From a virus: DNA of 45,454 bases. Of the stretch, positions 1 through 45,454 are shown piece by piece (positions within the stretch are counted from its first letter, which is position 1; each line of letters starts with the position of its first letter). The stretch spans positions 1 through 45,454 of the IMG/VR virus record IMGVR_UViG_3300008448_000164; one strand, 5' to 3'. Below the pieces are notes generated by a model. The model was not told the DNA's origin. It searched no databases and was given only the letters and a program-made list of their open reading frames with translations. The position numbers and the translations under genes were made by a program.

Positions 1-1
1 T

Positions 2-148
2 GAATTTGTAAATAATCCTCAAGTATATTTCACAACTGTAGGTATGTACAATGATAATAATGAATTATTAGCTGTAGCTAAATTATCAAGACCATTAATT
101 AAAGATTTTACTAAAGAAGCATTAATAAGAGTGAAACTTGATTTCTAA
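2..148 (+). CDS. C-terminal end of a structural-type protein (partial)
   Basis: An open frame enters from the left edge in phase with base 2 and stops at TAA 146-148, giving the last 48 residues of a protein that starts outside the window. Its end (FTTVGMYNDNNELLAVAKLS) closely matches the end of the next protein (YITTVGLYDEQQNLVAIGKLS), so the two are tandem paralogues or share a C-terminal domain. Only three bases separate the two genes, which suggests one operon. The function cannot be named from this fragment; a virion or baseplate-associated role is inferred from its paralogue. Confidence 0.75.
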   Translation, partial: EFVNNPQVYFTTVGMYNDNNELLAVAKLSRPLIKDFTKEALIRVKLDF

Positions 149-151
149 CAA

Positions 152-1078
152 ATGGGTGCTTACAAACAATTATTAGCTCAAGATATTATTATAACTCCAT
201 TTGAGGTGAACAAATTGTTCACCTTTAATGGGGCCTCTCAATTAACAGGTTCTAATGTTGGTATTGATAGATTTATTGGTAAGAATTTAACAGCTAGTTA
301 TCAAGGTAATATAGATATTTTTAATCCTAATAATGATCCTACAACAGGACAAATATCAACTCAATATCAACGATTAATATATAACTCAATAAAAGAATTA
401 TATTATTCAAATTATTTAAGTGGGAGTTATGGTTCATCTGTTTCTCAACCAGTTTTAATACCAGGTAATGATACTGAAGGAAATGTATTAGTAGGTGGTA
501 CTTATACACCATCATTTGATAATTATTTACAAACAACATTATCTTATCCTCATTATTTTCCAACTGAATCAAATACTATAATAGGGGTATTAGCAATACC
601 ATCTAGATTATTTGGAGATAATATTCAACCAAATAGTTTTTATTACAAAACATCTAATGGAACATATATTGATGATGGACAAGGAAACCTTATTTCAGGT
701 AGTGACATTGTAGGAAATATTGTATATCAACATGGTATGATAATATTAACTACTGGTAGTAATAGTGTTATTAATACTTTCGCGACAAGTTCAAATGTAA
801 CTTGTTCTTTTTCAAGCTCATATTCAATATATGAAACTCAATATAAATGTACAATTAGAGAAAATGAATTTAACTTTAGCCAAAATCCTACTTTATTATC
901 CGGAAGTTCTGATGATACGTTATATGATTTTGCTACTGGTTCTTACTTTACTCCTTATATAACAACAGTAGGTTTATATGATGAACAACAAAATCTAGTA
1001 GCTATAGGTAAATTATCACAACCATTACCATCATCTAGAACCACAGATATGACAATATACATTAATATAGATAGATAA
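152..1078 (+). CDS. Putative virion structural protein, tandem paralogue of the preceding gene
   Basis: A 308-aa protein starting at ATG 152, just after the previous stop, with an A-rich leader (AACAA) and no Shine-Dalgarno. It is rich in Ser, Thr, Asn, Tyr and Gly, has no membrane segment or signal peptide, and looks mostly beta-structured, as phage structural proteins do. The last 45 residues (ETQYKCTIRENEF, TTVGLYDEQQNLVAIGKLSQ) are its most conserved-looking part and recur in the upstream gene. From general familiarity this C-terminal type occurs in virion proteins of marine T4-like phages, but I cannot assign a T4 equivalent. A 21-bp near-perfect palindrome lies inside the gene at 204-224. 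Confidence 0.7.
   Translation: MGAYKQLLAQDIIITPFEVNKLFTFNGASQLTGSNVGIDRFIGKNLTASYQGNIDIFNPNNDPTTGQISTQYQRLIYNSIKELYYSNYLSGSYGSSVSQPVLIPGNDTEGNVLVGGTYTPSFDNYLQTTLSYPHYFPTESNTIIGVLAIPSRLFGDNIQPNSFYYKTSNGTYIDDGQGNLISGSDIVGNIVYQHGMIILTTGSNSVINTFATSSNVTCSFSSSYSIYETQYKCTIRENEFNFSQNPTLLSGSSDDTLYDFATGSYFTPYITTVGLYDEQQNLVAIGKLSQPLPSSRTTDMTIYINIDR
204..224. repeat. 21-bp palindrome inside a coding region
   Basis: AGGTGAACAA, one central A, then TTGTTCACCT: two 10-base arms in perfect inverted order. It lies near the 5' end of the structural gene and codes for part of FEVNKLFTF. Dyads of this form can be protein-binding sites or hairpins. No function can be assigned and chance is possible. Confidence 0.5.
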
Positions 1079-1080
1079 TC

Positions 1081-1542
1081 ATGAATTTAGTAGAACCAGT
1101 TATGACAGTTGAAGATTTAATCAATGATGAAAATTTCGACTCAACCCAATATGAAGGATATATTTATATGACTACATTTTTAAATTTAAATCGTAGTTAT
1201 ATAGGTAAAAAGAATTTTTTCCACACTACTAATGTTAAATTAGGTAAAAAAGAATTAGCAGCATTGCCTGTTACTCGTGGTAAAAAGCCAAGTAAAAAAC
1301 AAGTAATAAAGGAAAGCGATTGGAAAACATATTATGGTTCATCAACTGAAGTTAAAGAGTTATTAAAAACAGAACCTAAAGATCGTATAATTAGAAGTGT
1401 TATACGTTTATGTAAATCAAAGAAAGAATTAACATATTTTGAATGTAAATATTTATTTCAATATGGTGTATTAGAAGATTCATCAAGATGGATTAATGAC
1501 AATATATTAGGTAAATTTTATTCAAAAGATATATATTTATAA
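1081..1542 (+). CDS. GIY-YIG-like endonuclease domain protein
   Basis: A 153-aa protein. Residues 25-45 carry a GYIYMTT...SYIGKK pattern that fits the paired GIY/YIG strands of the GIY-YIG nuclease superfamily. It is followed by WKTYYGSS and, near residue 120, YFECKYLF with a Glu in a helix, the usual position of the metal-binding Glu. The start is ATG 1081, two bases after the previous stop. GIY-YIG enzymes in T4-like phages include mobile homing enzymes (Seg) and repair-type nucleases. This gene sits in a normal operon position, so either a resident nuclease or a free-standing homing enzyme is possible. The family call is moderate; the substrate is unknown. Confidence 0.6.
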   Translation: MNLVEPVMTVEDLINDENFDSTQYEGYIYMTTFLNLNRSYIGKKNFFHTTNVKLGKKELAALPVTRGKKPSKKQVIKESDWKTYYGSSTEVKELLKTEPKDRIIRSVIRLCKSKKELTYFECKYLFQYGVLEDSSRWINDNILGKFYSKDIYL

Positions 1543-1560
1543 CAAAATAATTACAATAAT

Positions 1561-2109
1561 ATGACAAAAATATTAAACGAGCAATTCAATAGAATGCTAA
1601 AATTAGCAGGTTTAATTACTGAAAATGAAATTAATGAAGAAAACTTAACCGAAAATAAATACATAGCTTCAGATTCTCCTGAAGTAACTGGATTTGAAGA
1701 AGAAAATAATAAAATAGTTGTTACTTTATCTAATGGTAATAAAGATGTAATTGAACCAAGAAATTTTGCTAATAAAGAAGCAGGATATAATAAATTTCTT
1801 GAGTTATTAAACACTATGAATACTGATCCTAATGCGAAACAAGTAGTAAATGATTACATAGAAATTAAAAGATTTAATGTACTTAATACAAAAGACGTTA
1901 CTAAACTTTTAGCTGATAATGGTATAGATGAAGAATATTTTACAGCCATGGGTGGTAAAGAAATTGAAGGAGGTTCAAATGAATGGATGGACACAATATC
2001 TGACATTACAGGTAAAGATGCCTATGAAGGTAACTTTAGTAAAAAAGATAATATGAAAATACAAACATTTATGAATCATTTAAATAGTTTAGGTATTAAA
2101 GTAATATAA
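1561..2109 (+). CDS. Candidate capsid-targeted internal protein, LAGLITE leader
   Basis: A 182-aa acidic protein, ATG 1561. The N-terminus (MTKILNEQFNRMLKLAGLIT, then Glu21) forms an amphipathic helix ending in an I-T-E triplet. T4 prohead protease gp21 cuts after [L/I]-x-E, and T4 internal proteins carry such leaders for capsid targeting. Almost the same leader occurs at the gene starting at 7605, and a related string ends the scaffold protein. The rest has no recognised domain and no Cys motif or membrane segment. It is the last gene before a strong terminator. The internal-protein role is inferred; expression is supported by the intact frame and context. Confidence 0.75.
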   Translation: MTKILNEQFNRMLKLAGLITENEINEENLTENKYIASDSPEVTGFEEENNKIVVTLSNGNKDVIEPRNFANKEAGYNKFLELLNTMNTDPNAKQVVNDYIEIKRFNVLNTKDVTKLLADNGIDEEYFTAMGGKEIEGGSNEWMDTISDITGKDAYEGNFSKKDNMKIQTFMNHLNSLGIKVI

Positions 2110-2120
2110 AAGATATAAGT

Positions 2121-2150
2121 AAGCTTGGTTTTCCAAGCTTTCTTTTTTAT
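2121..2150 (+). terminator. Rho-independent terminator
   Basis: Stem AAGCTTGG, loop TTTT, stem CCAAGCTT (8 perfect pairs), followed by TCTTTTTTAT. It lies 11 bases after the stop of the upstream gene. The same AAGCTTGG-type stem is used at 44471 and, in shortened form, at 3874. Confidence 0.9.
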
Positions 2151-2160
2151 ATTATAATTA

Positions 2161-3081
2161 ATGGTAAATCAACTATTAGTTACATTAATGAATTCTGTAC
2201 TTAGTACAGGTAAATCAACAGCTAGAGGTAATTATGCTTATACTTGCCCTAAATGTAAACATCATAAACCTAAACTAGAAATATGTCTAGATGAAAATAG
2301 CCCTGATTTTCAAAAATTTGGATGTTGGGTATGTAAATTTAAAGGTAAAAAGCTAATAAATTTATTTAAAGCAATAGATGTACCTTCAGATAAAATACAT
2401 GAACTGAAATCATTAGTTAAAACTGATGCTATTATTGATAAACAAATAGTTAGTGAACAAGTTAAATTACCTGAAGAATATCAACATGTGTTAAACAATC
2501 CATCTCATGCTGCTAAACGAGCATTAGCTTATTTAAAAAATAGAGGCTTAACAGAAGATGATATATTTAAATATAATATAGGTTATTGTGAAACAGGAAA
2601 ATACTCAGATATGATTATTATTCCTTCATATGATGAATCTGGTACTTTAAATTATTTTGTTGGTAGAAGTTATTTACCTGAATCAAATAGAAAACTCAAT
2701 CCAGATGTATCACGTAATATAATACCTTTTGAAATATTTATAAATTGGAATTCACCAATCATACTATGTGAAGGTATGTTTGATGCTATTTCAATTAAAC
2801 GTAATGCTATTCCATTGTTAGGTAAAAATATACAATCAAAGTTAATGTCTAAAATAGTTTCATCTACTGTTAAAAAAGTATACATAGCCTTAGATAAAGA
2901 CGCTATTAAACAAGCACTTGATTTCTGTGAACAATTAATTAATGAAGGTAAAACAGTACATTTAATAGAATTAGAAGATAAAGACCCAAATGAAATGGGT
3001 TTTAGATCTTTTATTAAATTACTATACAGTTCAACTCCTCTAACATACTCAGATTTGTTAGAGAAAAAACTATTATTATGA
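2161..3081 (+). CDS. DNA primase, DnaG/T4 gp61-type (zinc ribbon + TOPRIM)
   Basis: A 306-aa primase that makes RNA primers for lagging-strand synthesis with the replicative helicase. The N-terminal zinc ribbon uses C29-x2-C32 and C55-x2-C58. The catalytic TOPRIM domain shows ILCEG with Glu204 (residues 201-205) and the acidic pair in ALDKDA (Asp245, Asp247). The length is close to that of single-domain phage primases such as T4 gp61. The start ATG 2161 follows the upstream terminator by about 10 bases with an AT-rich leader. Its TGA stop overlaps the next ATG (ATGA at 3078), so translation with the nuclease gene is probably coupled. Confidence 0.88.
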   Translation: MVNQLLVTLMNSVLSTGKSTARGNYAYTCPKCKHHKPKLEICLDENSPDFQKFGCWVCKFKGKKLINLFKAIDVPSDKIHELKSLVKTDAIIDKQIVSEQVKLPEEYQHVLNNPSHAAKRALAYLKNRGLTEDDIFKYNIGYCETGKYSDMIIIPSYDESGTLNYFVGRSYLPESNRKLNPDVSRNIIPFEIFINWNSPIILCEGMFDAISIKRNAIPLLGKNIQSKLMSKIVSSTVKKVYIALDKDAIKQALDFCEQLINEGKTVHLIELEDKDPNEMGFRSFIKLLYSSTPLTYSDLLEKKLLL

Positions 3082-3845
3082 GTCAAATAAAACACTCTTA
3101 CAATCGAATCCTAGAAATATCTGATGATCATAAACAGATAACTTTACCTGATTCAAGATATTACCGTCGTAATGGTAATTATTATCCAAGTGTAACTTAT
3201 GTATTAAATTATTATCCTAAAGGAAAATTTTTTGAAGATTGGTTAAAAAAAGTAGGTTACTCATCTGAGTATATTGTTAAAAAAGCAGCCGAAGAAGGTA
3301 CTCAAGTCCATGAAATGATTGAAGAGTATTTAAATGGTAATGAACTTAATTTCTTAAACCAATATGGTAACCCACAATATAGTCCTGATATATGGTTAAT
3401 GTTTTTACGATTTGTAGAATTTTGGGAAACATATAATCCTAAATTAATTGAGACTGAAGTTCATTTATTTTCAGATGAGTTAAAAGTAGCAGGTACATGT
3501 GATTTAATCTGTGAGATTAATGGTAAATTATGGTTAATTGATTTTAAAACATCAAATCATATTCAACCAACATATGAATTACAAACAGCTGTTTATGGTC
3601 AATGTTATAAAGAATGTTTTGGTAAACCAATTGATAATTATGGTATATTATGGTTAAAATCAACTAAACGTAAATTAAATAAAGAAAAAATGTCTGGTAA
3701 AGGATGGGAAATAGTAATACCTGAACGTTCACATGAAGAAAACATAGACATATTTAAAACCGTGAAACGTTTATTTGATTTAGAAAATCCAAAAGATGCC
3801 CCAGTTTTCACTGAATTTAAAACATCTGCTAAACGAGAATTATAA
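3078..3845 (+). CDS. PD-(D/E)XK exonuclease, RecB/Cas4-like
   Basis: A 255-aa nuclease. The motifs are in the order of the RecB-like PD-(D/E)XK family: GTQVHEMIE with His78, then VAGTCDLI with Asp142, then LWLIDFKTS with Asp155 and Lys157, then ELQTAVYGQCY with Gln169 and Tyr173. These are the metal-binding residues and the QxxxY helix typical of RecB and Cas4-like nucleases. I see no 4Fe-4S Cys cluster of the Cas4 type. It overlaps the primase stop by four bases, which suggests a role in replication or recombination or in host DNA breakdown. The family call is firm; the role is inferred. Confidence 0.85.
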   Translation: MSQIKHSYNRILEISDDHKQITLPDSRYYRRNGNYYPSVTYVLNYYPKGKFFEDWLKKVGYSSEYIVKKAAEEGTQVHEMIEEYLNGNELNFLNQYGNPQYSPDIWLMFLRFVEFWETYNPKLIETEVHLFSDELKVAGTCDLICEINGKLWLIDFKTSNHIQPTYELQTAVYGQCYKECFGKPIDNYGILWLKSTKRKLNKEKMSGKGWEIVIPERSHEENIDIFKTVKRLFDLENPKDAPVFTEFKTSAKREL

Positions 3846-3860
3846 TTTTATTTTTTATCA

Positions 3861-3870
3861 ATATTTATAA
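3861..3870 (+). promoter_or_regulatory. ATATTTATAA intergenic motif
   Basis: ATATTTATAA in the gap between the nuclease gene and the P-loop kinase gene. Here it lies before a weak terminator hairpin rather than directly before a start codon. Confidence 0.4.
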
Positions 3871-3873
3871 GAG

Positions 3874-3898
3874 ACTTGGCATCCCCAAGTTTCTTTAT
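3874..3898 (+). terminator. Probable weak Rho-independent terminator
   Basis: Stem ACTTGG (3874-3879), loop CATCC, stem CCAAGT (3885-3890), then TTCTTTAT. It is a shortened relative of the AAGCTTGG terminators at 2121 and 44471. It lies just before the start codon at 3912, which argues against the longer frame starting at 3876. Confidence 0.65.
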
Positions 3899-3911
3899 TA
3901 TATTTACACTG

Positions 3912-4736
3912 ATGATAAAATTATTAGAATTATTAAAAGAAATTTCCCAAAATAAAATGGTGGTCATGGCTGGTGGAGCAGGGGCAGGGAAATCATATCT
4001 ACTTAATAAAGTAAAATCAAAAGTTCCAGATATCAAAATTCTTAACCCAGATACATACATTGAAGACAAAAATAGTCCAATGTATAATAGCTTAACAAAA
4101 GCATCAGCTCAAATTGATGATGTTGATGTACCTGACGCTATAAGTAAAGGAGAATCATTTATTTGGGACACAACAGCATCAAACGCTGCTAAAATGTTAG
4201 GTGGAGAATATCGCCGTAAACAAGTTAAAGGTATATTAAATACTGAAGGCTATGATGAAATGATGGTAATGGTTTATACACATCCTATAGTGTCATTTTT
4301 ACGTAATTTTAAACGTGAACGTAAAGTACCTACAGTTGGAGTATTATCAACATGGAATAATGTTTATGGTAATATAGAAGCATATAAAAATAAGTTAGGT
4401 GATAATTTTATATTATATCAAGCGCCTGATAAAGAATTTCAAACACAAATTGATGATTTTAATAACGCTATCAAAAGTGGTAAATTAAAAGAATTTTTTG
4501 AAAGTTTATTATCATCAGGTGAATTTAAATCAACATTTAGAAAAGATAAACCTGAATTACAATCTCCAGAAGAAAAAGAAAAAGCTGAAAAAGCTAAAGC
4601 TCAATCAAAAGCATTATTAGATACTCAAATTGATAAACTTCAAAAAGAATTTAATAACATTGAAAGTAAAGTTAAAGGTTCTATCACTACTGATGAAAAT
4701 GAAGTAATAAGTAAAATAGTTAATTTCGTAAAATGA
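3912..4736 (+). CDS. P-loop kinase, AAA_33/zeta-toxin-like
   Basis: A 274-aa protein with a clear Walker A, GGAGAGKS, at residues 21-28. A zeta/AAA_33-like layout follows: NPDTYIED, then SFIWDTTASN and a central YRRKQVKG stretch. These proteins phosphorylate small molecules or nucleic-acid ends; the substrate cannot be read here. The N-terminus MIKLLELLKEIS also fits the [L/I]-x-E leader pattern seen in many neighbours. The C-terminal 60 residues are charged and probably coiled coil. I start it at ATG 3912 because the upstream in-frame ATG at 3876 falls inside a terminator hairpin. Its stop overlaps the next ATG (ATGA). Confidence 0.75.
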   Translation: MIKLLELLKEISQNKMVVMAGGAGAGKSYLLNKVKSKVPDIKILNPDTYIEDKNSPMYNSLTKASAQIDDVDVPDAISKGESFIWDTTASNAAKMLGGEYRRKQVKGILNTEGYDEMMVMVYTHPIVSFLRNFKRERKVPTVGVLSTWNNVYGNIEAYKNKLGDNFILYQAPDKEFQTQIDDFNNAIKSGKLKEFFESLLSSGEFKSTFRKDKPELQSPEEKEKAEKAKAQSKALLDTQIDKLQKEFNNIESKVKGSITTDENEVISKIVNFVK

Positions 4737-6190
4737 GTTTAGGTAAATATTTAGCTGAAATAATAATTGAACCTACTCCTAAAAAAGTAGCTTTATATCC
4801 AGGAGCATTCAAACCACCTCATAGAGGTCATTTTGAATTAGTACAACGCTTATCTAAAGTAGCGGATGAAGTACTAGTAATTATTTCACCTATTGCTCGT
4901 GAAGGTATAACAGCACAGCAGTCATTATCGGCTTGGAAATTATATTTACCTTTATTACCTAAAGCTAAATTAGTTATTTCAGATACATCATCACCAGTAT
5001 CATATGTTTATGATTATATAAAATCTAATCCACAACAAGATATAGTGGTTGCATTTGGTAAAGGTGAAGAAAAACGCTATAACGCGCTTTTAAACAAAGA
5101 AAAATATTCAAACGTTAAAATATATGACGCTGGTAATATAGGCGGTTTATCCGCATCTGACTTACGTAATTCTATTAAGTCTAATAATCCAACTGATATA
5201 GCTAAATTTTTACCTCAAGGTATTGAAGTAGCAGATTATATGAATGCTTTAGATTTAAGTTTAAGAACTGAACCTCCGTTTAATTCAATAACTGAAAATC
5301 AAGATTTAGATTTTTATGAAGCGTTATTATCTTTAACAAAATATTATATAAATAATGGATATAATGTTTATCCATTACCTAAAATAATTATTAATAATGA
5401 CACTAAAAATGCTGCTAAAGTATTAGGTAAAACAGCATATTATGACCCAGCAAATAAATCAATAACTTTATACATAACTGGGAGACATCCAAAAGATATA
5501 TTAAGATCATTTTCACATGAAATGATTCACCATATACAAAATTTAGAAAATAGATTAAATAATATTAATACTACTAATACTAATGAAGATGATTATTTAA
5601 GTAAACTTGAACAAGAAGCATACTTAAATGGTAATATGATTCTTAGAAATTGGGAAGATAGTATTAAAAATAATACAGTTATGAATGAACAAAAAGAAAA
5701 ATCAAAATACATAATATTCTGTGATATGGATGGAGTATTAGTAGATTTTGAAAAAGGTTATGAAGATTTAACAGGATTACATACCAAACATGTTGATGTA
5801 CAAGACAGTAATGAATTTTGGAATAAATTTAGATTATCACTTGAAGAAAAAGGTATGACTGAATATGATTATTGGGTAAATCTAGAATGGATGTCTGATG
5901 GTAAACAATTATGGGATTATATAAAACCATATAATCCATATGTATTAACTGCTCCATCTCGTGACCCAGGTTCAAAACAAGGTAAAAAACAATGGGTTGA
6001 ACAGTTGGATAATATGAAAAATATATATTTCCGCGCTGCTCAAAATAAACCTGATTTCTCAGGAAAAAATCGCATACTTATTGATGACCGAGCTGATACT
6101 ATTGAAAAATGGAACGCTAATGGTGGAATAGGTATATTACATACATCTACTGAAAATACAATTGAACAACTTAAAAAACTAGGATTATAA
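4733..6190 (+). CDS. Three-part fusion: nucleotidyltransferase + HExxH + HAD 5'-nucleotidase-like
   Basis: A 485-aa protein with three recognisable parts. Residues 17-170 are a cytidylyltransferase/NMNAT-like fold: PGAFKPPHRGH with H30xxH33, and GLSASDLR (138-145), the counterpart of the ISxTxxR motif. Residues 200-315 contain SHEMIHHIQN (His262, Glu263, His266) and a downstream EQEAYLNGN, which fits a gluzincin metal site. Residues 325-485 are a HAD domain: FCDMDGVLVDF (Asp331, Asp333), a Ser/Lys region around SRDPGSKQGKK, and LIDDRAD, resembling 5'(3')-deoxyribonucleotidases. There is no internal stop or frameshift. Nucleotide or NAD metabolism is inferred; the role of the middle part is unknown. 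Confidence 0.8.
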   Translation: MSLGKYLAEIIIEPTPKKVALYPGAFKPPHRGHFELVQRLSKVADEVLVIISPIAREGITAQQSLSAWKLYLPLLPKAKLVISDTSSPVSYVYDYIKSNPQQDIVVAFGKGEEKRYNALLNKEKYSNVKIYDAGNIGGLSASDLRNSIKSNNPTDIAKFLPQGIEVADYMNALDLSLRTEPPFNSITENQDLDFYEALLSLTKYYINNGYNVYPLPKIIINNDTKNAAKVLGKTAYYDPANKSITLYITGRHPKDILRSFSHEMIHHIQNLENRLNNINTTNTNEDDYLSKLEQEAYLNGNMILRNWEDSIKNNTVMNEQKEKSKYIIFCDMDGVLVDFEKGYEDLTGLHTKHVDVQDSNEFWNKFRLSLEEKGMTEYDYWVNLEWMSDGKQLWDYIKPYNPYVLTAPSRDPGSKQGKKQWVEQLDNMKNIYFRAAQNKPDFSGKNRILIDDRADTIEKWNANGGIGILHTSTENTIEQLKKLGL

Positions 6191-6732
6191 TGAAAAAAAT
6201 ATTTGAACAAGACTCACCTGAACAAGAACCATCAGGTTTTTCAGCTATGAAAGCTGAATATGATATAGTGGTTACACCTAAAAAATCAATAGATGATACT
6301 ATTGCTGCTTTTAATAACATTGATAATTATGGAATGTATGTTTCAAATATCAGAAATACAGGTGTTAATAAAGCTGAAATTAATAAAGCTATAGAAGATT
6401 ATTTTGGACCAAATATTCCTTCTAAACGTAAATCAATTGAAAAACAAACAGGTAAATTATTTCCTATTAAAACAAAACAAGCTATAGATGATTTTATTAA
6501 GTCATTTAATTCAAAGCCTAATTTGTTAAAATTTGTTGTTAAAGATGACATGTTGATTTTCCCACAGAAAAATAATCCAACTAAAGATGTAACTAAAAAA
6601 ATAATCAAAACTGTATTAAATAATGCAGGAATAGATTATACAGTTAAAGAAAAAGAAACAACTATGGAATCTAAAGATATTAAATCATTAAAAGAAGAAT
6701 TAATATCTAAAATATACAAAAAATTAATCTAA
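6190..6732 (+). CDS. Hypothetical protein, Lys-rich
   Basis: A 180-aa protein whose ATG overlaps the upstream TAA by one base (TAATG), so it is probably translationally coupled to the fusion gene. It is basic and helical, without Cys motifs or membrane segments. Its C-terminal end (IKSLKEELISKIYKKLI) is an amphipathic helix similar in style to the N-terminal leaders of nearby proteins. I do not recognise a domain. Operon position suggests a partner in the nucleotide block or a packaged protein, but nothing in the sequence decides this. Confidence 0.65.
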   Translation: MKKIFEQDSPEQEPSGFSAMKAEYDIVVTPKKSIDDTIAAFNNIDNYGMYVSNIRNTGVNKAEINKAIEDYFGPNIPSKRKSIEKQTGKLFPIKTKQAIDDFIKSFNSKPNLLKFVVKDDMLIFPQKNNPTKDVTKKIIKTVLNNAGIDYTVKEKETTMESKDIKSLKEELISKIYKKLI

Positions 6733-6738
6733 CATATA

Positions 6739-7311
6739 ATGTTAAATAAAGAGTTTCAAAAAAAAGACGTCCAACGTCTTCGTAACCTTGTAAAAGGTAA
6801 ATACGGAGATAAAACAACAGTTGGAGTAGGTTATTCAAAAAAATATGAACATCATGAAGAAGGTGATATTTGGGAAGAGAACGGTAGACAATGGACTATT
6901 AAAAATGGTATAAAACAAAATGTTACTAAATTAGATTTAGCTAAAGATGCTCATGTTTTACCATTATTATGTCCTAAGTGTACTAAACCAATGAAAACAC
7001 ATATTGATAAACCTTTTTATCAGGTACATAAAATGTGTTTAAATTGTGTCACTGAATTTGAAACAAAACTTAAAATAGAGGGTAAATGGGAAGATTATCA
7101 AAAACAAATGTATAATAATGCCATTAATAATCTCATAAATGATTTTAAGGATTGGGCTGATGATGAATTAAAAGAAAACAATAAATCAATTTCAACAGAA
7201 GATGGTGTTATTGAGAATTGGATTGGTGGTAATAAAGATAAACTAAAGAAAAACATTGATGATTCATTAAAGTATTTAGAAGATCTTAAAAATAACTCGA
7301 CAGATTCGTAG
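6739..7311 (+). CDS. Zinc-ribbon protein of unknown function
   Basis: A 190-aa protein with a four-Cys zinc ribbon in the middle: CPKC (near residue 74) and CLNC (near residue 98). An N-terminal basic stretch (KKDVQRLRNLVKGKYG) could contact nucleic acid, and an acidic helical C-terminus follows. The region WEENGRQWTIKNGIKQN just before the ribbon looks like a small beta domain. Similar proteins occur in other large phages, but I know no assigned function. The stop TAG is followed by a short gap with a small GTAGC/GCTAC inverted repeat. Confidence 0.7.
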   Translation: MLNKEFQKKDVQRLRNLVKGKYGDKTTVGVGYSKKYEHHEEGDIWEENGRQWTIKNGIKQNVTKLDLAKDAHVLPLLCPKCTKPMKTHIDKPFYQVHKMCLNCVTEFETKLKIEGKWEDYQKQMYNNAINNLINDFKDWADDELKENNKSISTEDGVIENWIGGNKDKLKKNIDDSLKYLEDLKNNSTDS

Positions 7312-7351
7312 CGTAGCTACTATGTTTCACCTAATAAAATAAATATGGACC

Positions 7352-7576
7352 GTGATCGACAATCAAGAAAAAATAAAAAATCTCGAACTATTAAGCCAAA
7401 TAATATTAATGGTTGGTATGTTCTTCAATCCATTAGGATTCGATATCCTTTTTTACTTAGTCATGAGTTTAACCAATTCATATCTGATTACAACACTTCT
7501 TTTTTACCTGGCGTCAGCTTGTTGCTTTGGTGGGTATTTCTTCTTGCGTAGAAAATTAAAGAATAATAAGTCTTAA
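7352..7576 (+). CDS. Small two-helix membrane protein, GTG start
   Basis: A 74-aa protein read from GTG 7352. After a polar N-terminus it has two hydrophobic segments, about residues 14-38 (QIILMVGMFF, FDILFYLVM) and 46-64 (TTLLFYLASACCFGGYFFL), ending in a basic tail (RRKLKNNKS). This is the pattern of a small inner-membrane protein. An overlapping ATG frame at 7345-7551 is possible but gives an unlikely protein. The role is unknown; small phage membrane proteins include superinfection, lysis-control and anti-defence factors. The start choice is uncertain. Confidence 0.55.
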   Translation: MIDNQEKIKNLELLSQIILMVGMFFNPLGFDILFYLVMSLTNSYLITTLLFYLASACCFGGYFFLRRKLKNNKS

Positions 7577-7577
7577 C

Positions 7578-7586
7578 ATATTTATA
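7578..7586 (+). promoter_or_regulatory. ATATTTATA intergenic motif
   Basis: ATATTTATA, 18 bases before the ATG at 7605, straddling the end of the upstream gene's short gap. It is one of the recurring motif copies. Confidence 0.5.
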
Positions 7587-7604
7587 CCATATAATATAAT
7601 CATA

Positions 7605-8402
7605 ATGGAACAATTTAAAAGAATGCAGCAATTAGCTGGTTTAATTACTGAAGGTATGGAAGCATACGAATATGAAAAAGGTAAAGAAGCTGGTGAAAAA
7701 GCTGAAAAGAAAAAAATGAAAAAATCTGAATTAAAAAAGCAGATTAAAGAAATGATATTAGCTGAAATGAATATTGATTTATCTAATGATGATAAATTTT
7801 ATGATTTCTTAGCTGAAGGAGAATTAACAGCTGATTCATTATATAAGATGTTTGAAAAAGAAGATCTAATTGATGATAGACGTGAATATGATGAAGAAGA
7901 TTTAATGGCTGCTTACCCTGGTTTATCTCAATCTGAAGCTGAAAAATTAGTAAATAAAATATCAGATGGACTAAATGAAGCTAAGAAAAAGAAAGATGAA
8001 GAAGTAGCGGATGTAGAAATAGACGCTAATGTTGATATGGGTAATGAAATGGACATGGGTACTGAAATGGATACTACATCAGTTCCAGCTGCATCAGATG
8101 TTCAAAAAGAATTAATGGACGCGTTAGAAGCAGCTAAAGCATCAGGAGATGAAAAATTAATTCGTCAAATTGGAAATGCTTTAACTTATTTTACTCGTAG
8201 TCAAGTATCTAAAGAAGAAGTTCCAACAATGAATGAACAATTAAGTACAGATGCTATAGAACAATTAGAAAATTTAGCTAATATGGAAGATTTAGGTGTA
8301 TTAAAAGCCAAACTTCGTATTTTATCTTCAGACTGGATGCAAGAGGGATTTGATAGAGAAGATATTATTGAATATATAGCTGATTTTATTAATAAAATAT
8401 AA
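7605..8402 (+). CDS. Candidate capsid-targeted internal protein, LAGLITE leader
   Basis: A 265-aa, very acidic protein. Its N-terminus MEQFKRMQQLAGLITEG is nearly the same as that of the gene at 1561 and ends in an I-T-E prohead-protease-type site at Glu16. A Lys/Glu-rich helical region follows, then a Met/Asp/Thr-rich linker (DMGNEMDMGTEMDTT), then a helical C-terminal third. No enzymatic motif is visible. Given the leader, the likely role is a core or internal protein that enters the prohead and is trimmed there. An ATATTTATA motif precedes it. The family is not recognised. Confidence 0.75.
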   Translation: MEQFKRMQQLAGLITEGMEAYEYEKGKEAGEKAEKKKMKKSELKKQIKEMILAEMNIDLSNDDKFYDFLAEGELTADSLYKMFEKEDLIDDRREYDEEDLMAAYPGLSQSEAEKLVNKISDGLNEAKKKKDEEVADVEIDANVDMGNEMDMGTEMDTTSVPAASDVQKELMDALEAAKASGDEKLIRQIGNALTYFTRSQVSKEEVPTMNEQLSTDAIEQLENLANMEDLGVLKAKLRILSSDWMQEGFDREDIIEYIADFINKI

Positions 8403-8406
8403 ACAA

Positions 8407-8574
8407 ATGAAACAAGAATTATTTGAAAACATGCAACAAACATGGAATATGTTTGTAGCAGAGCATAATGGTAAAACTAAAGTAGCTCAGGGTCGCGCTA
8501 GAAAATTAGCAAGTGAATTAAAAAAATTAGCTACTGAATATAAAAAAGCTTCAGTTGCTGAAGCAAAAGCATAA
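8407..8574 (+). CDS. Histone H1-like (Hc1-type) small DNA-binding protein
   Basis: A 55-aa ORF from ATG 8407 to TAA 8572-8574, fitting exactly between its neighbours (4 bases before, 2 bases after). The sequence runs MKQELFENMQQTWNMFVAEH, then a basic helix containing GRARKLASELKKLATEYKKA, then SVAEAKA. This matches the layout of the roughly 60-aa histone H1-like Hc1 proteins of Bacteroidota, which have a TRARKASLELEK-like core and end in K[V/A]SVxEAKK. It probably binds DNA. In a phage it could help condense the genome or affect the host nucleoid. The family call comes from memory of the pattern. Confidence 0.72.
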   Translation: MKQELFENMQQTWNMFVAEHNGKTKVAQGRARKLASELKKLATEYKKASVAEAKA

Positions 8575-8576
8575 TT

Positions 8577-9458
8577 ATGAAAAAATCAGATTTTATTAAA
8601 TTAGTAACTGAAATACTTTCAGGCAAATTAAATGAAGAATTTAATCCAGCAGATAAAATAACTCTAGATGTTCCGTTATTTATTCGTTTGTTAGAATATG
8701 CTCGTGAAGATGCTAAAACAGATATGGATTTACATAATGTAACTGAAAAAGTAATCTCATTAAGTACTGAAGATAAAATTTTAACAATGAGTGATTATAA
8801 TAATATAGTTACTGCAAATAAAGAAAACATGAATGAAATATATACTTCTAGATTAGAAAAAATTGCTAATGAAATAAGAGCTAAATTTCCTAATCAAGGT
8901 TCATATGATCCTGGTGAATTATTTGATGAATACAAAGGTGAATATAATTTAACACCAGAAGAAGAAAGATTAGTTTACATGTTCATTAGAGATAAAGAAA
9001 ATGCTGAATTAGCTGAATCAACACTTGGTGAAAAGAAATTAACACCAGCTGAAATGAAAAAGCGTGAAGAAATAGTTAAATCAATGAAAAGTACTTTTAA
9101 AGGCCCTAAAGCAGCTATGTATGCAATAGCAACTGATAAAGCTAAAAAAGTAGCTGAAGATTTAGATATTGGTCATCAAGATGATGAACCAGATATGTTA
9201 AAAGCTGATGTAGCTAGAATAGCTGAATATGCTAATGCTTTATATCAAATGTTAGATAAATTTGATAAAATGCCTGGCGAAGTAGATTTCCCAGATTGGT
9301 GGCAGCAAAAAATTCATATAGCTGCTGAAAACATGGATAAAGCTAAACATTATTTAGAATTTGAAATGAAACAACCAGCTATGGATAATATTTCATCAAT
9401 CAATATAGATGCTTTAACAGAAGTTATTATCACTAGATTAAAATCTAAGAAAAAATAA
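8577..9458 (+). CDS. Hypothetical acidic protein, possible internal protein
   Basis: A 293-aa protein starting two bases after the histone-like gene. The leader MKKSDFIKLVTEILSGKLNE is an amphipathic helix with V-T-E at 10-12, near the [L/I]-x-E cleavage rule. The rest is helical and charged. A central segment (TPAEMKKREEIVKSMKS) is followed by a region that could pack as a helical bundle, with DFPDWWQQKIHIAAENMDKA near residue 238. No catalytic motif is recognised. Its stop overlaps the next ATG (TAATG at 9458). Inclusion among packaged proteins is inferred from the leader and neighbours. Confidence 0.7.
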   Translation: MKKSDFIKLVTEILSGKLNEEFNPADKITLDVPLFIRLLEYAREDAKTDMDLHNVTEKVISLSTEDKILTMSDYNNIVTANKENMNEIYTSRLEKIANEIRAKFPNQGSYDPGELFDEYKGEYNLTPEEERLVYMFIRDKENAELAESTLGEKKLTPAEMKKREEIVKSMKSTFKGPKAAMYAIATDKAKKVAEDLDIGHQDDEPDMLKADVARIAEYANALYQMLDKFDKMPGEVDFPDWWQQKIHIAAENMDKAKHYLEFEMKQPAMDNISSINIDALTEVIITRLKSKKK

Positions 9459-9898
9459 TGACTAAACAAGAATTAATAGATAAAATTAAGTCAATCGCTA
9501 AAAGTAAATACAATAAACAAATTGAATTTACTTCAGGCGGTAGAACAAACGTTATTGCTAAATATCCAAGTGTAAATGATGTTTTAGTTGATTTAATGAC
9601 AGAACAATATGAAATATTTGTTACTGGCGTTGAATGGGTAGCTCCAAAACCAACAACATTTAGAGTGATGTTAGCTAATGGTGATTATTTCTTTTTAACT
9701 CATACTGATAGAAGTTGGATAGCACAAATAGAAGGTAAAAATTTTTATTTATTAAATTTAAGTGAAAGAATAGATGCTATGAATGCTATATCTCGTGTAT
9801 TAAGATATAGTAATGGTAAAAATGAAACATCTGAAACAGCTGGAGCTACAGAAGAAATTCCAGCAGAAGCAACCCCAGAAGAACTTCCACCAGCATAA
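9458..9898 (+). CDS. Hypothetical protein
   Basis: A 146-aa protein, ATG overlapping the previous stop (TAATG). It has a helical start (MTKQELIDKIKSIAKSKYNK), a probable alpha/beta core from 20 to 120 with several beta strands (IFVTGVEWV, TFRVMLANGDYFFL), and a Glu/Pro/Ala-rich tail (AEATPEELPPA). There are no Cys motifs or membrane segments. I do not recognise the family. The compact fold and tail suggest a structural or packaged protein rather than an enzyme. Confidence 0.65.
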   Translation: MTKQELIDKIKSIAKSKYNKQIEFTSGGRTNVIAKYPSVNDVLVDLMTEQYEIFVTGVEWVAPKPTTFRVMLANGDYFFLTHTDRSWIAQIEGKNFYLLNLSERIDAMNAISRVLRYSNGKNETSETAGATEEIPAEATPEELPPA

Positions 9899-9914
9899 AA
9901 ATAAAAAATAACAA

Positions 9915-11054
9915 ATGGATGTATTAGATTTGTTTTTCAAAAAATATTCTTATAAATTTCCAAAAGGATATCCTGACATGAATAATGAGCAGGATATTTT
10001 ATTATTGGAAAATATACTAAATGAATTAGATATAAAAATAAGTTTTAACGAAGTGAAAAAACCAATTGATTTTCTCTCAGATGAAGCTAAAAAAATAGCA
10101 CAGAATGTTATTCAAAATTTGAATATTTCTGCAGATGATATTAAAGCTTTATCTAAAAATAAAATAGTAATTTTATCAGATGAACGTCAAAAGATATTTT
10201 CTGAATTAGAAAAATTAGGTTATAAACGAGATAGTAATATATCTGGTTCATCACAAGGAGGATTTAGAACTGATAATAATATTGAAATATTAGTTAAACC
10301 TAAATCAGCTCAAGGTGAAAAATCTGCTGGTAAGCAAAATGAATCATCGTTTTTAGATTTAATAAATAATAAAGTTAAAGAAAATGATGGTCCAATTACT
10401 GTGATTATCCAGAGTGATAAGAAAAAAATTAAATTTAATAATATAGAAGAAGCTAAAGATAGTTCAGTTGAAGGTGCTACACAATTTGCTAAAGCAGATG
10501 CTCAGTTAGTTGATGATGAAGGTGAAGTGATAGGTAATATATCACTTAAAAAACGTAATGCTGTTAGATGGGAAAGTTCAAAAACTAGAGAAATTGACGG
10601 TATTAATGTGTTTAAAAACTTTATTCAAAAAGTATCAAATAATGCATTTCCAAATGTAAGTTTAAAACCGCTTGATAAGAAAAATAAATTTAAATTATAT
10701 AATCCTCAAACTAATAAAGTATTATCTAAAGTAATCATCAAAAATACTCCTCCAGATGTAGTTAATGATGTAATATTTGGTAATGATGTTCCTAAAACTA
10801 TAGTTATTAAAGAAGATTTTGAAAACTTTTCTAATTATACTTTTGAAAACGGAGTTTTAGTTATTAATTGTTACAAAATATATACTGATGTTAAAGATGT
10901 TATGGGTACTGATGATGAACCAGTATATGCATTTTCAAATCATATTGGACAAGCATATGGTATCGAATTCAGATCATTCAGTAAAGGATTACTATACAAA
11001 GATGATTCATTAAAAGGTTCTAGTGAAGAAATAGATTTTAAAGATCTAAAATAA
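9915..11054 (+). CDS. Possible PD-(D/E)XK restriction-endonuclease-fold protein
   Basis: A 379-aa protein. The middle third resembles a PD-(D/E)XK nuclease core: GKQNESSFLDLI with Glu143 in a helix, then KADAQLVDDEG with Asp195, then GNISLKKRN with Lys212 in the [S/E]-x-K position. The spacing Asp195 to Lys212 is in the usual range for this fold. The N-terminal 130 residues are helical (SDERQKIFSELEKLGY) and could be a separate domain. The C-terminal 120 residues are beta-rich. The start ATG 9915 has an A-rich leader. The nuclease call is tentative; alternatives are a DNA-binding virion protein or an unrelated fold. Confidence 0.5.
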   Translation: MDVLDLFFKKYSYKFPKGYPDMNNEQDILLLENILNELDIKISFNEVKKPIDFLSDEAKKIAQNVIQNLNISADDIKALSKNKIVILSDERQKIFSELEKLGYKRDSNISGSSQGGFRTDNNIEILVKPKSAQGEKSAGKQNESSFLDLINNKVKENDGPITVIIQSDKKKIKFNNIEEAKDSSVEGATQFAKADAQLVDDEGEVIGNISLKKRNAVRWESSKTREIDGINVFKNFIQKVSNNAFPNVSLKPLDKKNKFKLYNPQTNKVLSKVIIKNTPPDVVNDVIFGNDVPKTIVIKEDFENFSNYTFENGVLVINCYKIYTDVKDVMGTDDEPVYAFSNHIGQAYGIEFRSFSKGLLYKDDSLKGSSEEIDFKDLK

Positions 11055-11056
11055 AA

Positions 11057-11066
11057 ATATTTATTA
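11057..11066 (+). promoter_or_regulatory. ATATTTATTA intergenic motif
   Basis: ATATTTATTA directly before the ATG at 11069, only two bases away. The tight spacing matters for deciding whether the motif acts in transcription or translation. Confidence 0.45.
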
Positions 11067-11068
11067 GT

Positions 11069-12127
11069 ATGGATAAATTAAGACAAATAATTAGAGAAGT
11101 GATACAGCAACGCAATCTTAAACCAGATTGTGGTTGTGGATGTAATGGTAAATGTGCTGAAGAAAAAGCACCAATGATAAATGAAAATTTATCACGTAAA
11201 CCATTATTAAGTGAACACTTACAATACCATGTTGATAATAAAAAACCATTAACAGAAAATACATTTCGTTATGGCTCACCAGCATTTCTTGATTTATGGA
11301 AAGAAGCTAGAAAATTATACTCACGTAATTTACTTGAAGTATCAGGTTTAGATAAAGACATAATTGTTGAAACTAATTTAGGTGAATATGGTATATATGA
11401 AGGTCAAGAAGTACCATTAGATTTACCTATGATTGAAGAAGAATTAGATGAAAGTGTAGTAGCTGCAACCGCTGCGGCTATTGCTGCAAGATCAGCTTCT
11501 TCCTCCTCAAATAATGCTTTATCTACTTTAACCCCAGACCAATTGTTACTATTAGCAGTAATGGTAGGAGTACCATCACTCGCGGCTATTGTATATAATA
11601 GCGGTCTTGTTGATAAAGTAAAGAATTGGATAAATAATTATAAATTAAATGGAGTAATAAAACGTTTAAGAGAAGATCCTGAAGTAATAGAATTTATTAA
11701 AAGTAAAAAACCAGGTATTCAAAATTTTCTAAAATCTAAATTAACTGATAAAGAACAAAAATATCTTAAACGAATTAGTTGGAATAAAATTACTAAAGGT
11801 GAGATCAAAGAAGGCCAAGTAAACGAAGCTGAATATCAAGGTAAAAAAGTGCAACTTAATAAACCTAAACGTGGTGGTTCAAAGAAATTCTATGTTTATG
11901 TTATGAATCCTAAAACTAAAAAAGTTAAAAAAGTATCATTTGGAGCAGCAGGTGGAGGTCAAAACTTAGCAGTTAAAATTAGAGATCCTAAAGCACGTAG
12001 AGCATTTGCTTCACGTCAAAACTGTGATAAGAAAAAAAATAGATTAACTCCGGGTTATTGGTCATGTAATATAGGAAGATATTGGAAATCATTAGGTGGA
12101 GGTTCAAATTTTAGCGGATATTGGTAA
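11069..12127 (+). CDS. Candidate internal protein: CTS leader, Cys cluster, hydrophobic segment, YWSC domain
   Basis: A 352-aa protein with several parts. MDKLRQIIREVI is an amphipathic leader with an I-R-E site at 8-10. CGCGCNGKC (C21, C23, C25, C29) is a dense Cys cluster that could bind metal. A hydrophobic stretch at about 158-176 (LLLLAVMVGVPSLAAIV) could span a membrane. The basic C-terminal domain (about 265-352) has KKFYVYVMNPKTKKVKKV and the pattern RQNCDKK...GYWSCNIGRYW. From general familiarity this C-terminal module recurs in phage head-associated proteins, sometimes next to prohead proteases; its function is unknown. Packaging and membrane insertion on injection are inferences. 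Confidence 0.72.
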   Translation: MDKLRQIIREVIQQRNLKPDCGCGCNGKCAEEKAPMINENLSRKPLLSEHLQYHVDNKKPLTENTFRYGSPAFLDLWKEARKLYSRNLLEVSGLDKDIIVETNLGEYGIYEGQEVPLDLPMIEEELDESVVAATAAAIAARSASSSSNNALSTLTPDQLLLLAVMVGVPSLAAIVYNSGLVDKVKNWINNYKLNGVIKRLREDPEVIEFIKSKKPGIQNFLKSKLTDKEQKYLKRISWNKITKGEIKEGQVNEAEYQGKKVQLNKPKRGGSKKFYVYVMNPKTKKVKKVSFGAAGGGQNLAVKIRDPKARRAFASRQNCDKKKNRLTPGYWSCNIGRYWKSLGGGSNFSGYW

Positions 12128-12128
12128 T

Positions 12129-12479
12129 ATGAAACTATCAGAATTAAAAAATATTATTAGAGAAGAATATAATTCAGCTTCAAAATTATATGAAATTGAA
12201 GGTGTTATTGTTATTGACACTGACACAGCCTTTCATAAACAAATTATGTCTGATGTTCGTGCTGTTAAAGGAATAACAATTGTAAAGGATTATATTTATG
12301 AGCCTGTAGGTGCAGCCGCAAATAGAGGATACGCTGATTTAGTTATTAAAATAGATCCATCTCCATTTAAACAAATGAAAGTACAAGATATTGTTGACCA
12401 AGTAGTTAATGATATTAAAAGTGTTAAAGGAGTAAGAGCATTTAAAGTAAAAAAAGGACCATTTCAAGCTAATGTATAA
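12129..12479 (+). CDS. Small protein with CTS-like leader
   Basis: A 116-aa protein read from ATG 12129, one base after the previous stop. The in-frame ATG at 12096 lies inside the upstream gene and would destroy the leader. The N-terminus MKLSELKNIIREEYNSA repeats the leader type, with I-R-E at 10-12. The rest (IEGVIVIDTDTAFHKQIM, VRAVKGITIVKDYIYEP, VKGVRAFKVKKGPF) alternates strands and helices with a ferredoxin-like pattern. I cannot name a family. Its stop overlaps the next ATG (TAATG). Confidence 0.7.
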   Translation: MKLSELKNIIREEYNSASKLYEIEGVIVIDTDTAFHKQIMSDVRAVKGITIVKDYIYEPVGAAANRGYADLVIKIDPSPFKQMKVQDIVDQVVNDIKSVKGVRAFKVKKGPFQANV

Positions 12480-12871
12480 TGGATTTACGTAAACTAGTTA
12501 AAGAAATATTAGATGAACAAAAAACAAAACGTGACAGATGTTTACGTATTGCTGACCGTAAGTTTGATAAACCATCTGCTTATAAATCAGGTGCTGTAGT
12601 TAAATGCCGCCAAGGTAAGATTTGGAAAGATTTAAAAGAAGTAATTCAAGAAATAATATTAGAAGATGAATCTCTTCATAAATGGTTTAAACGTTCAGGC
12701 ACACCAGGTAAAGAAGGCGGATGGGTAGATTGTAATACTTGTAGAGATGGTAAATGTAAAGCATGTGGTAGAAAAAAAGGAGAAAAACGCTCTAAATATC
12801 CTTCATGTCGTCCAACACCAGCTCAATGTAAACAACCAGGTAAAGGTAAAAAATGGGGGAAAACAAAATGA
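12479..12871 (+). CDS. Cys-rich small protein with CTS-like leader
   Basis: A 130-aa basic protein. The leader MDLRKLVKEILDEQ offers L-D-E at 11-13. Next comes RDRCLRIADRKFDKPSAYKS, a PSAY-type motif common in phage and giant-virus proteins, then WFKRSGTPGKEGGWVDCNTC with CRDGKCKACGRKKGEKRSKY and SCRPTPAQCK. Pairs of Cys (CNTC, CKAC, SC, QC) strongly suggest structural zinc. The enzymatic role is unknown. The high Lys/Arg content fits nucleic-acid binding or packing with DNA in the capsid. Confidence 0.72.
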   Translation: MDLRKLVKEILDEQKTKRDRCLRIADRKFDKPSAYKSGAVVKCRQGKIWKDLKEVIQEIILEDESLHKWFKRSGTPGKEGGWVDCNTCRDGKCKACGRKKGEKRSKYPSCRPTPAQCKQPGKGKKWGKTK

Positions 12872-13137
12872 CAAATGAATTTAATGTAACTGAGTGGATA
12901 CTTAAAAATAGATTAAAAGAATATGAGGGAGAAGAATATCCTCCTTATATGTACTCACCTGTAGGTTTTGGATGTCATGTATGTAAATTTCATTATATAG
13001 AAGATGAAAAACATATGTGTTCTAATAAAAAATATCAAGAATATAAAGGTACAGCTGAATTAATAGATGATAATGGGGATCCTATTAAAGATCCATCTAA
13101 ATGGTGTTCAAACTGGTTTTTACCTAAAGGAGAATGA
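12868..13137 (+). CDS. Small Cys protein (CxxC...C...WC)
   Basis: An 89-aa protein read from ATG 12868, overlapping the previous stop (ATGA). Cysteines are spaced as GCHVCKFHY, HMCSNKKYQEYKG and KWCSNWF, a four-Cys set that could bind zinc or an iron-sulfur cluster in the manner of HiPIP-like small proteins. Aromatic residues and Pro flank it (EEYPPYMYSPVGFG). I recognise the pattern as recurrent in phages but know no assigned role. The frame could be extended upstream to 12853, but coupling favours 12868. Confidence 0.68.
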   Translation: MTNEFNVTEWILKNRLKEYEGEEYPPYMYSPVGFGCHVCKFHYIEDEKHMCSNKKYQEYKGTAELIDDNGDPIKDPSKWCSNWFLPKGE

Positions 13138-13394
13138 GACCATACGTTGATATAGAAGTTACTGATAAATATATTATTCGTGAATTTAACGAAAATATAG
13201 ACCCAATTGAGTTGATGTGGCATCGTGATGATGAAAACCGTATTGTAGAAATACTTGGTGAAACAGATTGGAAACTACAACTTGATAACCAGTTACCTAC
13301 TTCTATAAATAAACAAATATTTATACCCAGACATGAATGGCATCGTGTTATAAAAGGAAATGGAACATTAAAATTAAAAATACATAAAATATAG
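13134..13394 (+). CDS. Small cupin-like protein
   Basis: An 86-aa protein whose ATG overlaps the previous stop (ATGA). It is mostly beta strands: LMWHRDDENRIVEIL, WKLQLDNQLP, KQIFIPRHEWHRVIKG and GTLKLKIHKI. The His-x-(3)-Asp/Glu set in MWHRDDE and the later His in HEWHRV are placed as metal ligands would be in a single-domain cupin. The substrate is unknown. It ends the run of small coupled genes. Confidence 0.6.
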   Translation: MRPYVDIEVTDKYIIREFNENIDPIELMWHRDDENRIVEILGETDWKLQLDNQLPTSINKQIFIPRHEWHRVIKGNGTLKLKIHKI

Positions 13395-13431
13395 ACAGAT
13401 TCATAGCCTGTCGCTTATAAAAGATAAAATT

Positions 13432-13470
13432 ATGGAGCTGTGGCCCATCCTAAAAGGTGGGCCACCTTAG
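13432..13470 (+). other. Hairpin with a 12-codon mini-ORF ending in Pro-Pro-stop
   Basis: This 114-base gap (13395-13508) has no ordinary gene. It holds ATG at 13432 followed by 12 codons (MELWPILKGGPP) and TAG. Within it GTGGCCCA (13440-13447) pairs with TGGGCCAC (13458-13465), and a T-G and C-G pair continue the stem around a 6-base loop. No T-run follows, so it is not a classic terminator. A leader peptide that stalls at Pro-Pro-stop, a processing hairpin or a protein-binding site are all possible. Confidence 0.4.
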
Positions 13471-13479
13471 TTTGTACTT

Positions 13480-13487
13480 TATAAATA
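13480..13487 (+). promoter_or_regulatory. TATAAATA, T4-late-promoter-like
   Basis: An exact TATAAATA, the T4 late promoter core, 21 bases before the ATG of the FAD dehydrogenase at 13509. In this AT-rich genome a chance match is possible. Confidence 0.35.
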
Positions 13488-13508
13488 AAAACATTATATT
13501 AACAACAT

Positions 13509-14894
13509 ATGAATAAGAAAATAGTAATAGTAGGTGCTGGTGTAGCAGGTATTAATGCTGCAACTAAATTAGTAGACAACGGATATCCGGGTGAATTAAT
13601 AACAATTATTGATAAAGGAAACGATCCATATAATCGTTTACCTGAAGAAGTAATGACAGGTATGTTAGGAGCAGGTGGATGGAGTGATGGTAAATTAACA
13701 TATCATACAGCAATTGGAGGTCAATTAGCAAAATATTGCGGTGAAGAAAAAGCAATGGAATTAATGAAACAAGTAGTAGATAATTTTACTCGTTTTCATC
13801 CTAAACCAGAAGAAATTTTTATGTCTGATCCACAAGAAGAACCTGAATTTATTAAACCATATTTTGGATTACGTATGTTTCCAGTATGGCATATTGGTTC
13901 AAATTATCTACATGAAATTGCTAAAACATGGTATCAATATTTAGTTGATAAAGGTGTTAAATTTGAGTGGAATGCTGAAGTAACAGAAATTAATTTTGAA
14001 GAAGATTATTTAATGTTTAAAGATACTAATAATTGGGTAGGTAAGAGATTTTATGATAAACTAATATTTGCAGTAGGTAAATCAGGTATTGATTTTGCTC
14101 AACAATTAGCAGATGATTATCAATTACCTAATGAACCTAAATCAGTTCAAATTGGAGTTCGTTTTGAAGCACCACAAAAATACTTCCAGAAATTAATTGA
14201 TATCAGTTATGATTTTAAACTATATCAGAAATTTGATAATGTATCGTTAAGATCATTTTGTACTAATAATAACGCGGCTTATGTAGCAGTAGAAGAAACG
14301 TATGGTGATATTACATATAATGGTCATGCTAAAAAAGGTGAAGAATTTAGAAACAATATGACTAACTTTGGTATCTTGATGGAAATTAAAGGTATTGAAA
14401 ATCCGTTTGAATGGTCAAGAGAAGTGGTTAAAAAGTGTCAAGTAAAAGAAATTCAATCATATAATATACAATCTTTCGATTTAACTCAAGAAGGAATAGC
14501 TAGTAGAGGAACAGGAAATGTGATACAAAAAGGTTTATATTATTCTCCTAAAGGAACTAGAAAACCATCTCAAACATCTGAAAATGATAATATAAAAGCT
14601 ACTCAAATTATAGATTTGTTTCCTATAAGATCAGCTATGGGAAAATATTTTAATTATATTGAAGATTTCATCAACCAAATGAACGAAGTATTTGAATTTG
14701 GTGATGATTGGGGTATGTATATTCCTGAAGTAAAATATCTATCACCTGAACCATTAGTAAATTATGACGATTTATCATTAACTGAATACCCAAATGTACA
14801 CTTTGTAGGTGATGCCTTAAGTGCTCGTGGAATTACAGTATCAGGAGCGCACGGAATATATGTTGCTGAATATTTATTATCAAATAGCAACTAA
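13509..14894 (+). CDS. FAD-dependent dehydrogenase (COG2509-like)
   Basis: A 461-aa flavoprotein. The N-terminal Rossmann motif is VIVGAGVAGINAA (Gly9, Gly11, Gly14), followed by an acidic strand end (IIDKG). GAGGWSDGKLT near residue 54 corresponds to the G-(G/A)-x-x-SDGKL motif of the COG2509 FAD-dependent dehydrogenases. The C-terminus carries HFVGDALSARGITVSGAHGI, the usual second FAD-contacting motif. It is full length. Substrate and redox partner are unknown. Such an enzyme is unusual in a T4-like phage and may be an auxiliary metabolic gene. Its TAA overlaps the next ATG, so it is coupled to the DUF6884-like gene. Confidence 0.85.
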   Translation: MNKKIVIVGAGVAGINAATKLVDNGYPGELITIIDKGNDPYNRLPEEVMTGMLGAGGWSDGKLTYHTAIGGQLAKYCGEEKAMELMKQVVDNFTRFHPKPEEIFMSDPQEEPEFIKPYFGLRMFPVWHIGSNYLHEIAKTWYQYLVDKGVKFEWNAEVTEINFEEDYLMFKDTNNWVGKRFYDKLIFAVGKSGIDFAQQLADDYQLPNEPKSVQIGVRFEAPQKYFQKLIDISYDFKLYQKFDNVSLRSFCTNNNAAYVAVEETYGDITYNGHAKKGEEFRNNMTNFGILMEIKGIENPFEWSREVVKKCQVKEIQSYNIQSFDLTQEGIASRGTGNVIQKGLYYSPKGTRKPSQTSENDNIKATQIIDLFPIRSAMGKYFNYIEDFINQMNEVFEFGDDWGMYIPEVKYLSPEPLVNYDDLSLTEYPNVHFVGDALSARGITVSGAHGIYVAEYLLSNSN

Positions 14895-15385
14895 TGGCAA
14901 AAATAGTATTATTAAGTTGTACTAAATCAAAATTAAGCAAACCAGCTCCGGCGCAGGAACTATACTCTGCCTCTCCAATGTTTCAAAAGACATTGGAGTA
15001 TGGCAAGGCGCTTAAACCTGATAAAATGTACATATTATCAGCAAAACATCATCTCGTACCTTTACAAAAAGAATTAGCTCCATATGATAAAACATTGAAA
15101 GAAATGCCAAAAGATGAAAAGGAAAAATGGGGTGAAGAAACAATAAAACAAATGAGATCAGCAGGTATTAATCCTGAAAAAGATCAATTTATATTTTTAA
15201 CTGGTTCAGAATATATGAAACCATTCTCAAAATATATTCCTGAAGATCATATTGAAAAACCAATGGAAGGTAAACGTTTTGGTGAACGTTTAAAATGGTT
15301 AAATAATCAAGTTAATAAAATTCAAGAAATAATTAATAAAATAAAAACAGTAATTTATGAAAATCTCAAAAGAGCAACTAAATGA
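14894..15385 (+). CDS. DUF6884-like protein
   Basis: A 163-aa protein. VLLSCTKSKLSKPAPAQELY at the N-terminus, then a Pro-Ser-x-x-F-like SPMFQKTLEYGKAL, then YILSAKHHLVPL (about residues 46-57) and APYDKTL match the DUF6884 pattern (SCgKxK, ilSAkHGLv, PYDxtL), related to the YaaA-like fold. I recall such proteins near modified-base and glycosylase genes, but the biochemical activity is not known to me. It is coupled to the FAD dehydrogenase (TAATG) and overlaps the next small gene by 29 bases. Confidence 0.68.
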   Translation: MAKIVLLSCTKSKLSKPAPAQELYSASPMFQKTLEYGKALKPDKMYILSAKHHLVPLQKELAPYDKTLKEMPKDEKEKWGEETIKQMRSAGINPEKDQFIFLTGSEYMKPFSKYIPEDHIEKPMEGKRFGERLKWLNNQVNKIQEIINKIKTVIYENLKRATK

Positions 15386-15596
15386 GTATATTAAGCTCTA
15401 TTTAAATGATGTTGAAGATTATGGTGAAGATAACGAATTAATCATAGCTGAAACAACATTAACTAAATTAAAAAATAATTTAATTACAGAATCTGAATTT
15501 GATTTACAGCAAGTAATAACTGAAGCTATAAACAAATCTCAAACTAAATCAAAAATTATTTTAAATGATTTTCTTACATATATGGAAAATATGTAA
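15357..15596 (+). CDS. Hypothetical small helical protein
   Basis: A 79-aa acidic protein that starts inside the end of the previous gene (29-base overlap). The N-terminus MKISKEQLNEYIKLYLNDVE is an amphipathic helix with L-N-E at 8-10, so it could belong to the leader-bearing set. The remainder is helical (ETTLTKLKNNLITESEFDL). Its stop is followed at once by a half-copy of the AAGCTTGG terminator arm. Coding status is likely but not certain. Confidence 0.55.
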   Translation: MKISKEQLNEYIKLYLNDVEDYGEDNELIIAETTLTKLKNNLITESEFDLQQVITEAINKSQTKSKIILNDFLTYMENM

Positions 15597-15607
15597 GCTT
15601 GGTTTTT
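15593..15607 (+). other. Remnant of an AAGCTTGG-type terminator
   Basis: GTAAGCTTGGTTTT is identical to the left arm and loop of the terminator at 2121, but the right arm (CCAAGCTT) is missing and AT-rich sequence follows. It looks like a decayed terminator that now lets transcription pass into the next gene. Confidence 0.5.
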
Positions 15608-15633
15608 AAATTTTAATTTATTATATTAATAAT

Positions 15634-16158
15634 ATGAAAATAGGTTTATGTGGAACAGTAAGTGTTGGTAAAACAACACTTGTTAATGCTCTTAAAGAAT
15701 TAGAGCAATTTAAAAATTATCAAACAGCAACTGAACGTAGTAAATATTTAATGGAACTAGGAATACCATTAAATACAGATTCAACATTACCAGGTCAGTT
15801 TATATTCATGGCTGAACGAGCTAGTGAATTATTACAAGAAAATATTATTACTGATAGAACAGTATATGATGTATGTGCGTTTACATTTAGTGCTAAATCA
15901 ATTGATTTTCCACAAAAAAGAGCATTTGTTGAAGCAGCTGTACCGTTAATTAAAATGTATGATATAATATTTTATGTATCACCTGAAGGAGTTAATATTG
16001 AAGATAATGGTATTAGAACAACAGATCCTGACTATCGTACAAAAATAGATATGGTTATTCAAGCTATGTTAGATGAATATCCACCAAATAAATTAGTTAA
16101 AATATCTGGGTCTACTGAAGAAAGAATACAACAAATTAAAGAAGCACTATCTTTATAA
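15634..16158 (+). CDS. NadR-type P-loop kinase (AAA_28-like)
   Basis: A 174-aa protein with Walker A GTVSVGKTT at residues 7-15. ATERSKYLMELG and the acidic IITDRTVYDVCAF, with IIFYVSPEG later, follow the arrangement of the AAA_28/NadR C-terminal kinase family. In NadR this domain phosphorylates nicotinamide riboside. Other AAA_28 members act on deoxynucleosides or other small molecules. With the NMNAT-like domain at 4733 it could form a short NAD salvage path. The substrate is inferred only. Confidence 0.72.
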   Translation: MKIGLCGTVSVGKTTLVNALKELEQFKNYQTATERSKYLMELGIPLNTDSTLPGQFIFMAERASELLQENIITDRTVYDVCAFTFSAKSIDFPQKRAFVEAAVPLIKMYDIIFYVSPEGVNIEDNGIRTTDPDYRTKIDMVIQAMLDEYPPNKLVKISGSTEERIQQIKEALSL

Positions 16159-16166
16159 TATTTATA
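16158..16166 (+). promoter_or_regulatory. ATATTTATA intergenic motif
   Basis: ATATTTATA beginning on the last base of the preceding stop codon, 14 bases before the ATG at 16181. Confidence 0.5.
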
Positions 16167-16180
16167 CATAAATAACAACC

Positions 16181-16840
16181 ATGGAAAAAATAAATATTCG
16201 CCAGATTATTAAAGAAGAAATAGATATTGCTTTAGATGAAATGGCTCGTGCTAAAGTAATTTATACTGTTAAAGATAAACCATCATTAGAAAAAGTAGTA
16301 GACGCTGCTAAAGGTAATACTAAAATGGCTTTACAATATCTTTTAGATAAAGGCGAAATGGCTATAGCTGATTTAGCTAAAGAATTAAAAAAAGATCCAG
16401 CTGCCTTTAATAATCCAGGTTTTAGAAAATTAATGTCAGATTTATCTGATAAAAATGTAGTATCAGTAAATTCAGTTGGTACTCCATCTGCTCCAAGTGC
16501 TCCTAAAGTAGAAAAACCAGCTCCTAAAGTTGATATGACTGTTGGTGGTGATGATTTTGAAAAAGAAATGCCATCAGATGTTGATGTAATGGCTGGTGAA
16601 AAAGAATTTGGTGATGTTGGAGCTGAAAAATTAGCTGATGAAGAAAAAGCTAAATTTGAAAAATTAAACGCAGCTATTAGAAATAAAGTAGCTAAATTAG
16701 AAAAAATGTCATCTAAAGACAGAGCTAAATCAACAGATCTAGCTGTTGTAAAACAAATTATTAATAAACCTGAGGTTAAAAAATTATTTAGATCTAAAGG
16801 TATAGACGTAATGGACTTAGTAAGTTCAGTTATTGGTTAA
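16181..16840 (+). CDS. Candidate capsid-targeted internal protein
   Basis: A 219-aa protein. The leader MEKINIRQIIKEEIDIALDE has I-K-E at 10-12. Residues 25-95 are helical and look like a small winged-helix or helical bundle (NTKMALQYLLDKGEMAIADLA, PAAFNNPGFRKLMSDLS). A Pro/Ala/Ser linker (PSAPSAPKVEKPAPK) leads to an acidic, helical C-terminus. The linker and leader resemble those of phage core proteins. No enzyme motif is seen. Immediately downstream is a TTG-start gene. Confidence 0.72.
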   Translation: MEKINIRQIIKEEIDIALDEMARAKVIYTVKDKPSLEKVVDAAKGNTKMALQYLLDKGEMAIADLAKELKKDPAAFNNPGFRKLMSDLSDKNVVSVNSVGTPSAPSAPKVEKPAPKVDMTVGGDDFEKEMPSDVDVMAGEKEFGDVGAEKLADEEKAKFEKLNAAIRNKVAKLEKMSSKDRAKSTDLAVVKQIINKPEVKKLFRSKGIDVMDLVSSVIG

Positions 16841-16841
16841 T

Positions 16842-17402
16842 TTGAAAATCAAAATAGAATATATTATCATATCCCTGCTTGTCGTTGCATTAATTTTGCA
16901 ACGACAATGCTCTTCTCCTACTGAGGTGAAAGAAAAAGTAATAGTTAAAACTAAATATGATACTATAAAAAAAGAAACACCAGTATATGTTCCTAAATGG
17001 AGTACACGCACTGAGGTAGATATAGATACTTTCCTTTCTCCTGTAGATAGCTTGGCTATATTAAAGGAATTTTATACATTATATAATTACATAGATACAG
17101 TAGGAACAGATAGTGTTAAAATTGTTATTAATGATTCTATAACAACAAATAAAATAATAGCAAGACAAGTAAATTATAAAGTAATATATCCAACCATCAC
17201 TATAACTAAAGAAAAAATAATAAACGAAACACAGTTTTTTTATGGTTTTGGTTTAGGGGCTGGAAATAGAGGTTTTAATTATGTGGGTCCTGAACTTATG
17301 TTAAAAACAAAAACAAATAAAGCATATGGATTAGGCATCGGTGTCAATAATAACCTATCTCCAGTTGCAAATTTTAGAATTTACTGGAAAATAGGTAAAT
17401 AA
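16842..17402 (+). CDS. Envelope protein with N-terminal TM and beta-strand C-terminus, spanin-like candidate
   Basis: A 186-aa protein from TTG 16842, directly after the previous stop (TTG 16833 is an alternative; no in-frame ATG lies nearby). It has a short basic start, one hydrophobic segment (YIIISLLVVALILQ), a Cys right after it, then a periplasmic stretch of beta and coil (KVIVKTKYDTIKKETPVYVP). The C-terminal 60 residues alternate Gly and hydrophobic residues as in outer-membrane beta strands (FYGFGLGAGNRGFNYVGPEL, AYGLGIGVNNN). The PVYVPKW segment recalls Rz-like proteins of Bacteroidota phages. The Cys context (QRQC) is not a good lipobox. A lysis role is plausible but unproven. Confidence 0.6.
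   Translation: MKIKIEYIIISLLVVALILQRQCSSPTEVKEKVIVKTKYDTIKKETPVYVPKWSTRTEVDIDTFLSPVDSLAILKEFYTLYNYIDTVGTDSVKIVINDSITTNKIIARQVNYKVIYPTITITKEKIINETQFFYGFGLGAGNRGFNYVGPELMLKTKTNKAYGLGIGVNNNLSPVANFRIYWKIGK
16879..16907 (+). repeat. 11-bp stem hairpin within the TM-coding region
   Basis: TTGTCGTTGCA, a 7-base loop, then TGCAACGACAA: 11 perfect pairs, GC-richer than its surroundings, about 37 bases into the TTG-start gene. It codes for the hydrophobic segment. It may slow translation or transcription, or be accidental. Confidence 0.55.
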
Positions 17403-19000
17403 TGAGTCAAGACTTAAGAGAAATAATAAAACAAGAGTACATAAAGTGTGCGCAAGATCCTGCCCACTTCATGCGTAAATACTGTAATATCCAACATCCA
17501 CAACGTGGGCGTATTATTTTTAATTTATATCCATTCCAAGGTAAAGTATTAAATTTATGGAGAGATAATCCATATTCTATAGTATTAAAATCACGTCAAT
17601 TAGGTATTTCTACATTAGCTGCTGGGTATTCTTTATGGTTAATGTTATTCCATAAAGATAAAAACGTACTGTGTTTAGCTACTACACAAGAAACAGCTAA
17701 AAACATGGTTACTAAGGTAAGATTTATGTATGATAACTTACCAAACTGGTTAAAAATAAAAGATGTAGAAAATAATAGATTAAGTTTAAAATTATCTAAC
17801 GGTTCAACTATAAAAGCTAAATCATCTAATAGTGATGCAGCACGTTCAGAAGCAGTATCATTACTTATTATTGATGAAGCAGCGTTTATTGATAACGTAG
17901 CTGAAACATGGGCTTCTGCTCAACAAACCTTAGCTACTGGTGGTGGAGCCATTGTATTATCTACACCTTATGGTACTGGTAACTGGTTTCATAAAATGTG
18001 GGTATCAGCAGAATCATCAACTGATGATGGTACAGGTAAAAAATTCTTACCTATCAAATTACCATGGTATGTTCATCCTGAAAGAGATGAATTATGGAGA
18101 AAACAACAAGATGAATTGTTAGGTGACCCTAGATTAGCAGCGCAAGAATGTGATTGCGATTTCAGTACATCAGGTGATGTGGTATTTTATAATGAGTTTT
18201 TAGATTTTTATGAAAAAACATATATAAAAGAACCAATTGAACGAAGAGGAGTAGATAAAAATCTTTGGATATGGGAACAAGTTGACTATCATCGCCAATA
18301 TATGGTTGTAGCAGACGTTGCTCGAGGTGATGGAAAAGATTATTCAGCGTTTCATGTTATAGATATTGAATCTAATACTCAAGTAGCAGAATATAGAGGT
18401 CAATTATCAACTACAGAATTTGGACATTTATTAGTTGGTATAGCTTCTGAATATAATGAAGCATTATTAGTAGTTGAAAACGCTACTATGGGTTGGGCTA
18501 CTATACAAACAATAATAGAAAGAGGATATAGAAATTTATATCATTCACCTAAAAGTGATAAAGCAGAAGCTTCTACGTATTTTGATAAATACGGAAGTAA
18601 TGATAGTTTAACACCTGGGTTCACTAACTCATTAAAAACTAGACCAATGGTTGTAAACAAGTTTAGAGAGTATATAAGTGAAAAAAGTGTTGTGATACAA
18701 TCTAAACGTTTAATTGAAGAAATGAAAGTATTTATTTGGAAAAACGGTAGAGCTGAAGCACAAGCAGGTTATAATGATGATTTAGTTATGAGTTTTGGTA
18801 TAGGATTATATGTTAGAGACACAGCTCTAAGATTTAGTGATACTGGTACTGAATTATCTAAATCTGTATTAAACAGTTTCACAAAAACCTCATTCAACGC
18901 TGGAGCATATTCAGCAAACAATAATTTTTATTCACCAACAAAAAACTGGGACATGGATGTAAACGGCCAAAAAGAAGACATAAGCTGGTTACTAAGATAA
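17402..19000 (+). CDS. Terminase large subunit, T4 gp17-like
   Basis: A 532-aa DNA-packaging motor ATPase and nuclease that binds the portal and cuts concatemeric DNA. The ATPase site reads VLKSRQLGIST: Walker A of the deviant type, with the lysine before the loop (Lys63) and Ile where T4 has Lys. Walker B is LLIIDEAAF (Asp158, Glu159). STPYGTGN is the coupling motif. The RNase-H-like nuclease has VVADVARGDGKDYSAF (Asp305), LLVVENATMG (Glu359) and GYNDDLVMS (Asp459/460), as in gp17. Its length is close to that of the T4 protein. The ATG overlaps the upstream TAA. The portal follows. Confidence 0.95.
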   Translation: MSQDLREIIKQEYIKCAQDPAHFMRKYCNIQHPQRGRIIFNLYPFQGKVLNLWRDNPYSIVLKSRQLGISTLAAGYSLWLMLFHKDKNVLCLATTQETAKNMVTKVRFMYDNLPNWLKIKDVENNRLSLKLSNGSTIKAKSSNSDAARSEAVSLLIIDEAAFIDNVAETWASAQQTLATGGGAIVLSTPYGTGNWFHKMWVSAESSTDDGTGKKFLPIKLPWYVHPERDELWRKQQDELLGDPRLAAQECDCDFSTSGDVVFYNEFLDFYEKTYIKEPIERRGVDKNLWIWEQVDYHRQYMVVADVARGDGKDYSAFHVIDIESNTQVAEYRGQLSTTEFGHLLVGIASEYNEALLVVENATMGWATIQTIIERGYRNLYHSPKSDKAEASTYFDKYGSNDSLTPGFTNSLKTRPMVVNKFREYISEKSVVIQSKRLIEEMKVFIWKNGRAEAQAGYNDDLVMSFGIGLYVRDTALRFSDTGTELSKSVLNSFTKTSFNAGAYSANNNFYSPTKNWDMDVNGQKEDISWLLR

Positions 19001-19001
19001 C

Positions 19002-19010
19002 ATATTTATA
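19002..19010 (+). promoter_or_regulatory. ATATTTATA intergenic motif
   Basis: ATATTTATA filling nearly the whole 13-base gap before the portal gene; the ATG is 3 bases downstream. Confidence 0.5.
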
Positions 19011-19013
19011 ATT

Positions 19014-20894
19014 ATGGCAGACACTAATATATTCACACGATTAAAACGATTATTCTCAACAGATGTTGTCATCAGAAATGTTGGAGGCAATGAACTTAAA
19101 GTAATAGACGTTAATGCAATTCAACGCTCAGGCGAGATTGAAACTAACTCACTATTAGATAGATTTAATAGAATCTATACTACTAGTCCTACTTCATTAT
19201 ATGGTTATCAACAAAACTTTAACTATCAAACATTACGTACTCAATTATATTCAGAATATGATGTAATGGATGGTGATGCTATTGTAGCTTCTGCTTTAGA
19301 TATTATAGCAGATGAATGTACACTTAAAAATGAACAAGATGAAGTGTTACATATTAAATCAAATGATGAAGATATTCAAAAAATATTATATAATTTATTT
19401 TATGATGTTTTAAATATTGAATTTAATTTATGGTCATGGGCTCGCCAAATGTGTAAATATGGTGACTTTTTCTTAAAATTAGAAATAGCAGATAAATACG
19501 GAGTATATAATGTTATACCTTATACTGCTTATCATATTGAAAGACAAGAAATGTTTGATCGTGAAAATCCATCAGCAGTAAGATTTAGATACGATCCTGA
19601 AGGATTATCAGCTGGTGAATATGGATATTATAATTTACCAGGTTCAAATACAAACAACAGTATATATTTTGATAATTATGAAATGGCTCATTTCCGTTTA
19701 TTATCAGATACTAACTTTTTACCATATGGTAGAAGTTATATTGAGCCAGCTCGTAGATTATTTAAACAATATACATTAATGGAAGATGCGATGTTAGTTC
19801 ATCGTATTGTTCGCGCACCAGAAAAACGTGTTTTCTATATTAATGTAGCAGGTATTAACCCAGCTGAAGTAGAAGGCTTCATGCAAAAAACAGTTAATAC
19901 TATGAAACGTACTCCATATATTGATCCTAAAACGGGTGATTATAATTTGAAGTATAACATGCAAAACATGATGGAAGATTTTTATATTCCAATTCGTGGT
20001 AATGACCAATCAACTAAAATTGATACTACTAAAGGATTAGAATATGATGGTATTAAAGACGTTGAATATTTAAGAGATAAATTATTTGCAGCGTTAAAAG
20101 TACCTAAAGCTTTCATGGGTTATGAAAAAGACTTAACTGGTAAAGCTACATTAGCCGCTGAAGATATTAGATTTGCTCGTACTATAGAACGTATTCAACG
20201 TATATTAGTATCTGAATTATATAAAATAGCATTAATTCATTTATATACTCAAGGTTATACTGAAGAATCATTAGTTAATTTTGAATTATCATTAACTACA
20301 CCATCAATTATATACGATCAAGAACGTGTAGCGTTAATGAAAGAAAAAGTAGAATTAGCAAACACTATTTTAGAGAAAAAGTTATTACCATCAGATTGGG
20401 TTTATGATAATATTTTCCACTTTAGTGATGATCAATATAATGAATATAGAGATTTAATTCGTGAAGATGCTAAACGTGATTTCCGTTTAACACAAATTCA
20501 AGAAGAAGGTAATGATCCATTAGAAACAGGTAAGTCTTATGGTACACCACATGATTTAGCTTATTTATATGGTAATACTAAAAATCATGGAACTGTACCT
20601 GATGGATATGATGAAAAAAGTGTATTAGGTCGTCCAAAAGAAAAAGCAAGTGATATAAATACTCAAGACAATGCGTTTGGTCGTGATAGATTAGGTAAAA
20701 AAGATAATAAAACTGATGATCAAGAATCATTTGGTACACCTAATTATAAAGGAGGTTCACCATTAGCATTAGAAAATAACCGCTATGAGTTTCTAAAAAA
20801 TAAAACAATACTAGAATCTATGAAAAAGAAACTAGTATTTGACAAAGAAAAAACAGCGGGAACATATTTAGATGAAAATCTTATCAAGGATTAA
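19014..20894 (+). CDS. Portal vertex protein, T4 gp20-like
   Basis: A 626-aa portal. It forms the dodecameric ring at one capsid vertex, starts prohead assembly and docks the terminase. Recognisable features are the long mixed core with VMDGDAIVASALDIIADECT (residues ~80-100), the central MAHFRLLSDTNFLPYGRSYI region and KVPKAFMGYEKDLTGKATLA, characteristic of gp20 homologues. The C-terminus is charged and disordered-looking. The length exceeds that of T4 gp20 by roughly a hundred residues, mostly in that tail. Position right after terminase fits the T4 order. Confidence 0.93.
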   Translation: MADTNIFTRLKRLFSTDVVIRNVGGNELKVIDVNAIQRSGEIETNSLLDRFNRIYTTSPTSLYGYQQNFNYQTLRTQLYSEYDVMDGDAIVASALDIIADECTLKNEQDEVLHIKSNDEDIQKILYNLFYDVLNIEFNLWSWARQMCKYGDFFLKLEIADKYGVYNVIPYTAYHIERQEMFDRENPSAVRFRYDPEGLSAGEYGYYNLPGSNTNNSIYFDNYEMAHFRLLSDTNFLPYGRSYIEPARRLFKQYTLMEDAMLVHRIVRAPEKRVFYINVAGINPAEVEGFMQKTVNTMKRTPYIDPKTGDYNLKYNMQNMMEDFYIPIRGNDQSTKIDTTKGLEYDGIKDVEYLRDKLFAALKVPKAFMGYEKDLTGKATLAAEDIRFARTIERIQRILVSELYKIALIHLYTQGYTEESLVNFELSLTTPSIIYDQERVALMKEKVELANTILEKKLLPSDWVYDNIFHFSDDQYNEYRDLIREDAKRDFRLTQIQEEGNDPLETGKSYGTPHDLAYLYGNTKNHGTVPDGYDEKSVLGRPKEKASDINTQDNAFGRDRLGKKDNKTDDQESFGTPNYKGGSPLALENNRYEFLKNKTILESMKKKLVFDKEKTAGTYLDENLIKD

Positions 20895-20904
20895 TATTTT
20901 TAAC

Positions 20905-20913
20905 ATATTTATA
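20905..20913 (+). promoter_or_regulatory. ATATTTATA intergenic motif
   Basis: ATATTTATA, 16 bases before the ATG at 20930, in the short gap after the portal gene. Confidence 0.5.
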
Positions 20914-20929
20914 ATAAAATTTACTCATA

Positions 20930-21784
20930 ATGTTAGTAAAACATAATAAATTTAAAAACTCCGGCTTAATATTTGAACTGTTAGTTAGACAAATCACAGC
21001 AGATACATTATCAGGCAAAGAGTCACCATCAATTGATATTTTAAAAAAATATTTTGTTAAAACAGAATTAAGTAAAGAATATAAATTGTATGATACTGTA
21101 CTAAAACAATCTCAAATTACAGAAGCTAAAGCTAATATTGTTATTGAAGAAGTATTAAAAGCATCTCGTAAATTAAATAGAACTACTTTACGTAAAGAAA
21201 AATACAATTTAATTAGTGAAATTAAATCTCACTATAATTTAGATGAGTTTTTTAAAACTAAACTTCCAAATTATAAATCTCAAGCTGCATTATATACATT
21301 AATTGAAATATATAATAATCAAGAGTTAACAGACCCTAATCAAATTATTTCTAATAAAATGACTTTGTTAGAAAATTTAACTGCTCAACCAGTTAAAGAA
21401 AAAGAAGTTAGAGATAATATTATTGAAGAGTTTAAAAAATATGATAAAGATTTACGTTTATTAACATATCAAGTTTTACTAGAAAAATTTAATGGTAAAT
21501 ATAATTCTTTAAATGATAATCAAAAGGTAATATTAAGAGAGTTCATTAACTTAGTAGATAATACTCCACGTTTAAGAGAATTTTATAATACTAAAATTAA
21601 TGAGATTAAAACTCAATTAACTAAATTAAATAAATCAGTTACTGATAAAGTAACTCAAATTAAATTAAATGAAGTTATATCATTAATTACAGAAATTGAT
21701 AAAACCTCAAAAATATCAAATGATGATTTAGTAAATTTATTACAATACTATTCATTAGTTGATGAATTAAAATTAGTAAAATGA
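20930..21784 (+). CDS. Conserved head-module protein of unknown function
   Basis: A 284-aa, Lys-rich all-helical protein. The N-terminus contains NKFKNSGLIFELLVRQITAD, a signature I associate with a conserved protein found between portal and protease in marine T4-like phages. There are no Cys, no catalytic motif and no membrane segment. The helical-repeat look suggests a scaffold- or core-associated role. Its stop overlaps the next ATG (ATGA at 21781), linking it to the small core protein. Confidence 0.75.
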   Translation: MLVKHNKFKNSGLIFELLVRQITADTLSGKESPSIDILKKYFVKTELSKEYKLYDTVLKQSQITEAKANIVIEEVLKASRKLNRTTLRKEKYNLISEIKSHYNLDEFFKTKLPNYKSQAALYTLIEIYNNQELTDPNQIISNKMTLLENLTAQPVKEKEVRDNIIEEFKKYDKDLRLLTYQVLLEKFNGKYNSLNDNQKVILREFINLVDNTPRLREFYNTKINEIKTQLTKLNKSVTDKVTQIKLNEVISLITEIDKTSKISNDDLVNLLQYYSLVDELKLVK

Positions 21785-22104
21785 CCCCAGATAAATTAAA
21801 AGAATTAGTTAAGAAAACCCTACAAGAAATGTCTATGACTGGTGGTGGTACTGCTGGAGGAGCATTTAGTGCTGGTGTTGGTATGAATTATGCTACACCT
21901 AAAGCATTTAAAAAAGTAAAAAATATAGACGAAACAGCATATGGTACTGGTAATTTAGGTCCTGGTCCAAAAGCTGGAAAAGATGGGGTTAAAGATAATT
22001 ATTATGTGAAAGCATTTGGATTTAAACCTGTTAATCGTAAACAACAAGCAAAATCATCTAAAGCTATAGATTATAAAGATCTATGGGGTAAAACATATAA
22101 ATAA
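21781..22104 (+). CDS. Small prohead core protein sharing a motif with the major capsid protein
   Basis: A 107-aa protein. The leader MTPDKLKELVKKTLQE ends in L-Q-E at 14-16, an ideal prohead-protease site. Directly after it comes MSMTGGGTAGGAFSAGVG, which strongly resembles SQTGAGTAGAAFTAGVG just after the likely cleavage site of the major capsid protein in this window. The rest is basic and Gly/Lys-rich (GPGPKAGKDGV, FKPVNRKQQAKSS). In position it parallels T4 gp67/gp68, between portal and protease. It is likely a processed core or capsid-lining protein. Confidence 0.78.
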   Translation: MTPDKLKELVKKTLQEMSMTGGGTAGGAFSAGVGMNYATPKAFKKVKNIDETAYGTGNLGPGPKAGKDGVKDNYYVKAFGFKPVNRKQQAKSSKAIDYKDLWGKTYK

Positions 22105-22113
22105 TATTTATTA
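22104..22113 (+). promoter_or_regulatory. ATATTTATTA intergenic motif
   Basis: ATATTTATTA starting on the last base of the preceding stop, 14 bases before the ATG at 22128. Confidence 0.5.
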
Positions 22114-22127
22114 TAAACAATATTAAC

Positions 22128-23186
22128 ATGAGAAATACACTTCAAGAACAATACAATTTAATTAAAGAAGGTAAAGGAGCTAAAGATGTGTTTTTAAAAC
22201 ACGCTAAATCTTTATTTCCAAATTTAATACCTAACCATTATGAATTTAGTTCAGCATCAAAAATACTTCTTCAACGTGGTATTATATCTGAAAACATGAT
22301 TCTAAATGAAAATTTATGGGGCGTAACTACAGGTAATAACAAACAACCTGATTGGTTTAAATTATTTGAAGAATATACCGCTTCATCTGAAGAAAAAGAA
22401 ACTAAAGCTGATGCTTCTAAACCATCTAAAGAAGTAGATGAGTATAAAGAAAAATCAAATAGCAAACAATACGAAGCAAAAACTGGTGATGATGTTATTT
22501 TTGATCAATACTTAAATGGTATCCAGATTGAAGCATGCAAATCAGAAAACAACGGCAAAACTGTTGATGAATTAAAGAAAATTGTATTAAAAAATCTTAA
22601 AAAAGATAACTTATATTATACTAAAAACGCTGCTTTCGGTGTTGAAGGTATTGGCTATACAGAAGACGTTCCTGGTTTAGGTGCTACTAAAGAAGTAAAA
22701 GGTAAATATGCTTCATCAGGTATGGAACCAGTTAAATTAAAAGAAAATATGAATACTAAAGAATCTCAATTACGCTCAGCAATTCGTCAATTAATTAAAG
22801 AAGAACTTAACTTAAAAGAAATCGATCAAATCGGTGAAGAAGCTTCAAAAGGAGCTAAAGTTAAGAAAATTAACGACGAAATCAATAAACGTAAGAAAAA
22901 AATTAAAGCTTTAGAAACGTTAAAAGAATTAGAAGATGATTCAATCAATCCTAAAAAATTAAAAGAATTATATTCTGAAATTAAAAAACTTGAAGCAGCT
23001 AAAAACAAACTTGAGAAAAAAGGTAAGAAAAAAGAGCAGATTGTAGATGAAGTTACTATTGTAGATAAAACTACTACAAGTGATGAAGTAGCTGATATAG
23101 TAAAACAAGAAAAAACTACACCGGCTGCTGTAAAACAAGCAATTAGTACTGCTAAAACTTCAGGCAAACCAGTAAATGTAGCTTAA
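22128..23186 (+). CDS. Prohead core protein candidate
   Basis: A 352-aa protein between the 107-aa core protein and the protease. The leader MRNTLQEQYNLIKEGKGAKD has L-Q-E and I-K-E sites. A folded-looking first third (VFLKHAKSLFPNLIPNHYEF) leads to an acidic linker. A second leader-like helix, SQLRSAIRQLIKEELNLKEI (about 204-223), is embedded in the middle with another I-K-E site. The C-terminal third is long Lys/Glu coiled coil ending in a Val/Thr/Ala tail. This layout fits a scaffold-core protein cut at several sites. The T4 equivalents by position are gp67/gp68. Confidence 0.75.
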   Translation: MRNTLQEQYNLIKEGKGAKDVFLKHAKSLFPNLIPNHYEFSSASKILLQRGIISENMILNENLWGVTTGNNKQPDWFKLFEEYTASSEEKETKADASKPSKEVDEYKEKSNSKQYEAKTGDDVIFDQYLNGIQIEACKSENNGKTVDELKKIVLKNLKKDNLYYTKNAAFGVEGIGYTEDVPGLGATKEVKGKYASSGMEPVKLKENMNTKESQLRSAIRQLIKEELNLKEIDQIGEEASKGAKVKKINDEINKRKKKIKALETLKELEDDSINPKKLKELYSEIKKLEAAKNKLEKKGKKKEQIVDEVTIVDKTTTSDEVADIVKQEKTTPAAVKQAISTAKTSGKPVNVA

Positions 23187-23187
23187 A

Positions 23188-23802
23188 ATGAGACAACCGT
23201 TAATAGAAACAATACCATTTATAATATCTCGCCAACAATTAATGGAAGGCGTACGAACAGCAGCTGGTAATCCAATTGTTGAAGGCGTATTAGCTACAGC
23301 TGAGGTAAAAAATGGTAATGGTCGCTACTATAAAAAAGATCTTTGGGAACGTGAAATAGACAAATATATGTCTTGCGTTAGAGAAAATAGAGCGTTAGGT
23401 GAATTAGATCACCCTGAATCTTCTATTATTAACTTAAAAAATGTATCTCATAATATAATAGATATTTGGTGGAATGGAGATAAAGTAATGGGTAAACTAG
23501 AAATATTACCTACTCCATCTGGAAATATTGTTAAAGCACTTATTGAAAATAACATTACTATAGGTGTATCTTCACGTGGTATGGGTAGCTTAAAACCACT
23601 TGGTGAAACAATGGAAGTACAAGATGATTTTGAACTATTATGTTGGGACTTTGTATCAACACCTTCAAATCCAGGATCATGGATGCAAGTAACTAAAAGT
23701 GGTTTAAATGAAGGTTTAACTCACAATACTAACCCGTATGCTAAAGTAAATTCAGTAATAACAGAAATACTTTGTGCTAATGGAACTTGTCCAATATTTT
23801 AA
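23188..23802 (+). CDS. Prohead core serine protease, T4 gp21-like
   Basis: A 204-aa protease that digests the scaffold and trims capsid and internal proteins after [L/I]-x-E. NGNGRYYKKDLWEREIDKY and GELDHPESS (His75) are followed by IGVSSRGMGSL (Ser128 and Ser129), the His and Ser sites of the gp21 family. Its own N-terminus contains L-I-E and QQLMEGV, possible self-cleavage points. It starts one base after the previous stop and precedes the scaffold and capsid genes, the T4 order. Confidence 0.92.
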   Translation: MRQPLIETIPFIISRQQLMEGVRTAAGNPIVEGVLATAEVKNGNGRYYKKDLWEREIDKYMSCVRENRALGELDHPESSIINLKNVSHNIIDIWWNGDKVMGKLEILPTPSGNIVKALIENNITIGVSSRGMGSLKPLGETMEVQDDFELLCWDFVSTPSNPGSWMQVTKSGLNEGLTHNTNPYAKVNSVITEILCANGTCPIF

Positions 23803-23817
23803 TTAATTTCTATAAAA

Positions 23818-23827
23818 ATATTTATAA
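23818..23827 (+). promoter_or_regulatory. ATATTTATAA intergenic motif
   Basis: ATATTTATAA immediately before the terminator that follows the protease gene; not next to a start codon. Confidence 0.4.
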
Positions 23828-23831
23828 ATAG

Positions 23832-23862
23832 ACCCTCCCTTAAAAAGGAGGGTTTCTTTTTT
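23832..23862 (+). terminator. Rho-independent terminator after the protease gene
   Basis: Stem ACCCTCC (23832-23838) and GGAGGGT (23847-23853) around a CTTAAAAA loop, then TTCTTTTTT. It isolates the protease operon from the scaffold/capsid operon. Confidence 0.88.
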
Positions 23863-23892
23863 GCAACTCTTCGCATTTTGAACTCTCCATAT

Positions 23893-24008
23893 ATATTTAT
23901 ATGTGAATATGCCGTTCCAAATCTACATACGGCATCTATTTATTAATAATCCCTATTACGCTACAGTAATTAAGCGTATTTCCAAAAAACAATTTGAGGA
24001 CAAAAACT
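23893..24008 (+). promoter_or_regulatory. Motif and structured leader of the scaffold gene
   Basis: After the terminator an ATATTTATA motif (23893-23901) is followed by a 107-base untranslated leader, the longest in the window. It can form two hairpins: ATGCCGT (23909-23915) with ACGGCAT (23929-23935), and TACGCT (23957-23962) with AGCGTA (23973-23978). A rare Shine-Dalgarno-like GAGG lies 10 bases before the ATG at 24009. The gap contains no convincing gene. Confidence 0.5.
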
Positions 24009-24977
24009 ATGACAAACAGAGATTTGTTAAAAGAGGCTATTGCCGACGCAAAAGCAATCAAAGAAACTGCTATTGCAAATGCTAAAGCTGCTTTAGAAGA
24101 ATCTTTTACACCTCATTTAAAATCTATGTTAGCTGCTAAAATCAACGAGATGGACAACTATTATGAAGAAGACGACACAATGGAAGAAAATCTTGATGAA
24201 GTTAACACTGACTTAGAAGAAATGAAAGAAAAAGAAGAAATCGAAGAAGTAGAAGCAGAAATTGAAGAAATTAACCTTGATGAACTTTTAGCTGAATTAA
24301 GTGAAACTTCAGAAATTGAAGAAGAAATTACTGAATCAAAAGAAGAAGAAGAAGTTAAAGAAGTTAAAGAAGAAGAAGGTGAAGAAGAAAGTGAAGAAGA
24401 AGAAATCGATCTTGAAAACATGAGCGAAGAAGATCTTAAAAACTTTATCGAAAGCGTAATTGAAGACATGATCTCAGATGGCGAAATTGAAGCCGGTGAG
24501 GGAATGGAAGCTGAAGCTGGAGAAGAAGAAATGGAAGCTGAAGAAGAAATCAATATCGATGAAGTTTTAGCTGAATTAAAAGACAAAGAAATGGATGAAG
24601 CTAAAAAAGAAGAAGTTGATGAATTAAAGAAAGAACTTGATGAAGCAATGAATGCTATCAAAACATTACGTTCAGAACTTAATGAAATTAATTTATTAAA
24701 CGCTAAATTACTTTACACAAACAAGATTTTCAAAACAAAAAATCTTACTGAATCAGAAAAAGTTAAAGTATTAGCTGCGTTTGACAAAACTACATCTAAA
24801 AATGAAGCTAAATTAGTTTACGAAACATTAATTGAAAATTTATCAAAATCAAAATCTTCAATTAAAGAAAACTTAGGTCGCGCATCAAAACCAGCAGGCG
24901 TGGCTCAAATTAAGAAACCAATTGTAGAATCTAATGACATGGTTGCTAGATTCCAAAAATTAGCTGGTATTATTTAA
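24009..24977 (+). CDS. Prohead scaffolding core protein, T4 gp22-like
   Basis: A 322-aa protein, extremely rich in Glu, forming the internal core around which the capsid assembles; it is then digested by the protease. The start is ATG 24009 (a frame from TTG 23994 is less likely). The N-terminus MTNRDLLKEAIADAK is helical with L-K-E. The middle is continuous acidic helix. The last third is Lys/Glu coiled coil, and the C-terminus ends in MVARFQKLAGII. That ending closely resembles the LAGLITE leaders of the genes at 1561 and 7605. Size and position between protease and capsid fit gp22. Confidence 0.9.
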   Translation: MTNRDLLKEAIADAKAIKETAIANAKAALEESFTPHLKSMLAAKINEMDNYYEEDDTMEENLDEVNTDLEEMKEKEEIEEVEAEIEEINLDELLAELSETSEIEEEITESKEEEEVKEVKEEEGEEESEEEEIDLENMSEEDLKNFIESVIEDMISDGEIEAGEGMEAEAGEEEMEAEEEINIDEVLAELKDKEMDEAKKEEVDELKKELDEAMNAIKTLRSELNEINLLNAKLLYTNKIFKTKNLTESEKVKVLAAFDKTTSKNEAKLVYETLIENLSKSKSSIKENLGRASKPAGVAQIKKPIVESNDMVARFQKLAGII

Positions 24978-25012
24978 TTTAAACAAAAAAACAATTTAAT
25001 TTTTAAAAAACA

Positions 25013-26686
25013 ATGAACTCAATTCAATCATTATTAGAAGGCGCTAACCCATGGAAAGCTCTTCAAAGTGACGCAACTCGTTTAGCTGCGAAATGGGGTA
25101 AGACAGGTTTGTTAGAAGGTTTAAAATCAGAAACCGATAAAAACAACATGTCTATGATCCTTGAAAATCAGGCAAAACAATTAGTAATGGAAACTTCACA
25201 AACTGGTGCTGGTACTGCAGGTGCTGCTTTTACCGCTGGTGTTGGTGAACAATGGGCTGGTGTAGCTCTTCCATTAGTACGTAAAGTATTTGGTCAAATC
25301 GCTGCTAAAGAATTCGTTAGCGTTCAACCAATGAATTTACCTTCAGGTCTAGTATTTTTCTTAGACTTCCAGTATGGTACAACTAAATCTCCATTCACTG
25401 CTGCTGCTGGTGCTGGTTTCTATGGTACTGAATCAGTATACGGTGTAACTAACCCAGGAGCTACTGCTTCTGCAAACGGTGGTTTATATGGTGCTGGTCG
25501 TTTCAGTTATTCTATCAACAACACATCATCATTTAGTTCAGCTACTGTAGCTTCTGCTTCATGGTCTGATTTTAATTTTGATTCTAACTACTCAGCTTCT
25601 TCAGTTTCTCCAGCTGGTGGCCAATGGAAAAAAGTAACTATTACTTTACCTGCAAACACAGATTTTAATGGTGTACGTGCTTTCACTATCGCTTCACAAT
25701 CAGGTTTCCAACCAAGTGATATTCAAGCTGCTTACACTACTACAGCCGGTACTGTATTTAGTGGTACAACTGGAACAGTAACTTTCTTAGTAACTGGTTC
25801 TAAAGTAGGTGATGTTGCTACTGTAGCTAACGTAACTGCTTCATTCCAATTACAACCAACTGATCAATTACGTGGTGATTTCGAAGATGGTAATACTAGC
25901 TTAAATGCTAATAACAACCCAATCTCAATTCCTGAAATCAACGTTAAAATGAAATCAGAGCCAATCGTAGCTAAAACTCGTAAGTTAAGAGCTGTTTGGA
26001 CACCTGAATTCGCTCAAGATTTAAATGCTTACCATGCATTAGACGCAGAAGCTGAATTAACTAGTATCATGAGTGAGTACATCTCATTAGAGGTTGACTT
26101 AGAAATCTTAGATATGTTAATCCAAAACGCTTCAGCTGGTACTGAATATTGGTCAGCAATTAATAATATTGCTTTCACAAGTGCAACAGGTAACGGTACA
26201 ACAACTAACTTAGGTTTCTATAACACTCAAGGTGGTTGGTTCCAAACTTTAGGAACTAAAATGCAGAAATTAAGTAACATCATTCACCAGAAAACATTAC
26301 GTGGTGGTGCTAACTTCTTAGTATGTTCTCCTACAGTAGCTACTGTTCTTGAATCAATCCCAGGATTTGCTACTAACGCTAAAGGTGATGCTGCTCAAAT
26401 GACTTACGCTTTTGGTGTACAGAAAGTTGGTAACTTAAACAATCAGTATGATGTTTATAAGAACCCATACATGACTGAAAATACCATCTTAATGGGTTTC
26501 AAAGGTAAACAATTCTTAGAAACTGGTGCTGTTTTTGCTCCTTACATTCCATTAATCATGACTCCACTTGTATACGATCCAGATACTTTCACTCCACGTA
26601 AAGGTCTATTAACTCGTTATGCTAAGAAAATGGTTCGTCCTGAATTCTATGGTAAAATCTTAGTAAGTGGTTTAAATACCCTTTAA
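25013..26686 (+). CDS. Major capsid protein, T4 gp23-like
   Basis: A 557-aa HK97-fold capsid protein. The N-terminal propeptide (about 1-63) contains SLLEG, GLLEG and MILEN sites and ends near QLVMETSQ, where mature protein would begin with a Gly/Ala-rich SQTGAGTAGAAFTAGVG. Then come LPLVRKVFGQIAAKEFVSVQ and PMNLPSGLVFFLDF, close to the gp23 family (VQPMxxPxGxxFxxxxxY). The C-terminal RGGANFLVCSPTVATVLESI and YAPYIPL-like region are also typical. A terminator follows. Codon choice uses more C-ending codons than neighbouring genes, which suggests high expression. Confidence 0.95.
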   Translation: MNSIQSLLEGANPWKALQSDATRLAAKWGKTGLLEGLKSETDKNNMSMILENQAKQLVMETSQTGAGTAGAAFTAGVGEQWAGVALPLVRKVFGQIAAKEFVSVQPMNLPSGLVFFLDFQYGTTKSPFTAAAGAGFYGTESVYGVTNPGATASANGGLYGAGRFSYSINNTSSFSSATVASASWSDFNFDSNYSASSVSPAGGQWKKVTITLPANTDFNGVRAFTIASQSGFQPSDIQAAYTTTAGTVFSGTTGTVTFLVTGSKVGDVATVANVTASFQLQPTDQLRGDFEDGNTSLNANNNPISIPEINVKMKSEPIVAKTRKLRAVWTPEFAQDLNAYHALDAEAELTSIMSEYISLEVDLEILDMLIQNASAGTEYWSAINNIAFTSATGNGTTTNLGFYNTQGGWFQTLGTKMQKLSNIIHQKTLRGGANFLVCSPTVATVLESIPGFATNAKGDAAQMTYAFGVQKVGNLNNQYDVYKNPYMTENTILMGFKGKQFLETGAVFAPYIPLIMTPLVYDPDTFTPRKGLLTRYAKKMVRPEFYGKILVSGLNTL

Positions 26687-26709
26687 TCTGAGTTAAAAAA
26701 TAAAAATTA

Positions 26710-26737
26710 AGCCCGAGTTTTACTCGGGCTTTTTTTT
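26710..26737 (+). terminator. Rho-independent terminator after the capsid gene
   Basis: Stem AGCCCGAGT, loop TTT, stem ACTCGGGCT (9 perfect pairs), followed by an unbroken T run. A strong terminator just behind the most highly expressed gene. Confidence 0.92.
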
Positions 26738-26740
26738 GCT

Positions 26741-26750
26741 ATATTTATAA
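26741..26750 (+). promoter_or_regulatory. ATATTTATAA intergenic motif
   Basis: ATATTTATAA following the capsid-gene terminator, 15 bases before ATG 26766. Because transcription should stop just upstream, a promoter here is likely. Confidence 0.55.
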
Positions 26751-26765
26751 TAAATATATTTTAAT

Positions 26766-27830
26766 ATGTATTACGAATACACTTGGCCTCAATTTAAAAA
26801 TATTGATTATATCAAAAAACTGCCCTTACAAGAGCAAATTAACCAATATAATCAATATATAAATTATTTAAGTAATCAAATAAGATTATATGAGATTTAT
26901 AAAAATCCTAATTTATTTCAATCATTTCAATCTAATACTGCAGTTGCAGGAACTGGAGGTGGTCCTAATACCACTACAACAACTGCTCTTTCATTGAATT
27001 TAACATTTGATGATATAGCAAATGCAAATTTACTAGTTGGGAATGCTAATGATGTTAATGATTGGAACACATTCTTTGATTTACCAACATATGGTAATGA
27101 ATTTACTAGTGTAGAAGTAAATGGGAATGAAATAGTTTTAATAGGTGGTTCAAATATAACTTTAAGAGAATATTTGTTTGGAGATAATGATCCAACAGGA
27201 ACATCAATATTAGAAATTGTAGATACTGGTTGTATTGTTTCTTGTGAAGATGGTGTATTTTCTGATTATAATATAGGAAATGGTTGTTATGGTTTAACTA
27301 AAATACATTTACCTGCAATGACTTGTGGAGGAATATTGCCTTATGCTACTTTTGCAGATTGTGTAGTATTGAGTGATTTAATTTTACCTTTTAGTGCTTA
27401 TATTGAAATAAAAAGAGATGCATTTAACACTTCTGGTATTGTTAGTGTTAATTTTCCAAATGTTACTATAATAGGTGAGTATTCATTTAGTTTCGTTATT
27501 TCTTGTACTTCTATAATTTTACCATCACTAATAACTGCTGCAAATAATTCTCTTAATTATAATCCATTAATTACTAGCTATAGCTTCCCATTATTAACAA
27601 CTATTCCAAATAATGGTTTTCAAAATTGTACATCATTAACAACAATAAACTTGCCTTCATGTACAAATTTAGGAGAAACAGTTGGAAATAATAATGTATT
27701 TTTAAATATAGTAGGAAACACAATAACATTAACAGTACCATCAGCATTAATGACTTGCAATAGTGGAAATCCAGATGGTGATATTCAATATTTACAAACT
27801 AATAATACAGTAACAGTAGTAACAATCTAA
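26766..27830 (+). CDS. BspA-like leucine-rich-repeat virion protein candidate
   Basis: A 354-aa protein. The first 45 residues are a Tyr/Gln-rich helix (KKLPLQEQINQYNQYINYLS), then a Thr/Gly linker (GTGGGPNTTTTTAL), a small folded domain, and from about 195 a run of repeats with the BspA/LRR_5 pattern: LTKIHLPAMTCGG, LSDLILPFSAYIEI, IVSVNFPNVTIIGEYSF, LTTINLPSCTNLGE. LRR_5 repeats mediate binding to surfaces. No signal peptide is present, so it probably sits on the virion. Placement just behind the capsid gene suggests a capsid decoration or head-fibre protein. A duplicated cassette flanks it, so it may be a recent insertion. Confidence 0.75.
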   Translation: MYYEYTWPQFKNIDYIKKLPLQEQINQYNQYINYLSNQIRLYEIYKNPNLFQSFQSNTAVAGTGGGPNTTTTTALSLNLTFDDIANANLLVGNANDVNDWNTFFDLPTYGNEFTSVEVNGNEIVLIGGSNITLREYLFGDNDPTGTSILEIVDTGCIVSCEDGVFSDYNIGNGCYGLTKIHLPAMTCGGILPYATFADCVVLSDLILPFSAYIEIKRDAFNTSGIVSVNFPNVTIIGEYSFSFVISCTSIILPSLITAANNSLNYNPLITSYSFPLLTTIPNNGFQNCTSLTTINLPSCTNLGETVGNNNVFLNIVGNTITLTVPSALMTCNSGNPDGDIQYLQTNNTVTVVTI

Positions 27831-27897
27831 TCAAACAGAAAAGTTAAGACTTTTGTCATTAATAGAATTACATACTAAACATAAACAATAAAAATTA

Positions 27898-27928
27898 AGC
27901 CCGAGTTTTTGACTCGGGCTTTTTTTTG
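27898..27928 (+). terminator. Rho-independent terminator after the LRR gene
   Basis: Stem AGCCCGAGT, loop TTTTG, stem ACTCGGGCT, then a T8 run. Same stem as at 26710. Confidence 0.92.
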
Positions 27929-27930
27929 CC

Positions 27931-27940
27931 ATATTTATAA
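27931..27940 (+). promoter_or_regulatory. ATATTTATAA intergenic motif
   Basis: ATATTTATAA right after the terminator, 12 bases before ATG 27953. Confidence 0.55.
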
Positions 27941-27952
27941 TAAAATAATAAT

Positions 27953-28222
27953 ATGCCTAATACAGTAGATAATAATGTGGATGCTTTTGGATTAAGAGGA
28001 GGAGCCGTAATAAGTGGTTCTGCTACAATAGCAACAGATGGATATGTATATTATCCTTTAACAACATGTGTTTCTAATGTCGTAGTTAGAAATCTGGTGA
28101 ATGGAAATACATTAACTGGCTCATGGTCAGCTGGAATACCTATTTTTGGTGAGATAATATCTGTAACTCAAAGTTCAGGTGTAGCTATAGTTTATAGTGG
28201 TTCTAGATCTATACTTATATAA
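27953..28222 (+). CDS. Small beta-rich virion-type protein
   Basis: An 89-aa protein without Lys, rich in Gly, Ser, Val, Thr and Ile. It reads as a small all-beta domain (GGAVISGSATIATDGYVYYP, IPIFGEIISVTQSSGVAIVY). Proteins of this kind decorate capsids or cap fibres in phages. There are no catalytic motifs. It heads a three-gene set ending at the next terminator, in the accessory head region between capsid gene and phoH-like gene. The role is inferred from composition and position. Confidence 0.6.
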   Translation: MPNTVDNNVDAFGLRGGAVISGSATIATDGYVYYPLTTCVSNVVVRNLVNGNTLTGSWSAGIPIFGEIISVTQSSGVAIVYSGSRSILI

Positions 28223-28228
28223 TATTAT

Positions 28229-29020
28229 ATGTTAAAATTAGGACTAGGTCTAAATATTAATAAAAATTCTGTTAGAGTACAATCTGTTGCTTATTCTAGT
28301 GAATATTTATCTATTTTAGCTAGAGGAACAGCTTTAGGATATACATTACCTAGTACTTCAAGACAAATAAAACAAAACCAACTTATACTTGATTTAAAAT
28401 CAGCAGGTATATGGAATAAACTTGATGTATTTTATGTATATGCTAATGATGGTAGTAAAGAATTTGCAACCTTAAATTGGAAATCACCTACTCAATATCA
28501 ATCAACATTAGTTAATTCACCTACATTTACTTCTGATCAAGGTTTTACAGGAGATGGAGTAACTTCATATATCCGTACAAATTTTAATCCTTCAACTAAT
28601 GGTGTTAATTATCAAAATAATGATGCATCAAGAGGAGCTTATGTTCGTATACCAGTATCTAGTCAATATGTAGATGGTGTAGCTAACGGTAATGATTTAA
28701 ATCATGGTTTTAGAATAGGTACTAGTCAATTTAATTATATTAATCAAGATGCAGGTTCAATATCTCCTGCTGCTGTTTATTCTACTAACGCTAATTTAAA
28801 ATCAATTCATACTAATTCTTCAACAGTCACTACAATTGTTGATGGAACAACAGTAACAACACACACACGTACAGCTTCATCACCACCAAACTTTGTATAT
28901 GATGTACTTAGAAATAATAATTCTTATGGTTCACATCAAGTATCTTGTTATTGGTTAGGAGCTTATTTAGTAGCAGAAAATACAGCATTCAAAACAGCAT
29001 TTGATACTTACTTACTTTAA
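28229..29020 (+). CDS. Putative virion surface protein
   Basis: A 263-aa protein starting six bases after the previous stop. The N-terminus MLKLGLGLNINK is short and hydrophobic. LDLKSAGIWNKLDVFYVYAN, then FATLNWKSP, then FTGDGVTSYIRTNFNPS follow a pattern I recognise from structural proteins in Bacteroidota phages, where it resembles a concanavalin/LamG-like beta sandwich. The C-terminus (VSCYWLGAYLVAENTAFKTA) fits the same type. It is probably exposed on the particle and may bind glycans. No assigned function is known to me. Confidence 0.65.
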   Translation: MLKLGLGLNINKNSVRVQSVAYSSEYLSILARGTALGYTLPSTSRQIKQNQLILDLKSAGIWNKLDVFYVYANDGSKEFATLNWKSPTQYQSTLVNSPTFTSDQGFTGDGVTSYIRTNFNPSTNGVNYQNNDASRGAYVRIPVSSQYVDGVANGNDLNHGFRIGTSQFNYINQDAGSISPAAVYSTNANLKSIHTNSSTVTTIVDGTTVTTHTRTASSPPNFVYDVLRNNNSYGSHQVSCYWLGAYLVAENTAFKTAFDTYLL

Positions 29021-29025
29021 TTATT

Positions 29026-29241
29026 ATGGTACTAAAAGCAACACAAGAACAATATAATGAATTAAATGGATTTACTTATGGAGTATCCATTTTAGAATTT
29101 ATAAAAGACAAAAATAATCAATGGGTTATAGGAGAGGAAGTAATTAATAATGATGATTTTTTATCTATTAAAGATAAATTACTAAACTTAACAGTAATAG
29201 AATTTATTCCTCCTATTATAATGAGTGAAAATCCAATTTAA
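29026..29241 (+). CDS. Hypothetical small protein
   Basis: A 71-aa acidic protein, five bases after the previous gene and before a terminator. It has MVLKATQEQYNELNGFTYGV then ILEFIKDKNNQWVIGEEVIN, an alpha/beta pattern, and a hydrophobic Pro-containing tail (IEFIPPIIM). I do not recognise it. Such small proteins often accompany receptor-binding or decoration proteins as assembly partners; that is an inference from position. Confidence 0.55.
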   Translation: MVLKATQEQYNELNGFTYGVSILEFIKDKNNQWVIGEEVINNDDFLSIKDKLLNLTVIEFIPPIIMSENPI

Positions 29242-29251
29242 TTTATAAATA

Positions 29252-29278
29252 AGCTCGAATTATATTCGGGCTTTTTTT
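29252..29278 (+). terminator. Rho-independent terminator
   Basis: Stem AGCTCGAAT, loop TAT, stem ATTCGGGCT (one T-G pair), then TTTTTTT. It is related in shape to the capsid and LRR terminators and is likewise followed by the intergenic motif. Confidence 0.88.
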
Positions 29279-29281
29279 AAC

Positions 29282-29291
29282 ATATTTATCA
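29282..29291 (+). promoter_or_regulatory. ATATTTATCA intergenic motif
   Basis: ATATTTATCA, a one-base variant, right behind the terminator and 13 bases before ATG 29305. Confidence 0.5.
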
Positions 29292-29304
29292 ATAAATAGT
29301 TATT

Positions 29305-29973
29305 ATGAAAGAACCAAACCGTGAACGTAAAAGTGAAATTAAAGCTATTAATGCTGTTCAATTAAATGAAGAACAAAAAGAAGCTAAACGATTAATTATT
29401 GAAAACCAAATTGTAGTTATTACAGGTAGAGCAGGCTCAGGTAAAAGTTTAGTATGTGCTAATACAGCATTAGATTTTTTAAAGAAAAAACAAATAAGTT
29501 GTATATATAACACTAGAGCAGCAATTGAAGTAGGTAAATCATTAGGTTATTTACCAGGTGAATTAAATCAAAAGTTTGATCCATACATGGAAGCTCTAGT
29601 TGAAAACTTAAATAAATGCTGCAAAGATAAAAATGAAGTAGCATTATTAATTAAAGATGAGAAAGTAAAAGCAATGCCTGTACAATTCATTCGTGGTAAA
29701 ACAGTAGATGATATTTTAATTGTAGAGGAAGCTCAAAATTTAACTAAAGGTGAAATGTTAGCTATATTAACTCGTTTAGGTAAAACAGGTAAAATTGTTA
29801 TAAACGGTGATAATGAACAAACTGATATTAAAACATCAGATGGACAAATGAATGGTTTAACATATGTTATAGAATTATCTAAGAAAATAGATGAAATTAA
29901 ATGGTTTAAATTAAAAGAAAACCATCGTTCTGATCTAGTAGGAAAAATACTAGAACATGAATACGGAAAATAA
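29305..29973 (+). CDS. phoH: PhoH-like ATPase
   Basis: A 222-aa P-loop ATPase. Walker A is GRAGSGKS (residues 41-48). Walker B is DDILIVEEAQN (135-145), with the VEEAQN motif typical of PhoH. GYLPGELNQKFDPYMEAL, which matches the PhoH family (GxLPGxxxxKxxPYxxpl), and the C-terminal KLKENHRSDLVGKIL complete it. PhoH-like genes are common in T4-like phages of aquatic hosts; the family is linked to RNA metabolism and helicase-like activity, with the phage role unsettled. It stands alone between a terminator and the fibre operon. Confidence 0.9.
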   Translation: MKEPNRERKSEIKAINAVQLNEEQKEAKRLIIENQIVVITGRAGSGKSLVCANTALDFLKKKQISCIYNTRAAIEVGKSLGYLPGELNQKFDPYMEALVENLNKCCKDKNEVALLIKDEKVKAMPVQFIRGKTVDDILIVEEAQNLTKGEMLAILTRLGKTGKIVINGDNEQTDIKTSDGQMNGLTYVIELSKKIDEIKWFKLKENHRSDLVGKILEHEYGK

Positions 29974-29985
29974 TAAAAACTTACA

Positions 29986-29995
29986 ATATTTATTA
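29986..29995 (+). promoter_or_regulatory. ATATTTATTA intergenic motif
   Basis: ATATTTATTA, 8 bases before ATG 30004, at the head of the fibre gene set. Confidence 0.5.
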
Positions 29996-30003
29996 CTAAA
30001 AAC

Positions 30004-30402
30004 ATGGCAGCAGGAAAATATTCATTTACTATAGAACAAGGTACAACAGTAAATTTTGAAATTCAATATAAGGATTCAAATGGTAATCCTATTGATTTAT
30101 CTGGATATGCAGGTAAAATGATGATTAGATCTAATTTTGCTGATGACTCTCCTACAACATATATTACTTTATCTAGTTCATTAAATCCTGATGGTACAGG
30201 TTTAAATTTTAGTGGAAGTTCAGGAATTAATCCTCCTGCTAGTGGAACTATAGGAATTTATATAGCATCTTGTACTTCATCTAATTTTACCTTTCCTACA
30301 GCAAAATATGATTTAGAAATATACTCAGGAAGTGGAGCATGTCCTTTCACTGTTCGTTTATTAGAAGGAAATATTAATTTAAGTAAAGAAGTAACTAGAT
30401 AA
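30004..30402 (+). CDS. Tail/fibre-associated beta-sandwich protein
   Basis: A 132-aa protein. YSFTIEQGTTVNFEIQYKDS and GNPIDLSGYAGKMMIRSNF form an Ig-like or BppU-like N-terminal beta domain that is common on baseplate and fibre proteins. Later strands (GTIGIYIASCTSSNF, KYDLEIYSGSG) continue the sandwich. It probably connects fibres to the baseplate or head. The stop overlaps the ATG of the next fibre gene (TAATG), so their products are likely made together. Confidence 0.65.
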   Translation: MAAGKYSFTIEQGTTVNFEIQYKDSNGNPIDLSGYAGKMMIRSNFADDSPTTYITLSSSLNPDGTGLNFSGSSGINPPASGTIGIYIASCTSSNFTFPTAKYDLEIYSGSGACPFTVRLLEGNINLSKEVTR

Positions 30403-31787
30403 TGAGTGTTAATATAAATACATCAACTAATACTGTTACAATAAATAACTCTGATAGAGTAATTACTGTAAATGATAATAATCAATCTACATCAGTAAAT
30501 GTTACTCAACCTGTAACTAATGTTATAACTGTAGCTACAGTTGGACCTCAAGGTCCAGCGGGTTCTCAAGGTTCTGGTTCAATTGATACTGGTTCATTTG
30601 CAACTACTGGTTCAAATATATTTATTGGAAATCAAACTATAAATGGAACAGTATCAGCTACATCATTTACTGGTTCATTACAAGGTACAGCATCAATAGC
30701 TAACACAGTACTAACATCATCTGTATCTTATATTAGCAGTAGTAATAATTCTATATCTTTAAATGAAATTGAAGTAGCTGATTATTCTAATGATGTTACT
30801 GTTAGTTTTATAAATGGAAGATTAAAATTTATATTTGGAACACCAGAAAGTCAATCAATATCTTCTTTTTCATATAATAGTACATTTGATACTGATAGAT
30901 TTAATCAAGTATTAGATAGTTATACTGCTTCAGCCATATGGAGTAATGGAGGGTATACTTTAATATCAGCCTCAATATATGAGGGAACTAGTTTATTATC
31001 AATTACTGGTTCAGGTACATCTTTATCTTACGCAACTACTACTTCTGGTAGTCATACTTATACTTTATATGTAACTGCTAGTAATCCATTAGATAATAGT
31101 ATATTAGTAAAATCATCTTCATTATCCGGTACATTATCTAAAACAAACCCAGGTAATCCTACATTATCTTTAACTCCTATAGTACAATTAAATGCAGCTT
31201 CTAATCAAATTGAACAAGGAGCAACAGGAAGTATATTATTTACATCTGCCTCAGGCGCGTCTAATAACTGGGTATTTAATTTTTTAAATTCTTCAGTAGA
31301 TTCAATATACTTTGTAACAGCTTCAGCAACCGGTTCAGCAACCATTACTATATCTGCTACAGCATATTATTCTTCTTCAGGTGTAGGAGGTTCTGATAAT
31401 AATCCTCCATTAACAACAACAACATCTACTTCAACATCTTATACTAAAATAAGAAGTGTAAGATATGGTGTGTCTTCTGATACAAGCTATACTCAAGCTC
31501 AATTAGAAAATGTAGCATTATGGGATACTACAATTGGAGGAACAATAGGAAGAATAGCTAAAGGTACTGTAAATCCTCATTTATATCAATTTACAGTTAC
31601 TACATCTGCTCAATATATTTATATAGTTATAGATTCTTCATATACTTTAACAGGTATTTTAAATGTAAATAACTCATATTCAAATGACTTAGGAGTATTT
31701 ACAGTAACTACTATAGGAAATTATAAAGTATATAGATCAAATAATATATCAGCAACAACAATTTTATACGAATTAAGAACATCATAA
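30402..31787 (+). CDS. Tail fibre protein with collagen-like segment
   Basis: A 461-aa Ser/Thr-rich protein. After a beta-repeat N-terminus (TNTVTINNSDRVITVNDN) comes a short collagen-like stretch, GPQGPAGSQGSGS (48-60), then GSFATTGSNIFIGNQTINGT, a module repeated in the next gene. The remaining 300 residues look like a series of Ig-like or beta domains (TLYVTASNPLDNSI, FVTASATGSATITISATAYY). The composition is typical of trimeric host-recognition fibres. The gene ends one base before the next start. Confidence 0.75.
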   Translation: MSVNINTSTNTVTINNSDRVITVNDNNQSTSVNVTQPVTNVITVATVGPQGPAGSQGSGSIDTGSFATTGSNIFIGNQTINGTVSATSFTGSLQGTASIANTVLTSSVSYISSSNNSISLNEIEVADYSNDVTVSFINGRLKFIFGTPESQSISSFSYNSTFDTDRFNQVLDSYTASAIWSNGGYTLISASIYEGTSLLSITGSGTSLSYATTTSGSHTYTLYVTASNPLDNSILVKSSSLSGTLSKTNPGNPTLSLTPIVQLNAASNQIEQGATGSILFTSASGASNNWVFNFLNSSVDSIYFVTASATGSATITISATAYYSSSGVGGSDNNPPLTTTTSTSTSYTKIRSVRYGVSSDTSYTQAQLENVALWDTTIGGTIGRIAKGTVNPHLYQFTVTTSAQYIYIVIDSSYTLTGILNVNNSYSNDLGVFTVTTIGNYKVYRSNNISATTILYELRTS

Positions 31788-31788
31788 A

Positions 31789-33867
31789 ATGGCTATAAAT
31801 ACAATACAAGGATTTAATCCATCTACAACAGAACCTATAGATTCAAGAACAGTAGTAGCCGATTCTTCATCAAGATTTAATATTCCTGTTTACAATTCAT
31901 ATGAAGGTTTATTAGTATTTCAAAAAGATACTAATGAACTTTATTCATTAATAGATACAGGAAGTATATCTAATAGTAGTGGTTGGCAATTAGTAGGAAG
32001 AGATATAGCAACTGGCTCCTTCGCAACTACTGGTTCAAATATATTTATTGGAAATCAAACAATAACAGGATCATTAGGAATAACAGGTTCATTAGCTAAT
32101 GGTAATGAAGTTATAGTGACTGGTAATTATTCACACGCTGAGGGCCGCGAAACAATATCATCAGGAGAATATTCTCATGCTGAAGGTGAATTTACGGTAG
32201 CATCCGGAGATAGTTCTCATACCGAAGGTCTAGATACAATATCATCAGGTTATGCATCTCATGCAGAAGGATATGATACAATATCATCAGGATTTGCATC
32301 TCACGCAGAAGGAATATTTACATCAGCATCCGGAGATTATTCACATGCTGAAGGAAGGAATACAATATCATCAGGTTTATATTCTCATGCTGAAGGTTTT
32401 AGTACAGTAGCATCAGGAATTTCTGTAGGTCCTTTACCAGTTCGTGGTATTTCTGGATATCATATTATTAGTGGTTCAAGTCATGCTGAGGGAGCAGGTA
32501 CAATTGCCTCTGGAAGTTTATCTCATGCTGAAGGATATGATACAACTGCATTTGGTTTAGCTTCACATGCAGAAGGTTATAGTACAGTAGCATCTGGTTC
32601 TTATTCACATGCTGAAGGAGTTGGTACTAGAGCATTAGGTGAGGGTTCACAAGCTGGTGGATATTTTACGTTAGCATCAGGTGGTGGTTCACATGCTGAA
32701 GGCGCAATTACTATAGCATCAGGTCCACATTCTCACGCAGAAGGAATATATGTAACAGCATCTGGTGCTTCATCACATGCTGAAGGTAATTCTACATTAG
32801 CATCTAGTGATTATTCACACGCTGAGGGATATAGAACAATTACTAGAGGATTTGTTTCTCATGCTGAAGGAGAAAGCACAATAGCATCAGGTAGTGTGTC
32901 TCATGCCGAAGGTTATTATACAATTGCTTCAGGAAGTTATTCACATACTGAAGGAGCTTATAATATCACTTTAGGAATAGGTTCACATGCGGAAGGATTT
33001 AGAACAACAGCATCTGCAGATTATTCACATGTAGAAGGTGTATATTCACATACATCAGGAAATTATTCTCATGCAGAAGGTAGTGGTTCGTTATCGTCTG
33101 GAATTGGTTCACACGCTGAAGGTTATCGAACAACAGCATCTGGTGAATTTTCTCATGCTGAAGGTTATCAAACAATAGCATCAGGTATTTTAATTAATAA
33201 TTCTATATCAGGATATACAAGATTTAATGGAAATAGTCATGCTGAGGGGGCAAATACATTAGCATCAGGAAGTGTATCTCATGCTGAAGGATGGGGTACT
33301 ACAACAATTGGTTTTGCATCACATGCTGAAGGAAGACATACAATAGCGTCAGGTGCTTTTTCACACGCTGAAGGTTATGATACAGTAGCATCGGCAGAAG
33401 CTTCACACGCTGAAGGATACTATACAACAGCATCAGGTAGAGCATCTCATGCAGAAGGATGGAGTACAGTAGCATCGGCAGAAGCTTCACACGCTGAAGG
33501 TTATAGTACAGTAGCATCTGGTTCTTATTCACATGCTGAAGGAGTTGGTACTATTGCACTTACTAATACTATAGGTGTTTTAAGTACTCTATGGCCTCAG
33601 CATGTAATTGGTACATATAACCAAACTAGTTCAAATGCTGTATTTATTGTAGGTAATGGATATCAAGCACCTTTCACTGGAGATATAGTAAGACGTAATG
33701 CGTTTTCTGTAGAATTAATATCAGGTTCAAACATAACTACTACAGCTGTATTATCTCAAGTATCAGAAAGTTGTAATTTCGCAAACGATGCTGCTGCAGC
33801 AACTGGAGGAATACCATTAGGAGGTTTATACCATACAGCAGGAACAATAAAAATAAGATTAAATTAG
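31789..33867 (+). CDS. Tail fibre with about 32 YadA-head-like SHAEG repeats
   Basis: A 692-aa fibre. Residues 1-115 include GSFATTGSNIFIGNQTITGS, shared with the previous gene. Residues about 118-590 are roughly 14-residue repeats of the form ASGxxSHAEGxxTxxSG, the Hep_Hag/YadA-head type that folds into a left-handed trimeric beta roll. I count about 32 SHAEG or close variants (SHTEG, SHVEG, SQAGG). Two non-repeat inserts (near VGPLPVRGISGYHII and INNSISGYTRFNG) interrupt them. The C-terminus is a non-repeat cap. It probably binds the host surface. Confidence 0.85.
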   Translation: MAINTIQGFNPSTTEPIDSRTVVADSSSRFNIPVYNSYEGLLVFQKDTNELYSLIDTGSISNSSGWQLVGRDIATGSFATTGSNIFIGNQTITGSLGITGSLANGNEVIVTGNYSHAEGRETISSGEYSHAEGEFTVASGDSSHTEGLDTISSGYASHAEGYDTISSGFASHAEGIFTSASGDYSHAEGRNTISSGLYSHAEGFSTVASGISVGPLPVRGISGYHIISGSSHAEGAGTIASGSLSHAEGYDTTAFGLASHAEGYSTVASGSYSHAEGVGTRALGEGSQAGGYFTLASGGGSHAEGAITIASGPHSHAEGIYVTASGASSHAEGNSTLASSDYSHAEGYRTITRGFVSHAEGESTIASGSVSHAEGYYTIASGSYSHTEGAYNITLGIGSHAEGFRTTASADYSHVEGVYSHTSGNYSHAEGSGSLSSGIGSHAEGYRTTASGEFSHAEGYQTIASGILINNSISGYTRFNGNSHAEGANTLASGSVSHAEGWGTTTIGFASHAEGRHTIASGAFSHAEGYDTVASAEASHAEGYYTTASGRASHAEGWSTVASAEASHAEGYSTVASGSYSHAEGVGTIALTNTIGVLSTLWPQHVIGTYNQTSSNAVFIVGNGYQAPFTGDIVRRNAFSVELISGSNITTTAVLSQVSESCNFANDAAAATGGIPLGGLYHTAGTIKIRLN
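32575..32628 (+). repeat. Intragenic DNA repeat, copy A
   Basis: A stretch of about 54 bases, from GGTTATAGTACAGTAGCATC to GAAGGAGTTGGTACT, recurs essentially unchanged at 33499-33552. Nucleotide identity beyond the protein motif points to a recent internal duplication or gene conversion. Confidence 0.7.
33499..33552 (+). repeat. Intragenic DNA repeat, copy B
   Basis: The second copy of the stretch at 32575-32628, at the 3' end of the SHAEG repeat region. A shorter repeat containing GTAGCATCGGCAGAAGC also occurs twice nearby (from about 33386 and from about 33470). Confidence 0.7.
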
Positions 33868-33899
33868 TATTTTTAAAAGACTTTTATTATATTAACAAA

Positions 33900-35024
33900 A
33901 TGAAAGTATTAGTTTTATTTCCTGATAGTATATCTCAACCCATAGGAGGATTAGGGATACAATTTAAACATATATATGAACAACTAAAAGATAAAATTGA
34001 TTTTTATGTTGTAGGATATCCTGATAATAATCCAGGAATTAAAAATTATAGAGAAGCTAAGAATCCTATATTAGAAGTACAACATGGAACTATAATAACT
34101 TTATTAGGTCATTCTATATATTTCGCTGAAGCATTAAAATTTCCTAAACCGGATATAATACATGCTTATGATTGGACTACATATTACGCTGGTTTATTAT
34201 TATCTCAACATTATAATATTCCTTTATTATTAACAATGCAATTATCTTCTAATGCTTTAGCTACAGTAGGTATATATAATTGTAATGATATTAATACAAT
34301 AGATGGGTATTATTTACATAAAGCTCATATTGAAACTGAGTGGTTAACTCTTCAAAAAGCAGATAAAATAATAAGTGTGTCTAATGGATATAATAAATAT
34401 TTTCCATCATTACAACATAAAACAATAACTATACCTAATGGGATTAATTTAAATGAATGGATTCCTAATAAAAAAATAATATTTCCTGGTGATTCTAACA
34501 ATATTAAAGTAGTATATATAGGAAGATTTGCTTCTATGAAAGGTATTGATTTAATACTATCAGCTGAAATACCAAAAGGAATAGATATAATTTTTATAGG
34601 AAGTTCTGATGGAGGAGATAAACATATTATACAATCTATAGAAGATAAAATAAACAATCATCCTAATTTTCATTATATAGGACCAGCATATGGTCAAGAT
34701 AAGATTAATAAACTTTGTTCAGCTGATGCTGTTATAATACCTAGTTATCATGAACCGTTTGGAATTGTTGGTTTAGAATCATTAGCATCTAAATGTATAA
34801 CTATATCTTCACGTGTAGACGGTTTAGGAGATTATTTAAATGATTCAAATAGTTTACATTGTGGTAATACATCTATTGGGATAACTAATAGTTTAAAAAC
34901 ATTAAAATTATTATCTCAAGAACATAAAGAAAAATTAATATTTAACGGATTAGAAACATGTAAAAATTATTCTTGGGATGAAATAGCAGATAAATATTAT
35001 AATGAATATATAAGTTTATTTTAA
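33900..35024 (+). CDS. Glycosyltransferase family 4 (GT-B)
   Basis: A 374-aa GT-B enzyme. The N-terminal domain begins MKVLVLFPDSISQPIGGLGI, with the Gly-rich acceptor-side loop of GT4 enzymes. The C-terminal domain has VVYIGRFASMKGIDLIL, NFHYIGPAYGQDKINKLCS and PSYHEPFGIVGLESLASK, the E-x7-E nucleotide-sugar-binding motif. It would transfer a sugar from an activated donor; the donor and acceptor cannot be read. Sitting between fibre and neck genes, it might modify virion fibres or host surface glycans. Its leader lacks the ATATTTATA motif. Confidence 0.85.
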   Translation: MKVLVLFPDSISQPIGGLGIQFKHIYEQLKDKIDFYVVGYPDNNPGIKNYREAKNPILEVQHGTIITLLGHSIYFAEALKFPKPDIIHAYDWTTYYAGLLLSQHYNIPLLLTMQLSSNALATVGIYNCNDINTIDGYYLHKAHIETEWLTLQKADKIISVSNGYNKYFPSLQHKTITIPNGINLNEWIPNKKIIFPGDSNNIKVVYIGRFASMKGIDLILSAEIPKGIDIIFIGSSDGGDKHIIQSIEDKINNHPNFHYIGPAYGQDKINKLCSADAVIIPSYHEPFGIVGLESLASKCITISSRVDGLGDYLNDSNSLHCGNTSIGITNSLKTLKLLSQEHKEKLIFNGLETCKNYSWDEIADKYYNEYISLF

Positions 35025-35042
35025 TTTAAGGATATATTACAC

Positions 35043-35051
35043 ATATTTATA
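35043..35051 (+). promoter_or_regulatory. ATATTTATA intergenic motif
   Basis: ATATTTATA, 22 bases before ATG 35074, at the start of the neck operon. Confidence 0.5.
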
Positions 35052-35073
35052 CGTGAATAATAATTAAAATAAC

Positions 35074-36216
35074 ATGGCAAATATACCTATATGGCCTGGT
35101 TCAAGTTCATTTATACCTGGAAACACTCCATTTGGTTTTTATGATAATGACTATGCTTTTCAAATAGACGCGGATAAAGTAGCTAAATTTTGTGCTCAAC
35201 GTTTAGGATATCCTATAATGGAAGTTGAATTGCAAGATATACATTTCTATACAGCTTTTGAAGAAGCTATAACAACATATGGTAATGAGTTATACGCTTA
35301 TAAAATACAACAAGATTATTTATCTTTTGAAGGTTCTTCAACTAGTATAAATGTTAACAATGCTATTATAACCCCATCATTTGCTTCTATTGTTAGAATG
35401 TCAGAGCAATATGGTGAAGAAGCAGGTTCTGGAGGTAACATAACATGGATTAGAGGATTATTACCTATGACTGCTAGTGTTCAAGATTATGATTTGAACG
35501 CTTGGGCTCTTAGTAATAACATTACTGGTGGTATAGAAATAAAAAGAATATTTTATGAATCAGATCCTGCTATTGTAAGATATTTTGATCCATACGCTGG
35601 TACAGGTACTGGTATGCAGCAGTTATTAGATAATTTTGGTTGGGGTAATTACTCACCTGCTATTAACTTTTTATTGATGCCTATTAATTATGATTTACAA
35701 AAAATACAAGCTATTGAATTTAATGATCAAATCCGTAAATCACAATTTAGTTTTGAATTAGTTAATAATCAATTAAGAATATTTCCTACACCTAAATTAG
35801 ATAGAAATTTAAGTATACAATATATTTTAAAGGAAGATAGGTTGAATAACGGTATAGTAAGCGCGTCAAATCAAGTAACTAATATATCTAACGTACCTTT
35901 CACTAATCCGGTGTATTCTCAAATTAATTCAGTTGGTAAACAATGGATTTATGAGTACGTGTTAGCTATATGTAAAGAAACATTAGGATTAATTAGAGGA
36001 AAATATCAAACTGTTCCTATCCCTAATTCAGAAGCTACTTTAAATCATGGTGATTTATTAGCTGATGCTAGAGCAGAAAAATTAGCTTTAATTGAAAGAT
36101 TAAGAACATATTTAGGTGATACATCAAGAACTAAATTATTAGAAGCCAGAGCATTAGAGGCTGATTATAAACAAAAAGAAATGCAACAAGTTCCACTTCC
36201 TATTTATGTATACTAA
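35074..36216 (+). CDS. Neck protein, T4 gp13-like
   Basis: A 380-aa protein. The N-terminal part (FGFYDNDYAFQIDADKVAKF, RLGYPIMEVELQDIHFYTAF) and the pairing with a gp14-like gene directly downstream match the gp13 head-completion protein of T4-like phages. The C-terminal helix (ALIERLRTYLGDTSRTKLLE) is also typical. gp13 and gp14 form the neck that closes the filled head and joins it to the tail. It is somewhat longer than T4 gp13. The ATG of the next gene overlaps its stop. Confidence 0.8.
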   Translation: MANIPIWPGSSSFIPGNTPFGFYDNDYAFQIDADKVAKFCAQRLGYPIMEVELQDIHFYTAFEEAITTYGNELYAYKIQQDYLSFEGSSTSINVNNAIITPSFASIVRMSEQYGEEAGSGGNITWIRGLLPMTASVQDYDLNAWALSNNITGGIEIKRIFYESDPAIVRYFDPYAGTGTGMQQLLDNFGWGNYSPAINFLLMPINYDLQKIQAIEFNDQIRKSQFSFELVNNQLRIFPTPKLDRNLSIQYILKEDRLNNGIVSASNQVTNISNVPFTNPVYSQINSVGKQWIYEYVLAICKETLGLIRGKYQTVPIPNSEATLNHGDLLADARAEKLALIERLRTYLGDTSRTKLLEARALEADYKQKEMQQVPLPIYVY

Positions 36217-36725
36217 TGGCATTATTTGGTTCAGCAAGAGATATTTCAGTATTTAGACATATAAACAGAGAACTGTTAGGGGATATTATTAACCAACAAG
36301 TAGCTTTTTATAAGTTTAAATTAAATGAAACTATAAATAATATATATGGAGAAGCATCTAGTGAAAAATACTATGATGGTCCAATATTATTTAACTGTTT
36401 AATTACTCGTCTTGACCAGCAATATGCTGACGCTCCATATGGTGTTGATTTTAATTGGCAAATACAAGCTGCTTTTTTAAGAGATGATTTAGTAGATGCT
36501 AGATATGTACCTGAAGTAGGTGACATATTATTATATCAAGAAAGCTATTATGAAATAAATAGCATAATAACAAATCAACTATTTGTAGGTAAAGATCCAT
36601 CATATCCAAATGAAATCAATCCATTGAATCCTGGTTTAGAAAACTATGGTTATAACGTATCAATAGTTGTTAAAGCACATGTAGTACCAGCAGATAAATT
36701 AGGAATTTCTCGTGAGCGTTTATAA
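36216..36725 (+). CDS. Neck protein, T4 gp14-like
   Basis: A 169-aa protein overlapping the gp13-like gene by one base (TAATG). FRHINRELLGDIINQQVAFY and KYYDGPILFNCLITR, then DFNWQIQAAFLRDDLVDA, PEVGDILLYQESYYEI and LFVGKDP are features of the gp14 neck family. It is shorter than T4 gp14, mainly at the C-terminus. It acts with gp13 in head completion and tail joining. Two copies of the intergenic motif follow it. Confidence 0.82.
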   Translation: MALFGSARDISVFRHINRELLGDIINQQVAFYKFKLNETINNIYGEASSEKYYDGPILFNCLITRLDQQYADAPYGVDFNWQIQAAFLRDDLVDARYVPEVGDILLYQESYYEINSIITNQLFVGKDPSYPNEINPLNPGLENYGYNVSIVVKAHVVPADKLGISRERL

Positions 36726-36753
36726 TATTTATTACAATACGTAATATTTATTA
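36725..36753 (+). promoter_or_regulatory. Two tandem ATATTTATTA motifs
   Basis: ATATTTATTA at 36725-36734 and again at 36744-36753, the second ending three bases before ATG 36757. It is the only place with two copies in one gap. Confidence 0.5.
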
Positions 36754-36756
36754 TAA

Positions 36757-38058
36757 ATGACAAACGGAAGAAAACCTATACCTAAATCTCAAAAGACAAT
36801 CTCAGAAGAACTTCAAACTCCGTTGTCGGAGGGAGGAGTAGGATTTCAGCCTACTGGTAATCCTAATAACATATCATTAAATAGTAATTCTAATGAGCAA
36901 ATTACCGGGATTGATTTTAACAGAGCTTTAAAACAAAGCTTCACTAACGATAATGTTAAACCATTCACTGTTGGTATTGAAGACATAGATAACGCTGTAT
37001 TTTATTATTTTCAAAAAGTTATTAGACCGTTTGTTATACAAAACGGAGAAAGAATAGAAGTACCAGTTATATATGGTTCACCTGAACGTTGGAAATCAGT
37101 TCAAAAAGATGGATATTATAGAGATAAATTAAATAAAGTAATGTCACCTTTAATAATGATTAAACGTAATGACATTACTAAAGATAGAAGCATAGCTAAT
37201 AAATTAGATGCAAATTCTCCTAATTTATATGTTAGTTTTAAAAAACAATACTCTCCTAAAAACTTCTATAATAATTTTAATGTATTAACAAATCGTATTC
37301 CTAATAAAGAATACTATGCTAATGTAGTCCCAGACTATGTAACTATAACTTACGAATGTATGGTTATGACTTACTATATGGATCAAATGAATAAAGTTAT
37401 TGAAGCTATAAACTACGCCTCAGATTCATATTGGGGTGATCCTAATAGATTTAAATTTAAAGCATCAATAGATACATTCAACTCAGTAACTGAATTATCT
37501 ACAGATCAAGATCGTATAGTTAGAAGTACATTTAATATTAAATTAAATGGATATATAATTCCAGATGTTGTACAAAAAGATGTTACCGCATTAAAAAAAT
37601 TACCATCAATATCTAAAATAACATTCACATTAGAAACAGATAGTACTTCAGAAGCATTATCAACTTCTGCTAAACGTAATCCAATGAAATCAATACCAGC
37701 TACCTTCTTTGATAATGTCACTGTAGTAAGTGGTGGAAGTGGAACATCACAGGAAACATTAGATTATTTAGCTTTAAATAAAATAAAAACTGCTGATAGT
37801 ACCTTAACAACTAATAATGGTACAATATCAACAGCTACATTTGTTAATTCTACAATAGCTATAGCTCCAGGTTCATTAACTCCAACAACAATAAATAACT
37901 TTTCAATATATATTAATGGACAATATGTAGAAAGTAGTGCTATAGTTTCGTTTGCTCAAGTTGGATCAGATGTAGTATTAACTCTTAATAACTCTGAGTT
38001 AGGATTTGGTTTAAATACAACTTTCGAAATAATAGCATCAGGTAAATTTAGTAACTAA
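36757..38058 (+). CDS. Tail completion / sheath terminator, T4 gp15-like
   Basis: A 433-aa protein. After a disordered Pro/Ser/Asn-rich N-terminus, VFYYFQKVIRPFVIQNGERI, EVPVIYGSPERWKSV and LNKVMSPLIMIKRNDI match the gp15 family, which ends the tail tube and stabilises the sheath for head joining. VTITYECMVMTYYMDQMNKV is also typical. An extra C-terminal 110 residues (NNFSIYINGQYVESSAIVSF) form a beta domain not needed in T4 gp15, perhaps a decoration or fibre-attachment domain. It is coupled to the fibre gene that follows (TAATG). Confidence 0.75.
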   Translation: MTNGRKPIPKSQKTISEELQTPLSEGGVGFQPTGNPNNISLNSNSNEQITGIDFNRALKQSFTNDNVKPFTVGIEDIDNAVFYYFQKVIRPFVIQNGERIEVPVIYGSPERWKSVQKDGYYRDKLNKVMSPLIMIKRNDITKDRSIANKLDANSPNLYVSFKKQYSPKNFYNNFNVLTNRIPNKEYYANVVPDYVTITYECMVMTYYMDQMNKVIEAINYASDSYWGDPNRFKFKASIDTFNSVTELSTDQDRIVRSTFNIKLNGYIIPDVVQKDVTALKKLPSISKITFTLETDSTSEALSTSAKRNPMKSIPATFFDNVTVVSGGSGTSQETLDYLALNKIKTADSTLTTNNGTISTATFVNSTIAIAPGSLTPTTINNFSIYINGQYVESSAIVSFAQVGSDVVLTLNNSELGFGLNTTFEIIASGKFSN

Positions 38059-41000
38059 TGGCATTAATAAGAAGCACACAAATAGAATACCCATTATCAG
38101 GTTCATTCAGTGGATCATTTAATGGTAATGGAAGTGGATTAACAGGTATTGTTTCATCTTCATACGCTTTAACAGCGTCATTTATAAACACATTAGGTTC
38201 AAATGCTTTTATTCAAGGTGGAAATAGTTTCGCTACAACAGCATTATTAGGTACTAATGATAATCAACCATTAGCATTTGAAACTAGTGGTTCTATTCGA
38301 ATGTTTATATCTAATTCAGGTAATATTGGTATTAGAACAAATTCACCATCATATTCATTAGATGTTAATGGTATTGCGCGTGTTGGTGATCAATCTACAT
38401 CTGGTCAATTATATATTAAAGGAGCTTCAGGTACAGGACAATATATTTATTTAGATAATGGAGCTGGTAATACAATTTGGACTATTATTGGTGGTGCTAA
38501 TTATACTATACTAGAAAATAGTACTAGTAGATTTGTAGTTAAAGAAGGTGGTAACGTAGGTATAGGAACCACTACACCATCTGTAGCATTAGAAGTAAGT
38601 GGCTCAATATTAACAACAAATGGATATGGTAAATTCTTCGGAAATGTAAGATCTGATTTTCTTAACACATATGACAATTCTAAATCTATAATTGGAAATC
38701 CTAGTAATTATGTTAACATTTATGATGGTAGTGGAAATACTGCTATTAGAATAGATGTCACTGGTAGTGTAGGTATTGGAACAACATCACCTGGATATAA
38801 ATTAGATATAAGTGGATCTGTTAGAATAAGATCAGGTTCTCAATTAAGAATTGATGATACTTCTGATGGAAATTATACTAGAATACAAAATCGTGTGATT
38901 GCGTTTTCAAGAACTAATGGTAGTAGTGAAGCAGTATCTATTGATGGTTCTAGTGATAATTTATTAAATATATATGCTCGTTCTGGGTTAACTCTTAGAG
39001 GTGGAGGTTCAGCTGTTAATGTTATGCTTATTAATGATGAAGGAGGAGCATCAGGAAATGCATCTGTGTTAATTACAGGTACAAGTACAGGAGCTAACTC
39101 AGGTTCATTACAAATTAGAAATTCATCTAATACACAAGTATTTAAAACATTTGATGGTGGTTCAGTAGCAGTAGGAACAATAACATCTCCAACATCTCGT
39201 TTACAAGTGAAAGGATCAGGTGCTTCTTCAGGAACAACATCGTTATTAGTAGAAAATAGTAATAATCAAGCATATCTTAAAATTACAGATGATGGTACTG
39301 TATCTATAGGTAAATTAACAGATGGTGAGATAGTAATGTATGCTGGTAATTTTAGATCATTTTTAAAATTTAATAGTAATAAATTAGAATTTCAAGATTA
39401 TTCAACACGTGCTGGAGCTCTTAGTTCTACAGGATTAATACTAACAAACGCGTCTGATCCATTCGCAACTAATAGATTAGATGTTGTTGGTAAAGCATTT
39501 ATTGGTCCTACTATAGCAGTAGCATCAGCATCTCTTCAAGTAGTAGGTGCTACTACATCTTCATTATCTTCTTCATTATTAATTCAAAATGTAGATAATA
39601 CTTATAATTTTAATTTTAAAGATAATGGTGATTTATTAACAACTAATAATTTTATAACTATTAGTAGTTATGACACTACAATAAATGGAAGTAATGGAGT
39701 TAAAATTAATGGGACAGGGTTCACCACAGGATACATATATAGAAATACAACAAGTGGATTTTTAGCATTAAGTAATGATGCTACAGTATCTACTAATATA
39801 ACATTATATGGTTCTACTCATGCCACATTAAAAGACTCAATAAGAATTAATCAATCAGGTTCAACTGTTGTTACAATAGTTTCTGGTAGTGTAGGTATTG
39901 GAATAACATCACCAACACAATTACTACATGTAGCTGGAAATGCTTTAGTCACAGGTAGTATATATTTTGGTAATGGTAGTCATTATCTAACAACAGATAA
40001 TTCTACATATGCTATGATTTCATCTAATAGAGCATTACAGTTAGCAAATAGTGGAAATCCTGTATTAACTGTAAGTACTGGTCAAAATGTAGGTATAGGA
40101 ACAACATCACCAACATCAAAATTACATGTATCTGGTTCAGATGTATCTGGGTCATTAAATGTAAATAATGTTTTATATGTGAGTGGGAGTAATGTAGGTA
40201 TAGGAATAACAACTCCTAGTGCTAGTTTACATATATCAGGAGCTTCAGGAGCAACATTATTACGATTATCAAATCCTGTATCATCTGAGTTTACAATAAA
40301 ACCAGATTCTACACTTACAGAATATACTGGTTTGTATTGGGGTAATGATTATAGACTTTTAGCTAAAGCAGGAAATCCTCTTTTTATAAATGTTTCAACT
40401 AATATTAATTTTTCTGATGGATTTCAATCTAAATCTTCAATAAATAGTAGTGGTCAATTTGGTATGGGAGTAGGTAGTGCTACTAGTATATCAGCTACAG
40501 CACATGTACGTGGTTCAGGGGCTACATCAGCTACAACAGCTTTAAGAGTAGAAAATAGTAACTTATCTTCTTCATTAGTAGTTCTAAATAACGGAAATGT
40601 AGGTATAGGTGTTGCTGCTCCTACAAAACGTTTAGAAGTATATGATGGAACTGTTGGGGATGGATTAAGTATAGTTAGATCAACAGTTTCTACTCAAAGA
40701 ATAGAGTTAATTCCTAATGATTCTACTGCTTCTACATTAATTAAAGGTGGTGGTAATGATAAACCATTTTATATAGCTTCTTGGGCAAATGGTAATTCAG
40801 CCCAACCTCTTCATTTTGGTACAAATTATACTAGTGGTCTTAATGAGGTTAGAATGACTATTTCTACTACAGGAAATGTAGGTATTGGAACAACATCTCC
40901 ATCTGAACGACTTCATATAGTTGCTTCAGGTAGTGGAACAGATGTACCATTATATATTGCAGGTACAAATACTAAAGGAAGTACGGGTTATTTAGACTTT

Positions 41001-41441
41001 TTAAAAGTTGAGAATACAGGTGGGGTATCAAATCCTAAAAAATTCTTTAGAATAAACAATTCAAACGGAGCATGGGAAGTTGTTAATAATGCTTACAGTG
41101 CAGTTATAATGTCACTTGATGATACAGGTAACATGGCAATTGCTGGTACATTAACGCAAAACTCTGATGAAAGTTTAAAGACTAATATACAAACTATACC
41201 AAATGCTTTAGAAAAAACATTACAATTAAGAGGTGTTGAGTATGATAGAATAAGTACTAATAAACATGAAATAGGTTTAATTGCTCAAGAAGTAGAACAA
41301 ATATTTCCTGAGTTAGTTAGTGAAACAAATGGAATAAAATCTGTAGCTTATTCAAATGTAGTTAGTATATTAATAGAATCTATTAAAGAACTAAAACAAG
41401 AAATAGATACTTTACGTAAACAAATAAATAATACAATATAA
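38058..41441 (+). CDS. Long tail fibre with C-terminal peptidase S74 chaperone
   Basis: An 1127-aa fibre. The body is repeats of the type NVGIGTTSPSxxLHVSG, which form an intertwined trimeric beta structure, with frequent Ser/Gly. Starting about residue 1032, NSDESLKTNIQ, RGVEYDRIS, HEIGLIAQEVEQIFPELV and AYSNVVSILIESIKELK are the S74 intramolecular chaperone. The catalytic pair Ser1036 and Lys1041 keeps the five-residue spacing of the endosialidase chaperone, so self-cleavage after trimer folding is expected. The final helix is a coiled coil. Its start overlaps the gp15-like gene. Confidence 0.92.
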   Translation: MALIRSTQIEYPLSGSFSGSFNGNGSGLTGIVSSSYALTASFINTLGSNAFIQGGNSFATTALLGTNDNQPLAFETSGSIRMFISNSGNIGIRTNSPSYSLDVNGIARVGDQSTSGQLYIKGASGTGQYIYLDNGAGNTIWTIIGGANYTILENSTSRFVVKEGGNVGIGTTTPSVALEVSGSILTTNGYGKFFGNVRSDFLNTYDNSKSIIGNPSNYVNIYDGSGNTAIRIDVTGSVGIGTTSPGYKLDISGSVRIRSGSQLRIDDTSDGNYTRIQNRVIAFSRTNGSSEAVSIDGSSDNLLNIYARSGLTLRGGGSAVNVMLINDEGGASGNASVLITGTSTGANSGSLQIRNSSNTQVFKTFDGGSVAVGTITSPTSRLQVKGSGASSGTTSLLVENSNNQAYLKITDDGTVSIGKLTDGEIVMYAGNFRSFLKFNSNKLEFQDYSTRAGALSSTGLILTNASDPFATNRLDVVGKAFIGPTIAVASASLQVVGATTSSLSSSLLIQNVDNTYNFNFKDNGDLLTTNNFITISSYDTTINGSNGVKINGTGFTTGYIYRNTTSGFLALSNDATVSTNITLYGSTHATLKDSIRINQSGSTVVTIVSGSVGIGITSPTQLLHVAGNALVTGSIYFGNGSHYLTTDNSTYAMISSNRALQLANSGNPVLTVSTGQNVGIGTTSPTSKLHVSGSDVSGSLNVNNVLYVSGSNVGIGITTPSASLHISGASGATLLRLSNPVSSEFTIKPDSTLTEYTGLYWGNDYRLLAKAGNPLFINVSTNINFSDGFQSKSSINSSGQFGMGVGSATSISATAHVRGSGATSATTALRVENSNLSSSLVVLNNGNVGIGVAAPTKRLEVYDGTVGDGLSIVRSTVSTQRIELIPNDSTASTLIKGGGNDKPFYIASWANGNSAQPLHFGTNYTSGLNEVRMTISTTGNVGIGTTSPSERLHIVASGSGTDVPLYIAGTNTKGSTGYLDFLKVENTGGVSNPKKFFRINNSNGAWEVVNNAYSAVIMSLDDTGNMAIAGTLTQNSDESLKTNIQTIPNALEKTLQLRGVEYDRISTNKHEIGLIAQEVEQIFPELVSETNGIKSVAYSNVVSILIESIKELKQEIDTLRKQINNTI

Positions 41442-41498
41442 TTATAAAACAAATATAGTAAATAGTATACAATTTAATGATTCTTATGAATCTGTTTA

Positions 41499-41507
41499 AT
41501 ATTTATA
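41499..41507 (+). promoter_or_regulatory. ATATTTATA intergenic motif
   Basis: ATATTTATA, 14 bases before ATG 41522. The 80-base gap after the long fibre gene otherwise holds only AT-rich sequence with a weak GATTC/GAATC inverted repeat. Confidence 0.5.
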
Positions 41508-41521
41508 TATAAAATAAAATT

Positions 41522-41836
41522 ATGGCATTACAAGTAACAGGTAGTTTTAAAAACGGATTTGCATCATATGTTGATCCTCAATTACAATTAATTCCTCATT
41601 TAACATACAGAAATAGTATAGCTATGGATGTACAAATTGTTATAGCAACTCCAGGTGAATCAGGAAGTATTAATTACAGTCAAGTAGGAACAATTCCTAT
41701 GTATCCACAAACATCAGAATTAATAGCACCTTCTGCATCTGTAGATCCTTATGCTGATTTAATATATTCTTTAGAAACATATATTATAACAAATCTTTCA
41801 GGTTCAAATCCAGATTGTGTTTTCAATCGTTTCTAA
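41522..41836 (+). CDS. Small structural-type protein
   Basis: A 104-aa protein. MALQVTGSFKNGFASYVDPQ, then LTYRNSIAMDVQIVIATPGE and VGTIPMYPQT, suggest a small all-beta fold. It is rich in Ser, Pro and Ile and has one Cys near the end. The VTGSF start is similar in style to the fibre proteins nearby, so it may be a fibre- or tail-associated protein. The family is not recognised. Confidence 0.6.
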   Translation: MALQVTGSFKNGFASYVDPQLQLIPHLTYRNSIAMDVQIVIATPGESGSINYSQVGTIPMYPQTSELIAPSASVDPYADLIYSLETYIITNLSGSNPDCVFNRF

Positions 41837-41878
41837 TTTAAATTTGGAAATATAAAATAAGTTTATTAACGTTATATC

Positions 41879-42130
41879 ATGGAAACAATTAAATTAACAC
41901 AAGAAGAAATTGATTCATTAAAATCAATTCAAGAAGCAAACAACAACTTAATGATTAATTTTGGTCAATTAGAAATGACTTTTCAATCATTACAATTACA
42001 AAAAGAAAGTCTAATTGGAACATTAGCTAATCTTAAAAACAAAGAAACCGAAATTGGTACTAAGTTACAAGAAAAATATGGTAATGGTAACATTAACCTA
42101 GAAACTGGAGAATTTACCACAACAAATTAG
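41879..42130 (+). CDS. Small coiled-coil protein
   Basis: An 83-aa protein, nearly all helix: QEEIDSLKSIQEANNNLMIN and QLQKESLIGTLANLKNKETE show heptad-like spacing of Leu and Ile, ending in a short non-helical tail (LETGEFTTTN). It may be a trimeric or dimeric assembly factor for tail or fibre. I do not recognise a family. It has its own gap with an A-rich leader but no motif copy upstream. Confidence 0.6.
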   Translation: METIKLTQEEIDSLKSIQEANNNLMINFGQLEMTFQSLQLQKESLIGTLANLKNKETEIGTKLQEKYGNGNINLETGEFTTTN

Positions 42131-42148
42131 TTTTTGACAGAGACTTAG

Positions 42149-42158
42149 ATATTTATTA
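42149..42158 (+). promoter_or_regulatory. ATATTTATTA intergenic motif
   Basis: ATATTTATTA, 33 bases before the tail sheath ATG at 42192, the widest spacing seen. Confidence 0.5.
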
Positions 42159-42191
42159 TCAAACAAATAATAAACTTAAATCTAAGCAAAC

Positions 42192-43907
42192 ATGGCAGAA
42201 ACATTATTATCTCCAGGAGTTCTTTCATTAGAGAACGATCAATCACAAGTAACACAAGGTCCAGTTACTGTGGGAGCAGCTATTATAGGCCCAACAGTTA
42301 AAGGCCCAGTTGAAATACCTACAGTTGTTACTTCATATAGTGATTACGTAAATAAATTCGGTTCAACATTTGTAAGTGGTGGTGATGTATATTCATATTT
42401 TACATCAATCACTGCTTACAACTATTTTAATAATGGTGGTGAATCATTATTAGTAGCAAGAATAGTAAGCGGAGCTTACACATCAGCTACATCTTCATTT
42501 GTATCAGGTTCAACTGCCGGAGCTGTAGCTTCTGGTAGTACAATTGTGTTAGAAACACTTTCTGAAGGAGCTATTATGAATAGCACTAGCCCATTAATTA
42601 GTGGTTCATTAACTAGTGGTTCATCTGATAATTTAAGATGGGAAATTGTAGCGCCTGATACTTCATCAGGTACCTTTGGATTATTAATCCGTCAAGGTAA
42701 TGATACTACAAATTCTAAAGTAGTATTAGAAACATGGACTAATTTATCATTAGATCCTAAATCACCAAACTTTGTATCTAGAGTAATAGGTGATTATACA
42801 TTAAATTACAATTCTACAAGCAATCAAATCGAAATTTCAGGTTCTTATCCTAACGCTTCAAAATATGTAAGAGTAAAATCAGCTATATTAACACCAGATT
42901 ATCTTGATAATAATGGTTTACCTAAAGCTCAATTTACAGGATATGTTCCATTAGCTCAAAGTGGTTCATTTGGTAGTGCGGTTGGTAGTATGGAAACAGC
43001 TAATAATAACAAATATTATGAAAGCATTACAGATACAAACTCACAAGGTGCTGTAGCAGCTAACTATGCTAACATGATCAACTTATTATCAAATCAAGAT
43101 GATTATAGATTCAATGTATTATTAACACCAGGTTTAGTAAATAATTTTGCTAGTCACGCTAATTCTATTTCAAATATTATAACTAACACTCAAAATAGAG
43201 GTGATAATTTATTTGTACTTGATTTAGTAGGATATGGTTCATCAGTAACAACAGTAGTTGGACAAGCTGCTTCACGTGATAGTTCATATGCTGCTTCATA
43301 TTGGCCATGGTGTCAAATACAAGACCCAAGTTCAGGTAAAAATGTTTGGGTTCCAGCTTCAGTATTAATCGCAGGTGTTTATGCTTATAATGATAAAGTA
43401 GCTGAACCTTGGTTTGCACCAGCAGGTATTAGCCGTGGTGGATTAGGTACAGTAATTCGTGCTGAACAAAAATTATCACAAGCAAATCGTGATTCATTAT
43501 ATCAAGGTAAAGTAAATCCAATCGCTACATTCCCTGGAACTGGTACTGTAGTATATGGTAACAAAACATTACAAACTAAAGCATCAGCTCTTGATCGTGT
43601 AAATGTTCGTAGATTATTAATTTCATTAAAATCATATATTGGTCAAGTAGCAAATACATTAGTATTTGAACAAAACACTGTAGCAACAAGAAATCAATTC
43701 TTAGCTCAAGTTAATCCATACTTAGAATCAGTTCAACAAAGACAAGGTGTATATGCGTTTAGAGTAGTAATGGATGAAAGTAATAACACACCAGATGTAA
43801 TTGATAGAAATCAATTAGTAGGTGCTATTTATTTACAACCAACTAAAACTGCTGAATTTATCTATCTGAACTTTAATTTAACAGCAACAGGAGCTACATT
43901 CGCGTAA
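42192..43907 (+). CDS. Tail sheath protein, T4 gp18-like
   Basis: A 571-aa contractile sheath subunit. LLSPGVLSLENDQSQVTQGP at the N-terminus, then GAAIIGPTVKGPVEIPTVVT, ESLLVARIVSGAY, AYNDKVAEPWFAPAGISRGG, DRVNVRRLLISLKSYIGQVA, and the C-terminal strand region (AEFIYLNFNLTATGATF) are the conserved blocks of phage tail sheaths. The length is a little shorter than T4 gp18. It is followed by the tube gene in the usual order, far from the terminase-portal block where T4 places it. Confidence 0.95.
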   Translation: MAETLLSPGVLSLENDQSQVTQGPVTVGAAIIGPTVKGPVEIPTVVTSYSDYVNKFGSTFVSGGDVYSYFTSITAYNYFNNGGESLLVARIVSGAYTSATSSFVSGSTAGAVASGSTIVLETLSEGAIMNSTSPLISGSLTSGSSDNLRWEIVAPDTSSGTFGLLIRQGNDTTNSKVVLETWTNLSLDPKSPNFVSRVIGDYTLNYNSTSNQIEISGSYPNASKYVRVKSAILTPDYLDNNGLPKAQFTGYVPLAQSGSFGSAVGSMETANNNKYYESITDTNSQGAVAANYANMINLLSNQDDYRFNVLLTPGLVNNFASHANSISNIITNTQNRGDNLFVLDLVGYGSSVTTVVGQAASRDSSYAASYWPWCQIQDPSSGKNVWVPASVLIAGVYAYNDKVAEPWFAPAGISRGGLGTVIRAEQKLSQANRDSLYQGKVNPIATFPGTGTVVYGNKTLQTKASALDRVNVRRLLISLKSYIGQVANTLVFEQNTVATRNQFLAQVNPYLESVQQRQGVYAFRVVMDESNNTPDVIDRNQLVGAIYLQPTKTAEFIYLNFNLTATGATFA

Positions 43908-43922
43908 TTTTTAAACCTAATA

Positions 43923-43932
43923 ATATTTATAA
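43923..43932 (+). promoter_or_regulatory. ATATTTATAA intergenic motif
   Basis: ATATTTATAA, 19 bases before ATG 43952. Confidence 0.5.
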
Positions 43933-43951
43933 TAAATAAATAATAAATAAC

Positions 43952-44440
43952 ATGCCAGTATTAAATCCAAACGAAATATTTTTCACAGCATTTGAACCTA
44001 AACAACAAAATAGATTCATAATGTATATTGATGGTTTTCCATCATATATGGTTAAGGGTGTTAGCGCAGTAACATTAACTCAAGATACAGTTAAATTAAA
44101 CCACATGAACGTAGCTCGTTACGTTAAAGGTAAATCAAACTGGGGCCCAATAACATTCACACTATTCGATCCTATCACTCCTTCAGGTGCTCAATCAGTA
44201 ATGGAATGGGTACGTTTACATCATGAATCTGTAACAGGTCGTAACGGTTACTCAGATTTTTATAAAAAAGATCTAACATTCAACGTAATTGGTCCTGTAG
44301 GTGATATTGTTAGTGAATGGATTATCAAAGGTGCTTTAATTACTGAAGCTAATTTCGGTGAATATAGCTGGGATAATGAATCAGTAGCTCAAAACATCAC
44401 AATGACTGTTCAACCTGATTATTGCGTTCTTAATTTCTAA
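43952..44440 (+). CDS. Tail tube protein, T4 gp19-like
   Basis: A 162-aa protein of the usual tube size. NRFIMYIDGFPSYMVKGVSA, then WGPITFTLFDPITPSGAQSV, LHHESVTGRNGYSDFYKKDL and GALITEANFGEYSWDNESVA are clear gp19 family blocks. Hexameric rings of this protein stack to form the inner tube through which DNA passes. It directly follows the sheath and is followed by a strong terminator. Confidence 0.94.
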   Translation: MPVLNPNEIFFTAFEPKQQNRFIMYIDGFPSYMVKGVSAVTLTQDTVKLNHMNVARYVKGKSNWGPITFTLFDPITPSGAQSVMEWVRLHHESVTGRNGYSDFYKKDLTFNVIGPVGDIVSEWIIKGALITEANFGEYSWDNESVAQNITMTVQPDYCVLNF

Positions 44441-44470
44441 AATTACTTTTCCCGAAGTATACAGAAAGTT

Positions 44471-44499
44471 AGCTTGGCTTTTAGCCAAGCTTTCTTTAT
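44471..44499 (+). terminator. Rho-independent terminator after the tube gene
   Basis: Stem AGCTTGGCT, loop TTT, stem AGCCAAGCT (9 perfect pairs), then TTCTTTAT. The presence of this hairpin rules out the longer frame starting at 44474. Confidence 0.88.
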
Positions 44500-44504
44500 C
44501 TTAT

Positions 44505-44513
44505 ATATTTATA
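44505..44513 (+). promoter_or_regulatory. ATATTTATA intergenic motif
   Basis: ATATTTATA just behind the terminator and 23 bases before ATG 44537; a promoter here would restart transcription for the baseplate genes. Confidence 0.55.
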
Positions 44514-44536
44514 TTAAACGTTATAACAAACAATTT

Positions 44537-45268
44537 ATGAGTAATTTCCCAACCGAAGTTATAGAACTTCCATCAAAAGGATTAGTATATCCTGAATCAA
44601 ACCCATTATCTTCAGGCAAAATAGAGATGAAATATATGACTGCCCGTGAAGAAGATATTCTTACAAATCAATCTTATATTAAACAAGGTATTGTATTAGA
44701 CAAACTATTACAGTCACTTATTGTATCTAAAATTAACTACAATGACTTATTAATAGGTGATAAAAATGCTGTATTAATAGCATCACGTATTTTAGGTTAT
44801 GGTAAAGATTATAGTTTTAAATATAAAGGTGAAGAAGTTAATGTTGATTTAACTCAAATTGAAAATAAAATTATAGATGAATCATTATTTATTAAAGGTA
44901 AAAATGAATTTGCATTTAAAGTGCCATCTACTTCAGATGTACTTACATTTAAATTATTAACTATAAATGATGAAAATAAAATAGACCAAGAAGTAGAATC
45001 ATTAAAGAAAATAGGTCAAAATACAGAAAAATCAACTCGTTTAAAACATATGATTACTTCTATCAATGGTGATAAAGAAAGTAAATCTATACGTGAATAT
45101 GTTGATAATTACTTATTAGCTAAAGACGCTTTAGCTCTTCGCGCTTATATTAACAAAATACAACCAGATGTTGATTTAACAGTAACTGTTAATACTTCGA
45201 ATGGCCCAGTGGAGGGGGTGTCAATGCCGATAGGGCTTGACTTTTTTTGGCCTGACTTTGGAGCATAG
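44537..45268 (+). CDS. Baseplate protein, T4 gp26-like
   Basis: A 243-aa protein read from ATG 44537. The opening VIELPSKGLVYPESNPLSSG and KMTARxED-like MKYMTAREEDILTNQSYIKQ, followed by LDKLLQSLIV and LIASRILGYGKDYSFKYKG, match the T4 base plate protein family (gp26). T4 gp26 takes part in baseplate hub assembly. The frame extends upstream to 44474 but that part overlaps the terminator and looks noncoding. The ending (VSMPIGLDFFWPDFGA) is typical. Confidence 0.82.
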   Translation: MSNFPTEVIELPSKGLVYPESNPLSSGKIEMKYMTAREEDILTNQSYIKQGIVLDKLLQSLIVSKINYNDLLIGDKNAVLIASRILGYGKDYSFKYKGEEVNVDLTQIENKIIDESLFIKGKNEFAFKVPSTSDVLTFKLLTINDENKIDQEVESLKKIGQNTEKSTRLKHMITSINGDKESKSIREYVDNYLLAKDALALRAYINKIQPDVDLTVTVNTSNGPVEGVSMPIGLDFFWPDFGA

Positions 45269-45269
45269 G

Positions 45270-45454
45270 ATGATTTTATTTAATCAAATTCACGAAATAA
45301 TATTTCATGGTAATGGTGGATATGATTATGAAACAGTGTATAACATGCCTATATGGTTACGAAAATTTACTTTTAATAAATTAAAAGAACATTATCAACC
45401 ATCAGATGAGGATGATGTTATAAGTAAATCAAAACAAGCAATGAAAACAGCTCA
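45270..45454 (+). CDS. Start of a baseplate/chaperone-type gene (partial)
   Basis: An open frame starting at ATG 45270, one base after the previous stop, and running off the window end (61 codons visible). It reads MILFNQIHEIIFHGNGGYDY, then NMPIWLRKFTFNKLKEHYQ, then a charged helix. The MPIWLR-x-FT-x-x-x-I/L-K pattern occurs in small phage proteins downstream of baseplate or tail-assembly genes. Incomplete; the function is not assigned. Confidence 0.7.
   Translation, partial: MILFNQIHEIIFHGNGGYDYETVYNMPIWLRKFTFNKLKEHYQPSDEDDVISKSKQAMKTA

Follow-up and report, generated by a model that had tools for sequence, protein, structure and literature searches.

Terminal peptides shared by unrelated proteins and by the scaffold tail of a T4-like phage suggest targeting to the prohead

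The window analysed here (45,454 nt, IMG/VR virus record IMGVR_UViG_3300008448_000164; G + C content 29.5%) encodes, upstream of its head genes, a series of proteins that begin with a short peptide ending in [L/I]-x-E. The question is whether these peptides lead the proteins into the prohead and whether the proteins are then injected into the host, as was proposed in a sequence-only reading. All nine N-termini named there were as described; up to the Glu they read MTKILNEQFNRMLKLAGLITE (gene starting at 1561), MIKLLELLKE (3912), MEQFKRMQQLAGLITE (7605), MDKLRQIIRE (11069), MKLSELKNIIRE (12129), MDLRKLVKE (12479), MEKINIRQIIKE (16181), MTPDKLKELVKKTLQE (21781) and MRNTLQEQYNLIKE (22128). The shuffling control suggested in that reading showed that such leaders are commoner than expected by chance: [LI]xE lay within residues 5-24 in 27 of the 52 window genes, the shuffle mean was 12.1, and none of 5000 shuffles reached 27. 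The motif was found in 19 of the 29 genes starting at 1561-22128 versus 8 of the 23 elsewhere in the window, and 128 of 621 internal 20-mers held it.

Among relatives, four stereotyped leaders were common to non-homologous proteins: class A (EEFRRMQKLAGIITE), class B (KLSELRQLIREE), class C (NFDLRKYLAEGKLLKE) and class D (MIKLxDLLxE). These classes were present in 88 of 781 protein groups versus about 1.0 in shuffled N-termini, with patterns that were derived from the same data and with a terminase as one of the 88 groups. Word discovery without any pattern recovered A, B and C, and the internal control counts of the 40 best words were 0.0-0.4. Class B matches of at least 12 bits numbered 51 at N-termini versus 1.7 after shuffling; away from N-termini the excess was far weaker (7 C-terminal and 21 internal clusters versus 1.0 and 9.7 shuffled hits). 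Proteins were clustered with low-complexity masking and coverage limits. ORF calling relied on a simple script that took the first ATG and, as this includes no ribosome-site model, some starts will be wrong. The class A pattern misses one leader in Flavobacterium phage immuto (25061-25456, RMQFLAGI). A tblastn search of named phages with 20-residue class B and C leaders gave no match.

The window proteins were scored with leader matrices from which every cluster containing a window protein had been excluded; the smallest possible p was 0.0002. At this value 1561 and 7605 were assigned to class A, and 11069, 12129, 16181 and, more weakly, 21781 to class B. By pattern, 12479 belonged to class B and 3912 to class D, the latter being marginal for B too (p 0.0039), while the N-terminus of 22128 was family-specific (class B p 0.0094). 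Two weaker cases had also been proposed. One, 8577, was retained as borderline, with B-like leaders in close relatives; the other, 15357, was dropped because it scored only marginally (B p 0.0044, A p 0.0089) and because, across the nine members of its group, the N-terminal segment is conserved as part of the protein itself. The specificity of class B is low: 13 of the 52 window genes pass p 0.01, including 6739, 9458, the structural-region gene 36757 and the terminase gene 17402 (MSQDLREIIKQE, p 0.0002). The terminase was rejected as cargo and its score attributed to presumed convergence of N-terminal helices. The leaders and related elements upstream of the head genes were as follows.

1561-1623, plus strand: class A leader of gene 1561-2109 (FNRMLKLAGLITE; 41.0 bits, p 0.0002, the test floor)
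3912-3941, plus strand: class D leader (MIKLLELLKE) of the zeta-toxin-like P-loop kinase gene 3912-4736
4733-6190, plus strand: cytidylyltransferase-like and NT5C-like fusion, N-terminus MSLGKYLAEIIIE
7605-7652, plus strand: class A leader of gene 7605-8402 (MEQFKRMQQLAGLITE; 44.6 bits, p 0.0002)
7722-7763, plus strand: internal class B-like copy in gene 7605-8402 (KSELKKQIKEMILA; 15.1 bits)
8577-8612, plus strand: borderline class B-like leader (MKKSDFIKLVTE; p 0.0012)
11069-11098, plus strand: class B leader (MDKLRQIIRE; 28.9 bits) of gene 11069-12127, a protein with a Cys cluster and a hydrophobic segment
12129-12164, plus strand: class B leader (MKLSELKNIIRE; 26.0 bits)
12479-12505, plus strand: class B leader by pattern (MDLRKLVKE) of gene 12479-12871, Pfam DUF5872
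12868-12921, plus strand: class C-like leader (MTNEFNVTEWILKNRLKE), class C by pattern and not by the class C matrix
16181-16216, plus strand: class B leader (MEKINIRQIIKE; 23.2 bits)
21781-21828, plus strand: class B-like leader (MTPDKLKELVKKTLQE; 12.5 bits) of a small protein between the portal and protease genes

Not named in the earlier reading were the leader of class C type at 12868, the N-terminus of 4733 with its cleavage-type site, the B-like copies within 7605 and 22128, and the tail of the scaffold (see below).

Homologous bodies were found to swap leaders. Thirteen groups had two classes, of which only about nine were clean swaps because the class D and class B patterns overlap. 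In locus L101, MIKLVDILLE precedes the same DUF5872 body as in 12479, and the 12868 body carries class D leaders instead in L107 and L136. The 3912 group had class D in 42 of 51 members, leaders like that of 1561 were present in relatives, and a relative of 21781 in L009 started with MKLSELKKLVKETLQE. The leader of 11069 was missing in relatives whose first ATG sits at the CxCGC cluster; the AlphaFold model of this protein had a mean pLDDT of 61.5 and a pTM of 0.32. In the 7605 family the tags themselves were permuted: A at the N-terminus with B internal, B at the N-terminus with A at the C-terminus (L114, L115 and L161, where the 7605-type B-like segment forms the N-terminus), or C at the N-terminus with B internal and A at the C-terminus.

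Directly downstream lies the head gene cluster.

22128-23186, plus strand: probable prohead core protein by gene order, adjoining gp21; N-terminus MRNTLQEQYNLIKE
22761-22814, plus strand: class B-like element inside 22128 (ESQLRSAIRQLIKEELNL; 19.4 bits)
23188-23802, plus strand: prohead protease gp21 (Peptidase_S77, PF03420, 5.6e-30, over cut-off, at 23272-23691)
24009-24977, plus strand: gp22-like acidic scaffold, located between gp21 and gp23; its cluster of 21 includes proteins of immuto and Mel-JY01
24930-24974, plus strand: class A tag as the scaffold C-terminal tail (IVE followed by SNDMVARFQKLAGII)
25013-26686, plus strand: major capsid protein gp23, following the scaffold as does the annotated major capsid protein in immuto (cluster of 21, used as marker)

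A Peptidase S77 prohead protease is thus present within the head cluster, as in the T4-type CTS/gp21 system, and a gp22-type scaffold gene lies between the protease and major capsid genes in the window, immuto and Mel-JY01. A 22128-like N-terminus was seen in the 38 cluster members listed, and an element like that inside 22128 forms the C-terminus in L059, L040, L035, L048, L054 and L047.

Leader A matches the C-terminal tail of the scaffold gp22, IVE-SNDMVARFQKLAGII up to the stop. Among 2366 proteins, tag A was N-terminal in 26, C-terminal in 23 and internal in 2. When viral contigs were scanned blind at the codon level, 81 matches were obtained, of which 63 were C-terminal, 16 N-terminal and 2 neither; 58 of the 63 were scaffolds according to an HMM built without the tail, and two further matches were fragments beside gp23. 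With the same rule, 7 of 81 matches in bacterial genomes were terminal (3 C, 4 N), and two of the three C-terminal ones resemble phage scaffold tails. The difference (79/81 versus 7/81, Fisher p 8e-35) was calculated with nine bacterial matches and viral L201, all without an ATG in the ORF, scored as non-terminal; counting all ten as terminal gives 80/81 versus 16/81. In the first scaffold set the end had diverged in 5 of 21. In a moderate AlphaFold model (pLDDT 68.6, pTM 0.28), from which the tail helix alone was used, the tail is predicted to form a helix of its own (310-318) that follows a linker of low confidence (283-303). When named phages were searched with the scaffold-tail peptide, the sole match was Mel-JY01 (E 8). 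A by-eye look for covariation of leader A and the scaffold tail within genomes gave no clear result, and no counterpart of leaders C and D was found here in a core protein.

The cleavage-type sites lie after N-terminal tags and before C-terminal tags. [LIV]xE occurred within 6 residues after LAG in 24 of 27 N-terminal tags (background 7.2%; a shorter pattern than in the tag A count gave 27 rather than 26) and within 12 residues before the tag in 23 of 23 C-terminal ones (background 16.5%). In the blind set it was so placed in 16 of 16 N-terminal and 54 of 63 C-terminal matches. Eight of the 58 tailed scaffolds (L186, L202, L207, L208, L211, L216, L226 and L235) and the non-scaffold L241 lacked [LIV]xE in the 12 residues preceding the tag.

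The sequence-only reading had placed a P-loop kinase in the set, and 3912 was confirmed as zeta-toxin-like (Pfam Zeta_toxin PF06414, 6.4e-8, 32.7 bits, cut-off 22.3; P-loop GGAGAGKS); a PDB search with it gave no match. The tagged bodies also include an NT5C-like nucleotidase. From its sequence, the 4733 fusion is a possible polyprotein: of 13 distinct fused members, 12 had [LIVM]xE in the 20 residues that precede the NT5C domain (background 25%). A PDB search with it matched phosphopantetheine adenylyltransferases along some 35 residues, with a best E of 5e-4. Phage superoxide dismutases of relatives had a D-type leader before an otherwise ordinary SOD domain at 33 of 52 loci, a count read from printed N-termini that includes near-identical contigs, L293 and L294 (matching query residues 1-233 at 100%) and a few leaders that are D-like by eye and fail strict class D. 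Profile searches of the tagged proteins gave few matches, most of those scanned falling in no known family, and the families of 7605, 8577, 16181 and 21781 gave no enzyme match. PADLOC, run as a defence scan on 80 of the 88 representatives (eight short or doubtful ones being omitted) and three other members, 83 tagged proteins in all, hit four families with one member each, the best at an unconvincing E of 5.6e-5. Furthermore, 22128 and 7605 look more like core components than cargo, as perhaps do 16181 and 21781. These results do not show an injected host-takeover or anti-defence arsenal.

The other half of that proposal, entry into the prohead and trimming there, was well supported by comparison, given the S77 protease, the shared and swapped leaders, the scaffold-tail copy and the placement of the sites. 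Unrelated proteins with tags at their ends, one of them copied from the scaffold tail, are probably carried in the head and trimmed there. Judged by these comparisons, the leaders are most probably T4-type prohead-targeting tags, A and B copied from core proteins and C and D independent, that are removed by gp21. In the mechanism we propose, an internal core would be built from the scaffold gp22 and accessory core proteins bearing short helical docking tags (A as the gp22 C-terminal tail, a B-like one in 22128). Unrelated proteins would have acquired either N-terminal copies of A or B or one of the two independent leaders, C or D, and would thereby be recruited into the assembling core, docking perhaps on the gp23 shell or on other core subunits. 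The gp21-type protease would cut after [LI]xE, which closely follows an N-terminal tag and closely precedes a C-terminal one; as the site is on the body side of the tag, the body would be freed inside the head. Some freed proteins may stay in the virion and be delivered with the DNA, by analogy with the T4 IP proteins and Alt. Among the literature listed there was no proteomic study of virions from this clade.

In a genome so rich in AT, amphipathic [LI]xE N-termini might be commonplace and the set a chance collection, in keeping with the base composition of the window and the individual weakness of short leaders such as that of 3912 (p 0.0039). However, the shuffled N-termini and internal controls already contradict this, and matches to any class numbered 0 among 64 ORFs from T4 segments, 3 among 516 from bacterial pieces (composition unmatched in both) and 4 among 251 from Mel-JY01 (35% G + C), making it hardly tenable. 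Mel-JY01 has no class A leader, yet its scaffold tail is present. Such retention of the tail with almost no tagged proteins would suit tags that direct proteins elsewhere (a host complex, the membrane or degradation), the scaffold tail using the same receptor otherwise, and short helices can bind many partners. We consider this very unlikely: the side of the site switches with tag position, as head processing predicts, a C-terminal degron fails to explain N-terminal use, and the 81 viral blind matches include 58 scaffold tails, 2 fragments beside gp23 and 16 leaders.

It is also conceivable that the tags are real and the arsenal is not, the tagged proteins being mainly core or assembly factors consumed in maturation, like T4 gp67 and gp68, rather than delivered cargo. 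Tags A and B are present in the scaffold and in 22128, the 7605 family mixes A, B and C, and 7605, 8577, 16181 and 21781, without an enzyme match, lie near the head genes. Yet the zeta-toxin-like kinase, the superoxide dismutase and the NT5C-like nucleotidase have no obvious assembly role, and conserved assembly parts would hardly be expected to form as many as 88 groups or to vary so much; we regard this account as rather doubtful.

On balance we lean slightly towards a joint reading, in which cargo of these T4-like phages, a large clade, poses as scaffold by means of a portable copy of the C-terminal docking tail, probably binding the inner face of the gp23 shell; gp23 is a candidate partner of the tail. 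The tag would work at either end, with the protease site placed for its removal, some cargo would be polyproteins cut in the prohead, and the tags would be a code predicting the virion cargo of uncultured phages, e.g. superoxide dismutase. Cargo prediction would then become a sequence search, with the 88 groups, antioxidant and nucleotide enzymes among them, as candidates for packaging in virions. That leaders are swapped in nature suggests that the tags could be used as packaging modules when phages are made to deliver proteins in laboratory strains. The scaffold C-terminal tail of herpesviruses binds the major capsid protein and has a protease site just upstream, and resembles tag A in this arrangement of tail and site. 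We know of no copying of the herpesvirus tail onto cargo as an N-terminal leader.

Similar signals have been described in other phages. The N-terminal signal of P1 DarB is enough to bring a reporter into the capsid; the same paper reports that BLAST showed no consensus among Dar N-termini and that P1 apparently has no separate scaffolding system (PMC9024508). In SPN3US, cleavage also follows Glu, and N- and C-terminal propeptides are proposed to target the prohead; the motif differs (AxE), the propeptides are 124-127 residues long on three examples and 20 on one, and the excerpts of these reports describe no scaffold-tail copy (PMC5694885, PMC7411985).

The closest likeness is to T4, which has a gp21-type protease and a gp22-type scaffold near gp23. 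As excerpted, the T4 source describes a CTS of 10-19 residues, L/I-X-E cleavage and C-terminal processing of Alt, and IPI-III and Alt likewise carry a short N-terminal [LI]xE peptide (10-20 residues) on unrelated proteins (PMC9026906). For the IPIII CTS, a form with Asp in place of the Glu is reported to enter the head yet to escape trimming (PMC9026906). Recognition of the core by the CTS is described there as core affinity and co-purification of IPs with gp22 (PMC9026906). In the present case the leader is visibly the scaffold's own tail, so that core recognition can be tested through the tail's partner; the tail-copy leader offers a direct answer, and the step to take is to find what the tail binds. 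Unlike T4, this phage group has interchangeable leaders of four classes, a larger number of tagged proteins, C-terminal tags and a leader equal to the scaffold C-terminal tail. The T4 N-termini MKTYQEFIAE (ipII and ipIII) and MELITELFDE (alt) fit none of classes A-D by pattern, and with their strongly negative class C matrix scores, -8 to -13, leader C was rejected as the T4 CTS. The C-terminus of T4 gp22 is VYAKVASRF. Within T4 itself, the CTS segment QEFIAEA resembles the gp22 N-terminus EQLIAEA.

The record, a viral contig, carries a T4-like head module whose genes (named by start coordinate) are the following:

17402, terminase
19014, portal, followed by three small genes
23188, gp21-type protease (PF03420, 5.6e-30 in a profile search)
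24009, acidic gp22-like scaffold, between the gp21-type protease and gp23
25013-26686, gp23 (major capsid protein), after the scaffold

By terminase identity, Flavobacterium phage immuto (59.6%) and Microcystis phage Mel-JY01 (53.8%) were the nearest named phages, followed by an uncultured phage (43%) and Rhodothermus RM378 (31%). Elsewhere in the window, degenerate repeats of the SHAEG type make up a 692-residue protein (31789-33867), and a protein of 1127 residues (38058-41441) has a C-terminus that we take to resemble an autoproteolytic tail-fibre chaperone.

The sequence-only reading had described at least nine proteins with leaders ending in [LI]xE, the T4 gp21-type prohead protease cleavage motif. 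The N-termini of all nine that it named were as described, and the motif was more common than in shuffled N-termini: [LI]xE was present in residues 5-24 of 27 of the 52 genes (shuffle mean 12.1), a count reached in 0 of 5000 shuffles. It occurred in 19/29 genes of the block 1561-22128 and in 8/23 elsewhere. As [LI]xE is a loose motif, the comparison was widened to the proteins of relatives. A total of 158 IMG/VR loci (L-numbers below) were fetched by terminase and gene 4733 (best 80 matches each; some loci share contigs) and their ORFs were called by a simple script. On homology from residue 31 onward, the 1910 distinct proteins of at least 60 residues were grouped into 376 clusters; in this way the leaders of proteins whose bodies are unrelated could be set side by side.

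LAG[ILV] was found in residues 2-28 of 17 of the 376 cluster representatives, against 0.54 in shuffled sequences and 0.2% of 2581 internal 27-mers, and [LI][RK]x[LIM][IV]xE was N-terminal in 16, against 0.07 (internal 0.0%). A pattern-free search for over-represented words in the N-termini of 706 groups recovered these classes, A and B, and added a third, class C, whose top word occurred in 19 groups with an internal control of 0.0. With a matrix derived from 27 members of the protein set on which it was then scored, class C reached at least 16 bits at 51 N-termini in 34 clusters, and nowhere else among 2366 proteins. Class D (MIKLxDLLxE) was noticed on comparison of orthologues. Together, classes A-D marked 88 of 781 groups, one being terminase, while shuffled N-termini matched 0.85 groups for B, 0.10 for D, 0.05 for A and none for C. 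Any class was matched by 0/64 control ORFs in T4 segments and 3/516 in bacterial pieces (composition unmatched). The leader signal is strong and real.

For the window genes, the matrices left out every cluster that has a member in the window. Class A was then assigned to 1561 and 7605 (p 0.0002) and class B to 11069, 12129, 16181 and 21781 (p 0.0002); terminase also scored for class B (p 0.0002) and 13/52 window genes passed p 0.01, which calls for caution on the specificity of class B. At its N-terminus the terminase has MSQDLREIIKQE, which is similar to leader B, either by convergence or as something real. Among the tagged genes lies an FAD/NAD(P)-binding oxidoreductase without a leader (13509-14894). 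Class-bearing ORFs numbered 10/226 in immuto (with a further class A leader that the pattern did not catch) and 4/251 in Mel-JY01, so the tag load differs between phages. In Mel-JY01 (PP395634.1, 60276-62718, L165) three paralogues have class D leaders followed by ISDRVWHxT; a Pfam search with two of them gave no match.

Leader A is also the C-terminal tail of the scaffold. The scaffold ends in IVE-SNDMVARFQKLAGII in the window, ISE-VSEQVSRWQKLAGIIK in immuto and LNE-SNNVVERMKKLAGIVK in Mel-JY01, and the same tail motif was present in 15 of 21 distinct scaffold sequences; five had diverged ends (L052, L063, L068, L073 and L077; RMRELAFGKK and the like) and L010 was incomplete. Among the 2366 proteins, tag A was N-terminal in 26 (18 clusters), C-terminal in 23 (5 clusters) and internal in 2. 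One internal case, L015:1671-3005, has a linker with a tandem pair of leader-like A copies and is apparently a fusion of tagged cargo.

For a blind test, we searched viral contigs for the codons of [RS]MQK[LF]AG[ILM], and 80 loci with 81 matches were examined among at least 120 stretches. The matches comprised 63 C-termini, 16 N-terminal leaders and 2 others (L203, internal; L201, without an upstream ATG in the ORF and N-terminal if GTG is the start). According to HMMs built with the tail deleted, 58 of the 63 C-terminal matches were scaffolds; L178 and L209 were fragments on gp23 loci, and L180, L182 and L241 were not scaffold. A genome collection of 257 Gb, searched with the same pattern, yielded 87 stretches. 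The examined part, 80 loci with 81 matches, broke down as follows: 44 were internal, 21 lacked an ORF of 60 residues, 9 lacked an upstream ATG, 4 were N-terminal (none leader-like by eye) and 3 C-terminal, two of these (L345, L422) resembling phage scaffold tails. Matches were thus terminal in 79/81 viral versus 7/81 control cases (Fisher p 8e-35). Of the named phages, only the four immuto records had the full leader A, and only Mel-JY01 matched a tail peptide (E 8).

If one protease must free the body from a tag at either end, its site is expected after an N-terminal and before a C-terminal tag. [LIV]xE lay within 6 residues after LAG in 24/27 N-terminal tags (16/19 clusters; background 7.2%), and within the 12 residues before the tag in 23/23 C-terminal ones (5/5 clusters; background 16.5%). 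The placement held in the blind set for 16/16 and 54/63, respectively, the nine misses being the scaffolds L186, L202, L207, L208, L211, L216, L226 and L235 and the non-scaffold L241. The scaffolds L186, L202, L207, L216, L226 and L235 have weaker HMM scores and keep the RMQKLAG tail, with no [LIV]xE in the preceding 12 residues; the protease of these phages may have another specificity. In an AlphaFold model of the window scaffold, of moderate quality as a whole, the tail is a separate helix (310-318; mean pLDDT 77 over 311-320) preceded by a low-confidence linker (283-303).

For T4, PMC9026906 describes 10-19-residue leaders that target internal proteins to the core and are cut by gp21 at L/I-X-E, and C-terminal cleavage of Alt as well. 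The same logic of targeting and trimming fits the window phage: tagged proteins would enter the prohead core, have their tags trimmed by the prohead protease and be injected into the host. The tagging system is the principle of the T4 capsid targeting sequence in a new form; beyond T4, leader A copies the core protein's own tail, which is a mechanistic clue. The herpesvirus scaffold tail binds the major capsid protein, and by this parallel gp23 is our first guess for the docking partner. That the tagged proteins form an anti-defence arsenal, as the sequence-only reading had envisaged, is put forward as a hypothesis. RMQKLAG, LAGIITE, LAGLITE, QKLAGII and FRRMQKL occurred in no paper of the open-licence PMC literature searched, where titles and abstract starts on capsid targeting sequences, scaffold, leader and superoxide dismutase (SOD) held no description of such tagging, nor was the identity of leader and scaffold tail found in print.

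Tags also change position and partner. The core protein 22128 has a tag-B-like copy in its interior (ESQLRSAIRQLIKEELNL); in L059, L040, L035, L048, L054 and L047, its homologues end in a similar element. At 12 bits or more, class B was N-terminal in 51 clusters versus 1.7 shuffled; away from N-termini, among the matches listed, it was C-terminal in 7 clusters versus 1.0 shuffled hits and internal in 21 versus 9.7, an excess that is only mild apart from the 22128 family. In the 7605 family, around a conserved core, A is N-terminal and B internal in the window and L088, B N-terminal and A C-terminal in L114, L115 and L161, and C N-terminal, B internal and A C-terminal in L157; L112 (and L120, by eye) combines N-terminal C with an internal B-type segment. 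In 13 groups, homologous bodies bear two or more leader classes; about nine of these groups are clean, including 12868, L005:3188 (both C or D), L110 (B or D), L043 (A or B), L095 and L136 (both A or C).

Profile searches of 83 tagged proteins (80 of the 88 group representatives and 3 others) gave few Pfam matches: zeta-toxin-like kinase (2), DUF6934 (3), DUF5661 (2), and DUF5872, cytidylyltransferase-like and SOD once each. PHROGs added NT5C-type deoxyribonucleotidase (2), its other matches being mostly without function. A tagged SOD in L007 (3566-4267) is of the Fe/Mn type (Pfam 1.2e-30); among solved structures its best relative is 3tjt (1.5e-47), with the alignment beginning at residue 29. 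Further viral Fe/Mn SODs lie in the L292-L343 range. Sorted by eye and with near-identical contigs counted, 33 of 52 viral SOD loci had a D-type leader ahead of the domain and 4 started directly at it without a leader (L335, L337, L339 and L340; in L337 the frame continues past the contig end); 5 were inside fusions of 1014-1602 residues, 7 were unclear or extended and 3 lacked the N-terminus. The D-led enzymes are, judged by sequence, candidate virion-packaged SODs.

In 4 of the 5 fused SODs the start of the domain was identifiable, and [LI]xE stood just before it in 4/4. For fused NT5C domains, [LIVM]xE occurred within 20 residues upstream in 12/13 (background 25%; the p of 6e-7 is too small, as the 13 sequences are related). 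Such placement points to polyproteins that would be separated by cleavage in the prohead. Fusions of cytidylyltransferase-like with NT5C-like or SOD domains (window 4733-6190, L300, L301, L304 and L305) have [LIVM]xE at the junctions and are possibly such polyproteins, cut by the prohead protease. The part of 21781 past its predicted cut site (window 21829-21900) starts with MSMTGGGTAGGAFSAGVG, much like gp23 past its likely site (TSQTGAGTAGAAFTAGVG); the likeness was found again in close relatives, and 21781 may mimic the N-arm of the mature capsid protein.

Follow-up and report, generated by a model that had tools for sequence, protein, structure and literature searches.

A probable head-packaged modular polyprotein combining a nucleotidyltransferase, a zincin and a HAD nucleotidase in a T4-like phage of marine Bacteroidota

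A 485-aa protein of a T4-like phage is constructed of a HIGH-superfamily nucleotidyltransferase (NT), a small zincin and a HAD-superfamily nucleotidase, and on the evidence of sequence it is probably a compact member of a modular family of head-packaged polyproteins that occurs in T4-like phages of marine Bacteroidota. The modules of this family are shuffled among related loci, and a short [LIV]xE motif stands at the joints between them and at the ends of the N-terminal leaders. According to the proposed mechanism, the leader MSLGKYLAE would send the whole chain into the prohead in the fashion of a T4 capsid-targeting sequence, where the gp21-type serine protease of the phage, to judge from motif and position, would cut after E9, E188 and E319 and thereby free the nucleotidyltransferase, the small zincin protease and the HAD nucleotidase inside the head. 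Once freed, the enzymes would pass into the host together with the DNA and would be active during the first minutes of infection, the NT domain perhaps by adenylylation or cytidylylation of a small molecule, the HAD domain perhaps by dephosphorylation of deoxynucleotides, and the zincin perhaps by cutting a host protein.

The locus and its three domains

The window, which denotes the whole stretch of DNA analysed (45,454 nucleotides), covers 45 kb from the genome of a contractile T4-like phage and harbors genes for a terminase, a gp20-type portal, a gp21-type protease, a gp23-type capsid protein and a tail sheath. Judged by the NT-zincin-HAD locus, the closest isolated relative is Flavobacterium phage immuto (NC_055915). 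An FAD/NAD(P)-dependent oxidoreductase-like protein (13509-14894) and a DUF6884 protein (14894-15385), both devoid of the leader motif, are located after the cargo genes and before the terminase. The features under discussion are as follows, a slash marking each predicted cleavage point here and below.

3912-4736, plus strand: P-loop kinase of the zeta-toxin class, just upstream of the NT ORF; its leader MIKLLELLKE ends in L-x-E
4733-6190, plus strand: whole ORF of 485 aa, in the order leader, NT, site, zincin, site, HAD
4733-4759, plus strand: leader MSLGKYLAE (aa 1-9), a short helix ending in L-x-E that resembles a T4 capsid-targeting propeptide (AlphaFold2 (AF2) helix 4-11, low pLDDT)
4760-5257, plus strand: HIGH-superfamily NT domain (aa 10-175), with HRGH at 4820-4831 and SASDLR at 5150-5167
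5258-5296, plus strand: linker (aa 176-188) ending I-T-E188, a predicted prohead-protease site (SITE188/N; pLDDT <50 at 178-190)
5297-5668, plus strand: small gluzincin-like zincin (aa 189-312), with HExxH at 5516-5530, E293 at 5609-5611 and E295 at 5615-5617
5669-5689, plus strand: linker (aa 313-319) ending M-N-E319, a predicted protease site (VMNE319/Q; pLDDT <50 at 315-323)
5690-6187, plus strand: HAD-superfamily domain resembling 5'(3')-deoxyribonucleotidases (aa 320-485)
23188-23802, plus strand: prohead core serine protease (Peptidase_S77, T4 gp21 family; E 2.5e-28, above cut-off), the proposed cutter
25013-26686, plus strand: major capsid protein of gp23 type, with a predicted propeptide end of the same motif class (LVME60/TSQTG)

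The ORF is one uninterrupted frame with an ATG start, and its translation bore out the three-part frame and the motifs that the earlier note had described from the letters alone. It carries HRGH (aa 30-33), SASDLR (140-145), SHEMIHHIQN with the HExxH at 262-266, EQEAYL (E293, E295), DMDGVLVDF (D331, D333), LTAPS (405-409) and LIDDR (D451, D452). An assembly artefact as the source of the fusion was ruled out by independent contigs, one of which (L008) carries the ORF at 100% identity, while further contigs hold the same full-length fusion at 88, 80, 78 and 77% identity.

HMM profiles, Foldseek and the invariant HExxH and glutamate confirmed the three domain identities, including that of the gluzincin-like centre. 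The HxGH signature, the C-terminal S-x-S-x-x-R motif and the fold of HIGH nucleotidyltransferases are all found in aa 10-175, which score 20.9 bits against Pfam CTP_transf_like, just below the curated cut-off of 21, and give a mixture of NadM, NadD and PPAT matches in Foldseek with E values as low as 2e-6. By itself this domain might act on NMN, NaMN or another substrate. It shares the HIGH NT fold with the bifunctional NMN adenylyltransferases NadM and NadR (Foldseek 2qjo); unlike them, the phage protein has neither a Nudix nor a fused kinase domain, and the adjoining kinase is of the zeta-toxin class, its gene standing just upstream of the NT ORF in 74/74 loci. The HAD end matches PHROG 2643 (5'-3' deoxyribonucleotidase) at E=3e-27 and possesses the HAD motifs, with a score of 17 bits against Pfam NT5C that falls short of the curated cut-off of 24.8.

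The central domain proved to be the best-conserved part among the relatives (about 50-60% identity, where many NT domains reach only about 30% and many HAD domains 35-45%), which disposes of the concern that it might be a mere linker. Its HExxH and both glutamates (E293, E295) are invariant across 66-70 relatives; since HEMIHHIQ was among the six search patterns, the conservation of HExxH is partly selected, and 9 of the 70 alignment rows lie outside that pattern, all nine of which keep HExxH. Synechococcus phage B23 gp332, which was found without patterns, has HELVH. When the domain was modelled alone (pLDDT 92, pTM 0.87), the HExxH and the glutamates were placed in two successive helices, as expected of a gluzincin, so that in the predicted zincin-type fold the HExxH helix faces the glutamate helix and is not a lone surface helix; from the model, the third metal ligand would be E293 or E295. 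The closest solved folds are the small zincin selecase 4qhi (Foldseek prob 0.97, E 0.05) and IrrE. The phage zincin is like selecase/jannalysin and IrrE in its predicted small HExxH fold, these being its top solved-structure matches, and unlike them in that the match is weak (E 0.05-0.4) and unaccompanied by any match of the zincin profile to PDB sequences. No curated family was matched above its cut-off, and members match DUF6782, M91, MPTase-PolyVal and M76 only weakly, so that by sequence the zincin constitutes a family of its own. No relatives were found on plasmids, and the six detected in genome contigs, every one in MAG contigs, are probably phage-derived.

The [LIV]xE motif at leaders and joints

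The T4 protease gp21 cleaves behind the motif L/I-x-E, and the N-terminal ten residues of IPIII suffice to direct a protein to the head (PMC9026906). The window protein shows two traits of such a substrate, namely a leader ending in KYLAE9 and an S77 protease gene in the same phage, and the capsid propeptides end comparably in the window (LVME/TSQTG, a predicted end), in T4 gp23 (FLTE65/A) and in immuto (IVSE/A).

Of the 54 distinct starts among the NT proteins, 49 have additional residues N-terminal to the first strand, and [LIV]xE is present in 47 of those 49, compared with 27 +/- 3.2 after shuffling (maximum 38 in 2000); the remaining 5/54 starts (MGRV...) are without a leader. The kinase leaders gave the same picture, the motif being present in all 57 distinct forms versus 26 after shuffling (maximum 39). 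Stand-alone HAD genes mostly begin with a leader (MPNLLDLYE/A), which is absent from the fused HADs and also from the stand-alone HADs of L052, L065 and L069. The outcome for stand-alone ORFs that share an inserted module was mixed, with the leader motif in only 10/14. The stand-alone zincin homologue of Synechococcus phage B23 begins MNYKQFLRE/S, a T4-like leader.

In immuto, the head-proximal block from the tail-spike end to the capsid gene carries the motif at aa 4-24 in 24/30 proteins, versus 3/22 tail and 30/104 other genes (p 1e-6 to 3e-6); the borders of the block were set after the data had been viewed, and the count without exclusions still holds. Applied to T4 as a control, the N-terminal test was positive for 7/7 known gp21 substrates and also for 9/20 other proteins of the stretch read, and is therefore not specific when taken alone. 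Many small proteins of unknown function lie near the head genes of the window (at 1561, 7605, 8577, 11069, 12096, 12479 and 16181), among which the leader types xQFxRMxxLAGxITE and LRxIIxEx recur; these small leader-bearing proteins are likely to be further packaged proteins. The small head-region protein at 21781-22104 (LQE/MSMTGGGTAGGAFSAGVG) and the major capsid protein at 25013-26686 (VME/TSQTGAGTAGAAFTAGVG) have a predicted mature start in common.

The same motif recurs inside the chains. Both predicted internal sites of the window protein fall in its two lowest-confidence AF2 linkers, 178-190 and 315-323, the sole two segments with pLDDT <50; the third site of the protein is M-x-E and not L/I-x-E. 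Across the comparison set of 78 related phage loci, 77/78 proteins have [LIV]-x-E at a distance of 58-82 aa ahead of the HExxH, the single exception being L024, and in the zincin alignment position -2 is L/I/V in 70/70 and position 0 is E in 68/70. When the proteins were aligned on the joint E, 34 unrelated upstream classes showed background pairwise identity (about 7%) up to position -3, and the identity climbed to 26-40% directly after the E, at the start of the zincin.

Modules that were located without using the E agree with this. The second HExxH module, beginning GRYD, is immediately preceded by E in 18/18 cases, with L/I/V/M at P3 in all, and two types of basic module start directly after [LIVM]xE in 6/6 and 3/3 cases. 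Zinc ribbons have the motif just upstream in 25/25, and fused HADs have [LIVM]xE within 24 aa upstream in 35/39 relatives versus 30% expected. The motif is short, and about 28-30% of 24-aa stretches taken anywhere in proteins of the NT-zincin-HAD family contain one. An unsupervised homology-breakpoint test revealed [LIV]xE at 43% of breakpoints versus 28% of random positions (z 7.2), with no comparable enrichment for the control motifs [LIV]xD/K/N/Q/S, ExL and LxxE/LxxxE (z -3.9 to 1.9). Elsewhere in the window, a DUF5872 protein (12479-12871) has an internal LEDE/S joint between two basic modules and is perhaps, by its sequence, a second small polyprotein.

Taken together, the joints, the leaders, the S77 gene, the capsid motif and the B23 leader make cleavage of a packaged chain at its joints the simplest account. 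The chain might instead be cut by its own zincin, which would release the adjoining modules either inside the head or once they have been injected; the zincin is indeed the best-conserved and most constant module, it is placed between the others, and autoprocessing by zincins has been proposed in the available passages of the polyvalent-protein study (PMC5512222). Against this stand the joint motif, which is that of the S77 prohead protease, and the recurrence of the same motif at the ends of the leaders of separate, zincin-less genes and of the capsid propeptide. The motif thus favours the prohead protease over self-processing by the embedded zincin, which may act on host proteins, and self-cutting is accordingly considered unlikely. 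It is highly unlikely that the motifs are leftovers without present use from leader-bearing packaged genes that became fused by stop-codon loss. Such a history would fit the HADs, which many relatives encode separately, with a leader of their own, and others in fused form without that leader, but the joints in 34 unrelated contexts keep the tripeptide alone and not the amphipathic leader, and a useless relic would decay, yet 77/78 retain it.

Module exchange among relatives

The order NT-zincin-HAD is kept across the 78 loci, including all fused relatives, although the HAD frequently has a gene of its own. NT and zincin are separated by anything from 0 to several hundred aa (L030 having about 800), and up to about 800 aa lie between zincin and HAD. 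Inserted modules recur in varied order and comprise a zinc ribbon, the two basic modules, a KDPFGLN module and the second HExxH module (GRYD). The latter, a zincin-like module with HELEHLTQ and a conserved C-terminal end LNLWRxRxKxLSLPLFE, recurs in L077:4366-8304 and L069:3071-6832 and is sometimes present twice per chain. One insertion, seen once among the related loci, is carried by L069:3071-6832, a 1253-aa phage ORF that combines NT and zincin with a complete Fe/Mn superoxide dismutase, which is followed by a plastocyanin/azurin-like domain, and with the second HExxH module.

Phage immuto has the same NT-zincin chain (gp088), an adjacent HAD gene (gp087) and a shared surrounding gene order; it differs from the window in its separate HAD and in a further ~290 aa ahead of the NT domain. 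These two proteins are annotated only as NMN adenylyltransferase and deoxyribonucleotidase. Inspection by eye of residues 1-294 of gp088 (L001:3119-5842), before the NT domain, disclosed a GSxKxGSKADFGDLD motif that is Pol-beta-type-NT-like, with a similar region in the adjoining gp089.

These comparisons bear on the proposal that a synthetase and a phosphatase in one chain control a nucleotide or NAD pool, which the earlier note had put forward. In that case the protein would be a genuine three-part cytoplasmic enzyme, its NT and HAD acting on linked nucleotide or NAD substrates and its centre being regulatory. The fixed order in all fused relatives and the resemblance of the NT to NadM/NadD and of the HAD to deoxyribonucleotidases speak for it. 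Contrary to this, AF2 of the whole protein gave three independently packed domains with no interdomain packing (pTM 0.40), large unrelated insertions and frequent splitting separate the domains in relatives, and protease-type motifs mark the joints. The neighbourhood lends no NAD-pathway support either, because the 'NAD synthetase' label on the family of window 1081-1542 (PHROG 447, immuto gp100) belongs to a SegE-like GIY-YIG endonuclease (SegE_GIY-YIG Pfam, E=1.9e-24) and is, from its sequence, a propagated misannotation; no NAD-pathway gene was recognised among the window ORFs scanned. Control of the NAD pool was consequently dropped as the main reading, and the three-part enzyme appears barely credible. 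Of the suggestion that the three-part order is unusual, the order itself stood, and the single enzyme gave way to shuffled modules.

Since relatives gain and lose modules at the same type of joint, the locus probably serves as a cassette slot for injected cargo. There is a somewhat better than even prospect that it represents a cassette-type polyprotein locus of T4-like phages of marine Bacteroidota, in which interchangeable modules, each joint bearing a site, share one packaging signal, are cut in the head and are co-delivered; on that reading, which merits the same measured confidence, the modules would include the nucleotidyltransferase, zincins, the HAD nucleotidase, the superoxide dismutase, the plastocyanin-like domain and the basic modules.

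Known systems and significance

A close precedent is provided by IPI-III, Alt and other gp21 substrates of T4, which likewise have a short N-terminal propeptide ending in L/I-x-E, a phage S77 protease and genes near the head genes, and whose cargo has been proposed to enter the host (PMC9026906). In contrast to the T4 cargo, which is carried one per chain, the window protein comprises several enzymes with a predicted site per joint. Many head proteins of phiKZ and SPN3US are similarly cut after glutamate by a gp21-type protease and include ejected cargo; their motif is different (S/A-x-E), and no enzyme strings with a site at each joint are described in PMC9026906.

Polyvalent proteins (Iyer et al. 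2017, PMC5512222) are, in the available passages of that study, phage chains with disparate enzymatic domains, including a zincin, that are predicted to be injected, and their processing is proposed to occur via the embedded metallopeptidase or a C-terminal assemblin-like peptidase domain. The 485-aa protein likewise unites several domains with disparate activities in a single chain, while its zincin, at 14.9 bits against MPTase-PolyVal (cut-off 27.5), lies outside that family. It is unlike the polyvalent proteins in its prohead-protease joint motifs, which the same passages do not describe. The open literature searched yielded neither a description of a phage polyprotein with a prohead-protease site per joint, which is weak evidence of novelty, nor virion proteomics of immuto, a gap that is likewise weak evidence.

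If the packaged-polyprotein reading is true, it would account for the presence of superoxide dismutase and plastocyanin within the gene of a nucleotidyltransferase, and it would correct labels such as 'NMN adenylyltransferase' on ~900-aa proteins. It would also allow packaged, injected phage proteins of unknown function to be predicted by a simple rule, the occurrence of [LIVM]xE at joints and in leaders. Moreover, it would mean that a polyprotein strategy exists in tailed phages, by which many cargo enzymes travel behind a single packaging signal, and the cassette locus would be the phage counterpart of the polyproteins of animal viruses.

Follow-up and report, generated by a model that had tools for sequence, protein, structure and literature searches.

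The window analysed here, the whole 45,454-nucleotide stretch of IMG/VR record IMGVR_UViG_3300008448_000164, represents part of the genome of an uncultivated T4-like myovirus and carries a series of head genes. A terminase gene (17402-19000) lies 5' of a gp20 portal gene (19014..20894; PF07230, E 5e-66), and is followed by a 284-aa gene (20930..21784), a gene for a small protein of 107 aa (21781..22104), a 352-aa gene (22128..23186), a gp21-type prohead protease gene (23188..23802; PF03420 Peptidase_S77, E 2.5e-28), a gp22-like scaffold gene (24009..24977) and the gp23 major capsid protein gene (25013..26686; PF07068, E 2e-77, and T4 gp23* structures), all from the portal onwards on the plus strand. 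The 284-aa, 107-aa and 352-aa genes were recognised as open reading frames; the first has a similar gene in Flavobacterium phage immuto and its stop codon overlaps the start of the small gene (ATGA), the second has relatives in viral contigs, and the third has a positional counterpart in immuto. The gp22-like product gave no profile match and was assigned from its position, with gene order as in T4, and its acidic composition. Since the T4 order is 20-67-68-21-22-23, the small gene sits in the gp67/gp68 region.

Two features of the surrounding genes may be recorded separately. The scaffold-like protein (24009-24977) ends in RFQKLAGII, and two other proteins of the window (1561-2109 and 7605-8402) begin with almost this peptide (FNRMLKLAGLITE and FKRMQQLAGLITE) ahead of a likely protease site, so that in sequence their N-termini look like capsid-targeting sequences copying the scaffold C-terminus; 119 C-terminal instances of the scaffold-type motif occur in the fetched loci, with redundancy not removed. 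In the region 3' of the capsid gene, 31789-33867 encodes a 692-aa protein made up largely of SHAEG-x-T-x-ASG type repeats.

The capsid gene is of the T4 gp23 type, possessing both the Gp23 Pfam domain and a homologous mature start. Its product aligns to 8gmo/8t9r from residue 70, which corresponds to chain residue 15, and alignment to the start of mature T4 gp23* places the propeptide at residues 1-60 (25013..25192, plus strand). The protein reads VME60 followed by TSQTGAGTAGAAFTAGVGEQW, giving a V-x-E site whose P4 residue is L, and the predicted new N-terminus falls near the T4 gp23 cleavage point; [VLI]xE is kept directly before the motif in all 106 of 106 capsid relatives. The segment T61-W81 (25193..25255, plus strand) occupies the position of residues 66-91 of T4 gp23* (PMC7136217), the first ~25 residues of that mature protein, known as the N-fist. 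In the expanded T4 shell the fist contacts four subunits, and where it faces the portal it is disordered (PMC9958956, PMC7136217). Before expansion, the N-terminal regions of T4 gp23 lie disordered in the prohead interior (PMC9958956).

The small protein has a comparable start. Its predicted propeptide comprises residues 1-16 (21781..21828, plus strand), with an AlphaFold2 (AF2) helix at residues 3-19 and a putative cut site at LQE16, and the protein continues with MSMTGGGTAGGAFSAGVGMNY; comparison of sequences and profiles with the capsid identifies this segment, M17-Y37 (21829..21891, plus strand), as a copy of the fist. The remainder (21892..22101, plus strand) consists of ATPKAF and a C-terminal module conserved in the family (GPGPKAG..GVKDNYYVK.F). 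Among the small-protein relatives, [LIVM]xE stands immediately ahead of the motif in 94 of 107 automatic extractions, and several of the misses are extraction errors. Cleavage after E16 by a gp21-type protease is thus likely, given the conserved site, the S77 protease gene and the T4 precedent (PMC9026906), and the protease of the window is presumed to cut both proteins. If the N-fist is taken as the first ~25 mature residues after the prohead-protease cut, the capsid segment qualifies by alignment and that of the small protein by site conservation only. AF2 models of both proteins show a helix up to the cut and then an unstructured segment, as in the T4 prohead, at low confidence in each case (pLDDT 55 for the poor capsid model, and below 50 at residues 21-37 of the small protein). 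The small family gave no convincing Pfam or PHROG match and no PDB match.

The original prediction, that the small protein copies the mature N-terminal motif of the capsid protein, is borne out by both sequences in the window, with a correction of one residue on each side: the strings are present, with M17 standing between E16 and SMTGGG in the small protein (LQE16, then M17-SMTGGGTAGGAFSAGVG) and T61 between E60 and SQTGAG in the capsid (VME60, then T61-SQTGAGTAGAAFTAGVG). The likeness is also longer than first noted: it spans residues 6-38 of the small protein and 50-82 of the capsid without a gap (33 residues), takes in the end of the propeptide helix, the [L/V]xE site and a Gly-rich segment of 21 residues, and extends through MNYA/EQWA. 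The local score between the two proteins is 84, against 47 for the next best protein of the window and maxima of 73 in 5000 full shuffles and 71 in 5000 local-composition shuffles. When the record was searched with the small protein alone, the capsid gene was the sole other match (E 8.6e-6), and comparison of the small-family and capsid profiles gave E 2.1e-6 with a probability of 89%. Chance and low complexity are rejected as sources of the likeness by the shuffles, the record search and the profile comparison alike.

The likeness is confined to these two genes. We searched nine complete records (seven far-T4 contigs of 43-166 kb, immuto and Microcystis phage Mel-JY01) with an HMM whose rows came exclusively from the small family. 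In 7/7 far-T4 contigs, of which L079 and L120 carry a short form of the small protein, its matches were limited to the small gene and the N-arm of the capsid (capsid E 2e-7 to 2e-3); in immuto it matched the small gene alone, and in Mel-JY01 it found no match. No third copy of the fist was found in the window, and we reject the idea that head proteins commonly carry the motif. The tested head-module proteins of T4, cyanophage ACG-2014f, immuto and Mel-JY01 yielded no convincing fist copy, the lowest uncorrected p being 0.012 (T4 gp21).

Relatives of the small protein were collected from five viral-contig scans and those of the capsid from one, the flanks of which mostly hold the small gene too. 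Family members are common among aquatic far-T4 contigs, a tblastn search of 50,697 phage records with three of them gave no hit, and none was found in bacterial and archaeal genome contigs; a profile search of capsid-neighbour genes detected gp072 of immuto (E 5e-5). Family members comprise an N-terminal helix or larger N-terminal domain, the [LIVM]xE site, a Gly-rich segment and a TPxAF motif, and many carry the C-terminal module GPGPKAGxxGVKDNYYVKxF. Two forms exist, a long form that keeps FxxGxGxQY and a short form that passes to YxTxYAF after ~10 residues, and switches between them number about eight on the capsid-body tree (on which the labels of L099 and L146 are wrong). Conservation of the motif, on which the original prediction could have failed, therefore divides: xSx[TS]G next to the cut is conserved in the family, and the FxxGxGxQY half is absent in a large subset. 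The search pattern revealed no full fist at 72 loci that hold both a family protein and a capsid gene, although it may have missed some, and since about 70 relatives thus keep the family protein without it, the fist is not obligatory. Nor does the capsid need the copy, since neighbours L100 and L101 have near-identical capsid fists and the small protein of L101 is of the short form.

Several further observations concern the architecture of the family. The close relatives L012:1095-1655, L023:6383-7018 and L031:9563-10192 have different stretches inserted where the fist/TPKAF part gives way to the C-terminal module, and the middle of the protein may therefore be a cargo site. In 68 loci, including L018:10296, a second gene of ~80 aa (FQxxRIxAFDxIE...KYYRxNPxSYxVVxGTDLIxDYxKDIExLL) directly follows the small gene; other phages carry it as a C-terminal extension of the small protein itself, and the window is without it. 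A 178-aa protein of Mel-JY01 (L082:4461-4997) reads MNE followed by ENVTGNVDGYETPYAF and is possibly a distant member of the small family; the capsid protein of that phage begins SE, then ANRTGTSAG.

The two fists are matched within phages. Had they diverged independently since one duplication, the small fist would be expected to be no closer to its own capsid fist than to that of another phage. In a set of 64 phages, each representing one 85% capsid-body cluster, we find scores of 54.4 for own and 41.9 for other capsid fists (z 10, 0/20000 permutations), and the coupling persists among 11 phages below 68% capsid identity (0/20000) and among 8 below 64% (60/20000). The score is 55.0 for own pairs and declines as capsids diverge, reaching 39.8 below 65% identity. 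The coupling involves Gly-tract length (Spearman 0.75; 19/28 equal against 9.8 expected), the residues of the tract and the x of GxG, as may be seen in L159 (small SATNQGGASFTPGQG, capsid SATNQGGGTFTAGQG) and L145 (small STTGGGAGAASFSSGTGAQ, capsid STTGGGAGAGNFSPGTGAQ). It is absent at P1' and in the upstream propeptide helices (z 0.9). Small fists compared with other capsid regions gave z of -2.6 to 0.5, which rejects a general effect of Gly-rich composition, and the segments that follow the fists reached z 3.2, a value for which shared ancestry is presumably sufficient. Switches on the capsid tree provide 2-4 fully independent pairs per trait, which lean in the expected direction, none significantly; with so few independent switches the permutation p values overstate independence, and the coupling is strong as a pattern that rests on a limited number of events. 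Given that the copy is matched to that of the capsid on the mature side of the cut but not in the propeptide, the same binding site for both fists is the most economical reading.

An unlikely alternative is that the motif is an extended recognition site of the prohead protease, the likeness arising solely because the same enzyme cuts both proteins. Such a site would account for the retention of [LIVM]xE followed by xSx[TS]G in both proteins, even in relatives without the remaining fist, and protease recognition may explain the five residues nearest the cut on its mature side. However, the coupling begins after the cut and is strong deeper in the mature part, the motif given for T4 gp21 in a review is L/I-x-E only (PMC9026906), and other proteins of the window have LITE sites without the motif. 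The shared protease and substrate context offered by the original prediction consequently lacks support as a full explanation, whereas its proposal that the small protein mimics the capsid next to a protease site common to both retains support in that [LIVM]xE is kept directly before the motif in the two proteins, at what is in the capsid the T4 gp23 cleavage point.

We regard it as equally improbable that both fists match a common internal partner in the prohead, either the scaffold or another core protein, rather than the capsid lattice. The interior position of T4 gp23 N-terminal regions before expansion (PMC9958956) and the location of the small gene among the T4 core genes are consistent with such a partner, yet the propeptides, which would face the core, are uncoupled, and the known contacts of the T4 fist are those in the expanded shell.

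At the DNA level, the codons of residues shared by the small and capsid fists are identical at a rate of 0.57, against 0.47 expected from codons of the same capsid gene (0/2000), which points to some exchange between the two. The longest stretches of identical DNA show no significant excess (233 against 222 +/- 9), and recent conversion is therefore not evident. Across 37 disjoint pairs, dN/dS is 0.21 in the small fist and 0.30 in the capsid fist, and the former value indicates constraint by purifying selection. That the small fist is a passenger of old duplication and gene conversion, kept similar by recombination with no shared binding role, would fit the codon identity and the repeated changes in full-fist presence on the capsid tree, but is decidedly improbable in view of this constraint and of the unremarkable shared runs. 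Partial duplication of the 5' region of the capsid gene, as originally proposed, is plausible for a cassette of helix plus fist, but not as the whole explanation, since the coupling within phages calls for later exchange or co-adaptation in addition to any duplication.

On a slight balance of probability, then, the small protein is a prohead-core protein that is cut by gp21, and whose freed fist binds the site occupied by the capsid's own fist; we infer that it is cleaved, is present in the virion and binds a socket there, as well as where it is located. Under this hypothesis, the N-terminal helix of the small gene product would be a propeptide ending in [L/I/V]xE, which the gp21-type protease would remove during head maturation, as the conserved site and the T4 example suggest. 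The cut would free a mature N-terminus copying that of the capsid, the T4 counterpart of which is an N-fist that clamps neighbours upon expansion, and the freed fist could enter the same kind of capsid socket. Candidate sockets are those in which the capsid fist is missing or unpaired (for example around the portal or the vertices), or those won in competition with capsid fists, and the remainder of the small protein would thereby be tethered to the shell. If both fists fit the same socket they would evolve together, partly perhaps via DNA exchange between the two genes. A more specific and less likely version is that far-T4 phages possess a dedicated, protease-activated internal fist decoy that plugs capsid sockets at maturation (e.g. 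those facing the portal or vertices), in which DNA exchange together with co-adaptation would keep the two fists of each lineage matched.

Comparison with known systems reveals partial parallels. The T4 gp23* N-fist likewise directly follows the gp21 cut and precedes the N-arm, contains Gly and Ala and is disordered until the shell expands; the difference is that here a second, unrelated protein bears a copy. T4 gp67 and gp68 are, like the small gene, small genes between those of the portal (20) and the protease (21), and gp67 is cut by gp21, the T4 core proteins being largely degraded to peptides; however, searches of Pfam, PHROG and PDB gave the small protein no convincing family match, and, unlike it, gp67, gp68, gp21, gp22, gp24 and gp20 contain no convincing fist copy. 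The T4 internal proteins IPI-III, with their capsid-targeting sequence, share with the small protein a short N-terminal propeptide ending in [LI]xE (in the latter, LQE16 after the helix), yet in IPI-III the shared peptide is the part removed, whereas in the small protein it is what would remain after the cut. Immuto gp072 (73 aa) agrees in gene position, family and cut context (LEEMSTTG), and differs in being a short form ending in YLTKNAF without a copy of the capsid fist.

We found no papers on mimicry of capsid N-arms or on concerted evolution of phage capsid segments, and the mechanisms that localise T4-like core proteins have been called mysterious in a review (PMC9958956). A copy of the capsid fist that co-varies with it in a second protein offers a testable handle on how internal proteins are placed against the shell in T4-like phages, and a candidate function for this unannotated family, members of which often occur in aquatic far-T4 contigs.
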